Assembly: GCF_007992835.1 (NCBI RefSeq)
Contig: NZ_BKBA01000003.1
Location: forward strand, 186,001 to 250,000
DNA: 64,000 bases
From: Knoellia locipacati
Lineage (GTDB): Bacteria; Actinomycetota; Actinomycetes; Actinomycetales; Dermatophilaceae
Direction of reading: 5' to 3'
The notes under the pieces were generated by a model. The model did not search any database, was not told the origin of the DNA, and saw only the letters and a program-made list of their open reading frames with translations. The stretch's first letter is position 1, and the number at the start of each line of letters is the position of its first letter. Positions 1 through 64,000 of this stretch are shown here, piece by piece. Position numbers and translations under genes: made by a program.

Positions 1-1
1 C

Positions 2-190
2 GGACGCTGGGGACGGCATACGGAGGTCGTGGAGGCGGTGACCACCGCGCTCGCCGACGCGGGAGGCGTCGCCACCACGGTCGAACGCGCCGGCATCACC
101 GACGACGCACCCCTCACCGGAGCCCGGATCCACGCTCTCGGCGAGTTGCTCGCAACGTGGTCCGCGCAGCCGGGCACCGTGTCAACATGA
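2..190 (+). CDS. C-terminal end of an unidentified protein (5' cut off)
   Basis: An open frame runs from the window edge to a TGA at 188-190 and gives 62 residues with no start inside the window. Composition (alternating Val/Ala/Glu helix, then GARIHALGELLATW near the end) looks like a genuine alpha-helical C-terminus and codon usage is GC3-rich like its neighbours. I do not recognise the family. It precedes the permease gene by 162 bp and may belong to the same catabolic region. The stop is followed by a 13-bp palindrome (CCGTGT G ACACGG, 203-215) that could end or regulate transcription. Confidence 0.5.
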   Translation, partial: GRWGRHTEVVEAVTTALADAGGVATTVERAGITDDAPLTGARIHALGELLATWSAQPGTVST

Positions 191-250
191 CGCGTATGAC
201 AGCCGTGTGACACGGGCCACCCCGAGTTGCCAACGGTCCGCGGGCTCCCC

Positions 251-294
251 TGTCAGAGATTGACGAATGTCCCGGAGGACCGCACAACTAGCGT
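251..294 (+). promoter_or_regulatory. Promoter/operator region of the nucleobase permease
   Basis: A TAGCGT hexamer at 289-294 fits the actinobacterial -10 pattern TANNNT; the same hexamer precedes the gene at 12852. Upstream, 251-264 carries TGTCAGAGATTGAC. Its core recurs in front of the hyuA gene (7739-7749 direct, 7778-7788 inverted), so it may bind a shared regulator. No well-spaced -35 for TAGCGT is visible. Confidence 0.4.
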
Positions 295-352
295 CCTCAT
301 CACCACGACGACGTGACCCCTGCACGCCGTCCGCTGACGAAAGTAGGCACAC

Positions 353-1864
353 ATGGCTCTTGGTCTTGGTTGGAAGGTCAAGGAGGGCACGCTCGGGCTC
401 GATGACGTCGTCGCGCCCGACGAGCGCCTGGACTGGGGTCGCACCGTCGGCCTCGGCGCACAGCACGTGGTCGCGATGTTCGGCGCCACCTTCGTCTTCC
501 CGCTGGTCATGGGTCTCAACCCCCAGCTGGCGATCATGATGAGCGGTATCGCGACCATCGCGTTCCTGCTCATCGTCCAGGGCCGCGTCCCGAGCTACCT
601 CGGCACGTCCGCCGCGTTCGTCGGTGGTGTCGCCGCCATCCGCGCGCAGGGTGGCGACTCCTCGGAGGTCACCGGCGCGATCCTCGTGGCCGGTGTCGTG
701 CTCGCCCTCGTCGGCGTCGCGATCCACTTCGTCGGCTCTGGCGTGCTGCACAAGGTGCTGCCGCCCGTCGTCACCGGCGCGGTCGTCATGCTCATCGGCT
801 TCAACCTCGCCCCCGTCGTGGCCAACATCTACTGGCCGCAGGACCAGTGGGTCGCCCTGCTGACGATGCTCTTCACGATCGTCTGCGCCGTGGCCTTCAA
901 GGGCTTCATCAGCCGGATCGCGATCTTCCTCGCGCTGATCTTCGGCACGCTGCTCTCGTGGATCCTCGACAAGACCGCGGGTCAGATCAACTCCGTCCTC
1001 GGTGGCGCCACCGAGGCGACCGACCACTTCCGCTGGAACACCGCGGGCATCGGTGACGCCGCCTGGTTCGGCTTCCCGGCCAAGACGATCTTCAACGCCG
1101 ACGGCACCGAGGTCCCCGGCTGGCACACCCCGAGCTTCTCCACCGCGGCGATCCTCCTCGTGCTCCCCGCCGTCATCGCCCTCATCGCCGAGAACACCGG
1201 CCACGTCAAGGCCGTCGCCGAGATGACCGGCCACAACCTCGACAAGGACATGGGCCGCGCGATCGCCGCCGACGGCGTCGGCACGATCCTCGCCTCCTCC
1301 GTGGGTGGCTCGCCGACCACGACCTACGCCGAGAACATCGGTGTCATGGCCGCGACCCGCGTCTACTCGACCGCCGCCTACTACGTCGCCGCGCTCGTCG
1401 CCATCCTCTTCGGCCTCTCGCCCAAGTTCGGCGCCCTCGTGGCCTCCGTCCCCGGCGGCGTCCTCGGCGGCATCACGGTCGTCCTCTACGGCATGATCGG
1501 CCTGCTCGGCGCCAAGATCTGGAAGGAGAACGGGGTCGACTTCGCGAACCCGATCAACCTCGTCCCGGTCGCGGCCGGCATCGTCATCGGCATCGGTGAC
1601 GTCAAGATGAAGTTCAGCGAGGACTTCACCCTGAGCGGCATCGCCCTCGGCACGATCGTCGCCATCGGCGCCTTCCACCTCGCCCGCTCGATCGCACCCG
1701 CCGACCTGCGCCACCGCGCCGACGGGCACGGGGCCACCGGAGGCACCGCGATCACCACCGGAGACCGCGTCTACGGTGACGAGGACGGCATCGACGACCT
1801 CTACCAGTCCGGCTACCCGGGCGACCCGGGCCGGCGCGACCAGGACCGCGACCGCAGGCCCTGA
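353..1864 (+). CDS. NCS2-family nucleobase permease (uracil/xanthine type)
   Basis: A 503-residue polytopic membrane protein that should import a nucleobase by proton symport. About 12-14 hydrophobic segments lie between residues 45 and 450. The NCS2 signature is visible near residues 317-335 (GGSPTTTYAENIGVMAA), closest in style to UraA/RutG uracil carriers; the family also includes xanthine and urate carriers, so the substrate is not settled. The last ~50 residues are a hydrophilic Arg/Asp-rich tail. AGTAGG at 342-347 precedes the ATG at a short but usable distance. The gene ends in a strong terminator (1872-1909), so it is probably transcribed apart from the Mo-hydroxylase operon although its role fits it. 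Confidence 0.88.
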   Translation: MALGLGWKVKEGTLGLDDVVAPDERLDWGRTVGLGAQHVVAMFGATFVFPLVMGLNPQLAIMMSGIATIAFLLIVQGRVPSYLGTSAAFVGGVAAIRAQGGDSSEVTGAILVAGVVLALVGVAIHFVGSGVLHKVLPPVVTGAVVMLIGFNLAPVVANIYWPQDQWVALLTMLFTIVCAVAFKGFISRIAIFLALIFGTLLSWILDKTAGQINSVLGGATEATDHFRWNTAGIGDAAWFGFPAKTIFNADGTEVPGWHTPSFSTAAILLVLPAVIALIAENTGHVKAVAEMTGHNLDKDMGRAIAADGVGTILASSVGGSPTTTYAENIGVMAATRVYSTAAYYVAALVAILFGLSPKFGALVASVPGGVLGGITVVLYGMIGLLGAKIWKENGVDFANPINLVPVAAGIVIGIGDVKMKFSEDFTLSGIALGTIVAIGAFHLARSIAPADLRHRADGHGATGGTAITTGDRVYGDEDGIDDLYQSGYPGDPGRRDQDRDRRP

Positions 1865-1871
1865 GACTCAC

Positions 1872-1909
1872 CGCCGCCCCGCCCGGGGCCGACTCCGGGC
1901 GGGGCGGCG
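1872..1909 (+). terminator. Rho-independent-like terminator after the permease
   Basis: A perfect 15-bp GC-rich inverted repeat (arms 1872-1886 and 1895-1909, 8-nt loop) begins 8 bp after the permease stop codon. It separates the permease from the Mo-hydroxylase operon. No U-tract follows, as is common in actinobacteria. Confidence 0.7.
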
Positions 1910-1958
1910 CCATTCCCCCAGAACGCACAGCACGACCAGCAGGCAAGGAGCCCTCCAG

Positions 1959-2861
1959 GTGAAACCCGCACCGTTCGTGCACCACTCCCCCCGCACGCTC
2001 GACGAGGCCGTCGCGGTCCTCGGTGACGTGGGGCACGACGGCAAGGTCCTCGCCGGAGGCCAGAGCCTCATCCCGGTGCTCAACATGCGGCTCGCGCAGC
2101 CCGCGCACCTCGTCGACATCAACCGGGTGGCCGGCCTCGACACCGTGACCGTCACCGACACCTCCGTGCGTGTCGGTGCCATCGTGCGGCACGCGCAGCT
2201 CGAGAAGCACGACGGCGCGTATGCCGTCCTCCCCCTCCTGCGTCAGGCGCTCCGCAACGTGGCCCACCCGGCCATCCGCAACCGCGGCACCACGGTCGGC
2301 TCCATCGCGCACGCCGACGCCGCCGGTGAGATGCCCTCGATCGCCGTCCTCACCGACGCCGTCATCGAGGCGATCGGGCCGCGCGGTCGACGCGAGATCG
2401 CAGCGCGCGAGTTCTTCGAGGGGCCGCTCCAGACGCTGCTCGAGGCCGACGAGATCCTCGAGGCCGTGCGCTTCGGACGTTTCGCCCCCGGCACCCGCAC
2501 CGCGTTCCTCGAGTCCGCCCGCCGCCACGGCGACTACGCCCTCGCCGGGCTCGGCGTCGCCGTCGACGTCGAGGGCGACGGACCCGACGCGGTCGTGCGC
2601 GGTGCGCGTGCGGCATACGTCTCGGTCACGGACATCCCCGTCGTCCTCGACCTCTCCGAAGCCGTTGCGGGACAGCGGGTCTCGTCGGCGAGCTGGGACG
2701 GCGTCGAGGAGCTCGTGCAGGCGGGTATCGCGCCCGAGGCCGACATCCACGCGAGCAGCGACTACCGCCGCGCGCTCGCCGTCGAGCTCACCAGGCGGGC
2801 GCTGACCACTGCAGCCACGACCACCGAGCCGGCGACCACCACGACCGAGGGACACGCATGA
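1959..2861 (+). CDS. Molybdenum hydroxylase, FAD-binding medium subunit (CoxM-like)
   Basis: A 300-residue FAD-binding subunit of a xanthine oxidase-family hydroxylase. It passes electrons from the iron-sulfur subunit to the acceptor. FAD-contact motifs AGGQSLIP (about residues 32-39) and NRGTTVGS (about 107-114) are present, followed by a CO dehydrogenase flavoprotein C-terminal domain. The start is the GTG at 1959, chosen because AAGGAG lies at 1945-1950 and because the family begins with a K-P-A-x-F-like segment; the frame is open further upstream but without similarity. The stop overlaps the next ATG (ATGA), so the subunits are translationally coupled. Confidence 0.88.
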   Translation: MKPAPFVHHSPRTLDEAVAVLGDVGHDGKVLAGGQSLIPVLNMRLAQPAHLVDINRVAGLDTVTVTDTSVRVGAIVRHAQLEKHDGAYAVLPLLRQALRNVAHPAIRNRGTTVGSIAHADAAGEMPSIAVLTDAVIEAIGPRGRREIAAREFFEGPLQTLLEADEILEAVRFGRFAPGTRTAFLESARRHGDYALAGLGVAVDVEGDGPDAVVRGARAAYVSVTDIPVVLDLSEAVAGQRVSSASWDGVEELVQAGIAPEADIHASSDYRRALAVELTRRALTTAATTTEPATTTTEGHA

Positions 2862-3391
2862 CCGACACCGACCAGACCGCACCCGCCCTCGTGGACGTGA
2901 CGCTTCGGGTCAACGGCGTCGAGCACACCCGGACCGTCGAACCCCGCCGCCTGCTCTCGGACTTCCTGCGCCACGACCTGCGGCTCACCGGCACCCACGT
3001 CGGGTGCGAGCACGGCGTCTGCGGCGCGTGCACCGTCCTCGTCGACGGCGACCCGATGCGCTCGTGCCTGATGTTCGCCGTCTCGGCCCAGGAGCACGAG
3101 CTCACGACGGTCGAGGGCCTCGGCACGCAGGAGGCCATGGGCCCCGTCCAGCAGGCGTTCGTCGAGTGCCACGGACTCCAGTGCGGCTTCTGCACACCGG
3201 GATTCGTCACGACGATCTCCGCCTTCATCGAGGAGAACCCCGACCCCACGCTCGAGGAGGCGCGCGAGGCGATCTCGGGCAACCTCTGTCGCTGCACCGG
3301 CTACCAGAACATCTGCAAGGCCGTCGTGCGCGCCGCCGAGATCAGGCGCGAGCGGTCCACGAGCAGCACCGAGGCGGGTGAGCGCGCGTGA
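2858..3391 (+). CDS. Molybdenum hydroxylase, 2Fe-2S small subunit (CoxS-like)
   Basis: A 177-residue protein with both [2Fe-2S] clusters of the family. The plant-type ferredoxin cluster uses Cys50, Cys55, Cys58 and Cys70 (GCEHGVCGACTV); the alpha-helical cluster uses Cys109, Cys112, Cys144 and Cys146 (CGFCTPG and CRCTGYQN). It relays electrons from the molybdenum site to FAD. The length is typical. Its ATG overlaps the FAD-subunit stop and its own stop overlaps the GTG of the large subunit, so the M-S-L order is a single coupled operon. Confidence 0.93.
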   Translation: MTDTDQTAPALVDVTLRVNGVEHTRTVEPRRLLSDFLRHDLRLTGTHVGCEHGVCGACTVLVDGDPMRSCLMFAVSAQEHELTTVEGLGTQEAMGPVQQAFVECHGLQCGFCTPGFVTTISAFIEENPDPTLEEAREAISGNLCRCTGYQNICKAVVRAAEIRRERSTSSTEAGERA

Positions 3392-5826
3392 CCACCCGCC
3401 AGTTCGGCGCCCCCGTCCAGCGCAAGGAGGACCCGCGCCTCGTCACCGGCAACGGGCGCTACCTCGACGACCTGGGGCACACGGCATACGAGGTCGCCTT
3501 CGTCCGCAGCCCGCACGCCCACGCGCGGATCACCGACATCGACGTCGACGGCGCGCTCGAGGTCGACGGGGTCATCGCCGTCTACACCCACGAGGACCTC
3601 GACGGTCCGGTCGGCGACCGCCTCCCGCTGCTCATCCCCCACCCGAGCATCGTCGCCGGGCGCACCGGCCACGCCCTGGCCAAGGACGACGTCAACCACG
3701 TCGGCGAGGCCATCGTCATGGTCGTCGCGCGCGACCGCTACCTCGCCGAGGACGCCGCCCAGCGCATCGTCGTGAGCTACGACTTCCTGCCTCCCATCGT
3801 CGGGCTGGAGAAGTCCCGTGACGGCGAGGGTCTCGTCCACGACGACGCACCGGGCAACGTCGCGGCACACCTGCTCCAGGAGGTCGGCAACGTCGAGGCC
3901 GCGATGGCCAAGGCGCCGCGCACCCTCACCCTCGACCTCGAGATCGAGCGCAGCGCGTGCATGCCGATGGAGGGCAAGGGCGTCCTCGCGCACTGGGACG
4001 CCGACGAGCAGCGGATGCGCATCCACTCGTCCACGCAGACCACGACCGGTGTGCGCGCCGCCGTCGCCTCCAAGCTCCAGCTGCCCCTCGCCCAGGTCGA
4101 GTGCATCGCGCCCGACGTCGGCGGCGGCTTCGGCGTCAAGATCATGCACCCGTGGCCGGAGGAGGTGCTCATCCCGTGGGCCGCGCGCAGGCTCGACCAC
4201 GACGTCAAGTGGACCGAGGACCGCCGCGAGCACTTCACCTCCAGCGCCCATGAGCGCGGCCAGCTCCAGCAGGTCACCGTCGGGTTCGACGACGACGGGC
4301 GGCTGCTCGCCCTCGACGTGAAGTTCTGGCACGACAACGGCGCCTACCTCCCCTATGGCGTCATCGTCCCGATCATCACCGCGACCCAGCTGCTCGGCCC
4401 CTACAAGCCGCAGAACTACCGCGTCGAGTTCTGGTCGATGTACACCAACACCGTTCTCGTGACGCCCTATCGGGGCGCCGGCCGCCCCCAGGGCTGCTTC
4501 GCGATGGAGCGGACGATGGACGCCATCGCCGCCGAGCTCGGCATCGACCGCACCGAGGTCCGCTCGCGCAACTTCATCCAGCCCGAGGAGATGCCCTACG
4601 ACCAGGGCCTGCTCTTCCAGGACGGCCGCCCGCTCAAGTACGACTCGGGCGACTTCCCCGCCTCCCTCGCCAAGCTCAAGGCGCTCGTGGGCTGGGACGA
4701 CTTCACGGCATACCGGGAGCAGGCGGAGGCCGAGGGGCGCAAGGTCGGTCTCGGCATCGGCTGCTACGTCGAGGGCACCGGAGTCGGCCCCTACGAGGGC
4801 GGGCACGTCCACGTCGAGACGAGCGGACGGGTCAACGTCGCCACCGGCCTCACCACCCAGGGCCAGGGGCACCAGACGATCCTCGCCCAGATCGTCGCCG
4901 ACGAGCTCGGCGTCTCGATCGACGACGTCCACGTCACCACCGGTGACACGAGGCGGATGCCGTATGCCGTGGGGACGTTCGCGTCGCGCGGTGCCGTGAT
5001 GTCGGGCAACGCCGTGGCACTGGCCGCGCGTGCGGTGAGGGCCAAGGCGCTGCGGATCGCCGCCGACGCGCTCGAGGTCAGCGAGGCCGACCTCCAGATC
5101 GAGGACGGCACGATCAGCGTCAAGGGCGCACCGCACGCCTCCATCGCGCTGTCGACCGTGGCCGTGATGTCGAACCCGCTCCGCTACGCCTTCGACGAGT
5201 CGGCCAAGGCCGCGACGCAGTTCGCCGGCGCGTTCGACCCCGACAAGCCGCCGGTCGCCGACGACGACGAGCCCGGCCTCGAGGGCAAGGACTACTACTC
5301 GCCCACGCAGGCGACCTTCGCCAACGGCATGCACGCCGCCATCGTCGAGACCGACCCGGTCACCGCCGAGATCACGATCCTGCGCTACTGCGTCATCCAC
5401 GACTGCGGCACCGTCGTCAACCCGATGATCGTCGAGGGCCAGGTCCACGGCGGCGTCGCGCAGGGCGTCGGCGGCGCGCTCTACGAGCGGATGGCCTACG
5501 ACGAGACCGGGCAGCTGCTCAACGCGTCGTTCATGGACTTCCTCATCCCCTACGCCTCCGAGGTCCCGCACATCGAGACCGACCACCTCGAGACGCCCTC
5601 GCCCCTCAACCCGTTGGGGATCAAGGGTGCCGGCGAGGCAGGCACCATCCCCGTCACCGCCGTCATCGCGTCGGCCATCGAGGACGCCGAGGGCTTCCCG
5701 ATCCGCTCGATGCCCATCAGCCCGACCGAGCTCTGGGACCTGCGACGTGAGCACGCCGCCGCCGCGCAGTCCACGAGCGCCTCGACCCCGACCACGACGA
5801 CGACCCCGACCCAGGAGTCCGCATGA
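3388..5826 (+). CDS. Molybdenum hydroxylase, catalytic large subunit (CoxL/XdhB-like)
   Basis: An 812-residue Mo-cytosine-dinucleotide-binding catalytic subunit. Visible are the Gly-rich VGGGFGVK (about 243-250), TPYRGAGRPQ (about 358-367) and GAGEAGTIP with the conserved active-site Glu near 748. The loop reads PYRGAGR, not the AYXCSFR of true form I CO dehydrogenase, so this is not a CO-oxidising CoxL of that type. Such enzymes hydroxylate nucleobases, aldehydes or N-heterocycles. Beside a uracil-type permease and a barbiturase-family gene, uracil/thymine dehydrogenase (EC 1.17.99.4) is the best candidate; a purine hydroxylase is the alternative. The start is GTG 3388, overlapping the previous stop. 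Confidence 0.88.
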   Translation: MTTRQFGAPVQRKEDPRLVTGNGRYLDDLGHTAYEVAFVRSPHAHARITDIDVDGALEVDGVIAVYTHEDLDGPVGDRLPLLIPHPSIVAGRTGHALAKDDVNHVGEAIVMVVARDRYLAEDAAQRIVVSYDFLPPIVGLEKSRDGEGLVHDDAPGNVAAHLLQEVGNVEAAMAKAPRTLTLDLEIERSACMPMEGKGVLAHWDADEQRMRIHSSTQTTTGVRAAVASKLQLPLAQVECIAPDVGGGFGVKIMHPWPEEVLIPWAARRLDHDVKWTEDRREHFTSSAHERGQLQQVTVGFDDDGRLLALDVKFWHDNGAYLPYGVIVPIITATQLLGPYKPQNYRVEFWSMYTNTVLVTPYRGAGRPQGCFAMERTMDAIAAELGIDRTEVRSRNFIQPEEMPYDQGLLFQDGRPLKYDSGDFPASLAKLKALVGWDDFTAYREQAEAEGRKVGLGIGCYVEGTGVGPYEGGHVHVETSGRVNVATGLTTQGQGHQTILAQIVADELGVSIDDVHVTTGDTRRMPYAVGTFASRGAVMSGNAVALAARAVRAKALRIAADALEVSEADLQIEDGTISVKGAPHASIALSTVAVMSNPLRYAFDESAKAATQFAGAFDPDKPPVADDDEPGLEGKDYYSPTQATFANGMHAAIVETDPVTAEITILRYCVIHDCGTVVNPMIVEGQVHGGVAQGVGGALYERMAYDETGQLLNASFMDFLIPYASEVPHIETDHLETPSPLNPLGIKGAGEAGTIPVTAVIASAIEDAEGFPIRSMPISPTELWDLRREHAAAAQSTSASTPTTTTTPTQESA

Positions 5827-6485
5827 AGATCTCCGGCACGGCCACCATGGCCGCCTCCCCCGAGCAGGTGTGGACCGCGGTCCACGACCCCGCCGTCCTC
5901 GCACGCTGCATCCCCGGGTGCCAGTCGCTGCGCGAGCTCTCACCCGGCCGCTACGCCATGACCGTCATGGCGGGTGTCGCGGCGATCAAGGGCTCGTACG
6001 ACGGCGAGGTCGCGATCACCGACGTCACCGAGCCGACCGCCTTCACGATGAAGGCCGAGGGCGCCGGCGCTCCGGGCACGATCGCGACGACCGTCGACGT
6101 CTCGCTCGCGCCGGGTGAGGGCGGCGGCACGGCGATCTCCTACGAGGCCGACGCCATCGTCGGCGGACCCATCGGCGGTGTCGGCCAGCGCATGCTCGCC
6201 GGCGTCGCCCGCAAGATGGCCGGCCAGATGTTCACCGCCCTCGACCGCGACATCGCAGGCGAGCGTCCCGCAGCCGCCGCACCCGCGGCTGTCGGTGCGG
6301 GGGCCGTCGCTGGTGGCGCGGGCGTGCCCGCACCCGTCGGCGCACAGCAGACCGGCGTGTATGCCGGCTCCGCGGCTTCCGCTGCGGCCGGCGGTTCCGG
6401 CTCGGGTTTTGTCCAGGGCGCCCTCTTCGGAGCGGGCGTCGCACTCGCCGGCGTCGTCGTCGGCTGGCTCATCGGAGGTCGCTGA
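5823..6485 (+). CDS. CoxG-like SRPBCC protein with C-terminal membrane anchor
   Basis: A 220-residue protein. Residues 1-145 form a CoxG/SRPBCC lipid-binding fold (opening MKISGTATM, then a GCQSL segment). A low-complexity Ala/Gly linker (about 150-195) follows and ends in one transmembrane helix closing with VVVGWLIGGR. In carbon monoxide oxidisers CoxG links the dehydrogenase to the membrane and its quinone pool; by analogy this protein may dock the Mo hydroxylase so that electrons enter the respiratory chain rather than NAD. It overlaps the large-subunit stop by ATGA, and its own stop overlaps the next ATG by one base. Confidence 0.85.
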   Translation: MKISGTATMAASPEQVWTAVHDPAVLARCIPGCQSLRELSPGRYAMTVMAGVAAIKGSYDGEVAITDVTEPTAFTMKAEGAGAPGTIATTVDVSLAPGEGGGTAISYEADAIVGGPIGGVGQRMLAGVARKMAGQMFTALDRDIAGERPAAAAPAAVGAGAVAGGAGVPAPVGAQQTGVYAGSAASAAAGGSGSGFVQGALFGAGVALAGVVVGWLIGGR

Positions 6486-7417
6486 TGCGTCCGTTCACTG
6501 CTGCTGCCATCCAGGTGGCGCCCGTCCGCGGGTCGCTCACCCCCCAGGTCATCGAGGCCAACATCGAGCGGTGCCTCGACTTCGTGCGGCGCTGCGTCGC
6601 CGAGACCGGTGCCGAGCTCGTCGTGCTGCCCGAGTCGGCGACGACCGGCTTCACGCCGGACTGCTCGACCGAGCAGCTCTGGGACCTCGTGAGCGAGCTG
6701 CCGGGCGCCATGTCGCAGCCGTTCCAGGACCTCGCCCGTGAGCTCGGCATCGTCCTCTGCGTCGGGACCTACGAGCGCGGCCCCGAGCGCGGGATCGTCT
6801 ACAACGCGTCGATCCTCGTCGACACCGACGGCTCGCTGCTCGGCGTCTATCGCAAGACCCACCCGTTCTGCACCGAGGCCGTCTCCGGCGGTGGCTGGGT
6901 CACGCCGGGCGATACGGTCACGGTGTCCGACACCGCCCTCGGCCGCATCGGCATGATCATCTGCTTCGACGGCGACTACCCGGAGCTGTCGCGGATCCAG
7001 GCCGTCCAGGGCGCCGAGATCATCTGCCGGCCGTCGGCGCTGCTCCGCTCGGCCGACATCTGGGAGCTCACGTCGCGGGCCCGTGCCTACGACAACCACG
7101 TCTACGTCATCGGCGCCAACGCGACCGGCATCGACCCGGCCGGGGTCATCTACTTCGGCAACAGCCACATCGTCACGCCCAACGCGACGATCGTGGCCAA
7201 GGCCGCGTCGCACGAGGGCTGGGTCTCGGCCCGTCTCGACCCCGAGACGGCGTTGTCGTCGCTCACCCCGGGCTCGAACATCTCGCAGGGGTTCGACCAC
7301 CTGCGTGACCGCAACCTCGACCTCATCCGCGGCCACCGCGAGGAGCTCGAGTCGCCGGCCAAGACGGCGTTCCCGCACGGCGGCCCGCGCCCGGACCACA
7401 AGCCCGAAGGCGACTGA
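6485..7417 (+). CDS. Nitrilase-superfamily amidohydrolase (candidate ureidomalonase)
   Basis: A 310-residue carbon-nitrogen hydrolase with the full catalytic set: Glu50 (VVLPES), Lys124 (YRKTHPF) and Cys160 (IICFDGDYPE). The family hydrolyses amides, N-carbamoyl amino acids, ureido compounds or nitriles. It is the last gene of the Mo-hydroxylase operon, joined by a one-base overlap to the CoxG-like gene. The oxidative pyrimidine pathway needs an enzyme that splits ureidomalonate (N-malonylurea hydrolase, EC 3.5.1.95); position and chemistry make this a candidate, but that is inference. A beta-ureidopropionase/N-carbamoylase role is equally possible from sequence alone. Confidence 0.8.
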   Translation: MRPFTAAAIQVAPVRGSLTPQVIEANIERCLDFVRRCVAETGAELVVLPESATTGFTPDCSTEQLWDLVSELPGAMSQPFQDLARELGIVLCVGTYERGPERGIVYNASILVDTDGSLLGVYRKTHPFCTEAVSGGGWVTPGDTVTVSDTALGRIGMIICFDGDYPELSRIQAVQGAEIICRPSALLRSADIWELTSRARAYDNHVYVIGANATGIDPAGVIYFGNSHIVTPNATIVAKAASHEGWVSARLDPETALSSLTPGSNISQGFDHLRDRNLDLIRGHREELESPAKTAFPHGGPRPDHKPEGD

Positions 7418-7455
7418 CCGCTCGAAGGCTCGCCGCGGCCACGATGGGCCGTCGC

Positions 7456-7647
7456 CACTGTGCACTGCTGCGCCCTCGCGCAGCAGTGCACAGTGCTGTT
7501 CGGGGCGGCAGTGCAGTGCTGCACCCCAGCGCAGCACTGCACTGTGCCGTTCGGGCTGACAGTGCACTGCTGTACCCCAGCGCAGCACTGCACTGTGCCG
7601 TTCGGGCAGACAGTGCACTGCTGCACCACGGCGCAGCAGTGCACAGC
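7456..7647. repeat. Array of four tandem palindromes (hairpins) of 51-53 bp period
   Basis: Four inverted repeats follow each other between the amidase stop (7417) and hyuA (7788). Unit 1 has perfect 17-bp arms (7456-7472 / 7479-7495). Unit 2 has 14-bp arms (7509-7522 / 7531-7544). Unit 3 has 13-bp arms with one mismatch (7560-7572 / 7583-7595). Unit 4 has 12-bp arms (about 7613-7624 / 7633-7644). All arms are variants of CAGTGCACTGCTGC, and units 1-4 are separated by CTGTTCGGGGCGG or CCGTTCGGGCNGA spacers. It may be a multi-hairpin terminator, a regulatory array or a REP-like element. It is the only content of 7418-7735 that I can identify. Confidence 0.85.
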
Positions 7648-7738
7648 GCGGGACGCGACGGAGACGTCGCGCAGGCGACCCCACCCGGCGACGACGCGGC
7701 ACTTGGTGGGGTTTGGGGCGATATCCGCGATCCGTTGG

Positions 7739-7788
7739 CAGAGATTGACAAGGCGACCACCCGGCATACCCCGCTTGAATCTCTGACA
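7739..7788 (+). promoter_or_regulatory. hyuA upstream site: paired CAGAGATT motifs around a TTGACA
   Basis: CAGAGATTGACA at 7739-7750 contains a perfect -35-like TTGACA (7745-7750). An inverted copy, AATCTCTGACA (7778-7788), ends at the hyuA ATG. The 11-base core CAGAGATTGAC also occurs at 253-263 before the permease. I see no convincing -10 element. The arrangement fits an operator for a regulator shared by the two units. Confidence 0.4.
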
Positions 7789-9893
7789 TGGCTCAGCGAC
7801 GCATCAGGATCGGGATCGACACCGGCGGCACGTTCACGGACGTGGTGGCCTTCGACGAGGACTCGGGGGATCTCGTCACGACGAAGACCCCCAGCACCCC
7901 CAGCAACCCCGCCGACGGGTTCATCAACGGCATCGACAAGGTGCTCGGTCTGATGGAGGCCAGCGGCGACGACATCACCGCCGTCTGCCACGGCACCACG
8001 GTGGCGACCAACAAGCTCCTCGAGGGCAAGGTCGAGCAGCTCGGGTTCATCACGACCGAGGGCTACGAGTTCATGCTCGAGATCGCCCGCCAGGCCGTGC
8101 CCGACGGCTACGGCAACTCCTACTTCTGGGTCAAGCCGGCGCGCATCGTCCCCGCCGAGTCGGTCCGCACCGTCGGTGGCCGCTTCGACTTCGAGGGCAA
8201 CGAGATCCGCCCCTTCGACGAGGAGAGCGCCGTCGCCGCGGCCCGCTGGTTCAAGGACCAGGGCATCACGACGATCGGCGTCTGCTTCCTGCACTCCTAC
8301 GCCAACGACGAGCACGAGCTGCGGATGCGCGAGATCCTGCGCGAGGAGCACCCCGAGGCGATCGTGTCGATCTCGAGCGAGGTGCTGCGCGAGTACCGCG
8401 AGTACGAGCGTTCGATGACCACCCTCGTCGACGCCGCGGTCAAGCCCAACGTCAGCCGCTACGTCACCAACATCCACGAGCGGCTCGACGGCTTCACCCA
8501 GGGCTCCGGCCGCCAGATCCCCTTCTACATCATGAAGTCCAACGGTGGCGTCCTCTCCGCGGACGAGGTCGTGCACCAGCCGATCACGACGACGATGTCC
8601 GGCCCCGCCGCCGGTGCGCTCGGCGCCGCGCTCATCGCGCAGAAGGCCGGCTTCGACAAGATCCTCACCTGTGACGGTGGCGGCACCTCGACCGACGTCT
8701 CCGTCGTCCTCGACGGCGAGCCCACCCTCACGACCGAGGGCACCGTCGGCGCCTACCCGAGCAAGATCCCGATGATCGACGTCGTCACCGTCGGCGCGGG
8801 CGGCGGCTCGATCGCTTGGGTCTCGCCCGAGGGCGCCCTCAAGGTCGGCCCGCACTCGGCCGGCGCCGACCCGGGCCCGCTCTGCTACGGCAAGGGCGGC
8901 ACCGAGCCGACCATCACCGACGCGCACGTCACCCTCGGCCGGATCCCGCCGCACCTCCTCGGCGGTGAGATCCCGCTCGACGTGGAGGCCGCGCGCACCG
9001 GCGTGCAGGCCCTCGCCGAGCGGCTCGGTCTCGACTTCGAGCGCTGCGCCACCGGCATCCTCGAGATCTCCGCGTGGAACCAGGCCAACGCCCTGCGCCA
9101 GGTGAGCGTCAAGCGTGGGCTCGACGTCCGCGACTTCATGCTCACCACCTTCGGCGGCTCCGGCTCGCTGCTCGCCTGCCGCCTCGTCGACATCCTCGAC
9201 CTCGCCGGTGTCGTCGTCCCGCCGAACCCGGGCAACGTCAGCGCCTTCGGCCTGCTCACCGTCGACGTCAAGAACGACTACGTGCAGACGCAGGTCGCCA
9301 AGCAGGCCGCGCTCGACCACGCCGCGATCGAGAAGACCTTCTCCTCGCTCACCGAGCGCGCCGCCGCCGCCCTGTCCAAGGAGGGCTTCGCCGCGGAGGA
9401 GCACCAGTTCACCCGCACCGTCGACCTGCGCTACTTCGGCCAGGCCTACGAGGTCCGCGTCAACGCACCGACCGACGCCGCCATCGACGACGCGTATGCC
9501 GCGAAGGTCGCAGAGGCCTTCCACGACGAGCACCGCCAGCTCTACGGCTACGACTTCCGGAACGACCCGACTCAGCAGGTCGAGTGGGTCAACCTGCGCG
9601 TCACCGGCGTCGGCCCGATCACGCGCCCCGAGCTGCAGGAGCTGGCCCCCGTCGCCGACGACGCAGGCTCGGTCGAGGACCGTGCCCGCCGCTCGACCCG
9701 TGAGGTCTGCTTCGACGCCGAGGACGGCTACGTCGAGACCGGCGTCTGGTGGCGCCCCGATCTCGCCGTCGGCGACACGATCACCGGCCCGGCGATCATC
9801 GAGGAGTTCGGCTCCACGGTCCCCGTGCACCCCGGCTTCGTCGTCCGCGTCGACACCTACGGCAACCTCGTCATCACCAAGGAGGACAAGTGA
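7788..9893 (+). CDS. Hydantoinase/oxoprolinase A subunit (HyuA family)
   Basis: A 701-residue protein of the ATP-dependent hydantoinase/oxoprolinase/acetone carboxylase beta group. The N-terminal ATPase-fold signature GIDTGGTFTDVV is at residues 9-20. DGGGTSTDVS (about 300-310) and a Gly-rich VGAGGGS loop mark the second half of the actin-like fold. Such subunits phosphorylate a carbonyl oxygen to drive ring opening or carboxylation together with a B subunit, which follows directly. The substrate cannot be read from sequence; a cyclic ureide or amide is expected from the context. The ATG has no Shine-Dalgarno and lies directly behind the inverted CAGAGATT motif. Confidence 0.87.
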   Translation: MAQRRIRIGIDTGGTFTDVVAFDEDSGDLVTTKTPSTPSNPADGFINGIDKVLGLMEASGDDITAVCHGTTVATNKLLEGKVEQLGFITTEGYEFMLEIARQAVPDGYGNSYFWVKPARIVPAESVRTVGGRFDFEGNEIRPFDEESAVAAARWFKDQGITTIGVCFLHSYANDEHELRMREILREEHPEAIVSISSEVLREYREYERSMTTLVDAAVKPNVSRYVTNIHERLDGFTQGSGRQIPFYIMKSNGGVLSADEVVHQPITTTMSGPAAGALGAALIAQKAGFDKILTCDGGGTSTDVSVVLDGEPTLTTEGTVGAYPSKIPMIDVVTVGAGGGSIAWVSPEGALKVGPHSAGADPGPLCYGKGGTEPTITDAHVTLGRIPPHLLGGEIPLDVEAARTGVQALAERLGLDFERCATGILEISAWNQANALRQVSVKRGLDVRDFMLTTFGGSGSLLACRLVDILDLAGVVVPPNPGNVSAFGLLTVDVKNDYVQTQVAKQAALDHAAIEKTFSSLTERAAAALSKEGFAAEEHQFTRTVDLRYFGQAYEVRVNAPTDAAIDDAYAAKVAEAFHDEHRQLYGYDFRNDPTQQVEWVNLRVTGVGPITRPELQELAPVADDAGSVEDRARRSTREVCFDAEDGYVETGVWWRPDLAVGDTITGPAIIEEFGSTVPVHPGFVVRVDTYGNLVITKEDK

Positions 9894-11887
9894 GCACCAC
9901 GTCCGCTGCGCCCCAGGCCACGCCGGCCACCCCAGCCGCGCCGGCCGCGTCGGGAAACCCCGCCGGCCTGCCCACGGCATACGAGCACGGCAAGCGGCTC
10001 ACCGAGCCCGGAAGCACCGTCGACCCGATCCTCGTCGAGATCGTCCAGGGCACCCTGGCGAGCGTCGAGATGGAGGTCGAGACCTCGATCGCCCGCACCT
10101 CGCGCTCCCCCATGATCCGCGACGCCCACGACTTCCGCGCCGGCATCCACGACCGCCAGCTGCGCAAGCTCACCGGCCGCTCGTACTCGGCGCTCGTCCA
10201 CCCGATCGCGCGGGACTTCCCGCTCGAGGAGATGAACGAGGGCGACGTCTTCTTCCACAACGACGTCTACGAGTCCGAGGGTGGCATCGGCCACCTCCCC
10301 GACCTCTGCGTCACCGTGCCCGTCTTCCACGACGGCGAGGTCGTCGCGTTCGTCCAGGCCTTCGGCCACCACGACGACATCGGCGGCGCCTGCCCCGGCT
10401 CCATGCCCAGCGGCGCGCAGTCGGTCTTCGAGGAGGGCCTGTCGGTCCCCCCGATCAAGCTGTGGGACGCCGGCGTGCCCAACAAGGCCGCGCTGCGGAT
10501 CATGACGCGCAACTCGCGCATGCCCGACAGCCTCGCCGCCGACCTCGACGCCGAGTGCTCCGCCTGCCTCATGGGTGCCCGCCGGCTCTCGGACCTGTTC
10601 GCGCGCTACGGCCGTGACAGCGTGGAAGCGGCGTTCGACGCGATCCTCGACAGCACGACGGAGACCTACCGTCGCGAGATCCTGTCGAAGATCCCCGCTG
10701 GCACCTACGTCTGGGAGGACTACGCCGAGCACGACGGCGTCGACGAGCCGATGCTGCACACGCAGCGCATCACGCTCACCAAGGTCGACGACGCACCCGC
10801 CGACCCGGATACGAACTTCACCGGCGGCGCACGACTCATCGTCGACTTCACCGGCACCGCGAAGCAGGCCAAGGGCCCGATCAACCACTGCGGCGACTAC
10901 GTCGGTGGCAACTTCCTCAAGAAGTGGCTCGCGCCGATCCTGCGCAACCTCGCCGACACCCCCGAGCGGATGGCCGAGCTCGACGTCAACGAGGGCATCG
11001 TGCCGCTCATCGAGATGCGCTTCCCCGAGAAGGGCACGCTGCTCACGCCGATCTACCCCGCGCCGACCAACGCCCGTACGTTCGTCATCCTGCGCCTGCT
11101 CGGTGTCCTCGGCGGCGTCGTCGCCAAGGCCGTCGACGGCAAGATGCCGGCCGACCAGGAGACGATCCGCTACACCGGCGTCTACGGCAAGGACCGCGAC
11201 GGCAACGACTACCTCATGCGCGAGGTGCTCGGCGGTGGCTCCGGCGGTCGCTACTACGCCGACGGCGAGGACACCATCCACGTCGTCCCGGACTCGCGGA
11301 ACCTCCCGACCGAGTTCACCGAGTCGCGCTTCCCGTTCATCGTCGAGCGCCTCGGCCTCGCCGTGGACTCCGGTGGCGCCGGGCGCTACCGCGGCGGCCT
11401 GGGCTACGAGAAGCACATCCGGATGCTCCAGGACGCGAACTTCATGTCCATCGCCGACCGCTCGATCCTCGCCTGCTGGGGCGTCAAGGGTGGCAAGGCC
11501 GGTATGCCGTTCCACGTCACCATCGACGTGGGTGGGCCCGACGAGCGCGTCGTCGACGCCCTCGCCGACGCCGAGCCGGTCAAGGCCGGGCAGGTCATCC
11601 GCATCCGCACCACCGGTGGTGGCGGTTGGGGCGACCCGCTCGAGCGCCCCCTCGACGAGGTCGAGCGCGACCTCCGCTGGGGCAAGGTGTCCTTCGACGG
11701 TGCGCGGACGGCATACGGCGTCGTCGCCACGGGCGGCAAGGACGACGTGAGCATCGACGTCGAAGCGAGCGAGTCGCTTCGTGCGCAGATGCGCGAGCAG
11801 CGTTCGGACGAGCCGTTCTTCGACCGCGGCCCCGGCTACGCCCAGCTGGCGGACGGCGCCACGGCCAGCGAGTACGACTGGATGTGA
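9890..11887 (+). CDS. Hydantoinase/oxoprolinase B subunit (HyuB family)
   Basis: A 665-residue partner of HyuA. The GTG start at 9890 overlaps the HyuA stop (GTGA) and follows AAGGAGG (9879-9885). The first ~35 residues are an Ala/Pro/Thr-rich leader outside the family core, which begins near DPILVEIVQG. Family hallmarks include HNDVYESEGGIGHLPDL, GHHDDIGG and the C-terminal RTTGGGGWGDPLERP. HyuB carries the hydrolytic or carboxylating chemistry after ATP-dependent activation by HyuA. With HyuA it forms the centre of the second operon of the catabolic region. Confidence 0.87.
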   Translation: MSTTSAAPQATPATPAAPAASGNPAGLPTAYEHGKRLTEPGSTVDPILVEIVQGTLASVEMEVETSIARTSRSPMIRDAHDFRAGIHDRQLRKLTGRSYSALVHPIARDFPLEEMNEGDVFFHNDVYESEGGIGHLPDLCVTVPVFHDGEVVAFVQAFGHHDDIGGACPGSMPSGAQSVFEEGLSVPPIKLWDAGVPNKAALRIMTRNSRMPDSLAADLDAECSACLMGARRLSDLFARYGRDSVEAAFDAILDSTTETYRREILSKIPAGTYVWEDYAEHDGVDEPMLHTQRITLTKVDDAPADPDTNFTGGARLIVDFTGTAKQAKGPINHCGDYVGGNFLKKWLAPILRNLADTPERMAELDVNEGIVPLIEMRFPEKGTLLTPIYPAPTNARTFVILRLLGVLGGVVAKAVDGKMPADQETIRYTGVYGKDRDGNDYLMREVLGGGSGGRYYADGEDTIHVVPDSRNLPTEFTESRFPFIVERLGLAVDSGGAGRYRGGLGYEKHIRMLQDANFMSIADRSILACWGVKGGKAGMPFHVTIDVGGPDERVVDALADAEPVKAGQVIRIRTTGGGGWGDPLERPLDEVERDLRWGKVSFDGARTAYGVVATGGKDDVSIDVEASESLRAQMREQRSDEPFFDRGPGYAQLADGATASEYDWM

Positions 11888-11894
11888 CCGGTCG

Positions 11895-12764
11895 ATGACC
11901 GAGGTGCTCGTCATCGGCGCGGCCGGCAAGACCGGTCGCGCCGTGACGCGCGCGCTGCTGGCGCGTGGGGTCACCGTGCGGGCTGCGGTCCGTCCCGGGT
12001 CGAGCAGTGCGGTGTATGCCGGCGTGCCCGGTCCCGGGACCGACGCGGCTCCCGAGGTCCACACCGTCCCCGTGGACCTCGAGTCCGGGGCCGGGCTGCC
12101 GGTCGCGATGGCCGGCGTCAGCGGGGTCTACCACCTCGCACCCAACGTCCACCCCGACGAGGTCGGGATCGCGAGACGGGTCGCGGAAGCCGCTGTGGCA
12201 GAGGGCGTCTCACGCTTCGCCTTCCACTCCGTGCTGCACCCGGACGACGCGTCGATGCCCCACCACCTGCGCAAGGCCGAGGCCGAGCGTGAGATCCGGT
12301 CGTTCGTCAGGACCGCCACGGTCCTGCGTCCGGCGGCGTACCACCAGAACCTCGTCGACGCCGCTCTCGCGGGACGGATGGTCGTCCCCTACTCGCTCGA
12401 CTCGGCGTTCACGAACGTCGACCTCGACGACGTGGCCGAGGTGGCGGCGCTCGTGCTCTGCGACGGCAGGCTCGAGGACGAGACCCTCGACCTCGCCGGT
12501 CCCGAGGCCCTCACCGTCCGGGAGATGGCCGCGCGGGCCACGGCCGTCCTGGGTCGTCCGGTCGAGGCAGCGGAGCTCTCCCGTGACACCTGGACCACGG
12601 GTCCCGGCGCATCGCTCACGGCGCAGGCCCGCGACGACCTGCTGGCGATGTTCCGGTCCTACGACCGCGACGGGCTCGTCGGCGGCGTCGGCACGCTGCG
12701 TGACCTCCTCGGACGCGAGCCGCGCACCTGGACCGACGTGCTCGCCGACGCCGCCACTGCCTGA
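11895..12764 (+). CDS. NmrA-like NAD(P)-binding reductase/regulatory protein
   Basis: A 289-residue atypical short-chain dehydrogenase. It has an N-terminal Rossmann nucleotide-binding motif (VIGAAGKTGRAVTRAL, residues 5-20) but no obvious Tyr-x-x-x-Lys catalytic pair, as in NmrA/azoreductase-like proteins. The ATG at 11895 is used because it directly precedes the motif; it starts 7 bp after hyuB stops, so it is likely co-transcribed. The function in the pathway is unknown; a redox or sensor role is possible. Confidence 0.75.
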   Translation: MTEVLVIGAAGKTGRAVTRALLARGVTVRAAVRPGSSSAVYAGVPGPGTDAAPEVHTVPVDLESGAGLPVAMAGVSGVYHLAPNVHPDEVGIARRVAEAAVAEGVSRFAFHSVLHPDDASMPHHLRKAEAEREIRSFVRTATVLRPAAYHQNLVDAALAGRMVVPYSLDSAFTNVDLDDVAEVAALVLCDGRLEDETLDLAGPEALTVREMAARATAVLGRPVEAAELSRDTWTTGPGASLTAQARDDLLAMFRSYDRDGLVGGVGTLRDLLGREPRTWTDVLADAATA

Positions 12765-12851
12765 CCCCGCACCTCCGGGTCATCCGCGGGGCCTAGGCGT
12801 GCGTCGCGACCGGCGCTAGCGTTGACGGACGTCCGCAGCGGGAGGCCCGGG

Positions 12852-13361
12852 ATGGATGTGTCGACGTTCTATGCGCTGTTCTCCGCCACGTGCTTCACGC
12901 TCGTCGGGCTGTGGTGGACCGTCGTCCAGCGGCACGAGGCGTGGCTGCGAACCCCGCACGGCCGGCGCGACGCGGGTGGCATCTACCTCGCGTTCCTCCT
13001 CCCCGCACTCATGGGGCTCTTCGCGCAGGTCGGCGGGACCGAGAACCCGGCGATCTGGCGGGTGAGCTTCGTCGTCGTGGCGCTCATCGGGTGCTGGTCG
13101 ACGCTGCGGCTCCTCCAGCGCTCGCGGGCCGACGGGGACTCGGGCCTGTTCGCCCGGCACCGCTGGATCGCCGCGACGATCTACCTGCTCATCGCGGTGC
13201 TCGGAGTGGCACCCGAGATCGTGGAGCCGCTGGGGGTCACCCCGCTCCAGGCGGAGGCGACGCTGCTCATCCTCCTCGTGGCCCTGGCCCACTGGCTCGT
13301 CTGGGAGTTCATGACGCACGCCGAGCCCGAGGCCGACCGCGACCCGTCGTCCGGCATCTGA
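12852..13361 (+). CDS. Small integral membrane protein, four predicted helices
   Basis: A 169-residue protein with four hydrophobic stretches (about residues 5-22, 40-56, 68-85 and 110-150) joined by charged loops, no signal peptide and no recognised family. It has its own promoter-like TAGCGT (12817-12822) and a good Shine-Dalgarno GGGAGG (12840-12845). It lies between the HyuAB operon and a guanine deaminase-like gene, but nothing in the sequence ties it to either. Confidence 0.7.
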   Translation: MDVSTFYALFSATCFTLVGLWWTVVQRHEAWLRTPHGRRDAGGIYLAFLLPALMGLFAQVGGTENPAIWRVSFVVVALIGCWSTLRLLQRSRADGDSGLFARHRWIAATIYLLIAVLGVAPEIVEPLGVTPLQAEATLLILLVALAHWLVWEFMTHAEPEADRDPSSGI

Positions 13362-13418
13362 GGGGCGGGCCACCGGCCCCGACCCCGGCCACCGGGGTGC
13401 CGGTGGCACCATGAGCCG

Positions 13419-13895
13419 GTGACCGACCACCAGACCTTCCTCGACCGCGCCGTCGACCTCGCCATCGCCAACGTCGCCGACGGCGGCGGCCCGTTCGGAG
13501 CGGTCGTCGTACGCGACGGCGTCATCGTCGGCGAGGGAGCCAACCGCGTCACGGCCACGCTCGACCCGACGGCGCATGCCGAGGTCGTCGCGATCCGCGC
13601 CGCCTGTCAGGCCGTCGGCGACTTCTCGCTCGAGGGCGCCACGGTCTACGCGTCGTGCGAGCCCTGCCCCCTCTGCCTCTCCGCGGCGCTGTGGGCCCGG
13701 GTCGACGCCGTCGTGCACGCCGCCGACCGGCACGCCGCTGCGGGGGCCGGCTTCGACGACGCCGAGTTCCACGGCCTCCTCGACCCCTCGCCCGACCTCG
13801 ACGCGTGGCCGCTGCGTCGTGTCCACCTGCCGACACTACGGTCGGACGAGCCCTTCGCCGCCTGGACCGCGACGGCCGACCGCACGGCCTACTGA
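13419..13895 (+). CDS. guaD: Guanine deaminase-type nucleobase deaminase
   Basis: A 158-residue cytidine deaminase-fold enzyme. Zinc ligands and the catalytic Glu are in TAHAEV (His53, Glu55) and CEPCPLC (Cys80, Cys83). Overall order, the AGFDDAEF segment after the zinc site and the C-terminal W-x(n)-Y ending resemble Bacillus GuaD, which converts guanine to xanthine. Length agrees (GuaD about 156). The start is GTG 13419. Related deaminases act on cytosine or tRNA adenosine, so cytosine deaminase feeding uracil to the pathway is an alternative that fits the neighbourhood. Confidence 0.78.
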   Translation: MTDHQTFLDRAVDLAIANVADGGGPFGAVVVRDGVIVGEGANRVTATLDPTAHAEVVAIRAACQAVGDFSLEGATVYASCEPCPLCLSAALWARVDAVVHAADRHAAAGAGFDDAEFHGLLDPSPDLDAWPLRRVHLPTLRSDEPFAAWTATADRTAY

Positions 13896-13948
13896 GCCTT
13901 TCCACCGGTCGACCCTCATCCGGTCGCAGGTGCGCTATCTTGTCTCGC

Positions 13949-14293
13949 ATGGTACCCGGCGACGACGCCATCCTGACGCACCTGCGGCGCGGTGCGCTGG
14001 AGTACTGCGTGCTCGCCATGCTGCGCGACGACGAGCTCTACGGCCTCGACATCGCTCGCCGGCTCAGCACCGACGGGATCCTCCTCTCCGGCGAGGGCAC
14101 GCTCTACCCACTCCTCGCACGGCTCCGCAAGGCCGGGCTGGTGGACACGACGTGGCGCGAGTCCGCCGAGGGCCCGCCCCGGCGCTACTACGTCCTCACC
14201 CGCGACGGGCGCGCCGCTCTCGACACCTTCACCCGCACCTGGAAGCCGTTCCGGGACGCGGTCGACTCCGCCATCCAAGGGGGCCCAGCATGA
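13949..14293 (+). CDS. PadR-family transcriptional regulator
   Basis: A 114-residue winged-helix repressor: ALEYCVLAMLRDDELYGLDI (helix-turn-helix), GEGTLYPLLARLRKAGLV and the beta-wing RRYYVLTRDGR, all typical of PadR. TATCTT at 13936-13941 lies 7 nt before the ATG, so the message is probably leaderless. It overlaps the following HAAS-domain membrane gene (ATGA), the usual pairing in which PadR represses its own operon. A role in regulating the catabolic genes cannot be judged. Confidence 0.88.
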   Translation: MVPGDDAILTHLRRGALEYCVLAMLRDDELYGLDIARRLSTDGILLSGEGTLYPLLARLRKAGLVDTTWRESAEGPPRRYYVLTRDGRAALDTFTRTWKPFRDAVDSAIQGGPA

Positions 14294-14904
14294 CTCCAGC
14301 CACGACCCACCCGCTCGCGGCTGCTTGGCTGCGTGACCTCGAGCTGCTGCTCCACGGCGTCGATCCGGGCGAACGCGCCGAGGTCCTCGCCGGCGTCCAC
14401 GAGCACCTCGACGCGAGCCTGCGTCGGGACGCGTCCGAGGACGACGTCCGCCGGGTCCTGACCGAGCTCGGCTCACCGCAGTCGGTCGCCGATGAGGCGT
14501 ATGCCGGCCGCCCCGCGACCGTTGTCGTCCCGTCTCCGCGTCGCCCCGCGTCGCCGTGGACCGCGGTTCTCGCAACTGCCGGGAATGCTTTCGCGCTCCT
14601 CCTCCTGCTACCGCTGGTCACCTTCGGGATCTCGGCTGCGTCAAGCCTCCTGTTCGCCTTCCCCGTCTTCGTCCTGCCATGGCTCGTGGTGTGCGTCCTC
14701 ACGGCGATGAGCGCACGGTGGAATCCACGTGAGAAGGCGATATCGGCGCTCGTCATCCCCACGACAGTCGTCGCAGTGACACTGGTCATCGGGATCATGA
14801 TGGCGCTCATCGGTCCGCACCCCGTCAACCTCGTGCCCACGTTGGCCGTGCTCGGTGCAGCCCTGTGCGTCCTCGTCCGGCTGGGACGCAGCGCGCTGCG
14901 CTGA
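14290..14904 (+). CDS. HAAS-domain membrane protein paired with PadR
   Basis: A 204-residue protein. The N-terminal ~75 residues form a HAAS signalling-type helical domain (WLRDLELLLHGVDPGERAEV, then VLTELGSPQSVADEAY), followed by a short Pro/Arg linker and four hydrophobic helices (about 97-120, 122-143, 155-172 and 180-197). PadR-HAAS gene pairs are common in actinobacteria and are thought to sense envelope or ligand signals. It starts inside the PadR stop codon. Confidence 0.75.
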   Translation: MTPATTHPLAAAWLRDLELLLHGVDPGERAEVLAGVHEHLDASLRRDASEDDVRRVLTELGSPQSVADEAYAGRPATVVVPSPRRPASPWTAVLATAGNAFALLLLLPLVTFGISAASSLLFAFPVFVLPWLVVCVLTAMSARWNPREKAISALVIPTTVVAVTLVIGIMMALIGPHPVNLVPTLAVLGAALCVLVRLGRSALR

Positions 14905-15015
14905 GGTGAGCACACGGCATACGGCTGGGTTTTGGCAGAAGGTGACACGCTGCGGGGTCCGTCTTGCCACGACCTGCCCGATCACGAGAGCAACCGCGCT
15001 CCCTAGGCTCGGGAC

Positions 15016-16188
15016 ATGACCGGACCCCTGCAGGACATCACCGTCGTCGACCTGTCCCGAGCTCTCGCCGGCCCGCACGCCGCGATGATGCTGGGCGACA
15101 TGGGTGCTCGCGTCATCAAAGTCGAGTCGCCCACGGGCGACGACACCCGGGGCTGGGGGCCACCCTTCGTCGGGCCCGAGGACGACCCGATCTCGACGTA
15201 CTTCCTCAGCGCCAACCGCAACAAGGAGTCGATCACCCTCGACCTCAAGTCCGACGACGGGCGCGACGTCCTCACGAGGCTCGTGCAGCGCGCCGACGTC
15301 CTCATCGAGAACTTCCGTCCGGGCGTCATGGACCGCCTCGGCTTCGGCAACGAGCGCCTCCACGAGCTCAACCCGCGCCTCGTCGTCCTGGCGATCAGCG
15401 GCTTCGGACACGACGGTCCGCAGGGCGGGCGCGCGGGCTACGACCAGATCGCGCAGGGTGAGGCCGGGCTCATGTCCGTCACCGGTCCCGACGCGGACAC
15501 CCCGCAGCGGGTCGGCGTCCCCATCGGCGACCTCCTCGCGGGCATGTACGGCGCCTACGGCGTCGTCTCCGCCCTCCACGAGCGCAACACCACCGGCACC
15601 GGACGCGTCGTGCGCACGTCGCTGCTCGCAGCGGTCGTCGGCGCGCACGCGTTCCAGGGCACGGCCTACACGGTCGCCGGACACGTCGGGCACGCCCAGG
15701 GCAACCACCACCCGGCCCTGTCGCCCTACGGCCTGTTCCACTGCGCCGACGGCGACGTCCAGGTCGCGTGCGGCAGCGAGTCGCTGTGGGTCAAGCTCGC
15801 CAACGCGTTCGGGATCGACCCTGCGACGCCGGGCATGGCGACCAACCGCGAGCGCGCGGCCAACCGCGACCGGGTGACCGCCGCCCTCAACGAGGCGTTC
15901 TCGACGTGGCGCCTCGACGACCTCCTCCCCCGGCTCGACGAGCTCGGCATCCCGGCCGGCGAGGTCCGCACCATCGACCGCGTCTACGACTGGGACCAGA
16001 CGCGGTCGCAGGGGCTCGTCCTCGATGTCGACCACCCCGTGCTCGGGTCGATCGAGATCCCCGGCCCGCCGATCCGCTTGGACGACAACGCCTTCGCCGG
16101 AGGTCGCGAGACGCACCTCGCGCCACCGATGCTGGGCCAGCACAACGAGAGCGTGCGCGCCTGGCTCGCCGACGAGGACCCGGCATGA
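15016..16188 (+). CDS. CaiB/BaiF family III CoA-transferase
   Basis: A 390-residue family III CoA-transferase. The catalytic Asp is in GVPIGDLLAGMYG (about residue 172), and the N-terminal VVDLSRALAGPHAAMMLGDMGA and ESPTGDDTR segments are family hallmarks. It moves CoA between carboxylic acids. TAGGCT at 15004-15009 sits 6 nt before the ATG, indicating a leaderless start and a new transcript after the PadR unit. It overlaps the fused carboxyltransferase by ATGA. If the region yields malonate, activation to malonyl-CoA is a plausible job, but this is inference. Confidence 0.85.
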   Translation: MTGPLQDITVVDLSRALAGPHAAMMLGDMGARVIKVESPTGDDTRGWGPPFVGPEDDPISTYFLSANRNKESITLDLKSDDGRDVLTRLVQRADVLIENFRPGVMDRLGFGNERLHELNPRLVVLAISGFGHDGPQGGRAGYDQIAQGEAGLMSVTGPDADTPQRVGVPIGDLLAGMYGAYGVVSALHERNTTGTGRVVRTSLLAAVVGAHAFQGTAYTVAGHVGHAQGNHHPALSPYGLFHCADGDVQVACGSESLWVKLANAFGIDPATPGMATNRERAANRDRVTAALNEAFSTWRLDDLLPRLDELGIPAGEVRTIDRVYDWDQTRSQGLVLDVDHPVLGSIEIPGPPIRLDDNAFAGGRETHLAPPMLGQHNESVRAWLADEDPA

Positions 16189-17711
16189 GCGACGGGCCCA
16201 CCGCCAAGCCGGCACGTCCCACCTCCAGCGAGCTCATCGCGGCCGTCCTCGACGACGGCACGTGGCAGAGCTGGGACGAGGCACCTCTCGCCGTGGCGCA
16301 GGAGGGCAGCCCGTATGCCGTCGAGCTCACCGCCGCTGCCGAGAAGGCCGGCACCGACGAGTCCATCGTCACCGGCGAGGGGCGGATCGGTGGTCACCGC
16401 GTCGCGGTCATCGCGGGCGAGTTCAAGTTCCTCGCGGGGTCGATCGGCGTCGCCGCCGCGGAGCGCATCGTACTCGCCTTCGAGCGAGCCACCCGCGAGC
16501 GCCTGCCCCTCTTCGCTGCACCCGCCTCCGGCGGCACGCGCATGCAGGAGGGCACCCCGGCGTTCGTGACGATGGTGAAGATCTCGGCGGCGGTCGCCGC
16601 CTACAAGCGCGAGCACCTGCCCTACATCACCTACCTGCGCCACCCCACGACCGGCGGCGTGTTCGCCTCGTGGGGCTCGCTCGGTCACGTCACCGTCGGC
16701 GAGCCCGGCGCGACCATCGGCTTCCTCGGCGCCCGGGTCTACGAGGCGCTCTACGGCCAGCCGTTCCCCGACGACGTGCAGACCGCCGAGAACCTCTTCG
16801 CCCACGGCCTGCTCGACGCGGTGCTCCCGGTCGAGCTGCTCACCGCCACGGCGGCCCGCTTCCTCGACCTCGTGCTCGCGCCGCACGACTCGACTCCGGC
16901 ACCGGACGTGCCGAAGGAGCCGCTGGCCGACGTCCCGGCCTGGGACTCGATCGTGCGCTCCCGCAACGCTGCTCGCCCCGGCGTTCGGGCGCTGCTCAAG
17001 CTCGGCGCCACCGACGTGCTCCCGCTGTTCGGCACCGGCGCCGGCGAGTGGGACCGCTCGCTCTTCCTCGCGCTCGCCCGGTTCGAGGGCACCCCGTGCG
17101 TCGTCCTCGGGCAGGACCGTCGCGGCGAGCAGACCGAGGCGCCGCTCAGCCCGTCGGGCCTGCGCGTCGCCCGTCGTGGCATGAAGCTCGCGACCGAGCT
17201 CGACCTGCCGCTGGTGTCCATCATCGACACCGCCGGCGCCGCACTCTCCAAGGAGGCCGAGGAGGGCGGCATGGCCGGCGAGATCGCCCGCTGCCTCTCC
17301 GAGCTCGTCGTGCTCGAGGTGCCGACGGTCTGCGTGCTGCTCGGCCAGGGCACCGGCGGTGGCGCCCTCGCCCTCATGCCCGCGGACCGCGTCATCAGCG
17401 CCCAACACTCGTGGCTGTCCCCGCTGCCACCGGAGGGCGCGTCGGCCATCCTCTACCGCACCCCGGACCGCGCGCCCGAGCTCGCCGAGCGCCAGCGCGT
17501 GCGATCCCTCGACCTGCTCGAGGACGGGATCGTCGACCGGATCGTCGCCGAGCACCCCGACGCGTCCGACGAGCCGGAGGCGTTCTGCCGCCGCATGGCC
17601 CAGGCGATCCGGCACGAGCTCGCCGACCTCGGCGACCGCGACCGCGAGCGGCGCCTGCACGACCGCCACGCCCGCTACCGTCGCCTCGGCGGGGGCGCCG
17701 ACCCGCGCTGA
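16185..17711 (+). CDS. Fused beta-alpha carboxyltransferase (acyl-CoA carboxylase / malonate decarboxylase type)
   Basis: A 508-residue protein made of two crotonase-like halves. The N-terminal half resembles the beta carboxyltransferase (SGGTRMQEG and TTGGVFASWGSLGHV); the C-terminal half resembles the alpha subunit (IDTAGAALSKEAEEGG and GQGTGGGALAL). There is no zinc-finger Cys set at the N-terminus and no biotin carboxylase or biotin carrier gene nearby. It is translationally coupled to a CoA-transferase. A malonyl-CoA decarboxylase-like use, as for the MdcD/MdcE pair of malonate decarboxylase, would fit malonate formed from pyrimidines; a carboxylase with a distant biotin subunit is the alternative. 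Confidence 0.75.
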   Translation: MSDGPTAKPARPTSSELIAAVLDDGTWQSWDEAPLAVAQEGSPYAVELTAAAEKAGTDESIVTGEGRIGGHRVAVIAGEFKFLAGSIGVAAAERIVLAFERATRERLPLFAAPASGGTRMQEGTPAFVTMVKISAAVAAYKREHLPYITYLRHPTTGGVFASWGSLGHVTVGEPGATIGFLGARVYEALYGQPFPDDVQTAENLFAHGLLDAVLPVELLTATAARFLDLVLAPHDSTPAPDVPKEPLADVPAWDSIVRSRNAARPGVRALLKLGATDVLPLFGTGAGEWDRSLFLALARFEGTPCVVLGQDRRGEQTEAPLSPSGLRVARRGMKLATELDLPLVSIIDTAGAALSKEAEEGGMAGEIARCLSELVVLEVPTVCVLLGQGTGGGALALMPADRVISAQHSWLSPLPPEGASAILYRTPDRAPELAERQRVRSLDLLEDGIVDRIVAEHPDASDEPEAFCRRMAQAIRHELADLGDRDRERRLHDRHARYRRLGGGADPR

Positions 17712-17795
17712 GGCGTGCGCGCCGGCGGGCACGACCGCACGCCCACCAGCACCCGGGCCCCGTGACCACCGACACCTGCCAAACGGGGACGCCTC

Positions 17796-17842
17796 ACCTG
17801 TCAGGTCATGCCAACGCCCGTACCCGGCCCCCTCCATAGGCT
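17796..17842 (+). promoter_or_regulatory. Putative promoter/operator of the carbamate kinase-barbiturase unit
   Basis: A TAGGCT hexamer (17837-17842) fits the -10 pattern used elsewhere in this window. About 30 bp upstream is a perfect 11-base palindrome, ACCTGTCAGGT (17796-17806), a possible operator. Its CTGTCAG part is also found at the permease upstream site (about 250-256). The rest of the 183-bp gap after the carboxyltransferase holds nothing recognisable except one CGGCATAC octamer (17851). Confidence 0.35.
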
Positions 17843-17894
17843 CGCCGCAACGGCATACCGACGGGGTGTGCCTCCCCGAGCAGGAGGTGGGTCG

Positions 17895-18836
17895 GTGCGC
17901 GTACTCGTGGCACTCGGCGGCAACGCCATGACGTCCCCCGACGGGACGGCCCACCCGGCCGACCAGGTCCGCGCCATCAGCGAGGCGATGGAGCACGTCG
18001 CGGAGCTCGTCAGCGCCGGCCACGACGTCGTCCTCACCCACGGCAACGGCCCCCAGGTGGGCAACCTGCTCGTCAAGAACGAGGTCGCCGCGCACGTCGT
18101 CCCGCCGGTGCCGCTCGACTGGTGCGGCGCGCAGACGCAGGGGACGATCGGCTTCACCATCCTCGACGCCCTCGAGCCCGCGCTCGCCCGCCGCGGTGTC
18201 GCCCGTCCGGTCGCCGCGCTCGTCACCCGCACCCTCGTCGACGCACAGGACCCGCACTTCCAGTCGCCCACCAAGCCCGTCGGGCGCTACCTGCCGGCCG
18301 ACCAGGCGCAGCAGATGATCGACCACGGACAGCAGTGGGAGGACCGCGGCGACAAGGGCTGGCGCCGCGTCGTCGCCTCCCCCGAGCCCCAGGAGATCCT
18401 CGACCTCGGCGCCATCCGCGCCCTCGTCGAGACCGGGCACGTCGTCGTCGCCGCCGGCGGTGGCGGCATCCCCGTCGTCCGCGAGGAGGACGGCACCCTG
18501 CGTGGCGTCGAGGCGGTCATCGACAAGGACCTCACCGCGGCCCTGCTCGCCAGGGCGCTCGGTTGCGACATCCTCATCATCGCCACCGACGTCGACCACG
18601 CCATGGTCGACTACGGCACCCCGGACGAGCGTCCGCTCGGCGTCACCTCGCTCGCGCAGATGCAGTCGTATGCCGCGGACGGCCAGTTCGCGTCCGGCTC
18701 GATGGGCCCCAAGGTCGACGCCGCGCTGCGTTTCGCCGAGAGTGGTGGCCGCAGCATCATCACGTCCCTCGAGCACATCACCGATGCGGTCGAGAGCGAG
18801 TTCGGCACCGTCATCGACGCCAGCCCCGAAGACTGA
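17895..18836 (+). CDS. arcC: Carbamate kinase
   Basis: A 313-residue enzyme, the family's usual length, converting carbamoyl phosphate and ADP to ATP, CO2 and ammonia (or the reverse). It opens with [46 protein letters not shown] and [13 protein letters not shown] are all carbamate kinase signatures. GTG 17895 is chosen because AGGAGG sits at 17882-17887; an upstream extension lacks similarity. There is no arginine deiminase gene here, so carbamoyl phosphate probably comes from ureide breakdown in this cluster, giving ATP and ammonia. The barbiturase-like gene follows 65 bp downstream. Confidence 0.93.
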
Positions 18837-18901
18837 TCCACCCGATTCACCCACCAGTTCCGCTGTCCCACTGCGGTTTCCGCATCCAGAAAGGTCACGC
18901 C

Positions 18902-20050
18902 GTGCCAGAAGCCATCGAGGTCCGCAAGGTTCCGATCCACAGCGTCTCGGACGCCTCCGAGCTCGCCAAGCTCATCGACGACGGCGTGATGGAGGCCAGC
19001 CGCGTCATCGCCATCATCGGCAAGACCGAGGGCAACGGTGGCGTCAACGACTACACCCGGATCATCGCCGACCGCGCGTTCCGTGAGGTGCTCGTCGAGA
19101 AGGGCGCCCCCGCCGACCAGGTCAAGCAGGTCCCGATCGTGTGGTCCGGCGGCACCGACGGCATCATCAGCCCCCACGCCACGATCTTCGCGACCGTGCC
19201 CGAGGACAAGACCGAGAAGACCGACGAGCCGCGGCTCACCGTCGGCTTCGCCATGAGTGAGCCGATCAAGCCCGAGGAGATCGGCTACACCGGCATGATC
19301 TCCAAGGTCGCCGAGGCCGTGAAGGTCGCCATGGAGCGCGCCGGCATCACCGACCCCAAGGACGTGCACTACGTCCAGACCAAGACCCCGCTGCTCACGA
19401 TCCACACGATCCGTGACGCGGAGTCGCGCGGCGAGAAGGTGTGGACCCACCACACGCACGAGTCGATGGACCTCTCCAACGGCACGACGGGTCTCGGCAT
19501 CGCCGTCGCCCTCGGCGAGATCGAGATGCCCACCGACGCGGACGTCATGGAGAACCGCTCGCTCTTCTCGTCGGTGGCCTCGTGCTCGTCCGGCGTCGAG
19601 CTCGACCAGGCCCAGGTCGTCGTCGTGGGCAACGCCCGCGGTGTCGGTGGCCGCTACCGCATCGGCCACTCCGTCATGCGTGACGCCCTCGACGCCGACG
19701 GCATCTGGGAGGCCATCAAGGACGCCGGCCTCGAGCTGCCCGAGCGCCCCCACACGAGCGACATCAAGGGCCGCCTCGTCAACGTGTTCCTCAAGTGCGA
19801 GGTCAGCCAGGACGGCGCGGTCCGTGGTCGCCGCAACGCCATGCTCGACGACTCGGACGTGCACTGGCACCGCCAGATCAAGTCCGCCGTCGGTGGCGTC
19901 ACCGCCTCGGTGACCGGCGACCCGGCCGTGTTCGTGTCCGTGTCGGCCGCCCACCAGGGCCCCGACGGTGGTGGCCCCGTCGCCGCGATCGTCGACCTCG
20001 GTGAGGGCGAGCCCACCGGCTACGCCGCTCCGGGAGCCCCCAACGCCTGA
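18902..20050 (+). CDS. Ring-opening amidohydrolase, barbiturase / cyanuric acid hydrolase family
   Basis: A 382-residue member of the small AtzD/TrzD-barbiturase family, whose fold is three repeats each giving one Lys-Ser pair to a threefold active site. All three pairs can be seen: Lys41 (GKTEGNG) with Ser82 (WSGGTDG), Lys161 (QTKTPLL) with Ser229/230 (SCSSGVEL), and Lys298 (FLKCEV) with Ser346/348 ([15 protein letters not shown]). The family opens barbituric or cyanuric acid. Beside a uracil-type permease and Mo hydroxylase, barbiturase (EC 3.5.2.1) is favoured. The GTG at 18902 is supported by AGAAAGG (18888-18894). It is probably co-transcribed with carbamate kinase. Confidence 0.87.
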
Positions 20051-20064
20051 CCCCGGCGCTGCAG

Positions 20065-20106
20065 CGACCGAGTGCCCCGGGACCACCGTCCCGGGGCACT
20101 CGGTCG
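20065..20106. terminator. Bidirectional terminator between barbiturase-like gene and small membrane genes
   Basis: A perfect 19-bp inverted repeat (20065-20083 / 20088-20106) with a 4-nt loop fills the gap between the convergent stops at 20050 and 20107, so it can end transcription from both sides. Confidence 0.85.
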
Positions 20107-20274
20107 TCAGGGCCGGGTGCCGCCGGCGTTGAACCAGTCCGCGACGGCGTCGCGTTGGGCCCGGTCCATGTCCTGCCTGTCACGCGGGGTGAACCCCGAG
20201 GTGTGTCCGCGGTCCCAGAGCCAGGCCGCCGCGAGCACGACCAGCAGCACGATGCCGGCGATGACCCAGAACAC
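20107..20274 (-). CDS. Small single-span membrane protein (55 aa)
   Basis: Begins with GTG at 20274, one base after the stop of the upstream small gene (TGACGTG). One hydrophobic helix (VFWVIAGIVLLVVLAAAW) is followed by a charged cytoplasmic-type tail with WDRGH and DRQDMDRAQRD. It resembles the 55-residue protein encoded at 20659-20826 (same length, same FW-x-x-AGIVL helix, same W-L-x-DR after it), so the two are likely paralogues. Function unknown. Confidence 0.6.
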   Translation of the reverse strand: MFWVIAGIVLLVVLAAAWLWDRGHTSGFTPRDRQDMDRAQRDAVADWFNAGGTRP

Positions 20275-20275
20275 G

Positions 20276-20476
20276 TCAGCCACCGCCCCCACCCATGCCG
20301 CCGCTGAACCCGCCAGCCCCGCCGAAGTTGTCCTGGTCGTTCTTCGCGTCCTGCGCGTGACGCCGGGTCTCGAGGCCCTCACCGAAGGTCGAGCCCTTGT
20401 GGCGACGGTCGTAGAAGGTGGACGCGACGAACACGACGGCCAGGACGAGGGCGATCGTTCCCCAGAGCCAGAGCAT
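20276..20476 (-). CDS. Small single-span membrane protein with Gly-rich tail (66 aa)
   Basis: The ATG at 20476 has a good Shine-Dalgarno (GGAGAGG on the minus strand). The peptide starts MLWLWGTIALVLAVVFVAS (one transmembrane helix), then a basic stretch FYDRRHKGSTFGEGLETRR and ends in Gly/Phe/Met-rich repeats (GGAGGFSGGMGGGGG). The Tyr-Asp-Arg-Arg after the helix is shared with the 55-aa neighbours. It is translationally coupled to the next small gene. I recognise no family. Confidence 0.6.
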   Translation of the reverse strand: MLWLWGTIALVLAVVFVASTFYDRRHKGSTFGEGLETRRHAQDAKNDQDNFGGAGGFSGGMGGGGG

Positions 20477-20576
20477 GGGACCTCTCCTTCCACCCGGCAC
20501 CGCTGTCGGGTCGGGACCAGTGTGGACCCGGCTCAGGGGCCTGTCGAGGGCCCGATGGACCTGGCCCACAGGTGCA

Positions 20577-20643
20577 CTTCTTGCCCGAGGACCACCGTCA
20601 CAGCCCCATTTTCGGGCCCGAACGGTGGTCCTGGGGCAAGAAG
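20577..20643. repeat. Long inverted repeat (22-bp arms), ACTT[C]TTGCCC type
   Basis: Arms 20577-20598 and 20622-20643 match at 21 of 22 positions around a 23-nt centre. The outer sequence CTTCTTGCCC resembles the CGACTTATTGCCC arms of the inverted repeats at 54151 and 57263. It lies between the two small-gene pairs, where it could act as a terminator for the upstream pair. Confidence 0.75.
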
Positions 20644-20658
20644 CGCGGGAGGTCCGGG

Positions 20659-20826
20659 TCAGCCAGGGCCATTCCATTGGCCGAGCTGGGTCACCGACCC
20701 GTCGGCCCGCCCCTGGTCGGCGCCACCCGCCCCGCGGTAGGTCCTGTCATGACCGAACCTCCGGTCGTAGAGCCAGGCTCCGACCAGCACGGCGATTAGC
20801 ACGATCCCGGCGAGGGTCCAGAACAT
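20659..20826 (-). CDS. Small single-span membrane protein (55 aa), paralogue of 20107-20274
   Basis: ATG at 20826 overlaps the preceding stop (TGATG). One transmembrane helix (MFWTLAGIVLIAVLVGAW) is followed by LYDRRFGHDRTYRG and a Gly/Asp-rich polar tail. The helix and the following Y/W-D-R match the 55-residue protein at 20107-20274. Function unknown; it could be a membrane modulator peptide. Confidence 0.6.
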   Translation of the reverse strand: MFWTLAGIVLIAVLVGAWLYDRRFGHDRTYRGAGGADQGRADGSVTQLGQWNGPG

Positions 20827-20942
20827 CAGCGACCACCTCCCGCCCGGGATCGTCCGGCCGACGCCACGACGGCGATGACGACCCCGACGGCCAGCGCCAC
20901 CACGAGCGCAATGACCCCCATCATGAGTACCCCGACTGCCAT
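20826..20942 (-). CDS. Very small hydrophobic peptide (38 aa)
   Basis: The start at 20942 is chosen because GAGAGGAG lies just upstream on the minus strand; a longer in-frame form from 21020 exists but lacks a ribosome site. The product is almost entirely one hydrophobic helix (MAVGVLMMGVIALVVALAV) ending in a basic Gly-rich SAGRSRAGGGR tail. It is coupled by a one-base overlap to the following 55-aa gene, mirroring the other small-gene pair. Confidence 0.5.
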   Translation of the reverse strand: MAVGVLMMGVIALVVALAVGVVIAVVASAGRSRAGGGR

Positions 20943-21033
20943 GGCCCCCTGCTCCTCTCCACCGGCGACGATGCCGGTGTCGAGGCCAGTGTGCCGCCAA
21001 AGCCGCGCGGAGCCCAGCACCCCGACGGGCTGG

Positions 21034-22671
21034 TCAGTGGGCGAAGTGGCGGGTCCCGGTGAAGTACATCGTCACGCCGGCGGCCTGCGCGGCCTCGATG
21101 ACCTCCGGGTCGCGCATCGACCCACCCGGTGCGACGACGGCGCTGACGCCCGCGTCGAGGAGGACCTGAAGGCCGTCGGCGAACGGGAAGAACGCGTCTG
21201 ACGCGGCCACGGCGCCCCTGGCCCGCTCCACCTCGCCGGAGTTGGCCCGCGAGACCGCGAGGTGGCACGAGTCGACCCGGTTGACCTGGCCCATGCCGAT
21301 GCCCACCGACGCGCCGCCGGAGGCCAGCAGGATGGCGTTGGACTTCACCGCACGCACCGAGCGCCACGCGAACTGGAGGTCGGCGAGCGTCGCCTCGTCG
21401 GCCGCCTCCCCCGACACCAGACGCCAGTTGGCCGCGTCGTCGCCGCCGGTCACGGCGCCCGAGTCGTCGGTGACGACCGCGTCCACCGTGTCGCGCTGCT
21501 GCATGAGCAGGCCGCCGGAGATCGGGCGGATCTCGGCGCCCTCGCGCGCGGGAGCTGCTGCCTCGAGCAGCCGGATGTTCTTCTTCGCCGTGAGCACCTC
21601 GAGGGCGTCGTCGTCGAACCCGGGCGCGACGACGACCTCGGTGAAGATGTCGGCGATGGTGCGCGCCATCTCGACGGTGACCGGGCGGTTGGTGGCGATG
21701 ATGCCGCCGAACGCCGAGACCGGGTCGCACGCGTGCGCCTTGGCGTGGGCGTCGGCGACGTCCGCGCCGACCGCGATCCCGCACGGGTTGGCGTGCTTGA
21801 CGACCGCGACGGTCGGCTGGTCTCCGTGGTCGTGGGCGGCGCGCACCGCGGCGTCGGCGTCGACGTAGTTGTTGTAGGACATCTCCTTGCCGTGGAGCTG
21901 CTTCGCCTGGGCCAGACCCGGCTGGGGCGCGAAGCCGTTGGCATAGAGCGCGGCGCCCTGGTGCGGGTTCTCGCCGTAGCGGAGCACCGCCGACTTCGTC
22001 CACGTCGCACCGGCCCACGCAGGGAAGCCGGACCCGTCGGAGGAGTCGGTGTAGGCGTTGCCCATCCACGAAGCCACGTGCACGTCGTAGGTCGCCGTGT
22101 GCACGAACGCCTTCGCGGCGAGGGCCTTGCGCTGCTCGAACGTGAACCCGCCCCCGCGCACCGCCTCCAGGACCGTGTCGTATGCCGTCGGGTCGACGAC
22201 CACGGCCACGCTCGGGTGGTTCTTCGCGGCCGCACGGACCATCGACGGGCCACCGATGTCGATGTTCTCGACGATGGCGTCGGGGTCGGCGCCGGAGGCC
22301 ACCGTGTCGGCGAACGGGTAGAGGTTGACGACGACGAGGTCGAACGGCTCGACGCCGAGCCCACCCAGCTGCTCGACGTGGTCGAACTTGCGGGTGTCGG
22401 CGAGGATGCCGGCGTGCACGAGCGGGTGGAGGGTCTTGACGCGACCCTCGAGGCACTCGGGGAAGCCGGTGAGGTCCGCGACCTCGGTCACGGGGATGCC
22501 CAGACCCTCGATGAGGGCAGCCGAGCCACCGGTCGAGACGATCGCGACACCGGCCTCGTGCAGACCTCGTGCGAGGTCCTCGAGCCCGGTCTTGTCGAAG
22601 ACCGAGACGAGCGCCCGGCGGACGGGGCGGACGTCCTGCGTGGGTCCGGGAGGGGTGACGGAGACGGCCAT
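21034..22671 (-). CDS. purH: Bifunctional AICAR formyltransferase / IMP cyclohydrolase
   Basis: A 545-residue protein carrying out the last two steps of de novo IMP synthesis. The N-terminal IMP cyclohydrolase (MGS-like) domain opens with [18 protein letters not shown] and has the STGGS and GRVKTLHP motifs. The C-terminal AICARFT domain has [15 protein letters not shown] and the C-terminal APGGSMRD. The ATG at 22671 is preceded by GGAG; the ~15-residue Pro/Thr extension before RALVSVF is normal for actinobacteria. The leader contains a ZTP riboswitch. Confidence 0.96.
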
Positions 22672-22721
22672 GGTGATGGCTCCATTCGCGGCGTTGGGTG
22701 CGGTCGGGCGGTGAACTACCG

Positions 22722-22797
22722 GGTGCACCCAGGCGGGCGATGCAGCTCCCAATGTGACTCCCCGGTGGTGGTCCACCCTCGCCAGTCGTCGCCCCCG
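22722..22797 (-). promoter_or_regulatory. ZTP (pfl) riboswitch in the purH leader
   Basis: Read on the minus strand, the purN-purH gap contains the conserved blocks of the pfl motif in order: GACTGGCG (22787-22780), CCACCGGGGAG (22768-22758) and CGCCTGGG (22735-22728). They are followed by a GGGTGCACCC hairpin that could be the expression platform, and then the purH start. ZTP signals 10-formyl-tetrahydrofolate shortage, and the class typically controls purH and folate genes, which fits this position exactly. Confidence 0.88.
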
Positions 22798-22800
22798 ATA

Positions 22801-23391
22801 CTACCGGCCGGGCAGGGGCAGCTCGTCACGCCCCAGCCGCCCGACGAGGTCGACGAGCAGCTCACGCTCCTCCACCTTGATCCGCTCGTGCAGCGAGTCC
22901 TCGGTGTCGTCGGCACGGATCTCGACCGCTCGCTGGGCGAGGATCGGACCGGTGTCGACCCCGGCGTCGACGAGGTGCGCCGTCGTCCCTGTGACCTTGA
23001 CGCCGTGGGCCAGCGCGTCCCGCACGGCGTGCGCGCCGGGGAAGCTGGGCAGCAGCGCCGGGTGGGTGTTGAGGATGGTCCGCTCGGCCAGCGTCGCGGG
23101 CCCGAGGATCTTCATGAACCCGGCCGTGACGACGAAGTCCGGTGCGCGTGAGGCGATCTCGCCAGCCAGCGCCTCGTCCCACGCGCCACGGTCCGCGAAG
23201 TCGCGCACCCGGCACACGAACGTCTCGACCCCGGCACGCTCGGCGCGACGCAGGCCCTCGATGTCGTCCCGGTCCGCTCCCACCGCGACGACCCGGACCC
23301 CGTATGCCGGGTCGAGACTCGCGTCGAGCAGCGCCTGGAGCAGGGTTCCCGAGCCCGAGACGAGGACGACGATGCCGGCGGGTTCAGTCAC
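22801..23391 (-). CDS. purN: Phosphoribosylglycinamide formyltransferase
   Basis: A 196-residue GAR transformylase transferring a formyl group from 10-formyl-THF in step 3 of purine synthesis. Visible are the N-terminal VVLVSGSGTLLQAL, the catalytic NTHPALLPSFPGAHAV (Asn and His) and VDAGVDTGPILAQ with the conserved Asp. The GTG at 23391 lies 7 nt after a TAGGGT hexamer (23404-23399, minus strand), so a leaderless message is likely. The open frame extends far upstream in this GC-rich DNA but without homology. Confidence 0.95.
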   Translation of the reverse strand: MTEPAGIVVLVSGSGTLLQALLDASLDPAYGVRVVAVGADRDDIEGLRRAERAGVETFVCRVRDFADRGAWDEALAGEIASRAPDFVVTAGFMKILGPATLAERTILNTHPALLPSFPGAHAVRDALAHGVKVTGTTAHLVDAGVDTGPILAQRAVEIRADDTEDSLHERIKVEERELLVDLVGRLGRDELPLPGR

Positions 23392-23423
23392 GCCCAGCAC
23401 CCTATCGACTAGCACGGGTGGGC

Positions 23424-24671
23424 TCAGCGGCGCAGGCGCCAGGCGTCCCACGCCACCACGGCGAGGGCACCGACGAGGAGCTCGCCGCCGACGGCGACCG
23501 CCGTGCTGAGCGCGTGCGCCCCGATGTCCGAGAGCCGGTAGGCCCCGAGGGACCCACCGCCCAGACCGTCGAGCAGCCCGATGACGACGGCGACGACCAC
23601 GCAGGCGAGGACCGCCACCGACGCCTTGGTGCGCAGCGACGACAGCCGGGCCACGGCGTTGAGCGAGCGCCGACCGACGTAGGCCCCGACGAGGACCGGC
23701 ACGAGGACGAGGAGGCGCGCGAACCACGGCCACGGACCCGGCCCGGGCATGGCGCCGAGCACCGGCACGAGCGGCATGAGCCCGCTGGCCGACCCGGCGA
23801 GCGAGGTGTGCGCGCCGTCGACGACCGAGAAGCCCGGCCCCGCCAGCAGGGCGACGACCCAGAGGGCGAGGTTGGGCAGGGCGGCGGCCTGTGCGCCGGT
23901 GAGGAGGAGACCACCGAGGAACCCGGCACCGATCTCGCCCTGGAGGCCGGAGACCGCGTCCCAGCGCACGAACACGGCGGCGAGGACGGTCAGGGTCGCG
24001 AGTCCGAGCAGCATGGCCAGCCCCCGGACGGCCGGCCCGGCCGCGCGGCGGGCGGTCTCGGGCGGCACGAGGACGTCGAACCGGGGCCCGAGCACGTCGG
24101 CCCCACGGCTGAGCCGCCGCACCGCCAGCACGAGGGCCAGCGCAGGGACGACGAGGACGGGCACGGGCAGGCTGAGCCAGCGCAGCGGGAGCGACCCCAC
24201 GAGGGTGAGGGCCGAGGCGAGACCGACGGTGACGGCATACCCGAGCCACCAGCGGGCGGCGACGGCCGTGACCGAGCGAGGAAGCAGGTCGCCGAGGAAC
24301 TCGTCGTCGACGTCGGAGGTCTCGAGGGCCCGGCCGGCACCGCGGGAGGCGAGCCAGACCACGAGAGCGCCGAGGGCGAGCGGGACGAAGGCGACCTTGG
24401 TCGCGCCGGCACCGAGGTGGGCGCCCTGGACGAGCAGCCACAGCGACGAGCCGGCCCCGAGGGGCTCGGCCAGCGAGGCGCCGGGGCGCGGGTCGAGCAA
24501 CCAGCCCAGCACGGTGGGGACGACCACGAGCAGGAGCGAGAGGACGCCGGTGGCGACACCGACGAGGACGTCCCGCACCGGTCCGGGCAGCCACGAGGGA
24601 CGCTGCGACGGGGCGCCACCCACCTCGTCCGCCGAGGGGCGCGCACCACGAAGCATCTCCAGAACCGTCAT
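23424..24671 (-). CDS. perM: PerM-like multi-spanning membrane protein (DUF6350)
   Basis: A 415-residue integral membrane protein with about 9-10 helices separated by short Arg-rich loops. Position between sucD and purN matches Rv0955 (PerM) of Mycobacterium tuberculosis, a protein implicated in cell division and persistence; the name rests on synteny and topology rather than on a catalytic motif. It has an independent terminator region upstream (24751-24800). The start is the ATG at 24671. Confidence 0.75.
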   Translation of the reverse strand: MTVLEMLRGARPSADEVGGAPSQRPSWLPGPVRDVLVGVATGVLSLLLVVVPTVLGWLLDPRPGASLAEPLGAGSSLWLLVQGAHLGAGATKVAFVPLALGALVVWLASRGAGRALETSDVDDEFLGDLLPRSVTAVAARWWLGYAVTVGLASALTLVGSLPLRWLSLPVPVLVVPALALVLAVRRLSRGADVLGPRFDVLVPPETARRAAGPAVRGLAMLLGLATLTVLAAVFVRWDAVSGLQGEIGAGFLGGLLLTGAQAAALPNLALWVVALLAGPGFSVVDGAHTSLAGSASGLMPLVPVLGAMPGPGPWPWFARLLVLVPVLVGAYVGRRSLNAVARLSSLRTKASVAVLACVVVAVVIGLLDGLGGGSLGAYRLSDIGAHALSTAVAVGGELLVGALAVVAWDAWRLRR

Positions 24672-24750
24672 CGCGCCCCAGTCTCCCCCGAACGGCCCGC
24701 CGCTCCCCGGCGCACACGCCGAGGGACGCGATCGCGAGCGGACCGGGGAA

Positions 24751-24800
24751 CGCGAGCGGGCGGCATACCGAAGGACTTCTCGGTATGCCGCCCGCTCGCG
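24751..24800. terminator. Perfect 21-bp hairpin between sucD and perM, built on the CGGCATAC octamer
   Basis: Arms 24751-24771 and 24780-24800 are perfectly complementary with an 8-nt loop. Each arm contains one copy of the window-wide octamer (CGGCATAC 24761-24768, GTATGCCG 24783-24790). It lies 20 bp after the sucD stop (minus strand), in terminator position. Confidence 0.85.
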
Positions 24801-24820
24801 GTGCGCTGCGAGGCTCTGGG

Positions 24821-25702
24821 TCAGAGGCTCCGCATGATCTCGCGCATGAGGTCGGCGGTCTCGGACGGCGTCTTGCCGACCTTGACGCCGGCGGCCTCGA
24901 GGGCCTCCTTCTTGGCCTGCGCGGTGCCGGAGGAGCCGGAGACGATGGCGCCGGCGTGGCCCATGGTCTTGCCCTCGGGGGCGGTGAAGCCGGCGACGTA
25001 GCCGACGACCGGCTTCGTGACGTGCTCCTTGATGTAGGCCGCGGCACGCTCCTCGGCGTCGCCACCGATCTCGCCGATCATGACGATCGCCTTGGTCTCG
25101 GGGTCGGCCTCGAACGCCTCGAGGGCGTCGATGTGCGTCGTGCCGATGATCGGGTCGCCGCCGATGCCGATGGCCGTCGTGAAGCCGTAGTCACGCAGCT
25201 CGTACATCATCTGGTAGGTCAGGGTGCCGGACTTCGAGACGAGGCCGATCGGGCCCTTGCCCGCGATGGTGTGCGGCGTGATGCCGGCGAGCGACTCCTC
25301 CGGCGTGATGATGCCGGGGCAGTTCGGGCCGATGATCCGGGTCTTCTTGCCGATCGAGTAGTTGAAGAACTCGGCGGTGTCCTTGACCGGGATGCCCTCG
25401 GTGATGACCACGAGCAGCGGGATCTCGGCGTCGATGGCCTCGATCGCGGCGTCCTTGGCGAACTGCGGCGGGACGAAGGCGACGGAGACGTTGGCGCCGG
25501 TGGCCTCCATGGCCTCCTTGACGGACCCGAAGACGGGCAGCTCCTTGCCGCCGATCTCGGCGGTGGTGCCGGCCTTGCGGGCGTTGACGCCACCGACGAT
25601 GTTGGAGCCGGCGTCGAGCATGAGGGCGGTGTGCTTGGAGCCCATGCCGCCGGTCATGCCCTGGACGATGATCTTGCTGTCAGCGTTGAGGTAGATAGAC
25701 AT
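24821..25702 (-). CDS. sucD: Succinyl-CoA synthetase alpha subunit
   Basis: A 293-residue TCA cycle enzyme subunit, standard length. It starts [19 protein letters not shown] (CoA-binding Rossmann part). [10 protein letters not shown] and the phosphohistidine segment [13 protein letters not shown] are present. It pairs with SucC upstream in the same direction with a 39-bp gap. Codon use matches the other housekeeping genes. Confidence 0.97.
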
Positions 25703-25741
25703 GTGTGTGCGCTTCCTTGAAGTTCGTCAGCCGTCGGGCGG

Positions 25742-26914
25742 TCAGTTGGCGGCCAGCTCGGCGGCCTTGGCCGCGGCGCCGTCCATCGTGTCGACCTGGG
25801 TCACGAGCGGGTGGTCCAGCTCGTTGAGGATGGCCCGGCCCTGGTCGACGTTGTTGCCGTCGAGGCGGACGACGAGGGGCTTGGTGGCGTGGTCGCCGAG
25901 GATCTCGAGCGCACCCTTGATGCCGTTGGCGACCTCGTCACAGGCGGTGATGCCACCGAAGACGTTGACGAAGACGGCGCGGACCTGCTCGTCGCCGAGG
26001 ATGACGTCGAGGCCGTCGGCCATGACCTGCGCGTTGGCGCCGCCACCGATGTCGAGGAAGTTCGCGGGCTTCACGCCGTCCTTCTCGCCGGCGTAGGCGA
26101 CGACGTCGAGCGTGCTCATGACGAGCCCCGCGCCGTTGCCGATGATGCCGACCTGGCCGTCGAGCTTGACGTAGTTGAGGCCCTTGGCCTTGGCCTTGGC
26201 CTCGAGCGGGTCGGCCGCGGCCTTGTCCTCGAGCGCCGCGTGGTCCTCGTGACGGAACTCCGCGTTCTCGTCGAGGGTGACCTTGCCGTCGAGCGCGACG
26301 ATGTCGCCGTCGTTGGTCCGCACGAGCGGGTTGACCTCGACGAGCGTCGCGTCCTCGTCGCGGTAGACGAGCCACAGCTTCTCGAGGACGGGCACGATCT
26401 TGGCGCCGGTCTCGGCGTCGAAGCCGGCCTCGTCGACGATCTCCTGCGCCTTGGCGGTGTCGATGCCGACGTTGGGGTCGACGGCGACCCGGGCGAGGGC
26501 CTCGGGACGCTCGACGGCGAGCTGCTCGATCTCCATGCCGCCCTCCTTGCTGCACATCGCAAGGTAGGTGCGGTTGGTCCGGTCGAGCAGGACGGAGAAG
26601 TAGTACTCCTCGTCGATCTGCGCGCCCTGGGCGATCATCACCTGGTGGACCGTGTGGCCCTTGATGTCCATGCCGAGGATGTCGCCGGCGAGCTGCTCGG
26701 CCTCGTCAGCCGACTTGGCCACCTTGACGCCGCCGGCCTTGCCACGCCCGCCCGTCTTGACCTGGGCCTTGACGACGGTGACGCCGCCGCTCTTGGCCCC
26801 GATGGTCTCGGCGGCCGCTCGGGCCTCCGCGGCGGTGGTGGCCACCGCGCCTGCCAGCACGGGTACACCGTGCTTCTCGAACACATCTCGTGCCTGGTAC
26901 TCGAAAAGGTCCAC
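25742..26914 (-). CDS. sucC: ADP-forming succinyl-CoA synthetase beta subunit
   Basis: A 390-residue ATP-grasp subunit. It begins with the family-typical [48 protein letters not shown] and [10 protein letters not shown] are hallmark segments. GTG 26914 is preferred to a codon at 26941, because homologues start at this point and the extra nine residues have no similarity. A TAGTCT hexamer on the minus strand (26974-26969) is the likely -10. Confidence 0.95.
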
Positions 26915-27084
26915 GGATTCGTTCCCGTCCTCACGTGTCATTGGGTGACCACTGGTTTGTCCGGGACGAGACTAGCGCCGTGACGGGGGTGGCCTCGTCC
27001 ACGGGTCTCGATCCGGACACGTGACAAACCGTGATCCTCACGACAACCGCACGGCCGCCGACGGCGCTATACGGTGAGGAAACC

Positions 27085-28083
27085 ATGGATGCCTCGATGT
27101 GGATGCAGCCCGCGGAGCCGCGGACGTCAGCGATGGGTCGCGCCCGTCGCGCCCTGGGCAGCGCCTCGGCGGCCGCCCGCGGCCTCGGCCCGCTGCTCAC
27201 CCCGCGGGCCATGGTCGGGATGGCCATCGAGACGGCCTGGATGAGTACGCACCTCGCGACCTACCCGCTCGGGATCTTCCAGGAGCGCGCCGACGGCCGC
27301 CACCCCTACCGGATCGAGCACCTCGCCCCGGTGCAGCGCGGCCTGCTCATCTCCAACGTCGAGGCGGCGGGGACGCCGATCCTGCTCGTGCACGGCCTCA
27401 TCGACAACCGCTCGATCTTCACGCTGCTGCGTCGCGGACTGACCCGTCGCGGCTTCGGCTCGATCTATGCCATGAACTACTCGCCGTTCACCGCCGACGT
27501 GCGCACCGCCGCGGCCCAGCTCGGCGAGGAGATCGAGGCGATCGTCGCCGAGACCGGCTACGAGAAGATCCACATCGTCGGCCACAGCCTCGGCGGCCTC
27601 ATCGCGCGCTACTACGTCACCCGTCTCGGCGGCGACGAGCGCGTCCACACCCTCGTCACGCTCGGCACGCCCCACCAGGGCACGTATGCCGCGTACGCCG
27701 CCCCCACGCGGCTCATCGGCCAGATGCGCCCGGGCAGCGGCCTCATCCGCGAGCTCGACGAGCCCGCGCCCGGCTGCACGACGCGCTTCATCTGCTACTG
27801 GTCCGACAGCGACCTCGTCATCGTCCCGCAGAGCAGCGGCGCGCTGCGTCACCCCGACCTGTCCGTGCGCAACATCCGCCTGCACGGCGTCGGGCACATC
27901 TCGCTCGCGATCGTCGGCGACGTCGTCCACGGGATCTCGACGGCCCTCGCCGAGCTCGACCCCGAGGGCGCGACGGTCACGCCGGGCGTCACCCCGCTTG
28001 CTCCCCGCGGCCGCCAGGGCCACGGCTCGAGGCCCGCGACACGCGAGGTGGGCGGACGGCATACGGCGTCCTCACAAAAGTGA
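27085..28083 (+). CDS. Alpha/beta-hydrolase, lipase class (EstA/triacylglycerol lipase-like)
   Basis: A 332-residue hydrolase. The oxyanion strand LLVHGLIDNRSIF is followed by the nucleophile elbow GHSLGG (IHIVGHSLGGLIARYY), an acid in the YWSDSDLV segment and a likely catalytic His in HGVGHISL. TLGTPHQGT is typical of bacterial lipases of this group. There is no clear signal peptide, though residues 25-60 are moderately hydrophobic. ATG 27085 follows GTGAGGA, and TATACG (27068-27073) is a candidate -10. The last ~35 residues are polar and variable. Confidence 0.8.
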   Translation: MDASMWMQPAEPRTSAMGRARRALGSASAAARGLGPLLTPRAMVGMAIETAWMSTHLATYPLGIFQERADGRHPYRIEHLAPVQRGLLISNVEAAGTPILLVHGLIDNRSIFTLLRRGLTRRGFGSIYAMNYSPFTADVRTAAAQLGEEIEAIVAETGYEKIHIVGHSLGGLIARYYVTRLGGDERVHTLVTLGTPHQGTYAAYAAPTRLIGQMRPGSGLIRELDEPAPGCTTRFICYWSDSDLVIVPQSSGALRHPDLSVRNIRLHGVGHISLAIVGDVVHGISTALAELDPEGATVTPGVTPLAPRGRQGHGSRPATREVGGRHTASSQK

Positions 28084-28175
28084 CGTGCGTCACACCGTGA
28101 GGTGAACACCGAGGTGAGACGGGGGAAACGGCCTCGCGCGACCTACCCCCTTCCACCGATTTTCCACACTCGGGT

Positions 28176-28203
28176 TTGGATAACGGTCAGGTCACGGTAC
28201 GGT
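28176..28203 (+). promoter_or_regulatory. Candidate promoter of the M23 peptidase gene
   Basis: TTGGAT (28176-28181) and TACGGT (28198-28203) are spaced by 16 bp, giving a leader of about 33 nt to the TTG start. Upstream, 28080-28092 contains the palindrome GTGACG TGCGTCAC just after the lipase stop. Confidence 0.4.
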
Positions 28204-28242
28204 TGACGCTCCCGTGTCCCCTGCACGTGAGGTATCCCTGCC

Positions 28243-29028
28243 TTGAGTACCCCCTATGAGGGGCGCCACCGTGGCCGGCATCGCAAACCTGCGACAAGTC
28301 GAGTCCCGCGCGCCCTGCACCCGGGCTTCGTGTTGCCCAGCGCCGCTGCCGCGGCGCTCGTCGTCACGGCCACCGGTGCCTCCGTCGCCGAGTCCGCTCC
28401 GCTGACCCTGGACCTGACCGCTGCCCAGGCGCAGACGGCGCGTGACCAGGCCGCCACGGAGGTCGCCGAGCAGGCCGACCTCTCGACGCGTCGCCAGCAG
28501 ATCGCGATCCAGACCGCCGCCCTCCAGGGCCGCGCCACGGAGAAGAAGCGCGTCGCCCGCAACAACGCCCGTGTCGCCGCTGCCGCCAAGGCCAAGGCTG
28601 CCGCGCTCGCCGTCGCCGAGGCGAAGGCCGAGCGCGAGGGCAAGCGCTGGGTCAGCCCCATCGCGGGCGCCCAGTTCACGTCGGGCTACGGCATGCGCTG
28701 GGGCCGGATGCACTACGGCAACGACTTCGGCACCGCCGTCGGCACTCCCCTGCGCGCCATGTCGCGCGGCGAGGTCACCTTCGTCGGCCGCCACGGCAAC
28801 ATGGGCAACCTCGTCCGGATCAAGTACTGGGACGGCACCGAGTCCTACTACGCGCACATGGACAGCTTCTCGGCGCACGTCGGCGAGACGGTCATGCCCG
28901 GTGACATCGTCGGCCGCAGCGGCAACACCGGTCGCTCGACCGGCCCGCACCTGCACCTCGAGATCCACCCGAACGGCGGCGGCGCGGTCAACCCCGCCCC
29001 GTGGCTGCGCGCCAAGGGCCTGCAGTGA
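28243..29028 (+). CDS. Secreted M23-family peptidoglycan endopeptidase
   Basis: A 261-residue protein. A basic N-terminus (GRHRGRHRKP) leads to a hydrophobic export helix (about residues 28-48), then an Ala-rich coiled-coil-like stretch of 75-130 and the M23 lysostaphin/LytM domain. Zinc ligands are visible in HYGNDFG (His and Asp) and HLHLE. The whole C-terminal VGRSGNTGRSTGPHLHLEIH motif is intact, so it should be active or activate amidases. The start is an unusual TTG at 28243. Confidence 0.9.
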   Translation: MSTPYEGRHRGRHRKPATSRVPRALHPGFVLPSAAAAALVVTATGASVAESAPLTLDLTAAQAQTARDQAATEVAEQADLSTRRQQIAIQTAALQGRATEKKRVARNNARVAAAAKAKAAALAVAEAKAEREGKRWVSPIAGAQFTSGYGMRWGRMHYGNDFGTAVGTPLRAMSRGEVTFVGRHGNMGNLVRIKYWDGTESYYAHMDSFSAHVGETVMPGDIVGRSGNTGRSTGPHLHLEIHPNGGGAVNPAPWLRAKGLQ

Positions 29029-29056
29029 GCTGAGGCTCCGGCACGACACCGTCACA

Positions 29057-29087
29057 AAGGGCGGCACCCACCTCGGGTGCCGCCCTT
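29057..29087 (+). terminator. Terminator after the M23 peptidase
   Basis: Perfect 13-bp arms (29057-29069 / 29075-29087) with a 5-nt loop, 28 bp after the stop codon. It also faces the pcrA 3' end. Confidence 0.8.
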
Positions 29088-29145
29088 CGGCGTTCCTTCG
29101 CGTATGCCGTGTCCGGGCCGCGCGGGTCAGCGCCCGCTTAGCGGC

Positions 29146-29182
29146 TCAGAGCTTCTCGAGCGAGGTCAGAGCTTCTCGAGCG
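29146..29182 (-). repeat. 20-bp tandem duplication across the pcrA stop codon
   Basis: TCAGAGCTTCTCGAGCG occurs at 29146-29162 and 29166-29182. The second copy contains the last codons and the stop of the helicase gene (LEKL, stop); the first copy, just beyond the stop, repeats the same codons in frame-like order. It looks like a recent slippage duplication. Confidence 0.85.
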
Positions 29183-31655
29183 GTGCGAACCGCAGGAGGA
29201 AGCGCTTGACGCCGGTGTCGCCACCGAAGTCGACCTCGGCCTGCGTCTTGTCGCCCTCCCCCATCGTGCGCACGACGGAGCCGAGCCCGAACGCGTCGTG
29301 GGTGACCTTGTCGCCGGCCGAGAGCGGGATGATCGGGCGGTTGCCCGGTGAGCGGACGCCGGGGCGGGCGGCGAGCGAGGCGACGGCCGGGCGCTGACCG
29401 CGGTGGCCGATCGCCGCGGCACCGCTGAGCTCGCGCTCCCAGGTGAGGAGCTCGGTGGGGATCTCGTCGAGGAACCGGCTGGGCGGGTTGTACTGGGGCG
29501 CGCCCCAGGCCGACCGCACCGCCGCGCGCGAGAGGTGGAGCCGCTCGCGGGCGCGGGTGATGCCGACGTAGGCGAGCCGCCGCTCCTCCTCGAGCTCCTT
29601 GGGGTCGCCGAGCGAACGCAGGTGCGGGAAGGTGCCGTCCTCCATGCCGGTGAGGAAGACGACGGGGAACTCGAGGCCCTTGGCGGTGTGCAGCGTCATG
29701 AGCGTGACGACGCCCTGCTCCTCGGCCTCGGCGGAGTCGGGGATCTCGTCGGCGTCGGCGACGAGCGAGACGCGCTCGAGGAAGTCCTCGAGGCTGTTGA
29801 CCTCGCCGGTCTCGGCCCGGGCCTCGTCGAACTCGCGGGCGACGGCGACGAGCTCGGCGAGGTTCTCGATCCGGGTCTCGTCCTGCGGGTCGTGGCTGGC
29901 GCGGAGCTCGGCGAGGTAGCCGGACTTCTCGACGATCGCCTCGAGCAGGTCGGACACCCCGGCCTCGTCGTCGTCACGGACTTTGCCGAGGTCCTCGAGC
30001 AGCGCGGTGAAGGCCTTGATCGACGTCACCGAGCGGGTGGCGATGCCGGGTGCATCCTCCGGGCGACCCAGCGCCTCGACGAACGAGATCCGCTCGCGCT
30101 CGGCGAGAGCGGCCACGACCGCCTCGGCGCGGTCCCCGATGCCGCGCTTGGGCACGTTGAGGATGCGACGCAGGTTGACCGTGTCCGCGGGGTTGGAGAG
30201 CACGCGCAGGTAGGCGAGCGCGTCCTTGACCTCGCGCCGCTCGTAGAACCGGGTGCCGCCGACGACCTTGTAGGGCAGGCCGACCCGGACGAAGACCTCC
30301 TCGAGGGCACGCGACTGCGCGTTGGTGCGGTAGAACACCGCGACGTCACCGGGCTTGGTGCCGTGCTCGTCGCCGAGCCTGTCGATGCTGCGCGCGACGA
30401 ACGACGCCTCGTCGTGCTCGTTGTCGCCGACATAGCCGATGATCGAGGCACCCGCACCGGAGTCGGTCCAGAGGTTCTTCTTGCGCCGCGACTCGTTGCG
30501 CGAGATCACCGCGTTGGCGGCGGTGAGGATCGTCTGGGTCGAGCGGTAGTTGCGCTCGAGCAGGATCGTGCGCGCGTCCGGGTAGTCCTCCTCGAACTCG
30601 ACGATGTTGCGGATCGTCGCGCCCCGGAAGGCATAGATCGACTGGTCGGCGTCACCGACGACGACGAGCTCGCTCGGCTCGACGGCGTGCTCGGACCGCT
30701 TGCCCTCGTGCCCGACGAGCTCACGGATCAGCTGGTACTGCGCGTGGTTGGTGTCCTGGTACTCGTCGACCATGACGTGCCGGAACCGCCGTCGGTAGTG
30801 CTCGGCCACGTCCGGGAACGCCTGGAACATGTGGACCGTGAGCATGATGATGTCGTCGAAGTCGAGCGCGTTCGCCTGCCGTAGACGACGTTGGTATGCC
30901 GTGTAGGCCTCCGCGAGGAGCCGCTCGGTGTGGGTGCCACCCGGGTTCTCGGCGCTGGGCTCGGAACCCACGCGGGCGGCATACGTCTCCTCGTCGACGA
31001 GCTCGTTCTTGAGGTTGGAGACCTGGTGGCTGAAGGTGCGGGGGTTGTAGCGCTTGGGGTCGAGGTCCATGTCACGGATGACCATCGACATGAGGCGCTG
31101 GCTGTCGGCGGCGTCGTAGATCGAGAAGGTCGACTTCATGCCGACCTTGTCGGCCTCGCGGCGCAGGATCCGCACGCACGCGCTGTGGAAGGTCATGACC
31201 CACATGGCCTTGGCACGCGGGCCGACGAGGTCGGCGACGCGCTCGCGCATCTCGGCCGCGGCCTTGTTGGTGAAGGTGATGGCGAGGACCTGACCGGGCT
31301 GAACACCGCGTGCCGCCAGGAGGTAGGCGATGCGGTGGGTGAGGACCCGGGTCTTGCCCGAGCCGGCGCCGGCGATGATGAGCAGCGGGCTGCCGGCGTG
31401 CAGGACGGCCTCGCGCTGCTCCTCGTTGAGGCCTTCGAGCAGCTCGTCGGGGTCGTGCGTGCGTCCGCCCCAGGAGGGCGCGGGTGCAGCCTGTTCGCCG
31501 GCGGCGTCGGAGACCGCCCACGACGGGACACCGGCCGCGTTGACCAGGGCGGCGTGCGCGCTGTCGTGCGTGGCGGGGTCGGTCGAGGGGGCGGTCTGCG
31601 GGTCCTTGGCGGAGTCGGAGTGACCGAAGTCCATGCCGTCGAAAAGGGTGCTCAT
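29166..31655 (-). CDS. pcrA: ATP-dependent DNA helicase PcrA/UvrD
   Basis: An 829-residue SF1 3'-5' helicase of DNA repair and replication. About 75 variable N-terminal residues precede the Q-motif (LNEEQREAV) and Walker A IIAGAGSGKT (93-102). Motif II VDEYQDTN, motif III VVGDADQSIYAFRGA, motif IV LERNYRST, motif V TLHTAKGLEFPVV and motif VI YVGITRARERL are all intact. The C-terminal Tudor-like domain (GDKVTHDAFGLGSVV) for RNA polymerase contact is present. The ATG at 31655 follows a TAGGGT at 31671-31666 (minus strand), giving a very short leader. Confidence 0.96.
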   Translation of the reverse strand: MSTLFDGMDFGHSDSAKDPQTAPSTDPATHDSAHAALVNAAGVPSWAVSDAAGEQAAPAPSWGGRTHDPDELLEGLNEEQREAVLHAGSPLLIIAGAGSGKTRVLTHRIAYLLAARGVQPGQVLAITFTNKAAAEMRERVADLVGPRAKAMWVMTFHSACVRILRREADKVGMKSTFSIYDAADSQRLMSMVIRDMDLDPKRYNPRTFSHQVSNLKNELVDEETYAARVGSEPSAENPGGTHTERLLAEAYTAYQRRLRQANALDFDDIIMLTVHMFQAFPDVAEHYRRRFRHVMVDEYQDTNHAQYQLIRELVGHEGKRSEHAVEPSELVVVGDADQSIYAFRGATIRNIVEFEEDYPDARTILLERNYRSTQTILTAANAVISRNESRRKKNLWTDSGAGASIIGYVGDNEHDEASFVARSIDRLGDEHGTKPGDVAVFYRTNAQSRALEEVFVRVGLPYKVVGGTRFYERREVKDALAYLRVLSNPADTVNLRRILNVPKRGIGDRAEAVVAALAERERISFVEALGRPEDAPGIATRSVTSIKAFTALLEDLGKVRDDDEAGVSDLLEAIVEKSGYLAELRASHDPQDETRIENLAELVAVAREFDEARAETGEVNSLEDFLERVSLVADADEIPDSAEAEEQGVVTLMTLHTAKGLEFPVVFLTGMEDGTFPHLRSLGDPKELEEERRLAYVGITRARERLHLSRAAVRSAWGAPQYNPPSRFLDEIPTELLTWERELSGAAAIGHRGQRPAVASLAARPGVRSPGNRPIIPLSAGDKVTHDAFGLGSVVRTMGEGDKTQAEVDFGGDTGVKRFLLRFAPLEKL

Positions 31656-31737
31656 CTCGCGTCCAACCCTACGTCGTGGCGCCCACAGCGCCGACCCGTC
31701 TCGGGCGCTCGGGTGGGCGGCCGGCATACGGACGATT

Positions 31738-31766
31738 TTCGGATGCGCCGGCGGCGCCGTTATGCT
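31738..31766 (+). promoter_or_regulatory. Promoter of the manganese-riboswitch transcript
   Basis: TTCGGA (31738-31743) and TATGCT (31761-31766) are spaced 17 bp and place the transcription start a few bases before the riboswitch. One octamer, CGGCATAC (31722-31729), lies just upstream. Confidence 0.55.
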
Positions 31767-31769
31767 CGA

Positions 31770-31868
31770 GGTGCGAAAGGGAGTAGTCCCCAACAACCGC
31801 GTCGACATACTGACCTCCGGGTCCGGTGCGGTGGGCCACCTCGAGGTGGCGGACGAGACTTTCGACCA
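31770..31868 (+). promoter_or_regulatory. yybP-ykoY manganese riboswitch
   Basis: The leader of the GDT1-like transporter carries the conserved aptamer blocks: CGAAAGGGAGTAG (31774-31786), GTCGACATACTGAC (31801-31814) and GACGAGACTTTCG (31852-31864). The outer CGAAAG / CTTTCG helix can form. Downstream, CGACCAG/CTGGTCG (31863-31869 / 31896-31902) offers an alternative stem overlapping the 3' edge of the aptamer, a plausible expression platform. The class binds Mn2+ and commonly controls Mn exporters, including the TMEM165/UPF0016 family encoded here. Confidence 0.88.
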
Positions 31869-31956
31869 GTACCACGACCCTTTGACCGGACGTGCCTGGT
31901 CGAAGGGACGTCCCCCCGGGGATCCTCGGCCGGGCGACAAGGAGACCGAGACCCCC

Positions 31957-32535
31957 ATGTACGCATTCCTGCTGAGCACCGTCGTGATTTTCGTGGCGGA
32001 GCTGGGTGACAAGAGCCAGCTCATGGCGATGACGTTCGCCACCCGCTACACCGTCAAACAGGTGCTCATCGGCATCACCGCCGCCACCGCGATCGTCCAC
32101 CTGCTCTCCGTCGGCATCGGGGCGTGGGTGGGGACGAGCTTCTCGAGCTACCAGTGGCTCATCTCGATCGTCGCCGGTGTCGCGTTCCTCGCGTTCGCGG
32201 CGTGGACGCTGCGCGGGGACGAGCTCACCGAGGACGAGGCCGACAAGGCCCGTCGCAGCACCGGCGCGGCCGTGCTCGCCGTCGGTGTGGCGTTCTTCCT
32301 CGCCGAGCTCGGCGACAAGACGATGCTCGCCACGATCACCCTCGCCACCCAGGAGGGCTGGTTCGGCACGTGGATCGGCAGCACGCTCGGCATGGTCCTC
32401 GCCGACGCGCTCGCCATCGGCGCCGGCGCCCTGCTCGGCAAGAAGCTGCCCGAGAAGGCGATCAAGTACGGCGCGACGATCGCGTTCGTCGTGTTCGGCG
32501 TCATCCTCATCATCGAGGGCATCACCTCGCGCTGA
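31957..32535 (+). CDS. TMEM165/GDT1-family (UPF0016) manganese transporter
   Basis: A 192-residue protein with six hydrophobic helices and both family signatures: ELGDKSQLM near the start (about residues 15-23) and ELGDKTMLA in the second half (about 114-122). These two E-x-G-D-K-T/S motifs form the cation path. Bacterial relatives export Mn2+. The ATG at 31957 is supported by AAGGAG (31939-31944) and by family alignment; the open frame extends upstream through the riboswitch but is not coding. Mn2+-induced expression is expected. Confidence 0.9.
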   Translation: MYAFLLSTVVIFVAELGDKSQLMAMTFATRYTVKQVLIGITAATAIVHLLSVGIGAWVGTSFSSYQWLISIVAGVAFLAFAAWTLRGDELTEDEADKARRSTGAAVLAVGVAFFLAELGDKTMLATITLATQEGWFGTWIGSTLGMVLADALAIGAGALLGKKLPEKAIKYGATIAFVVFGVILIIEGITSR

Positions 32536-32574
32536 CGCTGTTCGGTGGCGCCGGCTCCGCCCCCTGGTCCGGGC

Positions 32575-33243
32575 TCAGGGCAGGAGCCGGCGCAGCCGAG
32601 TTCGCCACGTGCGGTGTGGCGCCCATGGGGCGTCGACCGGACGGGCAGGGTCGCCGGGGTGAGCCGGGGCCCGGAACATGAGGCTCATTCCGATCAGACC
32701 GACGACAACCAGGTGCCACCGAGTGACCTGCAGGATCGTGGACTCGGAACCATCGCTGAGCCAGGCGAAGGCCGTGACACCGAGGATGGCGACCGCCGAT
32801 GACGCGATGCGAACCGGCCAGTCGGACGGCGGGTGGCTCTCTCCGAGGTTGGCTCCGCGCCGGCGACTCAGCCAGAGCTCGCTCGTCCACGGCAGGATCG
32901 CGAGGAGGACGAACAGGGTCGCGAGGGTGACGACATCGCTGCGGTCGATCGTGACGGCAGCGGTCCACGGACCACCCTTGACGACCGCCATGACGACACA
33001 GAAGACCCCGACGCTCACGACGCCCGCCACGCCAACTCGCCGCACCCACCACAACGGTGACAACGGCTGCCACTGAGCGGCATACGCGACGGGCTGCCCG
33101 AAGGCGTCGACCGGATCCTCACCCGTCGAACCGACATGCGACTCGACCTGCGCGACGATCTCGCGCACCTTCGACTCACTCACCCCGTTGATGCGGAGCT
33201 GTTCCGCGAGGGCTCTGCTGTAGTGCCACTGCGATGTCGACAT
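32575..33243 (-). CDS. HAAS-like membrane protein paired with PadR
   Basis: A 222-residue protein whose N-terminal 65 residues (SRALAEQLRINGVSESKVREIVAQVESHV, then DPVDAFGQPVAYAAQW) form a helical permuted-papain/HAAS-type signal domain. Four hydrophobic helices (about 75-95, 105-128, 143-162 and 170-190) and a basic Pro-rich tail follow. It starts two bases after the PadR stop (TGACGATG). The architecture parallels the PadR/HAAS unit at 13949-14904, although sequence identity looks low. Confidence 0.7.
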   Translation of the reverse strand: MSTSQWHYSRALAEQLRINGVSESKVREIVAQVESHVGSTGEDPVDAFGQPVAYAAQWQPLSPLWWVRRVGVAGVVSVGVFCVVMAVVKGGPWTAAVTIDRSDVVTLATLFVLLAILPWTSELWLSRRRGANLGESHPPSDWPVRIASSAVAILGVTAFAWLSDGSESTILQVTRWHLVVVGLIGMSLMFRAPAHPGDPARPVDAPWAPHRTWRTRLRRLLP

Positions 33244-33245
33244 CG

Positions 33246-33590
33246 TCACCCCTCCAGTGCCTTGGTCATCGACGTCGAGAAGGTGTGCCATCCGTCGCGG
33301 CCGGCGTCGAGCTCCGCACGACCGGCGGCGGTGAGCCAGAAGTACTTGCGCGGCGGCCCCGCCTCACCCGTCACCCACTCGCTCTTAACGAGCCCGTCGT
33401 CCTCGAGCCGACCGAGGAGCGGGTAGATCGTGCCGCCCTTGATCCCGTCGAACCCGAGGTCGGCGAGCGACGCCATGAGGGTGTAGCCGTAGGCCGACGT
33501 CTCCCGCGACAGGGCCGCGAGCACGGCCAGGTCGAGGACGCCCTTGAGCCACTGGCTCTGCCTGTCCTCACGTACGTTGCGACGGCCCAT
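33246..33590 (-). CDS. PadR-family transcriptional regulator
   Basis: A 114-residue winged-helix regulator. QSQWLKGVLDLAVLAALS and AYGYTLMASL form the DNA-binding helices; GGTIYPLLGRLEDDGLV and GPPRKYFWLTAAGR complete the PadR wing. The ATG at 33590 has GGAG upstream; in-frame ATGs at 33683 and 33719 would add a poorly conserved N-terminus. The upstream DNA carries a perfect TTGACA and palindromes suited to autoregulation. It is co-transcribed with the membrane gene below. Confidence 0.85.
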   Translation of the reverse strand: MGRRNVREDRQSQWLKGVLDLAVLAALSRETSAYGYTLMASLADLGFDGIKGGTIYPLLGRLEDDGLVKSEWVTGEAGPPRKYFWLTAAGRAELDAGRDGWHTFSTSMTKALEG

Positions 33591-33604
33591 GTCGGGTCGG
33601 CTCC

Positions 33605-33735
33605 GATCCAGCTCGATGTGTCGATGTGTCGATGTGTCGGTGGGCGCTGCCCCCGCCGCGCGGATCAGCCCCAGGAGCGCCATGGCTAGATGGTTCTGCA
33701 ACCTAGTTAGGAATGTCAACTAGTTCTGCAGCCTT
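33605..33735 (-). promoter_or_regulatory. PadR control region: TTGACA, AACTAGTT palindrome and octamer repeat
   Basis: On the minus strand a perfect TTGACA lies at 33719-33714, overlapping the palindrome AACTAGTT (33718-33725) and followed by two CTAGTT/TTCTGCA-type repeats, likely operator half-sites for a PadR protein. Closer to the gene, TCGATGTG is repeated three times (about 33613-33637). Apart from these, the 269-bp divergent gap contains only the SOS promoter of the next gene. Confidence 0.45.
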
Positions 33736-33824
33736 GCGCCCGTCACGGAGTTCGGCCGCGCCGCGGCCACCGCCACCTCACTTCGATTTCGCCTGCAGCA
33801 GAACGGGATTCGCGTGCCAAAGGC

Positions 33825-33853
33825 TTGCCATCGAACGCGTGTTCGAGTAAGAT
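33825..33853 (+). promoter_or_regulatory. SOS promoter: LexA box filling the -35/-10 spacer
   Basis: TTGCCA (33825-33830) and TAAGAT (33848-33853) are exactly 17 bp apart, and the spacer begins with a perfect actinobacterial LexA box, TCGAAC GCGT GTTCGA (33831-33846). The -10 ends 6 nt before the ATG at 33860, so the message should be leaderless. LexA bound here would block RNA polymerase directly. Confidence 0.85.
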
Positions 33854-33859
33854 CGGTTC

Positions 33860-35575
33860 ATGGAAGCCACCTCCGCGTCTGCCGCCCACGAGGGCCGGTA
33901 TGCCGTGCTGCTCGCCGAGGTGGCGGGGCTGAGCACGCAGGAGCTGCTCGAGGTCATCGAGGACGCGCAGCGGGAGAAGGACGCGGCGTCGGCGCGGCAG
34001 GCGGTGGCGTTGGCGCACCTGTCGGCGCGTGAGCCGCACCTGCTCGAGGACGGCACCACGGTCGAGGTCCACCACGGGGTCGGTCACCAGCGGATGGACG
34101 CTCCCGAGCTCGCGGCACCACGGATGGGGGTCTCGGTGCACGTCGCCACCCGGCGGGTGAGCCAGGCGATCGACCAGCTGACCCGCACCCCCGCAGTGGT
34201 GGATGCGATGGCGTGCGGGGACCTCGACGAGCAGCGGGCCGCGGCCGTGACCGAGGAGACCGAGTTCCTGACAGCAGAGTCGGCTGCCGCGGTCATCGGG
34301 CTGGTCGCTCCCCGCTGGAGTGAGCTGACCGTCGGACCGCTGCGCCGGCTCCTGGCGCGGGCTGCGGCGATCGTGGACCCCGACGCCGTGGCTGCGCACG
34401 CCGAGGACGAACGTTCCCGCCGAGGGCTGACCCGGCGGGTGGGCAGCCACGGCACCGACGCGTGGCGTGGGGAGTTCCTCGTCGAGCAGTCGCGGGCCGC
34501 GTGGGCCGCGGTCACCGAGCTCGCCCGACGCAAGGTCCGTGAGGGGTCCGCTCCCACTCTCGAGATCGCCCGTGCCGATGCGCTCATGGAGCTCGTCCTG
34601 GACCACAGCGACGTGTCCGTCGTCGTCCACACCACCCGCGCCGCCACCGACGAGGCCGCCCCGGCGACCAGCGCCACGTCGGGCAACAGCACCGACGCCA
34701 ACGCGGGCAGCGCATTTGGCAGCGACGAAGACCCTGGTCCGGCGGCCCCCTCCTGTGCCGACGGACTGATGGAGGTCGGCGGCCTCGGCGCGCCCGGCAC
34801 GACGTTCGTGCGTCGCGCCTGGGTCGACGACGCCCTCGCCGCCGCAGACAGTGCACTCGACCAGGACAGCGGGCTCGTGTGCGACCCCGACACCGGCGCG
34901 CTGCTGTCCGGCGACGTACCCGCCTCCCTCGCCTCCGGCCGCACCCGACGCAGCAATCGGGCCGGTGAAGACGCCAGCGAGGCCTACCGGATCCCCGCCG
35001 CGATGGCCCGGCTCGTGCGGCTGCGCGACGGATCCTGCCGCTTCCCCGGCTGCTCCACCCCCGCCCGCCTCTGCGACCTCGACCACGTCCGACCCTGGCC
35101 GCTCGGACCCACCAGCGCGGCCAACCTCATCGCCCTGTGCCGACACCACCACCGCATCAAGCAACGAACCGGCTGGACCCTGCGCCTGCACCCCGACCGC
35201 ACCGTCACCTGGCGCGACCCCACCGGGCACGAGAGCACCACGTGGCCCGTGGACCACCTCCACCTCGCCACCGCCACACGCTCCAGCACGCCCGCACCCA
35301 CTCCCGGACCGCACGTGCCGCCGCCCTCCACGTTCGAGGACGAGCTCGCCGCCCTCCTCGAGCACGAAGCCATCCCCCTGGAACCCCGAGCCCACCCGAA
35401 GGTCTGGGACGCCCGAGGACGCCTCATCTGCGGACCCCCACCGCGCATCGACACCGCCCCCGGACACCTGACCCACCCCACCACCGGACGCCACCACACC
35501 CTCGTCCTCGACCTGGCGCACCGACGCCACCGCCCGTACCGGTCGACAGCCGACCCTGAGGCGATCCCCTTCTGA
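33860..35575 (+). CDS. DUF222 / HNH endonuclease (13E12-type) protein
   Basis: A 571-residue protein with an N-terminal DUF222 helical domain (about 15-300), a variable Ala/Thr/Ser-rich linker (about 255-300) and a C-terminal HNH nuclease domain at about 385-435. The zinc Cys and catalytic His are visible in CRFPGCSTPARLCDLDHVRP and CRHHHRIKQ. The 13E12 family is multicopy and mobile-like in actinobacteria and several members are LexA-controlled in Mycobacterium; this copy has the same control. The true substrate is unknown. The start coincides with the predicted transcription start. Confidence 0.9.
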   Translation: MEATSASAAHEGRYAVLLAEVAGLSTQELLEVIEDAQREKDAASARQAVALAHLSAREPHLLEDGTTVEVHHGVGHQRMDAPELAAPRMGVSVHVATRRVSQAIDQLTRTPAVVDAMACGDLDEQRAAAVTEETEFLTAESAAAVIGLVAPRWSELTVGPLRRLLARAAAIVDPDAVAAHAEDERSRRGLTRRVGSHGTDAWRGEFLVEQSRAAWAAVTELARRKVREGSAPTLEIARADALMELVLDHSDVSVVVHTTRAATDEAAPATSATSGNSTDANAGSAFGSDEDPGPAAPSCADGLMEVGGLGAPGTTFVRRAWVDDALAAADSALDQDSGLVCDPDTGALLSGDVPASLASGRTRRSNRAGEDASEAYRIPAAMARLVRLRDGSCRFPGCSTPARLCDLDHVRPWPLGPTSAANLIALCRHHHRIKQRTGWTLRLHPDRTVTWRDPTGHESTTWPVDHLHLATATRSSTPAPTPGPHVPPPSTFEDELAALLEHEAIPLEPRAHPKVWDARGRLICGPPPRIDTAPGHLTHPTTGRHHTLVLDLAHRRHRPYRSTADPEAIPF

Positions 35576-35634
35576 GCACCGAACGCGGCCCAGAGGGCCC
35601 CGGATCGGGAGTCGGACGGCATACGGTGTCGTGC

Positions 35635-36624
35635 ATGGCCTCGAGCAAGGGGAAGTTCGGCGAACCGGTGATCCTCGACGTCGCCGGCCACGAGATCAGG
35701 CTGTCGAGCCCGGAGCTCGTCTACTTCTCGGAGCGCGGTGAGACCAAGCTCGACCTCGCGAACTACTACATCTCCGTGGGCGACGGGATCGTCAACGCCC
35801 TGCGCGAGCGACCGACCATGCTGCACCGGTTCCCCGACGGCGTCGACGGCGCCAAGGTCCACCAGAAGCGGGTCCCCCGCGGTGCACCCCCGTGGCTCGA
35901 GACCGTCCGGCTGCACTTCCCGCGCTACGGGCTCCACGCCGACGAGCTCTGCCCGACCGACCTCGCGCACGTCGTGTGGGCCGTTCAGATGAGCACCGTC
36001 GAGTTCCACCCGTGGAACAGCCGCCGTGCCGACACCGAGAAGCCCGACGAGTGGCGGATCGACCTCGACCCGATGCCGGACGCGCCGTTCGACCGCGTTC
36101 GTCGCGTCGCCCACGTCGCGCACGAGGTCCTCGACGAGCTCGGCGCCACCGGCTGGCCCAAGACGAGCGGCGGCAACGGACTCCACGTCTACGTGCGGAT
36201 CACCCCCGACCACGGGTTCAAGGAGGTGCGCCGCGCCGCACTCGCCTTCGCCCGCGAGGTGGAGCGCCGCTCACCCGAGGACGTCACGACGACGTGGTGG
36301 CGCAAGGACCGCCACCCCGCGGCTGTCTTCGTCGACTACAACCAGAACGCGCGAGACCACACGATCGCCAGCGCGTACTCGGTGCGCGGCAACCCGATCG
36401 GCACCGTCTCGACCCCGATCCGGTGGGACGAGGTCGACGACGTCGAGCCGCAGGACTTCACGATCGCCACCGTCCCGGCGCGCTTCGCCGAGCTCGGCGA
36501 CCTGCATGCCGACATCGACAAGGCCGTCTTCGACATCACGCCGCTGCTCGAGTGGGCTGAGCGCGACGAGCGCGAGGGCGCGGACACGCCACCAGAGCCC
36601 GAGGACGACGACACGAAGCCATGA
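35635..36624 (+). CDS. Stand-alone LigD polymerase/primase domain (NHEJ)
   Basis: A 329-residue archaeo-eukaryotic primase-type polymerase like the PolDom of LigD. The metal-binding DLDP motif (EWRIDLDPMPD), the SGGNGLHVYV motif and the downstream DYNQNARDHTIASAYSVRG segment are present. No ligase or nuclease domain is attached. It fills gaps with NTPs during end joining; Ku and a ligase must be encoded elsewhere. TACGGT (35622-35627) is 7 nt before the ATG (leaderless) and overlaps a CGGCATAC octamer. It overlaps the udgB-like gene by ATGA. Confidence 0.92.
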   Translation: MASSKGKFGEPVILDVAGHEIRLSSPELVYFSERGETKLDLANYYISVGDGIVNALRERPTMLHRFPDGVDGAKVHQKRVPRGAPPWLETVRLHFPRYGLHADELCPTDLAHVVWAVQMSTVEFHPWNSRRADTEKPDEWRIDLDPMPDAPFDRVRRVAHVAHEVLDELGATGWPKTSGGNGLHVYVRITPDHGFKEVRRAALAFAREVERRSPEDVTTTWWRKDRHPAAVFVDYNQNARDHTIASAYSVRGNPIGTVSTPIRWDEVDDVEPQDFTIATVPARFAELGDLHADIDKAVFDITPLLEWAERDEREGADTPPEPEDDDTKP

Positions 36625-37478
36625 CCCAGGACGATGACGTCGTCCGCGTCGGACCCGACCCGCACCCGCTCACACACGACCCCTTCCTCTCCCCCGTCCC
36701 TCCCGGCACCGGCTGGCCGACCGACCCCGCCGACGCGAGCACCCCCGTCGCCCACACCGCGGACGACGTCGCCGCCCTCGCCGCCGACGCCCACACCCTC
36801 GCGGACCTCGACGCCCGCGTCTCCGTGTGCCGCGCCTGTCCGCGACTCGTCGAGTGGCGCGAAACCGTTGCAAGACAGGACCGTCGGGCCTCGTTCGCCG
36901 ACGAGCCCTACTGGGGCCGCCCGGGTCCGTCGTTCGGCGACCCCGACGCCGACACTCTCATCGTCGGCCTCGCTCCCGCCGCCAACGGCACCAACCGCAC
37001 CGGCCGCATGTTCACCGGCGACGCCTCCGGCGACTTCCTCTACGCCGCGCTCCACCGCACCGGCTACGCCAGCCAGCCCACCTCGGTCGGTGCCGGCGAC
37101 GGTCTCGAGCTGGACGGCATACGGATCGCCGCGGCCGTGCGCTGCGCGCCACCCGCGAACGTCCCCACCCCGGCCGAACGCGCCACCTGCGCCACCTGGC
37201 TCGGCCGCGACCTCGAGCTGCTCGGCGACCGGCTGCGCGTCATCATGACGCTCGGCGAGATCGGCTGGCGCGGCGTCCTGGCCGCCACCACGACCCTCGG
37301 CTGGGTCGTACCCCGCCCGCGCCCCCGGTTCGGCCACGCCGCCGAGGCCACCCTGCACACCCCGACGGGCCACCCGGTGCGGCTCGTCGGCTGCTACCAC
37401 GTGAGCCCGCACAACACCTACACCAAGCGGCTCACCCCGGCGATGCTCGACGACGTCCTCACGAGCCTGCGGCACTGA
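36621..37478 (+). CDS. udgB: Uracil-DNA glycosylase, family 5 (UdgB)
   Basis: A 285-residue base-excision repair enzyme. The active-site motif GLAPAANGTNRTGRMFTGD and the second motif GCYHVSPHNTYTKRL are characteristic of UdgB, which removes uracil, hypoxanthine and other deaminated bases. Cysteines in VCRACPRLV and in RCAPPANVPTPAERATC are suited to the family's 4Fe-4S cluster. The first ~60 residues are Pro/Asp-rich and variable. It is translationally coupled to the LigD polymerase, so both repair enzymes are made together. Confidence 0.92.
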   Translation: MTQDDDVVRVGPDPHPLTHDPFLSPVPPGTGWPTDPADASTPVAHTADDVAALAADAHTLADLDARVSVCRACPRLVEWRETVARQDRRASFADEPYWGRPGPSFGDPDADTLIVGLAPAANGTNRTGRMFTGDASGDFLYAALHRTGYASQPTSVGAGDGLELDGIRIAAAVRCAPPANVPTPAERATCATWLGRDLELLGDRLRVIMTLGEIGWRGVLAATTTLGWVVPRPRPRFGHAAEATLHTPTGHPVRLVGCYHVSPHNTYTKRLTPAMLDDVLTSLRH

Positions 37479-37519
37479 CGGGCACTCCTCACCGCACCTG
37501 CGGGGCTAGACTCCTCCCC

Positions 37520-37912
37520 ATGCCGCAGATGCGCCTCTCCGAAGCCGCAATGTTCCTCGGCGTCAGTGACGACACCGTCCGACGCTGGGTCGACAGCGGC
37601 GCCCTCGACGCCTCGGTCGACGACGCCGGGCGCAAGGTCGTCGACGGACACGCCGTCGCCCTCCTCGCCCGCGAGCAGGCGCGCGCTGTCGCGGACCCGT
37701 CCACCGTCGGCCGCTCGGCCCGCAACCGGTTCGTCGGGCTCGTCACCGAGATCACGATGGACACCGTCATGGCGCAGGTCGAGCTCCAGTGCGGGCCCTT
37801 CCGCGTCGTGTCGCTCATGTCGTCCGAAGCCGTCCGAGAGCTGGGGCTCGAGCCGGGTTCGGTCGCCGTGGCCGTCGTGAAGTCCACCTCGGTGATCGTG
37901 GAGACGCCATGA
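37520..37912 (+). CDS. Molybdate-responsive HTH-TOBE protein
   Basis: A 130-residue protein. An N-terminal MerR/excisionase-like helix-turn-helix (MRLSEAAMFLGVSDDTVRRW) is joined to a C-terminal Mop/TOBE oxyanion-binding domain (SARNRFVGLVTEITMDTVMAQV through VKSTSVIVE). It likely senses molybdate and controls the modABC genes that follow with an ATGA overlap. TAGACT (37507-37512) lies 7 nt before the ATG, so the operon transcript is leaderless. Confidence 0.87.
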   Translation: MPQMRLSEAAMFLGVSDDTVRRWVDSGALDASVDDAGRKVVDGHAVALLAREQARAVADPSTVGRSARNRFVGLVTEITMDTVMAQVELQCGPFRVVSLMSSEAVRELGLEPGSVAVAVVKSTSVIVETP

Positions 37913-38754
37913 CGTCGTATGCCGTCCGCTCCAGGACGTCGTATGCCGTCCGCTCCAGGACCGCTGTCGTCGCGGCCGCCGTGGTCGCCGCGACGGCGGC
38001 CCTCGTCCTCGCCGGCTGCGGGACGTCGAGCGGGACGCCCGAGCCCCTGGGGACGGAGGGCGGCTCGCAGCCGACCGAGGCACGCACGCTCACCGTCTTC
38101 GCCGCCGCCTCGCTCCAGAAGCCGTTCGAGCAGATCGGCCGGGCGTTCGAGGGGTCGCACCCGGGCGTGACGGTGAAGTTCAGCTTCGGCGGCTCGTCCG
38201 GGCTCGTCGCGCAGCTCTCCGAGGGCGCACCGGCCGACGTCCTCGCCACGGCCAACGAGCAGACCATGGCCAAGGCCGTCGCCGACGACCTCGTCAAGGG
38301 AACACCCACGCCGTTCGCGTCGAACACCCTCCAGATCGTCGTCCCCGCCGACAACCCGGCGAGGATCTCCTCGCTCGCCGACCTCACCAGGTCCGGCACC
38401 AAGGTCGTGCTCTGCGCGCCCGCCGTGCCGTGCGGGTCCGCGAGCGCCGCCGTCGAGAAGGCCGCCGGGGTCGACCTCACACCGGTGAGCGAGGAGCAGT
38501 CGGTCACGGACGTCCTCGGCAAGGTGCGCTCGGGCGAGGCCGACGCCGGGCTCGTCTACGTCACCGACGTCGCGGGTGCCGGCGACGAGGTCACCGGCAT
38601 CGACTTCCCCGAGGCTGCATCCGCCGTCAACACCTACCCGATCGCCACCCTGCGCGACGCCGCCGACGCCTCGCTCGCCGACGAGTTCGTCGAGGCCGTC
38701 ACCGGCACCCAGGGTCTCGAGACCCTTGCCGACGCGGGCTTCACCGCGCCGTGA
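37909..38754 (+). CDS. modA: Molybdate ABC transporter, substrate-binding lipoprotein
   Basis: A 281-residue lipoprotein. After a basic N-terminus comes an export helix and the lipobox LVLAGC (Cys about residue 36); the binding fold begins [17 protein letters not shown] and has GSSGLVAQL and [12 protein letters not shown]. The N-terminus holds an exact duplication of eight residues (TSYAVRSR, residues 2-9 and 10-17) produced by a 24-bp tandem repeat. It supplies molybdate, consistent with a Mo-dependent hydroxylase operon at 2-6 kb. Confidence 0.93.
37911..37958 (+). repeat. Exact 24-bp tandem duplication at the start of modA
   Basis: Positions 37911-37934 and 37935-37958 are identical. Each copy carries one GTATGCCG octamer (37917 and 37941). 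The reading frame is kept and only the region before the signal peptide is lengthened. Confidence 0.95.
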
Positions 38755-38764
38755 GACGCGCGCC

Positions 38765-39559
38765 GTGACCACCACGCTGGTCCCGCGGTGGCTGCTCGTC
38801 CCGGCCGCCCTCGGAACCCTCTTCGTCGGGCTGCCCATCGTCGCGATGGCGCTGAGCGTCGACTGGTCCAGCTTCGGGTCGCTCGTGACGACCGAGGCCT
38901 CCACCGACGCCCTCCTCCTCAGCCTGCGCACCGCCGCCGTCAGCACGCTCCTGTGCCTCATCCTCGGCATCCCGCTCGCCGTCGTCCTCGCCCGGGCGAC
39001 CGGCACGGCCGCCACCCTTCTGCGCTCGCTCGTCCTCGTCCCCCTCGTCATCCCACCGGTCGTCGGAGGCATCGCGCTGCTCCAAGCCTTCGGGCGCCGG
39101 GGCCTGCTCGGCTCCACCCTCGACGTCCTCGGGCTCCAGGTCGCCTTCTCGACCACGGCCGTCGTCATCGCCCAGACCTTCGTCGCGATGCCCTTCCTCG
39201 TCCTCAGCCTCGAGGGCGCGCTGCGCACCGCGGGCACGCGCTACGAGGACGTGTCCGCCACCCTCGGCGCCGGACCGACGACGACCTTCCGCCGGGTGAC
39301 GATCCCGCTGGCGCTCCCGGGCCTCATCTCCGGCTCGATCCTCGCCTTCGCCCGCTGCCTCGGTGAGTTCGGCGCGACGATCACCTTCGCCGGCAGCCTG
39401 CAGGGCACGACCCGGACGCTGCCGCTCGAGATCTACCTCCAGCGCGAGGGCGACCCGAGGGCCGCGGTCGCCCTGAGCCTCGTGCTCGTCGCCGTCGCGG
39501 TCCTCGTCATCGGGCTCACCCGCGCGCGTCGCGACTCCCTCGCCGGGGGCGCCCCGTGA
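38765..39559 (+). CDS. modB: Molybdate ABC transporter permease
   Basis: A 264-residue permease with about six helices and the binding-protein-dependent EAA loop ([27 protein letters not shown] trimmed: A-x-LGA-x(7)-R-x-T-x-P). It starts at GTG 38765, ten bases after modA ends; the upstream open frame is a shadow. It forms the membrane channel with ModC as ATPase, overlapping it by four bases (GTGA). Confidence 0.92.
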
Positions 39560-40614
39560 CGGGCGAACCCCACGCACTCCACGTGGACCTCACCGTCGAC
39601 GACCGCGACGTCGCCCTCGACCTCACGGTCGGGCAGGGCGAGACCGTCGCCCTGCTCGGCCCCAACGGCGCCGGCAAGTCCACCGTCCTCGGGGCCGTCG
39701 CGGGCCTGCTGCGACCCGACCGCGGCAGCATCAGGCTCGGCGACCGCGCCCTCTTCGACGCCGCCACCCGCACCTGGGTCCCGCCGCACGAGCGCCGGAT
39801 CGCGCTCCTCGCCCAGGACGCGCGCCTCTTCCCCCACCTCAGCGCCCTCGACAACGTCGCCTTCGGGCCCCGGTCACAGGGCACCCCACGACGCGACGCC
39901 ACCACCGTGGCCACGCGCTGGCTCGAGGAGGTGGGCATGACGGCATACGCGCGTCGTCGCCCGCGCGAGCTCTCGGGAGGCCAGGCGCAGAAGGTCGCGA
40001 TCGCCCGCGCCCTCGCCACCGAACCCGCCGTCCTCCTCGTCGACGAGCCGCTGTCCGCCCTCGACGTCGAGTCCGCACCCGACGTGCGCGACCTCCTGCG
40101 CCGGGTGACCCACGACCGGACCACCCTCGTCGTGACCCACGACGTCCTCGACGCTGCGCTCCTCGCCGACCGGGTCGCCGTCCTGCACGCCGGCCGCGTT
40201 GTCGAGGAGGGTGAGACGAGCCGGGTCCTCAGCCGGCCGACGAGCGACTTCGGCGCGCGGTTCGCCGGGCTCAACCTCGTGCGGGGCGTCGCGAGCGACG
40301 GCGACCTCCGTATGCCGGACGGTCGCCTCCTCCACGGCATCGCCGAGACCGCGCTCGACGACGGCGCCCCCGCGGCCGCCGTCGTCGCCCCCTCCGCGGT
40401 GAGCGTCCACCTCGACACCCCGCACGGCAGCCCCCGCAACAGCCTGAACGCGACGGTCACCGACCTCGAGCCGCACGGCCAGCTCGTCCGGGTCCGCACC
40501 GACCTCCTCAGCGCCGACATCACCCCGCCCGCCGTCGCCGACCTCGGTCTGGCCCGCGGGTCGCGCGTCGTGCTCTCCGTGAAGGCCACCGAGGTCCACC
40601 TGCACCCGGCCTGA
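39556..40614 (+). CDS. modC: Molybdate ABC transporter ATP-binding protein
   Basis: A 352-residue ATPase: Walker [12 protein letters not shown] (about 33-43), signature [15 protein letters not shown], Walker [14 protein letters not shown]-loop VVTHD, and a C-terminal TOBE/Mop domain (about 290-352, [15 protein letters not shown] and [13 protein letters not shown]) that identifies it as ModC rather than a generic ABC ATPase. It starts at GTG 39556, overlapping the modB stop. Confidence 0.94.
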
Positions 40615-40636
40615 GGCACGTCGCTAGCCTGAGGTG

Positions 40637-41638
40637 ATGACGTCCGGTTCCTCCCTGCCCGAGTCCGCCCCCGCCCTCGTCGTGACCCGCAACGGCGGTG
40701 GCGACGTGCTCGAGGTGCGCGACCAGCCGCTCGCCCAGCCCGGCCCCGACCAGGTGCTCGTGCGGGTCGCGGCCGCCGGGGTCAACTTCATCGACACCTA
40801 CCAGCGCGAGGGCGTCTACCCGATCCCGACGCCGTTCGTGTCCGGGAGCGAGGGGGCCGGCGAGGTCGTGCAGGTCGGCGACGGCGTGAGCAACTTCGTC
40901 GTCGGTGACCGGGTCGCGTGGGGCCAGGGCCTCGGCTCGTCGCAGGCCTACGCCCCCGTCGACACCAAGAACCTCGTCCACGTCCCCCCGGGCGTCGACC
41001 TCGAGACCGCTGCCGCCGCGATGCTCCAGGGCCTCACCGCGCACTACCTCTCGACGAGCACGTATGCCGTCCAGCAGGGCACCGTGGCCCTCGTCCACGC
41101 CGCAGCGGGCGGCGTCGGCCAGCTGCTCACCCAGATGGTCAAGAAGCGCGGCGGCCGGGTCATCGCCACGGCCGGCTCCGCCGAGAAGCTCGAGACCGCA
41201 CGCGCTCGAGGCGCCGACGAGCTCATCGACTACAGCCAGGTCGACGACATCGCCGCCGCCGTGCGCGAGCTCACCGACGGCGTCGGGGTCGACGTCGTCT
41301 ACGACGGCGTCGGCAAGGACACCTTCGAGGCGTCGCTCAACTCACTCAAGCCGCGCGGCCTCATGGTGCTCTACGGCGGCGCGAGCGGGCAGGTCCCGCC
41401 CTTCGACCTCCAGCGGCTCAACAAGCTCGGCTCGCTCTTCGTCACCCGTCCGAGCCTGGGCGCCTACATCGCGACCCCTGACGAGCTGCGGGCCCGCACG
41501 ACCGAGCTGTTCGACTGGATCGAGTCCGGCGACGTCCAGGTGACGATCGGGGGGCGCTACCCGCTCGAGGACGCGCGGACGGCATACGCCGATCTCGAGG
41601 GACGACGCACGCAGGGCAAGCTCATCCTCGTCCCCTGA
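40637..41638 (+). CDS. NADPH:quinone oxidoreductase (zeta-crystallin-like)
   Basis: A 333-residue medium-chain reductase. The N-terminal GroES-like part contains GVNFIDTYQREGVYP, followed by the NADPH-binding AAAGGVGQLLTQMVKKRGG (about 155-173). It has no structural-zinc Cys cluster, as expected for quinone oxidoreductases. The product reduces quinones or enones with NADPH. TAGCCT (40625-40630) is 6 nt before the ATG, indicating a leaderless start; a GTG three bases upstream is the alternative. Confidence 0.9.
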   Translation: MTSGSSLPESAPALVVTRNGGGDVLEVRDQPLAQPGPDQVLVRVAAAGVNFIDTYQREGVYPIPTPFVSGSEGAGEVVQVGDGVSNFVVGDRVAWGQGLGSSQAYAPVDTKNLVHVPPGVDLETAAAAMLQGLTAHYLSTSTYAVQQGTVALVHAAAGGVGQLLTQMVKKRGGRVIATAGSAEKLETARARGADELIDYSQVDDIAAAVRELTDGVGVDVVYDGVGKDTFEASLNSLKPRGLMVLYGGASGQVPPFDLQRLNKLGSLFVTRPSLGAYIATPDELRARTTELFDWIESGDVQVTIGGRYPLEDARTAYADLEGRRTQGKLILVP

Positions 41639-41642
41639 CGTC

Positions 41643-41674
41643 GACACTTTTGGACCACTTGGTCGAAAAGTGTC
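41643..41674. terminator. Convergent terminator-like inverted repeat
   Basis: Arms 41643-41657 and 41660-41674 pair at 14 of 15 positions with a 2-nt centre and contain an unusual TTTT/AAAA block for this genome. It lies between the convergent quinone reductase and the small membrane gene. Confidence 0.7.
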
Positions 41675-41683
41675 AGAGCTGGG

Positions 41684-42028
41684 TCAGGTCCACAGGACCG
41701 CTACGAGGGTGTTGAGCACGGCGAGCCCGCCCGCGGCGTGCACGAGGTTGGGGTTGCCCTCGCCGCGACGCTCGCGACCGGCGGCGATCTCGGCGCACGC
41801 GGCGACCCCGAGCGCGACGAGCAGCTTGACGGCGACCTTGGTGTGGTTGACCGGGTCGTCACCGGCCTCGTTGAGCCCGACGAGCAGCAGCCCGGTGAGG
41901 ATCTGCGCGCGAGCGCCCCAGACCAGCGCCGGCGTCGGGACGCCACGGGCGACGAAGACGGCGCTGCCGACGATCGCAGCGAGGCCGAGCAGGTGCAGGA
42001 CGACGAAGACGTGGGTGAGCAGCTCCAT
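41684..42028 (-). CDS. Small membrane protein with four helices
   Basis: A 114-residue protein with four hydrophobic segments (about 5-25, 33-52, 65-82 and 95-112), beginning MELLTHVFVVLHLLGLAAIVG. It resembles small integral membrane proteins annotated as hypothetical in actinobacteria; I cannot name the family. On the minus strand TAGCCT (42040-42035) stands 6 nt before the ATG, supporting the start and a leaderless transcript. Confidence 0.75.
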   Translation of the reverse strand: MELLTHVFVVLHLLGLAAIVGSAVFVARGVPTPALVWGARAQILTGLLLVGLNEAGDDPVNHTKVAVKLLVALGVAACAEIAAGRERRGEGNPNLVHAAGGLAVLNTLVAVLWT

Positions 42029-42054
42029 GCGGCGAGGCTATCCGGGCGCCCCGG

Positions 42055-42756
42055 TCAGACGAGACGCCGCCCCATCGCCCACGCCGTGAGCTCGTGCCGT
42101 GACGACAGCTGGAGCTTGCGCAGCACCGACGACACGTGGGTCTCGACCGTCTTGACCGAGATGAAGAGCTCCTTGGCGACCTCCTTGTACTGGTAGCCAC
42201 GCGCGATGAGCCGCATCACCTCGCGCTCTCGCGCGGACAGCCGGTCGAGCTCCTCGTCGACCTCGGCGATCTCACCCGCGGCCGCACCGAACGCGTCGAG
42301 GACGAACCCGGCCAGACGCGGCGAGAACACCGCGTCGCCGTCGGCCACCCGACGCACCGCCGTGCCGAGGTCGCGCGCCGTGATCGTCTTGGTGACGTAG
42401 CCGCGAGCGCCGGCGCGGATGACCGCGATGACGTCCTCGGCGGCGTCCGAGACGGACAGGGCGAGGAAGCGCACCGGCGCACCCGCCTCGGTCTCGACGC
42501 CGTAGCAGCCGTTGATGACGTCGGCGCCGCCCTTGCCCGTGCCACCGGGGAGGTGCACGTCGAGCAGGACGACGTCGGGACGCGTCTCGCGGATGACCTT
42601 GACGGCGGCCTCGACGTCCGGCGCCTCACCGACGATCTCGATCGCGGCGCCCGCCTCCTCGGCCAGCTCGCTGCGGACCCCCGTGCGGAACATCCGGTGG
42701 TCGTCGACGAGGACGATCCGGACGGGACCCCTCACCTGCTTCGGCTGCGTGGACAT
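42055..42756 (-). CDS. NarL/LuxR-family response regulator
   Basis: A 233-residue regulator with a receiver domain (VLVDDHRMFRTGV, phospho-acceptor Asp in VVLLDVHLPGG, Lys in GYVTKTI) and a LuxR-type HTH (LSAREREVMRLIARGYQYKEVAKELFIS, split motif with KTVETHVSSVLRKL). There is a slightly enlarged loop after the phospho-Asp. Its start overlaps the stop of the sensor kinase upstream, so the two form one two-component system. Confidence 0.94.
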   Translation of the reverse strand: MSTQPKQVRGPVRIVLVDDHRMFRTGVRSELAEEAGAAIEIVGEAPDVEAAVKVIRETRPDVVLLDVHLPGGTGKGGADVINGCYGVETEAGAPVRFLALSVSDAAEDVIAVIRAGARGYVTKTITARDLGTAVRRVADGDAVFSPRLAGFVLDAFGAAAGEIAEVDEELDRLSAREREVMRLIARGYQYKEVAKELFISVKTVETHVSSVLRKLQLSSRHELTAWAMGRRLV

Positions 42757-44006
42757 CAGTCGTCTCCTTCGAGGGGTGGCAGCGTGAGCTCCACCTCGGT
42801 TCCGTCCTCACGGCGGCGGACCCGTGCGGTCCCACCGTGTCGTTCCATCCTTCCGAGGATCGAGGCGCGCACCCCGAGGCGGTCCTCGGGGATGTCGTCC
42901 AGCTCGAATCCTTCGCCCCTGTCGCGCACGTAGGCCTCGACGCCGGTCGGGCCGATCTCGACGTATGCCGTCACCGGCGGCCTCCCGTGCCGCGTCGCGT
43001 TGAGCATGGCCTCGCGCAGGGCCCGGGCCAGGGCGGTGCCGTGCTCCTCGAGCGGCCGGTCGCCGGTGACGACGAGGTCGATGACGATCCCGCTGTGGTC
43101 CTCGACGTCGTGGGCGGCGGCCGTGACCGCGGAGGCGAGGGTCTCGTCGGAGCCGGCCGGGCCGGCATACAGCCACGAGCGGAGCTCGCGCTCCTGGGCA
43201 CGCGCGAGCTGCGTCACCGACGCGGGGTCGTGCGAACGGCGCTGGATGAGCGCGAGGGTCTGGAGCACCGAGTCGTGGAGGTGCGCGGCGATGTCGGCGC
43301 GCTCGTTGGCCCGGGCGGCGACCTCCTGCTCCTCTCGGTAGTCGCGCCACAGCCGGACGACCCACGGCGCGGCGATGAGGGCGGCCCCCATGAGGACGGC
43401 GAGCGTGGCGAGCAGCGCGTCACCCATCTCGGCGAGCGACCCGCCGCGGATCGTCAGGACGAGGATGCCGATGACCGCGACGACCGTGCCGAGGCCCAGC
43501 CGCAGCCAGAGCATCCCGCGGTCCTGCTGCTGGGTGCCGAGCCACTTGGTGCGCTCGGCGTCGTCGAGGTGCGACCAGGCCACCGTGACACCGACGGCGA
43601 TGAGGAGCAGCGGCAGGAGCACGCCCGCCCGTACGTCGACGCCGGCGAGCTGGAGCCCGACGACGGCACCGACGAGGACGAGCAGCCCACCCGCCGCGAC
43701 GAACATCCCCCAGCGCGACTCACCCAGCCCGGTCACCGCACGCAGGGCACCGGGGTCGCGGCGCTCGCCGCCCGTGTCGCTCGACGGCGTCACCGCCCAG
43801 AGGAACAGGTAGATCGGGATGCCGGGGCCGAGGATGGCGAGCACGACGAAGAGCAGGTGGACCCGGCGGAGGCTGACGTCGAGGTGCTCGGCGATCCCCG
43901 CGCACACCCCGCCCACCCAGCGGCCCGCGACGGGTCGCGTCAGCGGCGGACGCCCCGGGGCGGGGAGGTCCGCGGGCGACGCGACGCGCTCGTACGGTGT
44001 GGGCAC
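42756..44006 (-). CDS. PspC-domain sensor histidine kinase
   Basis: A 416-residue kinase. The N-terminal PspC domain (RPVAGRWVGGVCAGIAEHL, about 23-60) is followed by a series of membrane helices (about 60-225), a HisKA_3-type dimerisation helix with the phosphorylated His in DIAAHLHDSVLQTLALI, and a HATPase domain (EAMLNATRHG as N-box, DRGEGFELDDIPEDRLGV as G-box). GTG 44006 is preferred because CAGGAT lies 6 nt upstream, like other leaderless starts here; GTG 44024 is possible. A divergent PspC protein (44133) may be its target or partner. Confidence 0.88.
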   Translation of the reverse strand: MPTPYERVASPADLPAPGRPPLTRPVAGRWVGGVCAGIAEHLDVSLRRVHLLFVVLAILGPGIPIYLFLWAVTPSSDTGGERRDPGALRAVTGLGESRWGMFVAAGGLLVLVGAVVGLQLAGVDVRAGVLLPLLLIAVGVTVAWSHLDDAERTKWLGTQQQDRGMLWLRLGLGTVVAVIGILVLTIRGGSLAEMGDALLATLAVLMGAALIAAPWVVRLWRDYREEQEVAARANERADIAAHLHDSVLQTLALIQRRSHDPASVTQLARAQERELRSWLYAGPAGSDETLASAVTAAAHDVEDHSGIVIDLVVTGDRPLEEHGTALARALREAMLNATRHGRPPVTAYVEIGPTGVEAYVRDRGEGFELDDIPEDRLGVRASILGRMERHGGTARVRRREDGTEVELTLPPLEGDD

Positions 44007-44132
44007 ACCCCCATCCTGACGCACGATCGCGATGTGGGTGACGGTCGCAAGGGTGTCGTGGGGGTCCCCTCAGGGAGTCGTCAGGGTCGACCCTCATGGC
44101 AGGACGCCCCGCGGTCGGCCACTGTTGGTGAC

Positions 44133-45593
44133 ATGACGCAGACACCTCACCAGGCGCAGACCGGCGCCGAGTCCCAGGGCCGCCCACAGGGCAGCAAGTT
44201 CTGGGACGACATCTCCTCCACCGGACTCCGCCGCGACCGCTCCCGCCAGTGGTTCGCGGGCGTCTGCTCCGGCATCGCCCGCCGCGTGGACGTCGACCCG
44301 GTGCTCATCCGCGCCGCGTTCATCGCGCTCACCCTCTTCGGCGGGTTCGGGATCGTCGCCTACCTCGTCGCCTGGCTGCTCATGCCCGACGAGGGCGGCC
44401 GGATCATGGCGCGTGACGCGCTGGACCGCAACAACGGCGGCGACGCCAGCGGCGCGATCGTCCTCACCGTCATCGCCGTCCTCGTCATCGCCGCGATGGT
44501 CTTCGGCGACAACGGCTTCCTCATCGGCTGGGGCATCATCCCGCTCGCGGTCGTCGGCTGGCTCTTCTGGCGCCACGAGCAGGGCAAGAGCTCGTCAGCG
44601 GCCTGGCAGTCCGCAGGCGCTCCGGGTGCACCCGCGCAGGGACACCCGACGGCTCCGTACGCCGGGAGCCCGTACGCCTCAAACCCGTATGCCGCGACCG
44701 CACCCGCCGCTGCCTCCGCACCTCCGATGGGAAACATGTCCATGACCTCACCGACCACCGCCCCGCCTGCGCCACCGGCACCGACCACGTGGGCAGACGC
44801 CCCGGCGTCTCACGGGTGGCAGCCGCCGCCGGCACCTCCCGTGCCGCCGCGGGCCCACCTCCCTCTCGCCCCTCCTCCCCCGCCGCGTCCGCGGCGCCGG
44901 ACCGCAGGCATCGCCGGGTTCGCCCTCGTCCTCGGCCTCGCGGTCGTGGGCTACGGCGCCGGGCTCATGCTCGACGGCCCGGTCGGCTTCCCCGGCTCAC
45001 GTGAGCTGTTCGGCGGCGTCCTCGCCCTCGGCGCGGCCTCGCTGGCCACGATGATCATCGGCCTCACCGGACGTCGCAGCCTCCTCTCGGCGGCCCTCGT
45101 GACGATCCTCGGCCTCGGTGTCGGCGCCGCCGGCATCGTCGAGGGCAACTGGGAGGGCGACCGCGGGGTCCGCACCTGGACGCCGTCGGCCACGACGACG
45201 ACCCAGCACTTCGACCACAGCGTGGGCCGGGCGACGATCGACCTGCGGCCGCTGTTCGCCTCGCTGGCCGTGCCCGCCACGCCCGCCCCGAGCGGTGGAC
45301 CTGCGCTCACGCCGCCCGGCCAGCCGGTCGCCCCGCAGGACCTCGACATCGAGCAGGGCGCCGGAGAGATGACGATCATCGTCCCCGCCGGCGCCAGCGC
45401 CCAGATCCGAGCCAAGGCCGAGTTCGGCGAGGTCCGCGTCGTCGGCAACCTGCCCGAGGGCATCTCGGACCGGGACGACGGCAGCAACGACGGGCCGAGC
45501 GAGACGCTCAGCCTCGACCTCGGGACCGGCGCTCCCGCCGTCATCGTCCGTGCCGACATCACCGTCGGCCAGATCACCATCCAGGAGGGCTGA
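44133..45593 (+). CDS. PspC-domain membrane protein with Pro-rich linker
   Basis: A 486-residue protein: PspC domain (QWFAGVCSGIARRVDVDPVLIRAAF, about 38-100), one further helix pair (about 100-145), a long Pro/Ala-rich linker (150-245), three more helices (about 250-330), and a C-terminal beta-rich domain with DLDIEQGAGEMTIIVPAGA resembling cell-wall-active/LiaF-type C-termini. It is divergent from the PspC kinase, as in envelope-stress systems of actinobacteria. ATG 44133 follows a CACTGT hexamer by 7 nt. Confidence 0.82.
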   Translation: MTQTPHQAQTGAESQGRPQGSKFWDDISSTGLRRDRSRQWFAGVCSGIARRVDVDPVLIRAAFIALTLFGGFGIVAYLVAWLLMPDEGGRIMARDALDRNNGGDASGAIVLTVIAVLVIAAMVFGDNGFLIGWGIIPLAVVGWLFWRHEQGKSSSAAWQSAGAPGAPAQGHPTAPYAGSPYASNPYAATAPAAASAPPMGNMSMTSPTTAPPAPPAPTTWADAPASHGWQPPPAPPVPPRAHLPLAPPPPPRPRRRTAGIAGFALVLGLAVVGYGAGLMLDGPVGFPGSRELFGGVLALGAASLATMIIGLTGRRSLLSAALVTILGLGVGAAGIVEGNWEGDRGVRTWTPSATTTTQHFDHSVGRATIDLRPLFASLAVPATPAPSGGPALTPPGQPVAPQDLDIEQGAGEMTIIVPAGASAQIRAKAEFGEVRVVGNLPEGISDRDDGSNDGPSETLSLDLGTGAPAVIVRADITVGQITIQEG

Positions 45594-45596
45594 GCG

Positions 45597-45974
45597 ATGA
45601 GCCAGCAGCACGACGACACCACCCGCATCGAGACCCTCCTCGACGAGTCGGACAGGGCCCCGCAGCCCGAGTCGGCACCACAGCCGGACGAGGCACCGGA
45701 GCAGGCTGCCCCAGCCACGCCCTTCACGACGGCCTCCACGATGCCCTACCAGGGCACGACCGTCGTCCCCGAGTACAAGTCCGGCCCGGCCCCGATGACC
45801 TCCGTCGTCGGCCTCCTCGGCCTCCTCACGGTCATCGCGGTCCTCCTCGCGCAGGCCACCGATCTCGACATCCCCTGGGGTGTCGTCGGACCCGTCGCCG
45901 TCGTCGGCAGCGGAGTCCTGCTCGTCGTCCTCGGACTGGCGGGTTTGCGTGGTCAGCGGTACAGGGGCCGATGA
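45597..45974 (+). CDS. Small membrane protein following the PspC protein
   Basis: A 125-residue protein with an acidic Pro/Glu-rich N-terminal half (1-65) and two hydrophobic helices (about 68-88 and 94-114) ending in RGQRYRGR. It starts three bases after the PspC stop and is surely co-transcribed, suggesting a role in the same envelope-stress module. The family is not recognised. Its stop lies one base from that of the convergent NUDIX gene. Confidence 0.75.
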   Translation: MSQQHDDTTRIETLLDESDRAPQPESAPQPDEAPEQAAPATPFTTASTMPYQGTTVVPEYKSGPAPMTSVVGLLGLLTVIAVLLAQATDLDIPWGVVGPVAVVGSGVLLVVLGLAGLRGQRYRGR

Positions 45975-45975
45975 C

Positions 45976-46659
45976 TCACGCGGCGCCGCCGGCGACGGCG
46001 AGTGCGTCCGGGACCGAGCTCGCGAGCGGCAGGCTTGCGAGCTCGGTCTCGTCGACCCACCTCGCGGCCGACGTGGAGCCGCCCACGTCGAGGACGACGG
46101 GGTCGCTCGGCTCGGCGCACACCGCGGTGTGGAACAGCCGGACGGCGTGGAAGTCCTCGACCCTCCCACTCGGCGCCCGACCCACCCAGTGACGCGTCAT
46201 CACGGTGAGCAGCCGCACGTCGGCCACCCGCTGACCGGTCTCCTCGTGGACCTCGCGGACGACGGCGTCGAGGGGCTCCTCCCCCGGGTCGAGCCCACCG
46301 CCGGGCAGGTTCCACATCCCGGCGGCGTTGGTGCGGTCGGACAGCTCGGTCATGAGCACACCGCGCGAGCTGCGCACGACGGCATACGCCGCAATGCGTT
46401 GGTACGGAACGGCATCGGCGACATCACCGTCGGACAGGCCCTCGTCCCGGGTGACGTGTCCCCCGCGTCCGGGAGGGGTCGGCACCGCGAGGGCGAGCAC
46501 GGCATACCGGATCTCGAGGTCCTCGGGCGAGCTCCGCACGGCGGACAGCGGTGAGCCCGACCAGCCGCGGGCGGCGAGCTCGGCCGCGGGGTCGTGACCG
46601 TGCCCGAGCTCGAACCGCTCGACCTCGCGGCCCTCGCTCAGCGCGACGACCGCGATCAT
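45976..46659 (-). CDS. NUDIX hydrolase
   Basis: A 227-residue protein. The Nudix box reads GGGLDPGEEPLDAVVREVHEETGQ (G-x5-E-x7-REUxEE-x2-GU) and should bind metal for hydrolysis of a nucleoside diphosphate derivative. About 85 extra N-terminal residues of unknown fold precede it. The ATG at 46659 overlaps the stop of the glycosyltransferase gene upstream. Substrate unknown. Confidence 0.86.
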   Translation of the reverse strand: MIAVVALSEGREVERFELGHGHDPAAELAARGWSGSPLSAVRSSPEDLEIRYAVLALAVPTPPGRGGHVTRDEGLSDGDVADAVPYQRIAAYAVVRSSRGVLMTELSDRTNAAGMWNLPGGGLDPGEEPLDAVVREVHEETGQRVADVRLLTVMTRHWVGRAPSGRVEDFHAVRLFHTAVCAEPSDPVVLDVGGSTSAARWVDETELASLPLASSVPDALAVAGGAA

Positions 46660-47801
46660 GCGGCGCCGCCGTGGAGACGCTGCGCGCGGGCGTACTCGCC
46701 GAGGGTCGCGTCGACGACGCGCTCCCACGACTGCTCCGGCGCGGTGGTGAGGTTGTGCGTGCGGATGCGCGCGAGCTCCTCGGGGCGCGACGCGAGCGCG
46801 GCCAGTCCCGTGGCGAGCCCCTCGTCGGAGGACCGGAGTATGCCGTCGCGCCCGTCCCGCACGAAGTCGTCGACGCCTGTGCCGGCGCGGGCCAGGACCG
46901 CGAGACCGGCGGTGCGGGCCTCGAGCGCGGCGATGCCGAAGGCCTCGAGCCGTGCGGTCGTGAGATAGACGTCGCTGCGCCAGTGCAGGTCGCGCAGGGC
47001 GTCGCGGGTCAGGCGGCCGGGGGTGTGCACCCAGTCGAGGTCGTGGCGGTCGAGCTGTGCCCGAACGAGCCGGCGCTGGGGACCCTCACCGACGAGGTGC
47101 GCCTCGAGACGCACGCCCGGCGCGAGCGTGTCGAGCCGCGCGCGGGCGTCTCGCAGCACCTCGACCATCGCGCCGGGTCGCTTGCGCCTCACGAAGCGCA
47201 TCGCGCTGACGACCCGCACCACGCCGTCGTCCGGACGGCCGGCACCGAGCGCTGCCGGCGGCTGCCAGTGCTCGACGTCGATGCCGTTGCCCAGCACCTC
47301 CACCGGTGCGCCGCCGGCGATCCGACCCACCTTCTCGGCGGCCATCGCCGACACGGCGGACAGCGCCACCCCGGCCTCGTGCCAGCGGCGGGCATGGCCG
47401 AGCAGCCGGAAGACCGGCCCGCTGCGGTCGATGACGCAGTGCCAGGTCGCCGCAGTCGGGACGTGGGCCTCCAGCGCCACGCCGACCATGTCGGTCGCGA
47501 ACGGGCTGACGACCCCCATGTGGGCGTGCGCCACGTCGAACCCGCCCCGGGTGAGGAGGTCGCGCACCTCGTCCTTGACGAAGGGGTTGACCGGCGGCGA
47601 CCCGGGGACCGGCAGCGGCAGGCGGTGGACGGTGACGCCGTCGGAGGAGGTCCGCGTGTGCCTGCGGGTCCCGCCCGCGGTGGCCGTGACGACCTCGACC
47701 TCGTGCCCGGCGGCCGCCAGCCGGTGGGCGAGGTCGTGCACCTGGACCTCGATCCCGCCGAGGCGCGGCAGGTAGCAGTCGGACAAAAGGGCGATCCTCA
47801 C
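46656..47801 (-). CDS. GT4-family glycosyltransferase
   Basis: A 381-residue GT-B glycosyltransferase. It starts with the RIALLSDCYLPRLGGIEVQV acceptor-domain segment; the donor domain contains VVSAMRFVRRKRPGAMVEV and the E-x7-E type motif EAFGIAALEARTAG. GTG 47801 is chosen as family start; a form from ATG 47819 is possible. A CAGGCT hexamer on the minus strand (47815-47810) sits close to it. It is divergent from the PIG-L deacetylase gene with only ~35 bp between starts, so the two may share regulation and act in one glycoconjugate pathway. Confidence 0.88.
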   Translation of the reverse strand: MRIALLSDCYLPRLGGIEVQVHDLAHRLAAAGHEVEVVTATAGGTRRHTRTSSDGVTVHRLPLPVPGSPPVNPFVKDEVRDLLTRGGFDVAHAHMGVVSPFATDMVGVALEAHVPTAATWHCVIDRSGPVFRLLGHARRWHEAGVALSAVSAMAAEKVGRIAGGAPVEVLGNGIDVEHWQPPAALGAGRPDDGVVRVVSAMRFVRRKRPGAMVEVLRDARARLDTLAPGVRLEAHLVGEGPQRRLVRAQLDRHDLDWVHTPGRLTRDALRDLHWRSDVYLTTARLEAFGIAALEARTAGLAVLARAGTGVDDFVRDGRDGILRSSDEGLATGLAALASRPEELARIRTHNLTTAPEQSWERVVDATLGEYARAQRLHGGAA

Positions 47802-47836
47802 GAGCGACCAGCCTGCCATGCGTCAGGATGGACGCG

Positions 47837-48670
47837 ATGACTCGCACGCTCGTGGCCTTCCACGCCCATCCCGACGACGAGGCCCTCCTCACCTCCGGCA
47901 CCATGGCCAAGGCTGCAGCGCAGGGCCACCGCGTCATCCTCGTGGTCGCCACCGACGGGGCCCTGGGGCTCGCGTCCGACGACTTCCGCGCCGACGGCGA
48001 CCTCTCCGCCGTCCGGCTCGCCGAGGCCCAGCGGTCGGCCGACGTCCTCGGGGTCGCGCGCGTGGAGTGGCTGGGCTACGCCGACTCGGGCCACGACGGC
48101 CCGCTCCCGCAGGACCCTCCCGGCCAGGTGCGGTTCTGCCGTGCCCCCGTCGAGGAGGCCGCCGCGCGGCTGGCCGAGGTGCTCACCGACGAGGGGGCCG
48201 ACGTCCTCCTCACCTACGACGCCCACGGTGGATACGGCCACCGCGACCACGTCCGCGTGCACGAGGTGGGGGCTCGCGCCGCCGAGATCGCCGGGACGCC
48301 GCGCGTCCTCGAGGCCACCGTCCCGCGCGACACCATCGCCCGGGCCGTGCGGCTCGCCGCGAGGGTCTACCCGTTCCCGGAGGAGTTCGACCCGACGAGC
48401 TTCGAGCGGGCCTTCACCGCCCGCGCCGACATCACCCACCGGGTCAGCGTCCGCGGGCACATCGCCGCGAAGCGCGCCTCCATGCGCGCCCACGCCTCGC
48501 AGGCCTCCAACGACGGGTCACAGAGCGGCGACCGCACCCTCGCCGCGTTCCTGCGGATCCCGCGACCGGTCTACGACCTCGTCTTCGGTCGCGAGTGGTT
48601 CCGCGACCCGAGCCTGCCGCGCGGGGGCGCGGACGGCATACGCACCGACATCTTCGAGGGGTTGGCATGA
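47837..48670 (+). CDS. PIG-L/LmbE-family deacetylase
   Basis: A 277-residue zinc-dependent N-deacetylase of GlcNAc-type substrates. The zinc motif FHAHPDDEALLTSG is at residues 8-21, and the third ligand is in GYGHRDHVRVHEV. It resembles MshB/Mca-type enzymes but is next to a GT4 enzyme and a flippase-like protein, suggesting glycolipid or cell-wall sugar modification; a mycothiol role cannot be excluded. ATG 47837 lies 7 nt after CAGGAT; an ATG nine bases upstream is also in frame. Confidence 0.87.
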   Translation: MTRTLVAFHAHPDDEALLTSGTMAKAAAQGHRVILVVATDGALGLASDDFRADGDLSAVRLAEAQRSADVLGVARVEWLGYADSGHDGPLPQDPPGQVRFCRAPVEEAAARLAEVLTDEGADVLLTYDAHGGYGHRDHVRVHEVGARAAEIAGTPRVLEATVPRDTIARAVRLAARVYPFPEEFDPTSFERAFTARADITHRVSVRGHIAAKRASMRAHASQASNDGSQSGDRTLAAFLRIPRPVYDLVFGREWFRDPSLPRGGADGIRTDIFEGLA

Positions 48671-49716
48671 GCAGGCGCAGCAAGCAGGTCCTCCGGGCCG
48701 TGGTGGGGCTGGCCCTGGCCGTCGCCCTGCTCGGCTGGGGGTTCCCCCGGTTCGCCAAGACGACGTGGTCCGACGTCTTCGGGCACCTCCAGGCCGTCTC
48801 GTGGTGGGAGGCGAGCACCTTCCTCGGGCTCGTCCTCGTGGGGCTCGGCTGCTACACGTTCACGTTCACCGGGTCGCTGCCCGGGCTGAGCCAGTGGCGC
48901 GCGTTCATCGTCAACATCTGCGGGTCGTCGGTGAGCAACCTGCTCCCCGGTGGCGGCGCCGTCGGGCTCGCCGCGACCTACACGATCCTGCGGTCGTGGG
49001 GCTTCTCGAACCGCGACGTGTCGACCTCGGCCATCGTCACCGGGGTCTGGAACACGCTGGCGCGCATCGCCCTGCCGATCATCGCCATCCTCATGCTCTG
49101 GTTCGGCAACGACGGGCTCCCCCCGTCGCTCACGAGTGCCGCCATCGCGGCGACGCTCTCGGGTCTCGCGATCTTCGTGGTGTTCGTCGCGATCCTCTCG
49201 AGCGAGAAGGCCGCCCAGACGATCGGCCGCGGCTTCGACCGGGTGCTCGGGCCGCTGTTCCGGCGTCGCCGGCGGACCATGAGCATCGACGCGCTCGTCC
49301 ACGACATGCGCGGGCGGATCAACGAGGTCGTGCGCACCGGATGGGTCCAGATGACCTTCGGCATGATCGGCTTCTTCGGGTTCTACTACCTGCTCTTCGT
49401 GCTCATCATGCACTCGCTCGACGTCGTTCTCCCGCTGGGGATCCTCTTCGCCGCGTTCGCGATCGGCCGCCTGCTCACCGCCGTCGGCATCACCCCGGGC
49501 GGCGTCGGCGTGACCGAGACCGCGACGGTCGTCGCACTGGTCGGGTGGGGCGCTCCGCCCGCCGCGGCCGCCACCGGTGTCATCCTCTTCTCGATCTTCA
49601 CGCACCTCATGGAGGTGCCCCTCGGCGCCATCGGCTGGCTCGCGTGGTCGCTCAGCCCCCGCGTCAAGGGCGCCTCCGGAGACGACGACGCCGTCGCCAC
49701 CGCCAGCACCCGCTGA
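48667..49716 (+). CDS. LPG synthase-like / AglD-type transmembrane protein (UPF0104)
   Basis: A 349-residue membrane protein with about eight helices and the hallmark TPGGVGVTETATV near residue 278, plus SNLLPGGGAVGLA in the first half, both typical of lysylphosphatidylglycerol synthase transmembrane/AglD domains. It lacks the soluble aminoacyl-transfer domain. Such proteins may flip or transfer lipid-linked groups. It overlaps the deacetylase stop (ATGA). Confidence 0.83.
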   Translation: MSRRSKQVLRAVVGLALAVALLGWGFPRFAKTTWSDVFGHLQAVSWWEASTFLGLVLVGLGCYTFTFTGSLPGLSQWRAFIVNICGSSVSNLLPGGGAVGLAATYTILRSWGFSNRDVSTSAIVTGVWNTLARIALPIIAILMLWFGNDGLPPSLTSAAIAATLSGLAIFVVFVAILSSEKAAQTIGRGFDRVLGPLFRRRRRTMSIDALVHDMRGRINEVVRTGWVQMTFGMIGFFGFYYLLFVLIMHSLDVVLPLGILFAAFAIGRLLTAVGITPGGVGVTETATVVALVGWGAPPAAAATGVILFSIFTHLMEVPLGAIGWLAWSLSPRVKGASGDDDAVATASTR

Positions 49717-49735
49717 CAGTTGTGCGGTGTGGGGC

Positions 49736-52471
49736 TCAGTCCTGGAGGAAGACGAGCGCCATCGGGGTCTGCTCGCTGCCCTGACCCAGCGGGTTGTCGG
49801 CGAACATCTCCTCGAACCGCGACGTGTCGCCGGGGACGTCGCTGCCGAGGACGTTGCGACCGATGTCGTTGGCATCCATGACGATCGTGCCGGCGAACGT
49901 CTCCCGGTATGCCGCGGGCACCCGGTCGCGGATCGCGGCCGAGAGACGTGCGGCCACCCGGTCGGGGTCCTTGGGCGCGAGCTTGGCGGAGACGTTGGAC
50001 GGGTACGCGCTGTACTCGGTCGGGCCGTCGATGGCCGCGATGTCGTTGCCGACGAGCTCGTAGAAGAGCCCCTTGCGACCCAGGACCTTGCCCACGGCAC
50101 CGCCGGCAGCGGCATACAGGACGCGGGGAAGCCCGGCCTCCTCGATGGCGAGCTGCATCGTGAAGGGCGACCCGAGACCGATGCCGGCAGGGGTGCGCGT
50201 GACGTACTTGGACAGCACCCGCGCCGGCTTGCCGACCTTGATGTCCCAGATGAAGTAGGACCGGCCCTGGGTGATGGCGATGATCTTCTCGGAGATGAAG
50301 AGGTACCACCGACCCTGGGTGGCAGCGCCGTGCTCCGGGCCACCGGCGGGCAGGGCCTCGAAGAACTCGTCGATGCGCGGCAGCACCTTGGCGTCGAGGT
50401 CGTCGTCGGCGGCGAAGAGCTCGGTGCGCAGCGGGTAGCGACGGACCGTCTCGCCCCGCGCCGTCGTGATGTCGAGGGACTTGCCCGCATTGGGCTCGAC
50501 GTCGGCCTTGGGCGCGGCCTGGGCCACGGCCTTGTCGACCTGCGGCGCCTCGTCGAAGTACTCCTGGAGCCACAGCTCGAGGTTGATGAGGCGCCAGAAC
50601 ATCATCGTGTCGGCGTTGTTGCTGCCCTTGATCCAGCCCTCGAAGGCGTGCAGCACCTCGGTCTGGTCGAAGTAGGGTCGGTTCGCGAACTCCTCGCTGA
50701 GGAAGATCGAGTAGAAGTGGTTCTTGAGCCGCATGAACCACTCGGACTGCGGCGTCGTGAACCCGATCTTGTTGCGGCGACGGTTGATCGACTCCGGCAG
50801 CAGGCCACGGGTGGCGTCACGCAGGATGCGCTTGTTCCAGCCGTCCTTGATGATCGCCTCGTCGGTGAGGCTGAAGATGAACTTCACGACCTCCTTGTCG
50901 AGGAACGGCACGCGCCCCTCGAGGCTGAACCGCATCGTGTTCTTGTCCTCGTAGCGCAGCAGGCTCGGGAGGCTGTTGTGGAACAGGTCCTCGATGAGGC
51001 GCTTCTTGAGGTTGGACTGCTCGACGGGGAAGCGCTCGTCGGTGAAGCGCGAGGTGAAGTCGCGGTTGAGCAGCGAGGTCACCGGCACGTCCTTGCGGCC
51101 CTTGAGCTTGGCCTTGACCCGGAAGCGGCCGAGCCGGAAGAGGACGTCGAGCGACTTGCTCAGCTCGGCGGCGGCGGCCTTGGCACCCTGCGCGCGCAGC
51201 TGACGGAGGTAGACCGCGTAGTAGGGGATGTAGCCGGCCATCATCTCGTCGGCGCCCTGGCCGTCGAGGAGGACGGTGACGTGCTTGGTCGCCTCACGCA
51301 TCACCTGGAACTGCGCGTACGGCCCACTCGAGATGAGCGGCTCCTCCTGCGTGCGGACGAAGTCGCGCAGGTCGGCCTTGAAGTCCTCGGGCTTGGGCAG
51401 GATCTTGTGGCCGTCGACGTGCCCCTCGCAGATGTCGAGGACCTCGTCGACGTACTTCTCCTCGTCGTTGATCGAGTTCGGGAAGACGGCGCTGAAGGTG
51501 TTCTGCTGCACGCCGACCGACTCGGTCCGCTCGTCGCCCTCGTTGATGAGCTGGTTGATGACGACGGCCACGGCAGAGCTGTCGAGCCCGCCCGAGAGCG
51601 AGGTCCCGACCGGCACCTCGGACTGCAGCCGCAGGCGCACGGCCTCGATGAAGCGCTCCTTGTACTCGGCGGCGGCCGCCTCGTCGTAGGGGCGCTGCTC
51701 CTGGGCCAGCTCGGCGAGCTCCTCGCGCAGGCGTGTGAACATCGACCGCCGTATGCCGTCCGCATCCGCCTCGAGCATCTCTCCCGGCTGGAGCCGCTCG
51801 ATGCCGTCGAAGAACGTCTCGGTGCCGTCCTCGTGGGCGCGGAACCTCAGGTAGCGGTAGATCGAGCGCTCGTTGGGCTTCTTCTCGTAGAGGCCACTGG
51901 CGAGGATCGGGCGGATCTCGCTCGCGAAGAGCAGCACCTCGCCCTGCGACGCCCCACCCCCAGCGTCTGCGGATTCGGTGGTTCCAGCGACCCCATCCGC
52001 AGACGCAAGAGGAGCAGCGGGAGCCGGCACACGGCATACGTAGACGGGCTTGATCCCGAAGTGGTCGCGCGCGAGGGTGAGCCGCTGCTCGTCGCGGTCC
52101 CAGATGGCGAGCCCGAACATGCCGTTGAAGCGGTCGAACGCCTCGCTGCCCCACTGCGCGAACGACTGGAGGACGACCTCGGTGTCGCTGTCGGTCTCGA
52201 ACGTGCGGCCGAGGCCCTCGAGCTCGGCCCGCAGGTCGAGGTAGTTGTAGACCTCGCCGTTGTAGGCGATCGAGTAGCGGCCGTCCGCCGTGGCCATCGG
52301 CTGCTGGCCGTGAGCGACGTCGATGATGGACAGGCGCCGGTGCGCGAGGCCGCAGGGGCCGTCGACGAAGATGCCCTCGCCGTCGGGTCCACGGTGCTGC
52401 TGGACGTCGTTCATCGTGCTCAGGAGCGCCTCGTCGGCGCTCAGGCCGTGGTAACCGGCAATGCCACACAT
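49736..52471 (-). CDS. asnB: Asparagine synthetase with C-terminal CofE-like (F420 gamma-glutamyl ligase-like) domain
   Basis: A 911-residue protein, about 270 longer than usual AsnB. It has the N-terminal glutaminase (Cys2 in MCGIAGYHG, RLSIIDVAHGQQPM, YNGEVYNY) and the synthetase PP-loop SLSGGLDSSAVAVV, with GQGADEMMAGYIPYY. After the normal end near residue 650 there is a linker and a second domain (about 690-911): WYLFISEKIIAITQGR, PAGIGLGSPFTMQLAI, ELVGNDIAAIDGPTEY and VMDANDIGRNVLG, reminiscent of stand-alone F420-0:gamma-glutamyl ligase-like proteins. Residues ~150-172 are a Pro/Ala/Ser-rich insertion coding for an inverted repeat. The extra domain's family is a moderate-confidence call. 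Confidence 0.82.
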   Translation of the reverse strand: MCGIAGYHGLSADEALLSTMNDVQQHRGPDGEGIFVDGPCGLAHRRLSIIDVAHGQQPMATADGRYSIAYNGEVYNYLDLRAELEGLGRTFETDSDTEVVLQSFAQWGSEAFDRFNGMFGLAIWDRDEQRLTLARDHFGIKPVYVCRVPAPAAPLASADGVAGTTESADAGGGASQGEVLLFASEIRPILASGLYEKKPNERSIYRYLRFRAHEDGTETFFDGIERLQPGEMLEADADGIRRSMFTRLREELAELAQEQRPYDEAAAAEYKERFIEAVRLRLQSEVPVGTSLSGGLDSSAVAVVINQLINEGDERTESVGVQQNTFSAVFPNSINDEEKYVDEVLDICEGHVDGHKILPKPEDFKADLRDFVRTQEEPLISSGPYAQFQVMREATKHVTVLLDGQGADEMMAGYIPYYAVYLRQLRAQGAKAAAAELSKSLDVLFRLGRFRVKAKLKGRKDVPVTSLLNRDFTSRFTDERFPVEQSNLKKRLIEDLFHNSLPSLLRYEDKNTMRFSLEGRVPFLDKEVVKFIFSLTDEAIIKDGWNKRILRDATRGLLPESINRRRNKIGFTTPQSEWFMRLKNHFYSIFLSEEFANRPYFDQTEVLHAFEGWIKGSNNADTMMFWRLINLELWLQEYFDEAPQVDKAVAQAAPKADVEPNAGKSLDITTARGETVRRYPLRTELFAADDDLDAKVLPRIDEFFEALPAGGPEHGAATQGRWYLFISEKIIAITQGRSYFIWDIKVGKPARVLSKYVTRTPAGIGLGSPFTMQLAIEEAGLPRVLYAAAGGAVGKVLGRKGLFYELVGNDIAAIDGPTEYSAYPSNVSAKLAPKDPDRVAARLSAAIRDRVPAAYRETFAGTIVMDANDIGRNVLGSDVPGDTSRFEEMFADNPLGQGSEQTPMALVFLQD
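51963..52006. repeat. Inverted repeat inside the asnB coding region
   Basis: Perfect 12-bp arms GCGTCTGCGGAT (51963-51974) and ATCCGCAGACGC (51995-52006) with a 20-bp centre. It encodes part of the extra low-complexity segment of the glutaminase domain (ASADGVAGTTESADAGGG) absent from ordinary AsnB, so it looks like an in-frame insertion. Confidence 0.8.
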
Positions 52472-52535
52472 GCGTTGGGGACCTCAGTTCTGCTCAGGGG
52501 TTCCGGTCAAGCCTGCCACGAGTCGGGCCGGGCGC

Positions 52536-54120
<1,585 letters not shown>

Positions 54121-54150
54121 ACGCACAGGCTACCGGCGGCCCCCCGAGGA

Positions 54151-54225
54151 CGACTTATTGCCCATTCGGGCCGCCGGGCGGGTGCTGACCGCACCGCGCA
54201 CGGCGCCCGAATGGGCAATGAGTCG
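54151..54225. repeat. Long inverted repeat, CGACTTATTGCCC type
   Basis: Arms 54151-54171 and 54205-54225 match at 20 of 21 positions around a 33-nt centre. The outer CGACTTATTGCCCATT is shared with the in-gene repeat at 57263-57340. It occupies the gap between the guaA promoter and the snapalysin-like 3' end. Confidence 0.85.
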
Positions 54226-54234
54226 TGGACGGGA

Positions 54235-54876
54235 TCAGCGCCAGAGGGTGTTGACCTCGGAGGCCTCGACCGAGTCCGGGTACGGGTTGGTGCACGACGG
54301 GCCGGGGCCACCACCGGACATGAGCTTGCTGCACGGCTGCGTGTAGCGGTCCGGGAGGCCGAGCGCGTGCCCGGTCTCGTGCGTGACGATCCGCAGCGGC
54401 GCGTACGTGTTGGCCTGCGAGTAGTCCATGAAGACGTAGCCGTCGCCGTTGCCGCTGCCGTAGTAGTACGAGCCGCGCGAGTCGTTGCCCTCGTAGTACT
54501 TGAGGGCGCCGGCCGCGCCGTCGCGCTCGACGAGCTGGACGTTGCTCACCCGGGAGTTCCAGATGGCCGCGTTCTGGTCGATGAGCGCGTCGAAGCTCGG
54601 TGCCTGCGAGTCGTCGTAGTAGACGACGTAGGCCGCGGCCCGGCTCTGCTTCGCGCCGGAGGCGTCCTCGCGGGCGACCTCCTTCTTGGCCTCGGCGAGC
54701 TGCTTCCCGAGGGCCGCCTGGATCTTGGGGTCGAGCGAGCCCTTCGTGTATGCCGCGACGCCGCGGCTGTCGCCGTGGTCGGGTGCGGCGACGGCCCCGG
54801 TGGGGGCGCTGGTCAGCGCAGCGGCACCTGCGGCGGTGACGAGTGCAGCGGCGAGGGATCGGCGGAGGCGTGCCAT
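54235..54876 (-). CDS. Secreted snapalysin-like metalloprotease (M7 type)
   Basis: A 213-residue protein. A signal peptide is clear ([21 protein letters not shown], cleavage near APTGAVAA-A). A charged helical pro-region (about 40-75) precedes a compact catalytic domain with [13 protein letters not shown], which is the HExxHxxGxxD zinc signature of snapalysin. [19 protein letters not shown] precedes it, as in Streptomyces SnpA. ATG 54876 has GAGGAA upstream. Likely a small secreted neutral protease. Confidence 0.87.
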
Positions 54877-55012
54877 GAACGGTTCCTCATTCCTTGACTG
54901 GTCCGTGCCCGTCGTGGTCGGGGCACCCTTCCTGTCTAGGCGTCGGTCCGCCAACAGCCCCTCAGCGCGGGGTCAAGAGTCGGTCAGCCGGGTCTGCGGT
55001 CGGTCAAGTTGG

Positions 55013-55378
55013 TCAACGCGACCCCAAACGGCCCTCGACCTCGCGGGCGACCTGGCGCTCGACCCAGAACGACAGGAACGGCACGCAGCCGGCGAGCATG
55101 ACGCCGACCATCCTGGGCAGCGACCACCCCACCTTGAAGCCGAGGTTGGCCGTGGCGACGAGGTAGACCATGTAGATGAAGCCGTGCGGCTGGGGCCACC
55201 AGTGCAGCGGGTTCTGGGCGCCCTTCATCGACGTGCCGTACTCGAGGACCATCTCGACGACGAGCACGAGCAGCCCGATGCCGACGACGAACGCCATGAC
55301 CTTGAAGAAGGTCAGCGCCTTGCGTGCGGCGGTCTCGTCCCGGATGACGCCCGAGGTGCGCTGGTCCACATCGCTCAT
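55013..55378 (-). CDS. DUF3817 membrane protein
   Basis: A 121-residue protein with three hydrophobic helices (about 26-46, 60-78 and 85-103) and the HWWPQPHGFIYMVYLVATANLGFK signature region of DUF3817 (cut here to PQPHGFIYMVYL). It is coupled to SURF1 upstream (stop and ATG separated by one base). DUF3817 proteins often neighbour cytochrome oxidase-related genes; function unknown. An ATG at 55396 would add six residues. Confidence 0.83.
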   Translation of the reverse strand: MSDVDQRTSGVIRDETAARKALTFFKVMAFVVGIGLLVLVVEMVLEYGTSMKGAQNPLHWWPQPHGFIYMVYLVATANLGFKVGWSLPRMVGVMLAGCVPFLSFWVERQVAREVEGRLGSR

Positions 55379-55379
55379 G

Positions 55380-56162
55380 TCACTCACGTCTCCCATTGTC
55401 ACCGCTCGCGTCGACCTGGTCGGCAGCGGCCCGCCCAGCCGCCTCCTGCCGCCCCTCGTCCCGCACGATCCGCCACCACATGTAGAGCGCGAACGCCGCG
55501 AAGGCCCACCACTGCAGTGCGTATGCCGCGTTGCGCCACTTGAACCCCGTCTCCCCCGACGGGGTGGGGACCCGCTGCATCGACCCGAGCGACGCGGGTG
55601 CGGCGGCGGGCTCCTCCTCCTGCTGGAAGACGAAGGCGTTGTAGAGGTCGCCGGGCCAGCGTCCGACGAGGACCGAGGTGTCGACCGAGGCGAGCTGACC
55701 CTGCGGAGGTGCGTCACCGGCATACGGGGACTCGGGTGGAGCCAGCCCACCCGTGACGGTGACGGTTCCGGTCGGGACCGGCGGCAGGTCCGAGGGCGAG
55801 GTGACGAAGCCGCGCAGCACCGGCAGGGTCGCCCCGCTGGACGCGACCCGCAGCGGCGCCACGACCCAGAAGCCGGTGCGTCCGTCGAGGCGGCGGTTCG
55901 CGACGACGACCTGGTCGGTCCCGAACTCGCCCGTCGCTGTCACCGGGCGCGTGCCGAGCTCCCCGGGGAAGTCGGAGTGGGGTCGCAGGACGGTCTGGAC
56001 CGGCACCGGTTGCTGCGACCGCGCCCTGTCCAGCGACTCACGCAGGGCCTCGTCCTCGGCGACCCCGAGCTGCCACCGCCCGAGCTGGACGAAGGCGATG
56101 ACGACGAGCACGGCGACCGCGAGCAGCGCGAGGTTGCGGGGCTTGAGCGCGGTCCGGAGCAC
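55380..56162 (-). CDS. SURF1-family cytochrome oxidase biogenesis protein
   Basis: A 260-residue protein with an N-terminal transmembrane helix (NLALLAVAVLVVIAFVQLGRWQL), a periplasmic domain with RPVTATGEF, RTGFWVVAPLR and VLRGFV, and a C-terminal helix (YALQWWAFAAFALYMWW). The GRWQL after the first helix and the YALQW before the second are SURF1 hallmarks. It assists haem a insertion into the aa3-type oxidase. GTG 56162 lies 7 nt after TAGGCT on the minus strand (leaderless). Confidence 0.92.
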   Translation of the reverse strand: MLRTALKPRNLALLAVAVLVVIAFVQLGRWQLGVAEDEALRESLDRARSQQPVPVQTVLRPHSDFPGELGTRPVTATGEFGTDQVVVANRRLDGRTGFWVVAPLRVASSGATLPVLRGFVTSPSDLPPVPTGTVTVTGGLAPPESPYAGDAPPQGQLASVDTSVLVGRWPGDLYNAFVFQQEEEPAAAPASLGSMQRVPTPSGETGFKWRNAAYALQWWAFAAFALYMWWRIVRDEGRQEAAGRAAADQVDASGDNGRRE

Positions 56163-56241
56163 GCAGCCGAGCCTAAACCGGTGACCTGAGGGGAAACTCG
56201 GTGGCTCGACGTCGGTGCCGACTCCTACCTTTGGGGACGAG

Positions 56242-58047
56242 ATGCCGACGAAACCCTGGCCCTATGCCCTCGAGGCCGATGCCACTCCCCCGACCGACGC
56301 CGACCGCCTCCTGCTCTGGCTGGTGCGGCGGCAGTGGCGCACCGTCGTCGGCGGTGCCGCGTTCGGCATCCCGTGGATGTTGTCGATCGCCCTCGTGCCC
56401 GCCGCCATCGGCAAGGCCATCGACGACGGGCTCGTCGCGCGCGACGGTCGGGCGCTGTTGCTCTGGTCCGGCGTCATCATGGGCATGGGTCTCGTCAGCG
56501 CCGCCACGACCAACCTGCGGCACTGGTTCGCGGTGCGCAACTGGCTCTTCGCGGCGTTCCGATCGGCGATCGTCACCGAGCGCGCGGTCCGTCGCGCCGG
56601 CCCGGCCCTGACCCGCGACAAGCCGGCCGGCGAGGTGCTCACCGCCTTCGCCAACGACTTCTGGAAGGTCGGCCAGGTCTTCGACGTGTCGGCGCGGTTC
56701 ACCGGGGCGATCGCGAGCTTCGTCGTCGTCTCGGTCATCCTGCTCAAGGGCTCGGTGCTGCTCGGGCTCGTCATGCTCGTCGGCGGACCGCTGCTGCTCG
56801 CCTCGCTCGCGTTCGTCATGCGCCCGCTCCAGAAGCGCCAGGAGGCGCAGCGGACCGAGTCCGGCGCCCTCACCGCGCTCGGGGCCGACACCGTGTCGGG
56901 CCTTCGCGTGCTCCGTGGCGTCGGTGGTGAGGAGACCTTCCTGAGCCGGTATGCCGGTCAGTCCGGTCGCGTCCGTGCCGCCGGTGTGCGGCTGTCGGGG
57001 GTCCAGGCGCTGCTCGACGCCTCGCAGGTGCTGCTGCCCGGGGTGTTCGTCGTCGTCGTCACCGGGCTCGGCGCCCACCTCGCGGTCGCCGGTGACATCA
57101 CGCCGGGGCAGCTCGTCGCGTTCTACGGCTACACGGCGTTCCTCACGATGCCGCTGCGCACGGCGACCGAGTTCGTCAACAAGCTCATCACCTCACGGGT
57201 CATGGCGCGCCGCCTCGTCGCGATCCTCGTCGCCGAGCCCGACCACCCGACGGGCCAAGGGGCCGACTTATTGCCCCATTGGGACGCTTCCGACCCAGGT
57301 TCGCCTCCCGCGGACCGGTCCCAATGGGGCAATAAGTCGGACGTTCCGGCAAGAAGCGAGCTCGTGGACCCGGCGTCGGGCGTGCGCGTGCTGCCCGGCG
57401 AGCTCACCGCGATCGTGTCGGCGAACCCCGAGGACTCCGCGGCCATCGCCGCCCGCCTGGGTCGCACCGTCGCGGGGCGCCACGGCGTCACCCTGGGCGG
57501 TGTCGCGATCGACGACCTGCCGATCGAGCTCGTGCGCCGCACCATCGTCGTGTCGCAGTCGGACCCGCACCTGTTCAGCGGGCCCGTCCGCCGCGAGCTC
57601 GGCGCCGAGACGACCGACCCCCAGGGGTCCCCCGACGACGACGCGCTGCTGGCCGCCCTCCACACCGCCGACGCGATGGATGCGATCGAGTCGATCGACG
57701 GCGGCCTCGACGGTGAGCTCGAGGAGCGCGGCCGCTCGCTCTCGGGCGGGCAGCGCCAACGGCTCGCCCTCGCCCGCGCGCTCCTGCGCGACCCCGAGGT
57801 CCTCGTCCTCGTCGAGCCCACGAGCGCGGTCGACGCGCACACCGAGGCCCGCATCGCCGAGCGGATCCCCAAGCACCGCAACGGATCCACGACCGTCATC
57901 GTCACGGCGAGCCCGCTCGTGCTCGACCGGGCCGACCGCGTCCTCCTCGTCGAGGACGGCACCGTGACCACCGAGGGGACGCACCGCGACCTCGTGCGCA
58001 ACCACCCGGCATACCGACGCGTCGTGCTGCGCGGAGAGGAGGACTGA
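56242..58047 (+). CDS. ABC exporter half-transporter with degenerate Walker A/B (subunit 1)
   Basis: A 601-residue type IV ABC protein. Six membrane helices (about 30-330) precede an ATPase domain (about 370-600). The signature RSLSGGQRQRLALARALL is intact, but Walker A is replaced by VSANPEDSAAIAARL and Walker B reads VLVLVEPTSAVD with the usual Asp lost. It can therefore supply only the signature half of an ATP site, with subunit 2 giving the rest. An inverted repeat at 57263-57340 is translated in the linker between the domains (ADLLPHWDASDPG, then DRSQWGNKSDV). The start at ATG 56242 is chosen by family length. Confidence 0.88.
   Translation: MPTKPWPYALEADATPPTDADRLLLWLVRRQWRTVVGGAAFGIPWMLSIALVPAAIGKAIDDGLVARDGRALLLWSGVIMGMGLVSAATTNLRHWFAVRNWLFAAFRSAIVTERAVRRAGPALTRDKPAGEVLTAFANDFWKVGQVFDVSARFTGAIASFVVVSVILLKGSVLLGLVMLVGGPLLLASLAFVMRPLQKRQEAQRTESGALTALGADTVSGLRVLRGVGGEETFLSRYAGQSGRVRAAGVRLSGVQALLDASQVLLPGVFVVVVTGLGAHLAVAGDITPGQLVAFYGYTAFLTMPLRTATEFVNKLITSRVMARRLVAILVAEPDHPTGQGADLLPHWDASDPGSPPADRSQWGNKSDVPARSELVDPASGVRVLPGELTAIVSANPEDSAAIAARLGRTVAGRHGVTLGGVAIDDLPIELVRRTIVVSQSDPHLFSGPVRRELGAETTDPQGSPDDDALLAALHTADAMDAIESIDGGLDGELEERGRSLSGGQRQRLALARALLRDPEVLVLVEPTSAVDAHTEARIAERIPKHRNGSTTVIVTASPLVLDRADRVLLVEDGTVTTEGTHRDLVRNHPAYRRVVLRGEED
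57263..57340. repeat. Perfect 22-bp inverted repeat inside an ABC transporter gene
   Basis: Arms 57263-57284 and 57319-57340 are fully complementary around a 34-nt centre. The outer CCGACTTATTGCCCCATT matches the repeat at 54151-54225 in 15 of the first bases. It is translated in frame in the linker between membrane and ATPase domains. The A+T-rich TTATTG core is alien to the local codon usage, so insertion of a mobile or amplified palindrome is likely. Confidence 0.88.
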
Positions 58048-58050
58048 CCG

Positions 58051-59844
58051 ATGACACCGATCCTCACCCAGATCGGCGACACCGACCACGCGAAGCGCTC
58101 GCTGCCCATCGCGAGCCGCCAGACCGTCGTCGCGCACACGCGGGTCCTCCTGCGCGACCACCGCCGGCCGCTGCTCGTCGTGCTCGCGCTGCACGGCCTC
58201 GCCGCGCTCGTCGGCCTCGTCGGGCCGTGGGTCGTCGGGCAGGTCGTCGAGGAGGTCACACGGTCGGGTGCGCAGGCCGCGAGCCTGCGCCGGATCGACG
58301 TCCTCATCGCCCTCCTCGTCGCCGCGATCCTCACCCAGACCGTCCTCACGTGGTTCGCCCGCAGGGCGGCGTTCATCCTGTCCGAGCACGTCTTCGCGCG
58401 GCTGCGTGAGGACTTCGTGCGCGACGCCGTGCGGCTCCCGCTGTCGACACTCGAGCGCGCCGGCACCGGCGACCTCGTGGCGCGCACGACCAACGACATC
58501 GACGCGATGACCCACGTCATCCGCTTCGGCATCCCCGCGATCGTCGTGTCCGTCATGACCGTGACCGCGACCGTCGTCGCCGCGGTCCTCACCTCACCGC
58601 TGGCCGCGCTGGCGCTGCTCACTCCCCTGCTCGTCCACGTGCCCTCGAGCCGCTGGTACCTCAAGCGCGCCGGACAGGTCTATCTCTGGGAGCACGCGAG
58701 CTATGCCCGGCTCAACTCCGTCGGCGCCGAGACCATCGACGGTCTGCGCACGATGGACAACCTCGGACTGTCCGCCGAGCGCGGCGCCCGGTTCGACGAG
58801 GCGCTCGACGAGGCCGGGCGTGCCGAGCGGGTCGGCGTCGGCCTGCGGTTGCGCTGGTTCCCGTGGCTGGAGATCGGCTTCTTCCTGCCCATCGCCGTGT
58901 CCGTCCTCTGGGGCGGCTGGCTCGCCTGGAACGGCCACGTCTCGATCGGCGCCGCCACCGCGGTGACGCTCTACATCCAGCAGATGCTCGACCCTCTGGG
59001 CGACCTCATCAGCTGGCTCGACGAGATCCAGTTCGCTGCGACCTCCCTGTCGCGTGTCCTCGGTGTCGGCGAGGTGCCACCCGACCGCGTCGCCACCGGT
59101 GAGCAGCCGCTCGGCGAGACGATCGAGGTCGAGGACGTCCGCTACTCCTACCGCGAGGGGCGCGACGTCCTGCACGGTGTCTCGCTGACCCTGCGACCCG
59201 GTGAGCGGCTCGCGATCGTCGGGCCGTCCGGCGCCGGCAAGTCAACGCTCGGGCGCCTCATGGCCGGCATCGACGGCCCTCGCACGGGCCGCGTCACCGT
59301 CGGTGGCGTCCCGCTCGTCGACCTCACCCTGCCCACGCTGCGCGGGGAGGTCGCGCTCGTGACCCAGGAGCACCACGTCTTCGTCGGCACCGTCGGCGAG
59401 AACCTCCGCCTCCCGCGCCCGTCCGCCTCCGACGACGACGTGTATGCCGCGCTCGACGCGGTCGACGCGGCCGGATGGGTCCGGGCGCTGCCCGACGGTC
59501 TCGACACCACCGTGGGCTCGGGTGGGCACGTCCTCACCGAGGCCCAGGCGCAGCAGCTCGCCCTCGCCCGTCTCGTCCTGGCCGACCCGCACACCCTCGT
59601 CCTCGACGAGGCGACCTCGCTGCTCGACCCTCGCGCCGCGCGCCACCTCGAGCGCTCGCTCGCGGCGGTGACGCAGGGCCGCACCGTCGTCGCGATCGCG
59701 CACCGGCTGCACACGGCATACGACGCCGACCGGGTCTGTGTCGTCGAGGACGGTCGGATCACCGAGCTCGGCACGCACGACGAGCTCATCGCGCGGGACG
59801 GCGCGTACGCCGCGCTGTGGCGCGCCTGGCGAGACGAGGACTGA
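58051..59844 (+). CDS. ABC exporter half-transporter with degenerate signature (subunit 2)
   Basis: A 597-residue type IV ABC protein with six helices (about 40-320) and an ATPase domain with intact Walker A VGPSGAGKSTLGRLM, Walker B HTLVLDEATSLLD and H-loop IAHRL. The signature reads LTEAQAQQLALARL instead of LSGGQ. Together with subunit 1 this yields one complete ATP site (Walker A/B from here, LSGGQ from subunit 1) and one fully degenerate site. It starts 3 bp after subunit 1. The substrate is unknown: lipids, peptides or drugs are typical. Confidence 0.9.
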   Translation: MTPILTQIGDTDHAKRSLPIASRQTVVAHTRVLLRDHRRPLLVVLALHGLAALVGLVGPWVVGQVVEEVTRSGAQAASLRRIDVLIALLVAAILTQTVLTWFARRAAFILSEHVFARLREDFVRDAVRLPLSTLERAGTGDLVARTTNDIDAMTHVIRFGIPAIVVSVMTVTATVVAAVLTSPLAALALLTPLLVHVPSSRWYLKRAGQVYLWEHASYARLNSVGAETIDGLRTMDNLGLSAERGARFDEALDEAGRAERVGVGLRLRWFPWLEIGFFLPIAVSVLWGGWLAWNGHVSIGAATAVTLYIQQMLDPLGDLISWLDEIQFAATSLSRVLGVGEVPPDRVATGEQPLGETIEVEDVRYSYREGRDVLHGVSLTLRPGERLAIVGPSGAGKSTLGRLMAGIDGPRTGRVTVGGVPLVDLTLPTLRGEVALVTQEHHVFVGTVGENLRLPRPSASDDDVYAALDAVDAAGWVRALPDGLDTTVGSGGHVLTEAQAQQLALARLVLADPHTLVLDEATSLLDPRAARHLERSLAAVTQGRTVVAIAHRLHTAYDADRVCVVEDGRITELGTHDELIARDGAYAALWRAWRDED

Positions 59845-59900
59845 GGGACCGGGTCCCATGCTCTGCGTGGGCGGACTGAGGGACCGGGTCCCACGCTCTG
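59838..59900 (+). repeat. Direct repeat (period 35 bp) starting at the ABC subunit 2 stop codon
   Basis: GGACTGAGGGACCGGGTCCC begins at 59838 and again at 59873, with GCTCTG shared after one mismatch. Each copy has the GGGACC/GGTCCC palindrome. The first copy includes the last codon and stop of the transporter gene. It could serve as a terminator. Confidence 0.75.
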
Positions 59901-59916
59901 GGAGGGCAGGCAAACC

Positions 59917-60714
59917 TCAGGGACGCGCGGGCACGTCCATGCCGGCCGGGTCCGACAGGTGACGCAGCAGCGCACGCTGCAGCATCCCGGCGTGGACGCC
60001 GTCGACGATCCGGTGGTCGGCGGTGGCCACGAGGACGACGGTGGGGCGGACGACGACCTCGCCGTCGACGACCACGGGGCGGTCCCGCACCGCGCCGACC
60101 GCGAGATAGACCGGCACGCGCGCGAAGGGCACCGCGGCGAGGTGTGCCTCGTCGAGCCCGAGACTTCCGACGTTGGAGACGAAGGCGGTCCCGAGGGGCC
60201 GTCCCGGCTGCCCGACGAAGCCACGGCCCAGGCCGCCGGTGACCACGCTCGCCAGCCCCACGGCCGGGCGCATGGCCGCGACCGGGAGCGCGCGCAGGAT
60301 CGAGCTCGACCGACGGAACGATCGGTCCTCACCGGCACGAAGGTCACGCGCACCCGCCTCCACCGCCCGAGCGACCTCCACGGTGGTGAGCCGGTCGACG
60401 CCGTGGACGCGCACGGGTGCCAGGTCCGCGCCGTCGTCGATGTCGACCGCGAAGGCGACGGTGCAGTCCTCGATCGGGACGATCCGCCCGAACACCACCC
60501 GCGCCCTGGCCTCGGGCACCTCGCGCATGGCCCGTCCGAGGGCGGCGCCGACGACGTGGGTCAGGGTCACCCGGACGCCGTGCTCGGACCGCAGCCGGTC
60601 GACGTGGTCGAGCACGGCCGACACGTCGACCTCGACCCGCGCCGAGATCCGGCCCTCCGAGGGCGCGCGCCAGGTCGCGACGGCGATCTTGCGGCGCACG
60701 CTGCGCGGGCTCAT
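59917..60714 (-). CDS. Lone E2-type 2-oxoacid dehydrogenase acyltransferase domain protein
   Basis: A 265-residue protein covering only the catalytic trimer domain of dihydrolipoyl acyltransferases. The conserved ADHRIVDG (about residues 229-236) includes the catalytic His and the Asp-Gly. A family-like N-terminal stretch (RKIAVATWRAPSEGRISARVEV cut to RRKIAVATW) is present, but there are no lipoyl or E1/E3-binding domains. Such proteins may act as CoA-dependent acyltransferases in lipid metabolism. It overlaps the SDR gene by ATGA and probably shares its pathway. Confidence 0.8.
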   Translation of the reverse strand: MSPRSVRRKIAVATWRAPSEGRISARVEVDVSAVLDHVDRLRSEHGVRVTLTHVVGAALGRAMREVPEARARVVFGRIVPIEDCTVAFAVDIDDGADLAPVRVHGVDRLTTVEVARAVEAGARDLRAGEDRSFRRSSSILRALPVAAMRPAVGLASVVTGGLGRGFVGQPGRPLGTAFVSNVGSLGLDEAHLAAVPFARVPVYLAVGAVRDRPVVVDGEVVVRPTVVLVATADHRIVDGVHAGMLQRALLRHLSDPAGMDVPARP

Positions 60715-61616
60715 CCCGTCGTCCCGTCGGCCGCGGGCCGGGCGACGGAGGCGGCCGGCGCCATAGAGGCGGCCGGCGCCACAGAGGCGGCCGGCGCCAC
60801 GGAGACGGCGGGCGCGGCGTGGGTGACGTGCGCGACCCCGGTGAGGGCCGCGCGCACGACGGCCCGTGGTGCGTGCGACAGCCCGGCCAGCGGTGCCGCC
60901 CGCCGCGGCAGGGTGAGACGCGGGCGTCCCGCCTCGATCGCCGCGACGACGGACCGGGCCACGTCGGCAGGCTCGAGGTCACGCAGGAGCCGGGTGCGGC
61001 GGGCCCTTGCGAAGGCCGCTGCCGACGTCGGGTCCTCGACGATCCGGTCCATCATCGACGAGGCCACCGGGCCGATCTCGACGGTGAGCGTCCGCACTCG
61101 CGTGCCGCGCAGCTCGAGCCGCAGCCCGGCCATCGACGCCGACAGGGCGGCCTTCGTGGCGCCGTAGAGCGACAGCCCGGGGAAGGTGGCGACCGCGGAC
61201 AGGGACGACATCGCCACGACGGACCCGCTGTCGCGGGCGATCATGGCGGGCAGGACCAGCCGCGTCAGCTCGAGCGGAGCGGCGATGTTGAGGGCGACCG
61301 TCCGCTTGACGTCGCCCGGGCCGGCGTGCGCGAAGGGCCCGACTGCCTCGACCCCGGCGTTGTGCACGAGGACGTCCACGGGGCCGTGCTCCGCCACGGC
61401 GGAGGCCACGACGTCGGGGAGCGACGCGAGGTCGGTGAGGTCCGCCGGGACGGCATGCCCCCTCACCTCGTCGGCGAGCTCGAGCAGTGGCCCGAGCCCC
61501 CGGGCGACCACGGTGACCCGGGCTCCGCGGCGGGCCAGCTCACGGGCCAGGGGCCGACCGAGGGAGCCGGTCGCGCCGGTGAGGAGGACATGTCTGCCGG
61601 AGAGTCGCACCGTCAC
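60711..61616 (-). CDS. Short-chain dehydrogenase with repeat-bearing C-terminus
   Basis: A 301-residue classical SDR: the Rossmann TGATGSLGRPLA (about 13-24), NNAG-type VHNAGVEAVG, and active-site Ser (MSSLSAV) and Tyr-Lys (YGATK, about 157-161). The last ~45 residues are a low-complexity tail of VAPAAS/MAPAAS units encoded by an 18-bp tandem repeat. GTG 61616 is used; a GTG six bases downstream is possible. It lies 20 bp after the GMC gene and is coupled to the E2-type gene. Confidence 0.87.
   Translation of the reverse strand: MTVRLSGRHVLLTGATGSLGRPLARELARRGARVTVVARGLGPLLELADEVRGHAVPADLTDLASLPDVVASAVAEHGPVDVLVHNAGVEAVGPFAHAGPGDVKRTVALNIAAPLELTRLVLPAMIARDSGSVVAMSSLSAVATFPGLSLYGATKAALSASMAGLRLELRGTRVRTLTVEIGPVASSMMDRIVEDPTSAAAFARARRTRLLRDLEPADVARSVVAAIEAGRPRLTLPRRAAPLAGLSHAPRAVVRAALTGVAHVTHAAPAVSVAPAASVAPAASMAPAASVARPAADGTTG
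60748..60819 (-). repeat. 18-bp tandem repeat (about four units) in the SDR 3' end
   Basis: Units GAGGCGGCCGGCGCCAYR at 60748, 60766 and 60784 are near identical; a fourth at 60802 is degenerate. They encode the six-residue repeats VAPAAS on the minus strand and probably vary in number between strains. Confidence 0.85.
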
Positions 61617-61636
61617 AGTCTGCGGGACCGCAGCGC

Positions 61637-63430
61637 TCAGACCGTCTGCAGCGCCGGCATACCGAGATCGACCCGACGCACCTCGGGCACGGCCGGGTGT
61701 GCCGCCGGCACGGGGTCGAGGCGGCGGTAGTCCTCGCCCTGCACGGGACGCTCGTCGACGTCGCCCTTGTTGGGCCACAACGACATCGCGCGCTCCGCCT
61801 GCGCGGTGATCGTCAGCGACGGGTTGACCCCGAGGTTCGCCGAGACCGCGGACCCGTCGACCACGGAGATGCCCGGGTGGCCCCAGAGGCGGTGGTAGGG
61901 GTCGATGACACCGCTCGTCGGGCTCTCGCCGATCGCCACGCCACCGAGGAAGTGCGCGGTGAGCGGCACGTCGAACACCTCGCCCCAGGTGCCACCGGCC
62001 ACGGTGTAGTCGCCGGTCACCTCCTGGAGCCGGCGCGCGACGGCGTGCATCGAGTCGTGCCCCTCCTTGATGAAGCTCGGGTTGGGCAGCCCGTGCCCCT
62101 GCTGCGAGGTGAGCCGGCGCCGCCCGAAGAGGCCACGGCGACCCGACACCCGCAGCGAGTTGTCGTGCGTCTGCATGACGAGCCCGATGACGGTGCGCTC
62201 GCTCCACCGCGTCGTCATCGGGAACTGCCTGAGCAACGCCTGGGGCTGCTTCGCGAGCTCGATGAGGAACTGGACCGGTCGCGGCCACCGCGTGTCACCG
62301 GGGACCATGAGCGTCGTGAGCAGCCCCATCGCGTTGGAGCCGGGGCCGTAGCGGACGTTCTCGACGTGCGTGTCCTCGGTGGGGTGGAACGACGCCGTGA
62401 TGGCGACGCCCTCGGCGAGGCCCGCCTCGGGGTGCGGGTGCTGGGTCATCGCGCCGAGCAGCGCCTCGCTGTTGGTGCGGGTGAGGTGACCGAGCCGGTC
62501 GGAGATGCGCGGCAGCTCGCCCTCGTCACGCATCGCGTGCAGCAGCGTCTGGGTGCCCCAGGTCCCGGCGGCGACGACGACGTGGCGTGCCGTGATGACG
62601 CGTGGGTCGCGGCCGTGGACGGGTCCGGTCCGCTCGTGCAGGACACGGTGGACGGCTCCGCCGGTCCCGTATGCCGGGTCCGCTCCTTCACTGCCCGGCA
62701 CGACTCCCAGCCGGGTCACGGTGCGCATCGGCTCGATGACGACACCGAGGGCCTCGGCGAGGTGGAGGTAGTTCTTGCGCAGCGTGTTCTTGGCGCCGTG
62801 ACGGCAGCCGACCATGCAGTTGCCGCACTCGACGCACCCGGTGCGGCGCGGCCCGGCCCCGCCGAAGTAGGGGTCCTCGACCTCGACGCCGGGCTGTCCG
62901 AAGAAGACGCCGACGGGGGTCTTGCGGAAGGTCTCGGGCACGCCCATCTCGGTGGCGGCGTCGCGCCAGATCTGCTCGACCGGGCCCTCGCACGGGTTCT
63001 CGACGACACCGAGCATCGCCGACGCCGTCGCGTAGTGCGGCTCCAGCTCGCTCGACCAGTCGGTGATGTGGCCCCACTGCTGGTCGCGGAAGAACGCCTC
63101 CGGCGGGACGTAGAGCGTGTTGGCGTAGTTGAGCGAGCCGCCCCCCACTCCCGCACCGGCGAGGATCATGACGTCGGGCAGCCGGTGCACCCGCTGGATG
63201 CCGTAGCAGCCGAGCTGCGGCGCCCAGAGGTAGTTGCGCAGGTCCCACGAGGTCGCGGCGTGGTCCTCGTCCTCGAAGCGCCGGCCGGCCTCGAGCATGT
63301 GCACCGAGTAGCCCTTCTCGGCCAGGCGCAGCGCGGCCACCGACCCGCCGAAGCCGGTCCCGATGACGACGACGTCCACGTCGACGTTCACGTCGTCGTT
63401 CACATCCACGGCCGAGTCACCACCGCTCAC
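61637..63430 (-). CDS. GMC-family oxidoreductase, cholesterol oxidase-like (ChoD type)
   Basis: A 597-residue FAD enzyme. FAD-binding VVVIGTGFGGSVAALRLAEKG (about residues 19-36) is followed by the GAGVGGGSLNYAN segment, and the C-terminal DGSAVSANLGVNPSLTITAQAERA contains the GMC His/Asn region. A ferredoxin-like Cys cluster CVECGNCMVGC (about 195-205) is present, as in mycobacterial ChoD-type proteins. It should oxidise a sterol or hydroxylated lipid. GTG 63430 overlaps the stop of the aldehyde dehydrogenase gene. Confidence 0.87.
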   Translation of the reverse strand: MSGGDSAVDVNDDVNVDVDVVVIGTGFGGSVAALRLAEKGYSVHMLEAGRRFEDEDHAATSWDLRNYLWAPQLGCYGIQRVHRLPDVMILAGAGVGGGSLNYANTLYVPPEAFFRDQQWGHITDWSSELEPHYATASAMLGVVENPCEGPVEQIWRDAATEMGVPETFRKTPVGVFFGQPGVEVEDPYFGGAGPRRTGCVECGNCMVGCRHGAKNTLRKNYLHLAEALGVVIEPMRTVTRLGVVPGSEGADPAYGTGGAVHRVLHERTGPVHGRDPRVITARHVVVAAGTWGTQTLLHAMRDEGELPRISDRLGHLTRTNSEALLGAMTQHPHPEAGLAEGVAITASFHPTEDTHVENVRYGPGSNAMGLLTTLMVPGDTRWPRPVQFLIELAKQPQALLRQFPMTTRWSERTVIGLVMQTHDNSLRVSGRRGLFGRRRLTSQQGHGLPNPSFIKEGHDSMHAVARRLQEVTGDYTVAGGTWGEVFDVPLTAHFLGGVAIGESPTSGVIDPYHRLWGHPGISVVDGSAVSANLGVNPSLTITAQAERAMSLWPNKGDVDERPVQGEDYRRLDPVPAAHPAVPEVRRVDLGMPALQTV

Positions 63431-64000
63431 CGCAGCCCCAGCCCCTTCATGGCCCGCAGGGCGAGGGTGAGCCCCTTGGTGTAGGTCTCCTGCGAGACAC
63501 CGGGCAGCGTGGCGAGGGGCGCGATGACGTGCTGCGCCGTGACGTTCTGGCTCTCGGTGTACTTGAGGATGCCCTCGCGTCCGTGGCGGCGGCCGATGCC
63601 CGAGGCCTTCATGCCACCCATCGGCGCGCCGGTGCTCGCCCAGGCGGGGATGAAGCCGTCGTTGATGTTGACCGTCCCCGTGCGGATCCGCGAGGCGATC
63701 CGGCGGGCGCGGCGGACGTCGCGGCTCCAGACCGAGGCGTTGAGGCCGTACTCGGTGTCGTTGGCCAGCTCGACGGCCCGGTCGTCGGAGTCGACCTCGT
63801 AGAGCGACACGACCGGTCCGAAGGTCTCGCCGTCCCGGCACTCCATGTCGGGGGTGACGCCGGACAGCACCGTCGGCTCGTAGACGAACGGACCGATGTC
63901 GGGCCGCGCGCGACCACCGGCGAGCACGATGGCGCCCTTGGCCCGCGCGTCGTCGACGTGCCGGGTCACGGTGTCGAGCTGGGCCTGTCCGACGAGCGAG
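63427..64000 (-). CDS. NAD(P)-dependent aldehyde/succinate-semialdehyde dehydrogenase, C-terminal part (5' end outside window)
   Basis: The frame is open to the window edge and encodes the last ~190 residues. LVGQAQLDTVTRHVDDA, GPFVYEPTVLSGVTPDME, ETFGPVVSLY and NDTEYGLNASVWSRD with INDGFIPAWASTGAPMGGMKASGIGRRHG are typical of GabD2-like succinate-semialdehyde dehydrogenases. The catalytic Cys lies upstream, outside the window. The last ~45 residues are the family's usual C-terminal extension. It is coupled to the GMC gene by GTGA, suggesting a joint oxidation of an alcohol to an acid. Confidence 0.88.
   Translation of the reverse strand, partial: SLVGQAQLDTVTRHVDDARAKGAIVLAGGRARPDIGPFVYEPTVLSGVTPDMECRDGETFGPVVSLYEVDSDDRAVELANDTEYGLNASVWSRDVRRARRIASRIRTGTVNINDGFIPAWASTGAPMGGMKASGIGRRHGREGILKYTESQNVTAQHVIAPLATLPGVSQETYTKGLTLALRAMKGLGLR

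Follow-up and report, generated by a model that had tools for sequence, protein, structure and literature searches.

According to the available excerpt of a 2025 paper, selection of kin DNA through a short enriched motif is known from no families other than the Neisseriaceae and the Pasteurellaceae, and 150 Pasteurellaceae genomes carry the uptake signal USS at densities of 31-913 per Mb (PMC12616744). For DUS and USS alike, the accessible passages describe close inverted pairs that occur as hairpins behind genes (PMC2397512, PMC7811141), and an excerpt on H. influenzae states that uptake is independent of USS orientation (PMC1939737). A further very abundant octamer, HIP1 (GCGATCGC) of cyanobacteria, is described in the quoted part of another study as a palindrome linked to methyltransferases (PMC4390886).

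Here, we analyzed the octamer CGGCATAC from the actinobacterium Knoellia locipacati. Like the Pasteurellaceae USS (Hin-USS, Apl-USS), it is a short non-palindromic word that occurs hundreds of times per Mb in both orientations, is enriched in gaps, forms inverted pairs behind genes, is conserved at its sites, and has dialects, possibly by clade. It differs from them in its Gram-positive actinobacterial host, whose family rarely carries pilM, and it may differ in its orientation-specific spacing, which contrasts with the orientation-independent uptake in the H. influenzae excerpt. With the Neisseriaceae DUS (eight dialects, receptor ComP) it shares one-base dialects, two of which may occur in one genome, kb-scale spacing, and terminator-like pairs. 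Unlike that system, its own genome has no pilM and hence no sign of ComP-type pili, and two genera of the same family use a wholly unrelated nonamer, CGAAGGGGG. The abundance is reminiscent of HIP1, but a HIP1-type palindrome was rejected, as CGGCATAC is oriented and not its own reverse complement. On balance, our analysis favors CGGCATAC as a probable DNA uptake signal of the kind of Haemophilus USS or Neisseria DUS, which would have evolved independently and would act directionally.

Abundance of the octamer

The window, i.e., the whole analyzed stretch of 64 kb, has a GC content of 71.6% and contains exactly 59 exact copies of CGGCATAC, 29 on the plus and 30 on the minus strand, or approximately one per 1.08 kb (Table 1). 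A previous sequence-only reading had arrived at the same numbers by eye (about 59, 29/30, roughly 72% GC) and had expected about two copies by chance, while 100 dinucleotide shuffles of the window gave a mean of 1.02 and a maximum of 4. Within the complete genome of 3.59 Mb, 2,535 copies were counted (1,269 + and 1,266 -), compared to 99 (50 + and 49 -) for the reversed word as a control. The resulting density of 707 copies per Mb lies inside the range of the Pasteurellaceae USS and was therefore counted in favor of an uptake signal. The comparison with a Markov model, which had been set beforehand, was carried out with a 414-kb sample of the own genome, and 298 copies were found where 1.4 were expected (order 3, motif masked), corresponding to an excess of about 200-fold. 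As claimed earlier, GCATAC hexamers lie almost exclusively within the octamer (59/59 in the window and 298/308 in the 414-kb sample), and the window copies prefer an A before (32/59) and a G after the octamer (38/59). One-letter near-matches amounted to 218 vs 173 expected in the own sample and to 167 vs 120 in 220 kb of motif-poor relatives, and there is no near-match halo beyond what the Markov model misses.

The Illumina P7 adapter contains the same octamer according to published abstracts. Adapter carry-over was ruled out, with only two window sites continuing as ACGGCATACGAG, and contamination is also countered by the conservation of the sites in relatives and by the presence of the motif in the single-contig genome G003.

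Table 1. Copies of CGGCATAC and their two close pairs in the 64-kb window
Feature	Position	Strand	Remark
copy	14..21	+	
copy	2219..2226	-	
copy	2611..2618	+	
copy	3482..3489	+	
copy	4706..4713	+	
copy	4962..4969	-	
copy	6359..6366	-	
copy	7762..7769	+	intergenic
copy	9494..9501	-	
copy	9975..9982	+	
copy	11502..11509	-	
copy	11709..11716	+	
copy	12014..12021	-	
copy	14499..14506	-	
copy	14915..14922	+	intergenic
copy	16313..16320	-	
copy	17851..17858	+	intergenic
copy	18668..18675	-	
copy	22180..22187	-	
copy	23302..23309	-	
copy	24233..24240	+	
inverted pair	24761..24790		copies 24761 + and 24783 -; terminator-like; predicted hairpin with a 21-bp stem (fold -51 kcal/mol, z -7.0), flanked by two - strand genes
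copy	24761..24768	+	hairpin left arm
copy	24783..24790	-	hairpin right arm
copy	27684..27691	-	
copy	28057..28064	+	
copy	29102..29109	-	intergenic (convergent)
copy	30894..30901	-	unchanged in 8/8 genus relatives
copy	30977..30984	+	
copy	31722..31729	+	intergenic (divergent)
copy	33078..33085	+	intergenic
copy	33898..33905	-	
copy	35617..35624	+	intergenic
copy	37115..37122	+	
same-orientation pair	37917..37948	-	24-bp spacing of the copies; part of a local duplication of 24 bp
copy	37917..37924	-	first of close same-orientation pair
copy	37941..37948	-	second of close same-orientation pair
copy	39941..39948	+	
copy	40310..40317	-	
copy	41062..41069	-	
copy	41580..41587	+	
copy	42963..42970	-	
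copy	43163..43170	+	
copy	44687..44694	-	
copy	46380..46387	+	
copy	46500..46507	+	
copy	46838..46845	-	
copy	48634..48641	+	
copy	49907..49914	-	
copy	50110..50117	+	
copy	51751..51758	-	
copy	52032..52039	+	
copy	54748..54755	-	
copy	55521..55528	-	
copy	55718..55725	+	
copy	56949..56956	-	
copy	58007..58014	+	
copy	59442..59449	-	
copy	59714..59721	+	
copy	61655..61662	+	
copy	62669..62676	-	

Selection at the DNA level and close pairs

The intergenic density of CGGCATAC was 2.7 times the coding density and peaked between convergent genes; the five gap copies that had been named as examples (14915, 17851, 29102, 31722, and 35617) all proved to be intergenic in independent gene calls. Coding copies occur on both strands and in several frames, with four kinds of codon pair being common. 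Rare codons, namely TAT and ATA, cluster in the octamer, which holds 100 of the 193 TAT codons, in agreement with the earlier statement that it forces rare codons into genes. Among the genus relatives, 155 of 207 site-by-genome cells were perfect vs 28-42% for random octamers, and mismatches per base reached 0.066 inside the sites vs 0.182 in the flanks, with both the word and the site positions being conserved across the species. Selection on CGGCATAC acts on the DNA rather than on the protein, as had been proposed: both strands, several frames, the gap excess, the TAT concentration, and the site conservation all speak for it. A codon-pair preference, named at the time as the explanation that would undo this proposal, does not account for several codon pairs on both strands plus copies in gaps.

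Fifteen pairs of copies within 60 bp were found in the own sample, and 14 of these were inverted; the exception is the pair at 37917 and 37941. Eleven of the inverted pairs are intergenic, and each of these has a stop codon no more than about 65 bp away. Five inverted pairs, which were chosen and not sampled, were folded and gave strong predicted hairpins (z -6.7 to -9.5), and judging by sequence and fold these hairpins are terminator-like elements.

Orientation and spacing

With GC skew as a proxy, the G-rich strand carried 123 copies and the other strand 116, and no replication-strand polarity was found in these 19 stretches of the own genome. The lack of strand bias that had been held against KOPS-type polarity is correct globally; however, it masked a local effect of orientation. 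In the own genome, copies that share an orientation show mutual exclusion up to a distance of about 1 kb, opposite orientations show none, and the same-orientation copies form a near-regular array with one copy per 2.6 kb per strand. As this exclusion does not stop at gene boundaries and three control octamers do not show it, neither mutation bias nor codon pairs can produce the spacing. The own genome, the genus region, and the dialect genome G033 showed the effect clearly, the result for G074 was suggestive, G067 did not show it, and G046 had too few pairs; the spacing rule is not general among the relatives. The genus sample comprises eight versions of one region, which are hence not independent, and opposite-orientation pairs at 500-1,000 bp were also low in it (27 vs 43.7 expected). 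With regards to divergence around the sites, nothing clear was found in terms of directional asymmetry (0.156-0.169 in all bins).

Distribution and dialects within the family

Between 939 and 4,724 copies of CGGCATAC were found in 51 of 89 family genomes, at most 293 in the remaining ones, and at most 167 in 58 genomes of other families. The dialect CGGCATCC, with one letter changed at position 7, reached 3,816-3,949 copies in G024, G071, and G033, and 2,195 and 2,099 copies alongside CGGCATAC in G051 and G085, while CGGCATTC, also changed at position 7, reached 3,135 copies in G020; two dialects coexist in each of the latter three genomes. The two genomes from g17 share their dialect, as do the two from g44, and G060 of g2 is without the CC excess seen in G009. 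Neither CGGCATAC nor CGGCATCC was in excess in 34 of the 89 genomes. On a ComEC tree, which represents one gene with 31 rows and without G024, G071, and G033, the motif state was clustered (6 changes vs a shuffled mean of about 10.5).

The four tested genomes of g37/g38 contained at most 32 copies of CGGCATAC and 1,311-1,939 copies of the nonamer CGAAGGGGG, which shows the strength and strand balance of a signal and forms close inverted pairs in G044 and G045. Its same-orientation exclusion was clear only in G044 (3 pairs within 1 kb vs 13 expected), and not in G080 and G045. CGGCGTAC in G047 was rejected as a dialect: 106 copies were found in 140 kb vs 24 expected, it overlaps the CGTACG preference of other genomes, and no same-orientation exclusion was seen. 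The phage TJE1, the one phage covered, carried 2 copies of CGGCATAC in 49 kb, equal to the reversed word.

Uptake machinery and proposed mechanism

Genes for ComEA (SLBB+HHH), ComEC, and tad were found. ComEC was present in 79 and the pilin-like TadE in 78 of 80 family genomes, regardless of the motif, so that neither discriminates. ComEC was unmatched only in G041, which is rich in the motif (1,407 copies) and split into 760 contigs; perhaps the missing match is an assembly gap. Of the 80 family genomes, 4 carry pilM, a gene of type IVa pili, and the own genome is not among them, which makes a minor pilin receptor of the ComP/ComN type unlikely. No motif-tracking gene was found among PilM, TadE, and ComEC (80 genomes) or in the comEC neighborhood (15 loci). 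According to the available part of PMC4322843, transformation of the actinobacterium Micrococcus luteus requires two tad loci, and this species also has comEA and comEC. We infer a reader of the octamer within the Tad/ComEA/ComEC machinery, a biased uptake, and single-strand import as the basis of the directionality.

In this model, the octamer in free DNA would be bound by a protein of the cell surface or envelope that belongs to the machinery for natural transformation, and same-clade DNA would be imported preferentially and then recombined. Each transformation event would spread the octamer, which would combine molecular drive with any benefit of kin DNA, and such a spread would lead to thousands of exact copies, to their conservation, and to an excess in gaps and terminator-like hairpins. 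If the octamer is read one way, a copy would promote import or exchange for the strand, or the side, toward which it is oriented; a second copy in the same orientation within about 1-1.5 kb would be redundant, and an opposite copy would serve the other strand. A more specific version, which we put forward tentatively, regards CGGCATAC as a directional mark in two interleaved near-regular arrays, one on each strand with a site about every 2.6 kb, and each array would cover its strand for oriented single-strand import or exchange. It would represent a third independent origin of self-recognizing uptake and the first in a Gram-positive host, with dialects and a complete word change in one family and a per-strand logic that the available passages on DUS and USS do not describe.

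Alternative explanations

An unlikely but serious competitor is a Chi-like signal, of which an intracellular helicase-nuclease (AdnAB or another, not RecBCD) would read one strand during resection and then switch to recombination. Each strand would need a copy every few kb, with same-orientation copies being redundant and opposite ones independent, which fits the same-orientation exclusion and the per-strand regularity directly; the per-strand spacing would also suit an octamer that works in a single orientation, such as the Chi of RecBCD/AddAB. Both the own genome (1,051 aa) and relatives have PDDEXK_1 (PF12705) proteins with long open frames, which match AdnA/AdnB in size; however, PF12705 is present in 80/80 genomes and does not track the motif, and AdnAB is not known to read a Chi. 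RecC, the Chi-reading subunit, was over the cut-off in 10 of 46 genomes with an excess of CGGCATAC or CGGCATCC vs 19 of 34 others. The RecBCD version is disfavored for CGGCATAC because RecC is absent from the own genome and from the three tested genomes of its genus, and was not over the cut-off in 36 of the 46 bearing genomes. All four genomes with the nonamer CGAAGGGGG, which is G-rich, have RecC, and a RecBCD-Chi reading is possible for that nonamer. Known Chi sites show a milder excess, are G-rich, and are leading-strand biased, whereas CGGCATAC is without strand bias, and its far stronger excess, its hairpin pairs behind genes, and its one-letter genus dialects are features of uptake signals.

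The preferred reading as an uptake signal had been among three classes of candidates left open by the sequence-only reading. The other two, a nucleoid site and a BREX or methylation site, gained no positive evidence, and they would leave both the dialects and the orientation-specific spacing unexplained. The site of a chromosome-organizing, replication, or segregation protein spread over the genome would agree with even spacing, genome-wide presence, and DNA-level selection, yet we regard it as quite improbable. The lack of polarity to GC skew led to the rejection of KOPS, the FtsK-orienting sequence; independent opposite copies that stand back to back in hairpins would be unexpected for a packing site; many family genomes are without an excess, with g37/g38 using another word; and two stretches of 9.0 and 10.8 kb, picked and not sampled, are free of copies. 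Even less probable is that CGGCATAC is recognized by a restriction-modification system, a BREX system, or an orphan methyltransferase: a non-palindromic word with adenines on both strands and a patchy occurrence among genera would suit such a role, but the size of the excess and the kb-scale orientation-specific spacing would not be expected, and word and site positions are conserved across the species of the genus. An origin in mutation or codon use, through context-dependent mutation, a repair process such as Vsr, or a preference for certain codon pairs, would suit the 183 of 229 coding copies that encode Tyr-Ala or Ala-Tyr, but is refuted by the spacing, the intergenic excess, the frames, and the concentrated rare codons, and its probability is negligible.

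Significance

By title or abstract, none of the literature matches listed concerned CGGCATAC as a genomic motif, and none of them reported an actinobacterial uptake signal or an over-represented word in Dermatophilaceae, most subscription papers and bioRxiv lying outside the scope of this search. Thousands of exact copies of one octamer in many genera of a single actinobacterial family look like a tag for the recognition of kin DNA. If true, this would be a third case, Gram-positive, without an outer membrane and with nearly all tested genomes lacking pilM, and such signals would evolve repeatedly. Drive and benefit could then be tested against each other, with the switches and losses of this family (g25, g37/g38) as independent replicates, and the orientation-specific spacing would allow the reach of import or exchange from a signal to be quantified. 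In practice, placing the octamer on DNA may enable the transformation of Knoellia, Terrabacter, Phycicoccus, and their relatives.

Abundance and distribution of the octamer

The octamer CGGCATAC occurs exactly 59 times in the window (29 copies on the plus and 30 on the minus strand), as the sequence-only reading had counted by eye, while 100 shuffles of the window contained 1.02 copies on average and 4 at most. The whole genome of K. locipacati (3,587,375 bases, 19 contigs) holds 1,269 and 1,266 copies on the two strands, compared with 50 and 49 of the reversed word, the same letters read backwards. No bias toward either strand was found by GC skew, in line with the strand neutrality claimed before. 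The comparison with a Markov model, proposed as a check, was likewise clear: a 414-kb sample (the window and 19 fetched stretches) contained 298 copies where a motif-masked order-3 model predicts 1.4, an excess of approximately 200-fold. The 24 pooled one-letter variants reached 218 against 173 expected in this sample and model. Since motif-poor relatives showed a comparable surplus (167 versus 120 in 220 kb, same model), the octamer has no visible halo of near-matches. Of 297 copies, 164 follow an A and just 5 a T.

Among 89 genomes of the same family, including our own, 51 carry 939–4,724 copies and 38 at most 293, with a clean gap between. The rich genomes represent 30 of 53 genera and include all nine of the own genus; 58 genomes from other families of the order have 167 copies or fewer. 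The reversed word is itself common in some rich genomes (453 copies next to 1,142 of CGGCATAC in genome G023) and is an imperfect control, partly because CGGCATAC followed by GGC contains it.

Named genomes were scanned by ComEC alignment, using 14 of 31 ComEC sequences and keeping the best 80 loci. Within these, many copies of CGGCATAC lie near comEC in Knoellia remsis, whose ComEC is the nearest named one (74%), Phycicoccus elongatus, Humibacillus xanthopallidus, Terrabacter sp. Root85, Ornithinimicrobium cavernae and several further genomes. It is sparser, with 6 copies in 22 kb, in Arsenicicoccus bolidensis and, with 3 in 13 kb, in Ornithinimicrobium sp. CNJ-824. Neither Intrasporangium flavum nor one uncultured Phycicoccus has any copy beside comEC, and loci labelled as other families have 0–3. 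On a 31-row tree of ComEC, a single fast-evolving gene and hence a poor proxy for species phylogeny, the motif state needs 6 changes, compared with approximately 10.5 in shuffles. Apparent losses include G075, which lies among enriched rows and whose genus mate G032 has 1,062 copies.

Dialects and an unrelated nonamer

Position 7 of the word differs by genus. The CC dialect CGGCATCC reaches 3,816–3,949 copies in G024, G071 and G033, where CGGCATAC does not exceed 272. Both words occur in G051 and G085 (2,195 and 2,099 of CGGCATCC; 1,217 and 1,189 of CGGCATAC). A weaker excess of CGGCATCC was found in G009 (1,336) and none in its genus mate G060 (614); the rest of the 80 genomes have at most about 225 per Mb. 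The TC dialect CGGCATTC, also changed at position 7, occurs 3,135 times in G020 alongside 1,025 CGGCATAC, 730 times in G058, and at most 388 times in the others of the 80.

An unrelated non-palindromic nonamer, CGAAGGGGG, has 1,311–1,939 copies, nearly equal between strands, in four genomes from two other genera (G044 and G080; G045 and G081) that lack an excess of CGGCATAC. Its reversed control gave 11–26 copies, and the other 76 genomes contain 80 or fewer. Close inverted pairs of CGAAGGGGG were present in G044 and G045.

Samples of G031, G047 and G075 showed a moderate excess of CGTACGCC, CGGCGTAC and CGCCGTAC, words around CGTACG or CGTAC, for which no orientation-specific spacing was seen in G047. 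Separately, the 10-bp word AGTTCGACGG was found 27 times in 20 kb of G030 (L009; contig 1, 1-20000), a density that probably reflects a satellite array or repetitive gene.

Selection on DNA

With gene positions taken from our own simple gene caller, 229 copies of the 414-kb sample fall inside coding sequence, at 0.61 per kb, and 64 in the gaps, at 1.65 per kb; 5 lie on boundaries. Convergent gaps were densest (3.6 per kb), followed by tandem (2.0) and divergent ones (0.96). Coding copies were spread over the six frame and strand combinations as 100, 83, 22, 18, 5 and 1, and 100 of 193 TAT and 22 of 28 ATA codons lie inside the octamer. The suggested placement in genes of both strands and in gaps, as well as the forcing of rare codons, was thus confirmed. 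A single codon-pair preference fails to explain the excess because frames and strands vary, gaps are denser and rare codons are concentrated in the word.

For the proposed comparison with relatives, the window was aligned to syntenic stretches of eight genomes of the genus (82–87% identity). Of the 207 site-by-genome cells scored, 155 kept every letter of the octamer, with gaps counted against conservation; a further 265 cells lay outside the aligned stretches. Random octamers were fully kept in 28–42%. Mismatches per base were 0.066 within the sites and 0.182 in their flanks, so the sites are the better kept.

Hairpins and same-orientation exclusion

Of 15 pairs no more than 60 bp apart in the own sample, 14 were inverted. 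Eleven of these 14 lie between genes, approximately 65 bp or less from a stop codon, and five chosen pairs are predicted to form stems roughly 20 bp long, with z from −6.7 to −9.5. Two same-orientation octamers sit on a local 24-bp duplication within a gene (window 37909-37950).

The long-range exclusion of same-orientation copies is a new observation. Among 293 own copies (404 kb, approximately 11% of the genome), 3 same-orientation and 35 opposite pairs were 250–500 bp apart (25.5 expected), and 19 and 46 were 500–1,000 bp apart (50 expected). At 250–500 bp, it held for pairs within genes (2 same versus 17 opposite, with 15.1 expected) as well as for pairs spanning gene boundaries (1 versus 18, with 10.4 expected). 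Successive copies with the same orientation are spaced by 2.6 kb, and the coefficient of variation of this distance is 0.54 where random placement gives 0.93. Counted per orientation in 20-kb bins, copies average 7.3, with variances of 2.4 and 3.3. Three control octamers in own DNA showed no exclusion.

Stretches of the genus, eight versions of one region that is partly the window's, gave 2 same and 21 opposite pairs at 250–500 bp (22.3 expected); at 500–1,000 bp, opposite pairs were also low (27 versus 43.7). For CGGCATCC in G033, the effect was marked at 500–1,000 bp, with 18 same and 56 opposite pairs where 45.7 were expected, and less so at 250–500 bp (16, 18 and 23). In smaller samples, G074 pointed in the same direction, G046 had too few pairs and G067 showed no exclusion, while CGAAGGGGG exhibited it in G044 and not in G080 or G045.

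Machinery and octamer-free stretches

In the own genome, comEC is immediately preceded by a gene for ComEA, a protein with SLBB and helix-hairpin-helix domains. The genome also has a tad locus with a T2SSE ATPase, two T2SSF proteins, RcpC/CpaB, a ParA-like ATPase and a TadE/G-like protein. Transformation of the actinobacterium Micrococcus luteus, which likewise has comEA and comEC, depends on two tad loci (PMC4322843, in the part available). ComEC (79 of 80 family genomes) and TadE (78 of 80) are compatible with DNA uptake, yet lend it no support because they are near universal. The sole genome without a ComEC match, G041, is motif-rich and consists of 760 contigs. PilM of type IVa pili was found in 4 of the 80, the own genome not among them. 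In G086 (1,513 octamers), comEC looks as if interrupted, with two matching pieces 40 kb apart on contig 46 (68443-109701), the smaller one weak.

Phage TJE1, a single phage whose host may or may not bear the motif, contains the octamer twice in 49 kb, as often as the reversed word. A possible depletion of the motif in foreign DNA is supported only by this phage and two picked stretches of 10.8 and 9.0 kb. The former could be a recent acquisition or protected from exchange; the latter, possibly an accessory island, has genes for a DctP-type binding protein and an AMP-binding enzyme, both identified with Pfam, and for proteins that by eye resemble response regulators. In the unpicked own sample, the largest internal gap was 5.1 kb and the largest end run 7.3 kb.

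Octamer-free stretches of the own genome (G000) and loci of the nonamer-bearing genomes
Feature	Location	Genome	Remarks
Octamer-free stretch with tad locus	L253:9172-20000	G000, contig 2 end	10.8 kb, longest gap seen; picked for study
Octamer-free stretch	L254:1494-10508	G000, contig 1	9.0 kb, normal GC; picked for study
Loci of CGAAGGGGG genomes	L013, L014, L033, L038, L143-L150	G044, G045, G080, G081	

What maintains the word

We consider it rather probable that CGGCATAC is a DNA uptake signal; the approximately 200-fold excess, the hairpins and the dialects speak for it. Uptake signals are kept up by transformation and recombination tracts. In the excerpts of PMC2346458 and PMC3630211, they resemble CGGCATAC in their density, in occurring in both orientations and in terminator-like pairs, and in being conserved and having dialects. 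Average spacing is about 1 kb for the USS of Haemophilus influenzae (PMC7811141, in part), and DUS spacing in Neisseria matches conversion tract length (PMC2397512, in part). The orientation rule, however, does not follow from uptake signals, as H. influenzae uptake ignores USS orientation in the available text of PMC1939737.

A Chi-like recombination signal would explain this rule well; nevertheless, it appears unlikely, as the excess, hairpins and dialects point to uptake instead. RecC is also patchy in the family, exceeding the cut-off in 10 of 46 tested genomes with an excess of CGGCATAC or CGGCATCC, compared with 19 of 34 others, and in none of three own-genus genomes tested. This distribution excludes RecBCD as the enzyme that reads CGGCATAC throughout. 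For the G-rich CGAAGGGGG, a RecBCD–Chi reading is possible because all four of its genomes have RecC. AdnAB-type proteins (PF12705), present in 80 of 80 family genomes, argue neither for nor against Chi.

Neither codon preference nor a bias of mutation or repair can sense a copy a kilobase away, yet the exclusion reaches that far. For the own genus and G033 at least, the word must therefore be maintained by a process that acts over approximately 1 kb and senses orientation.
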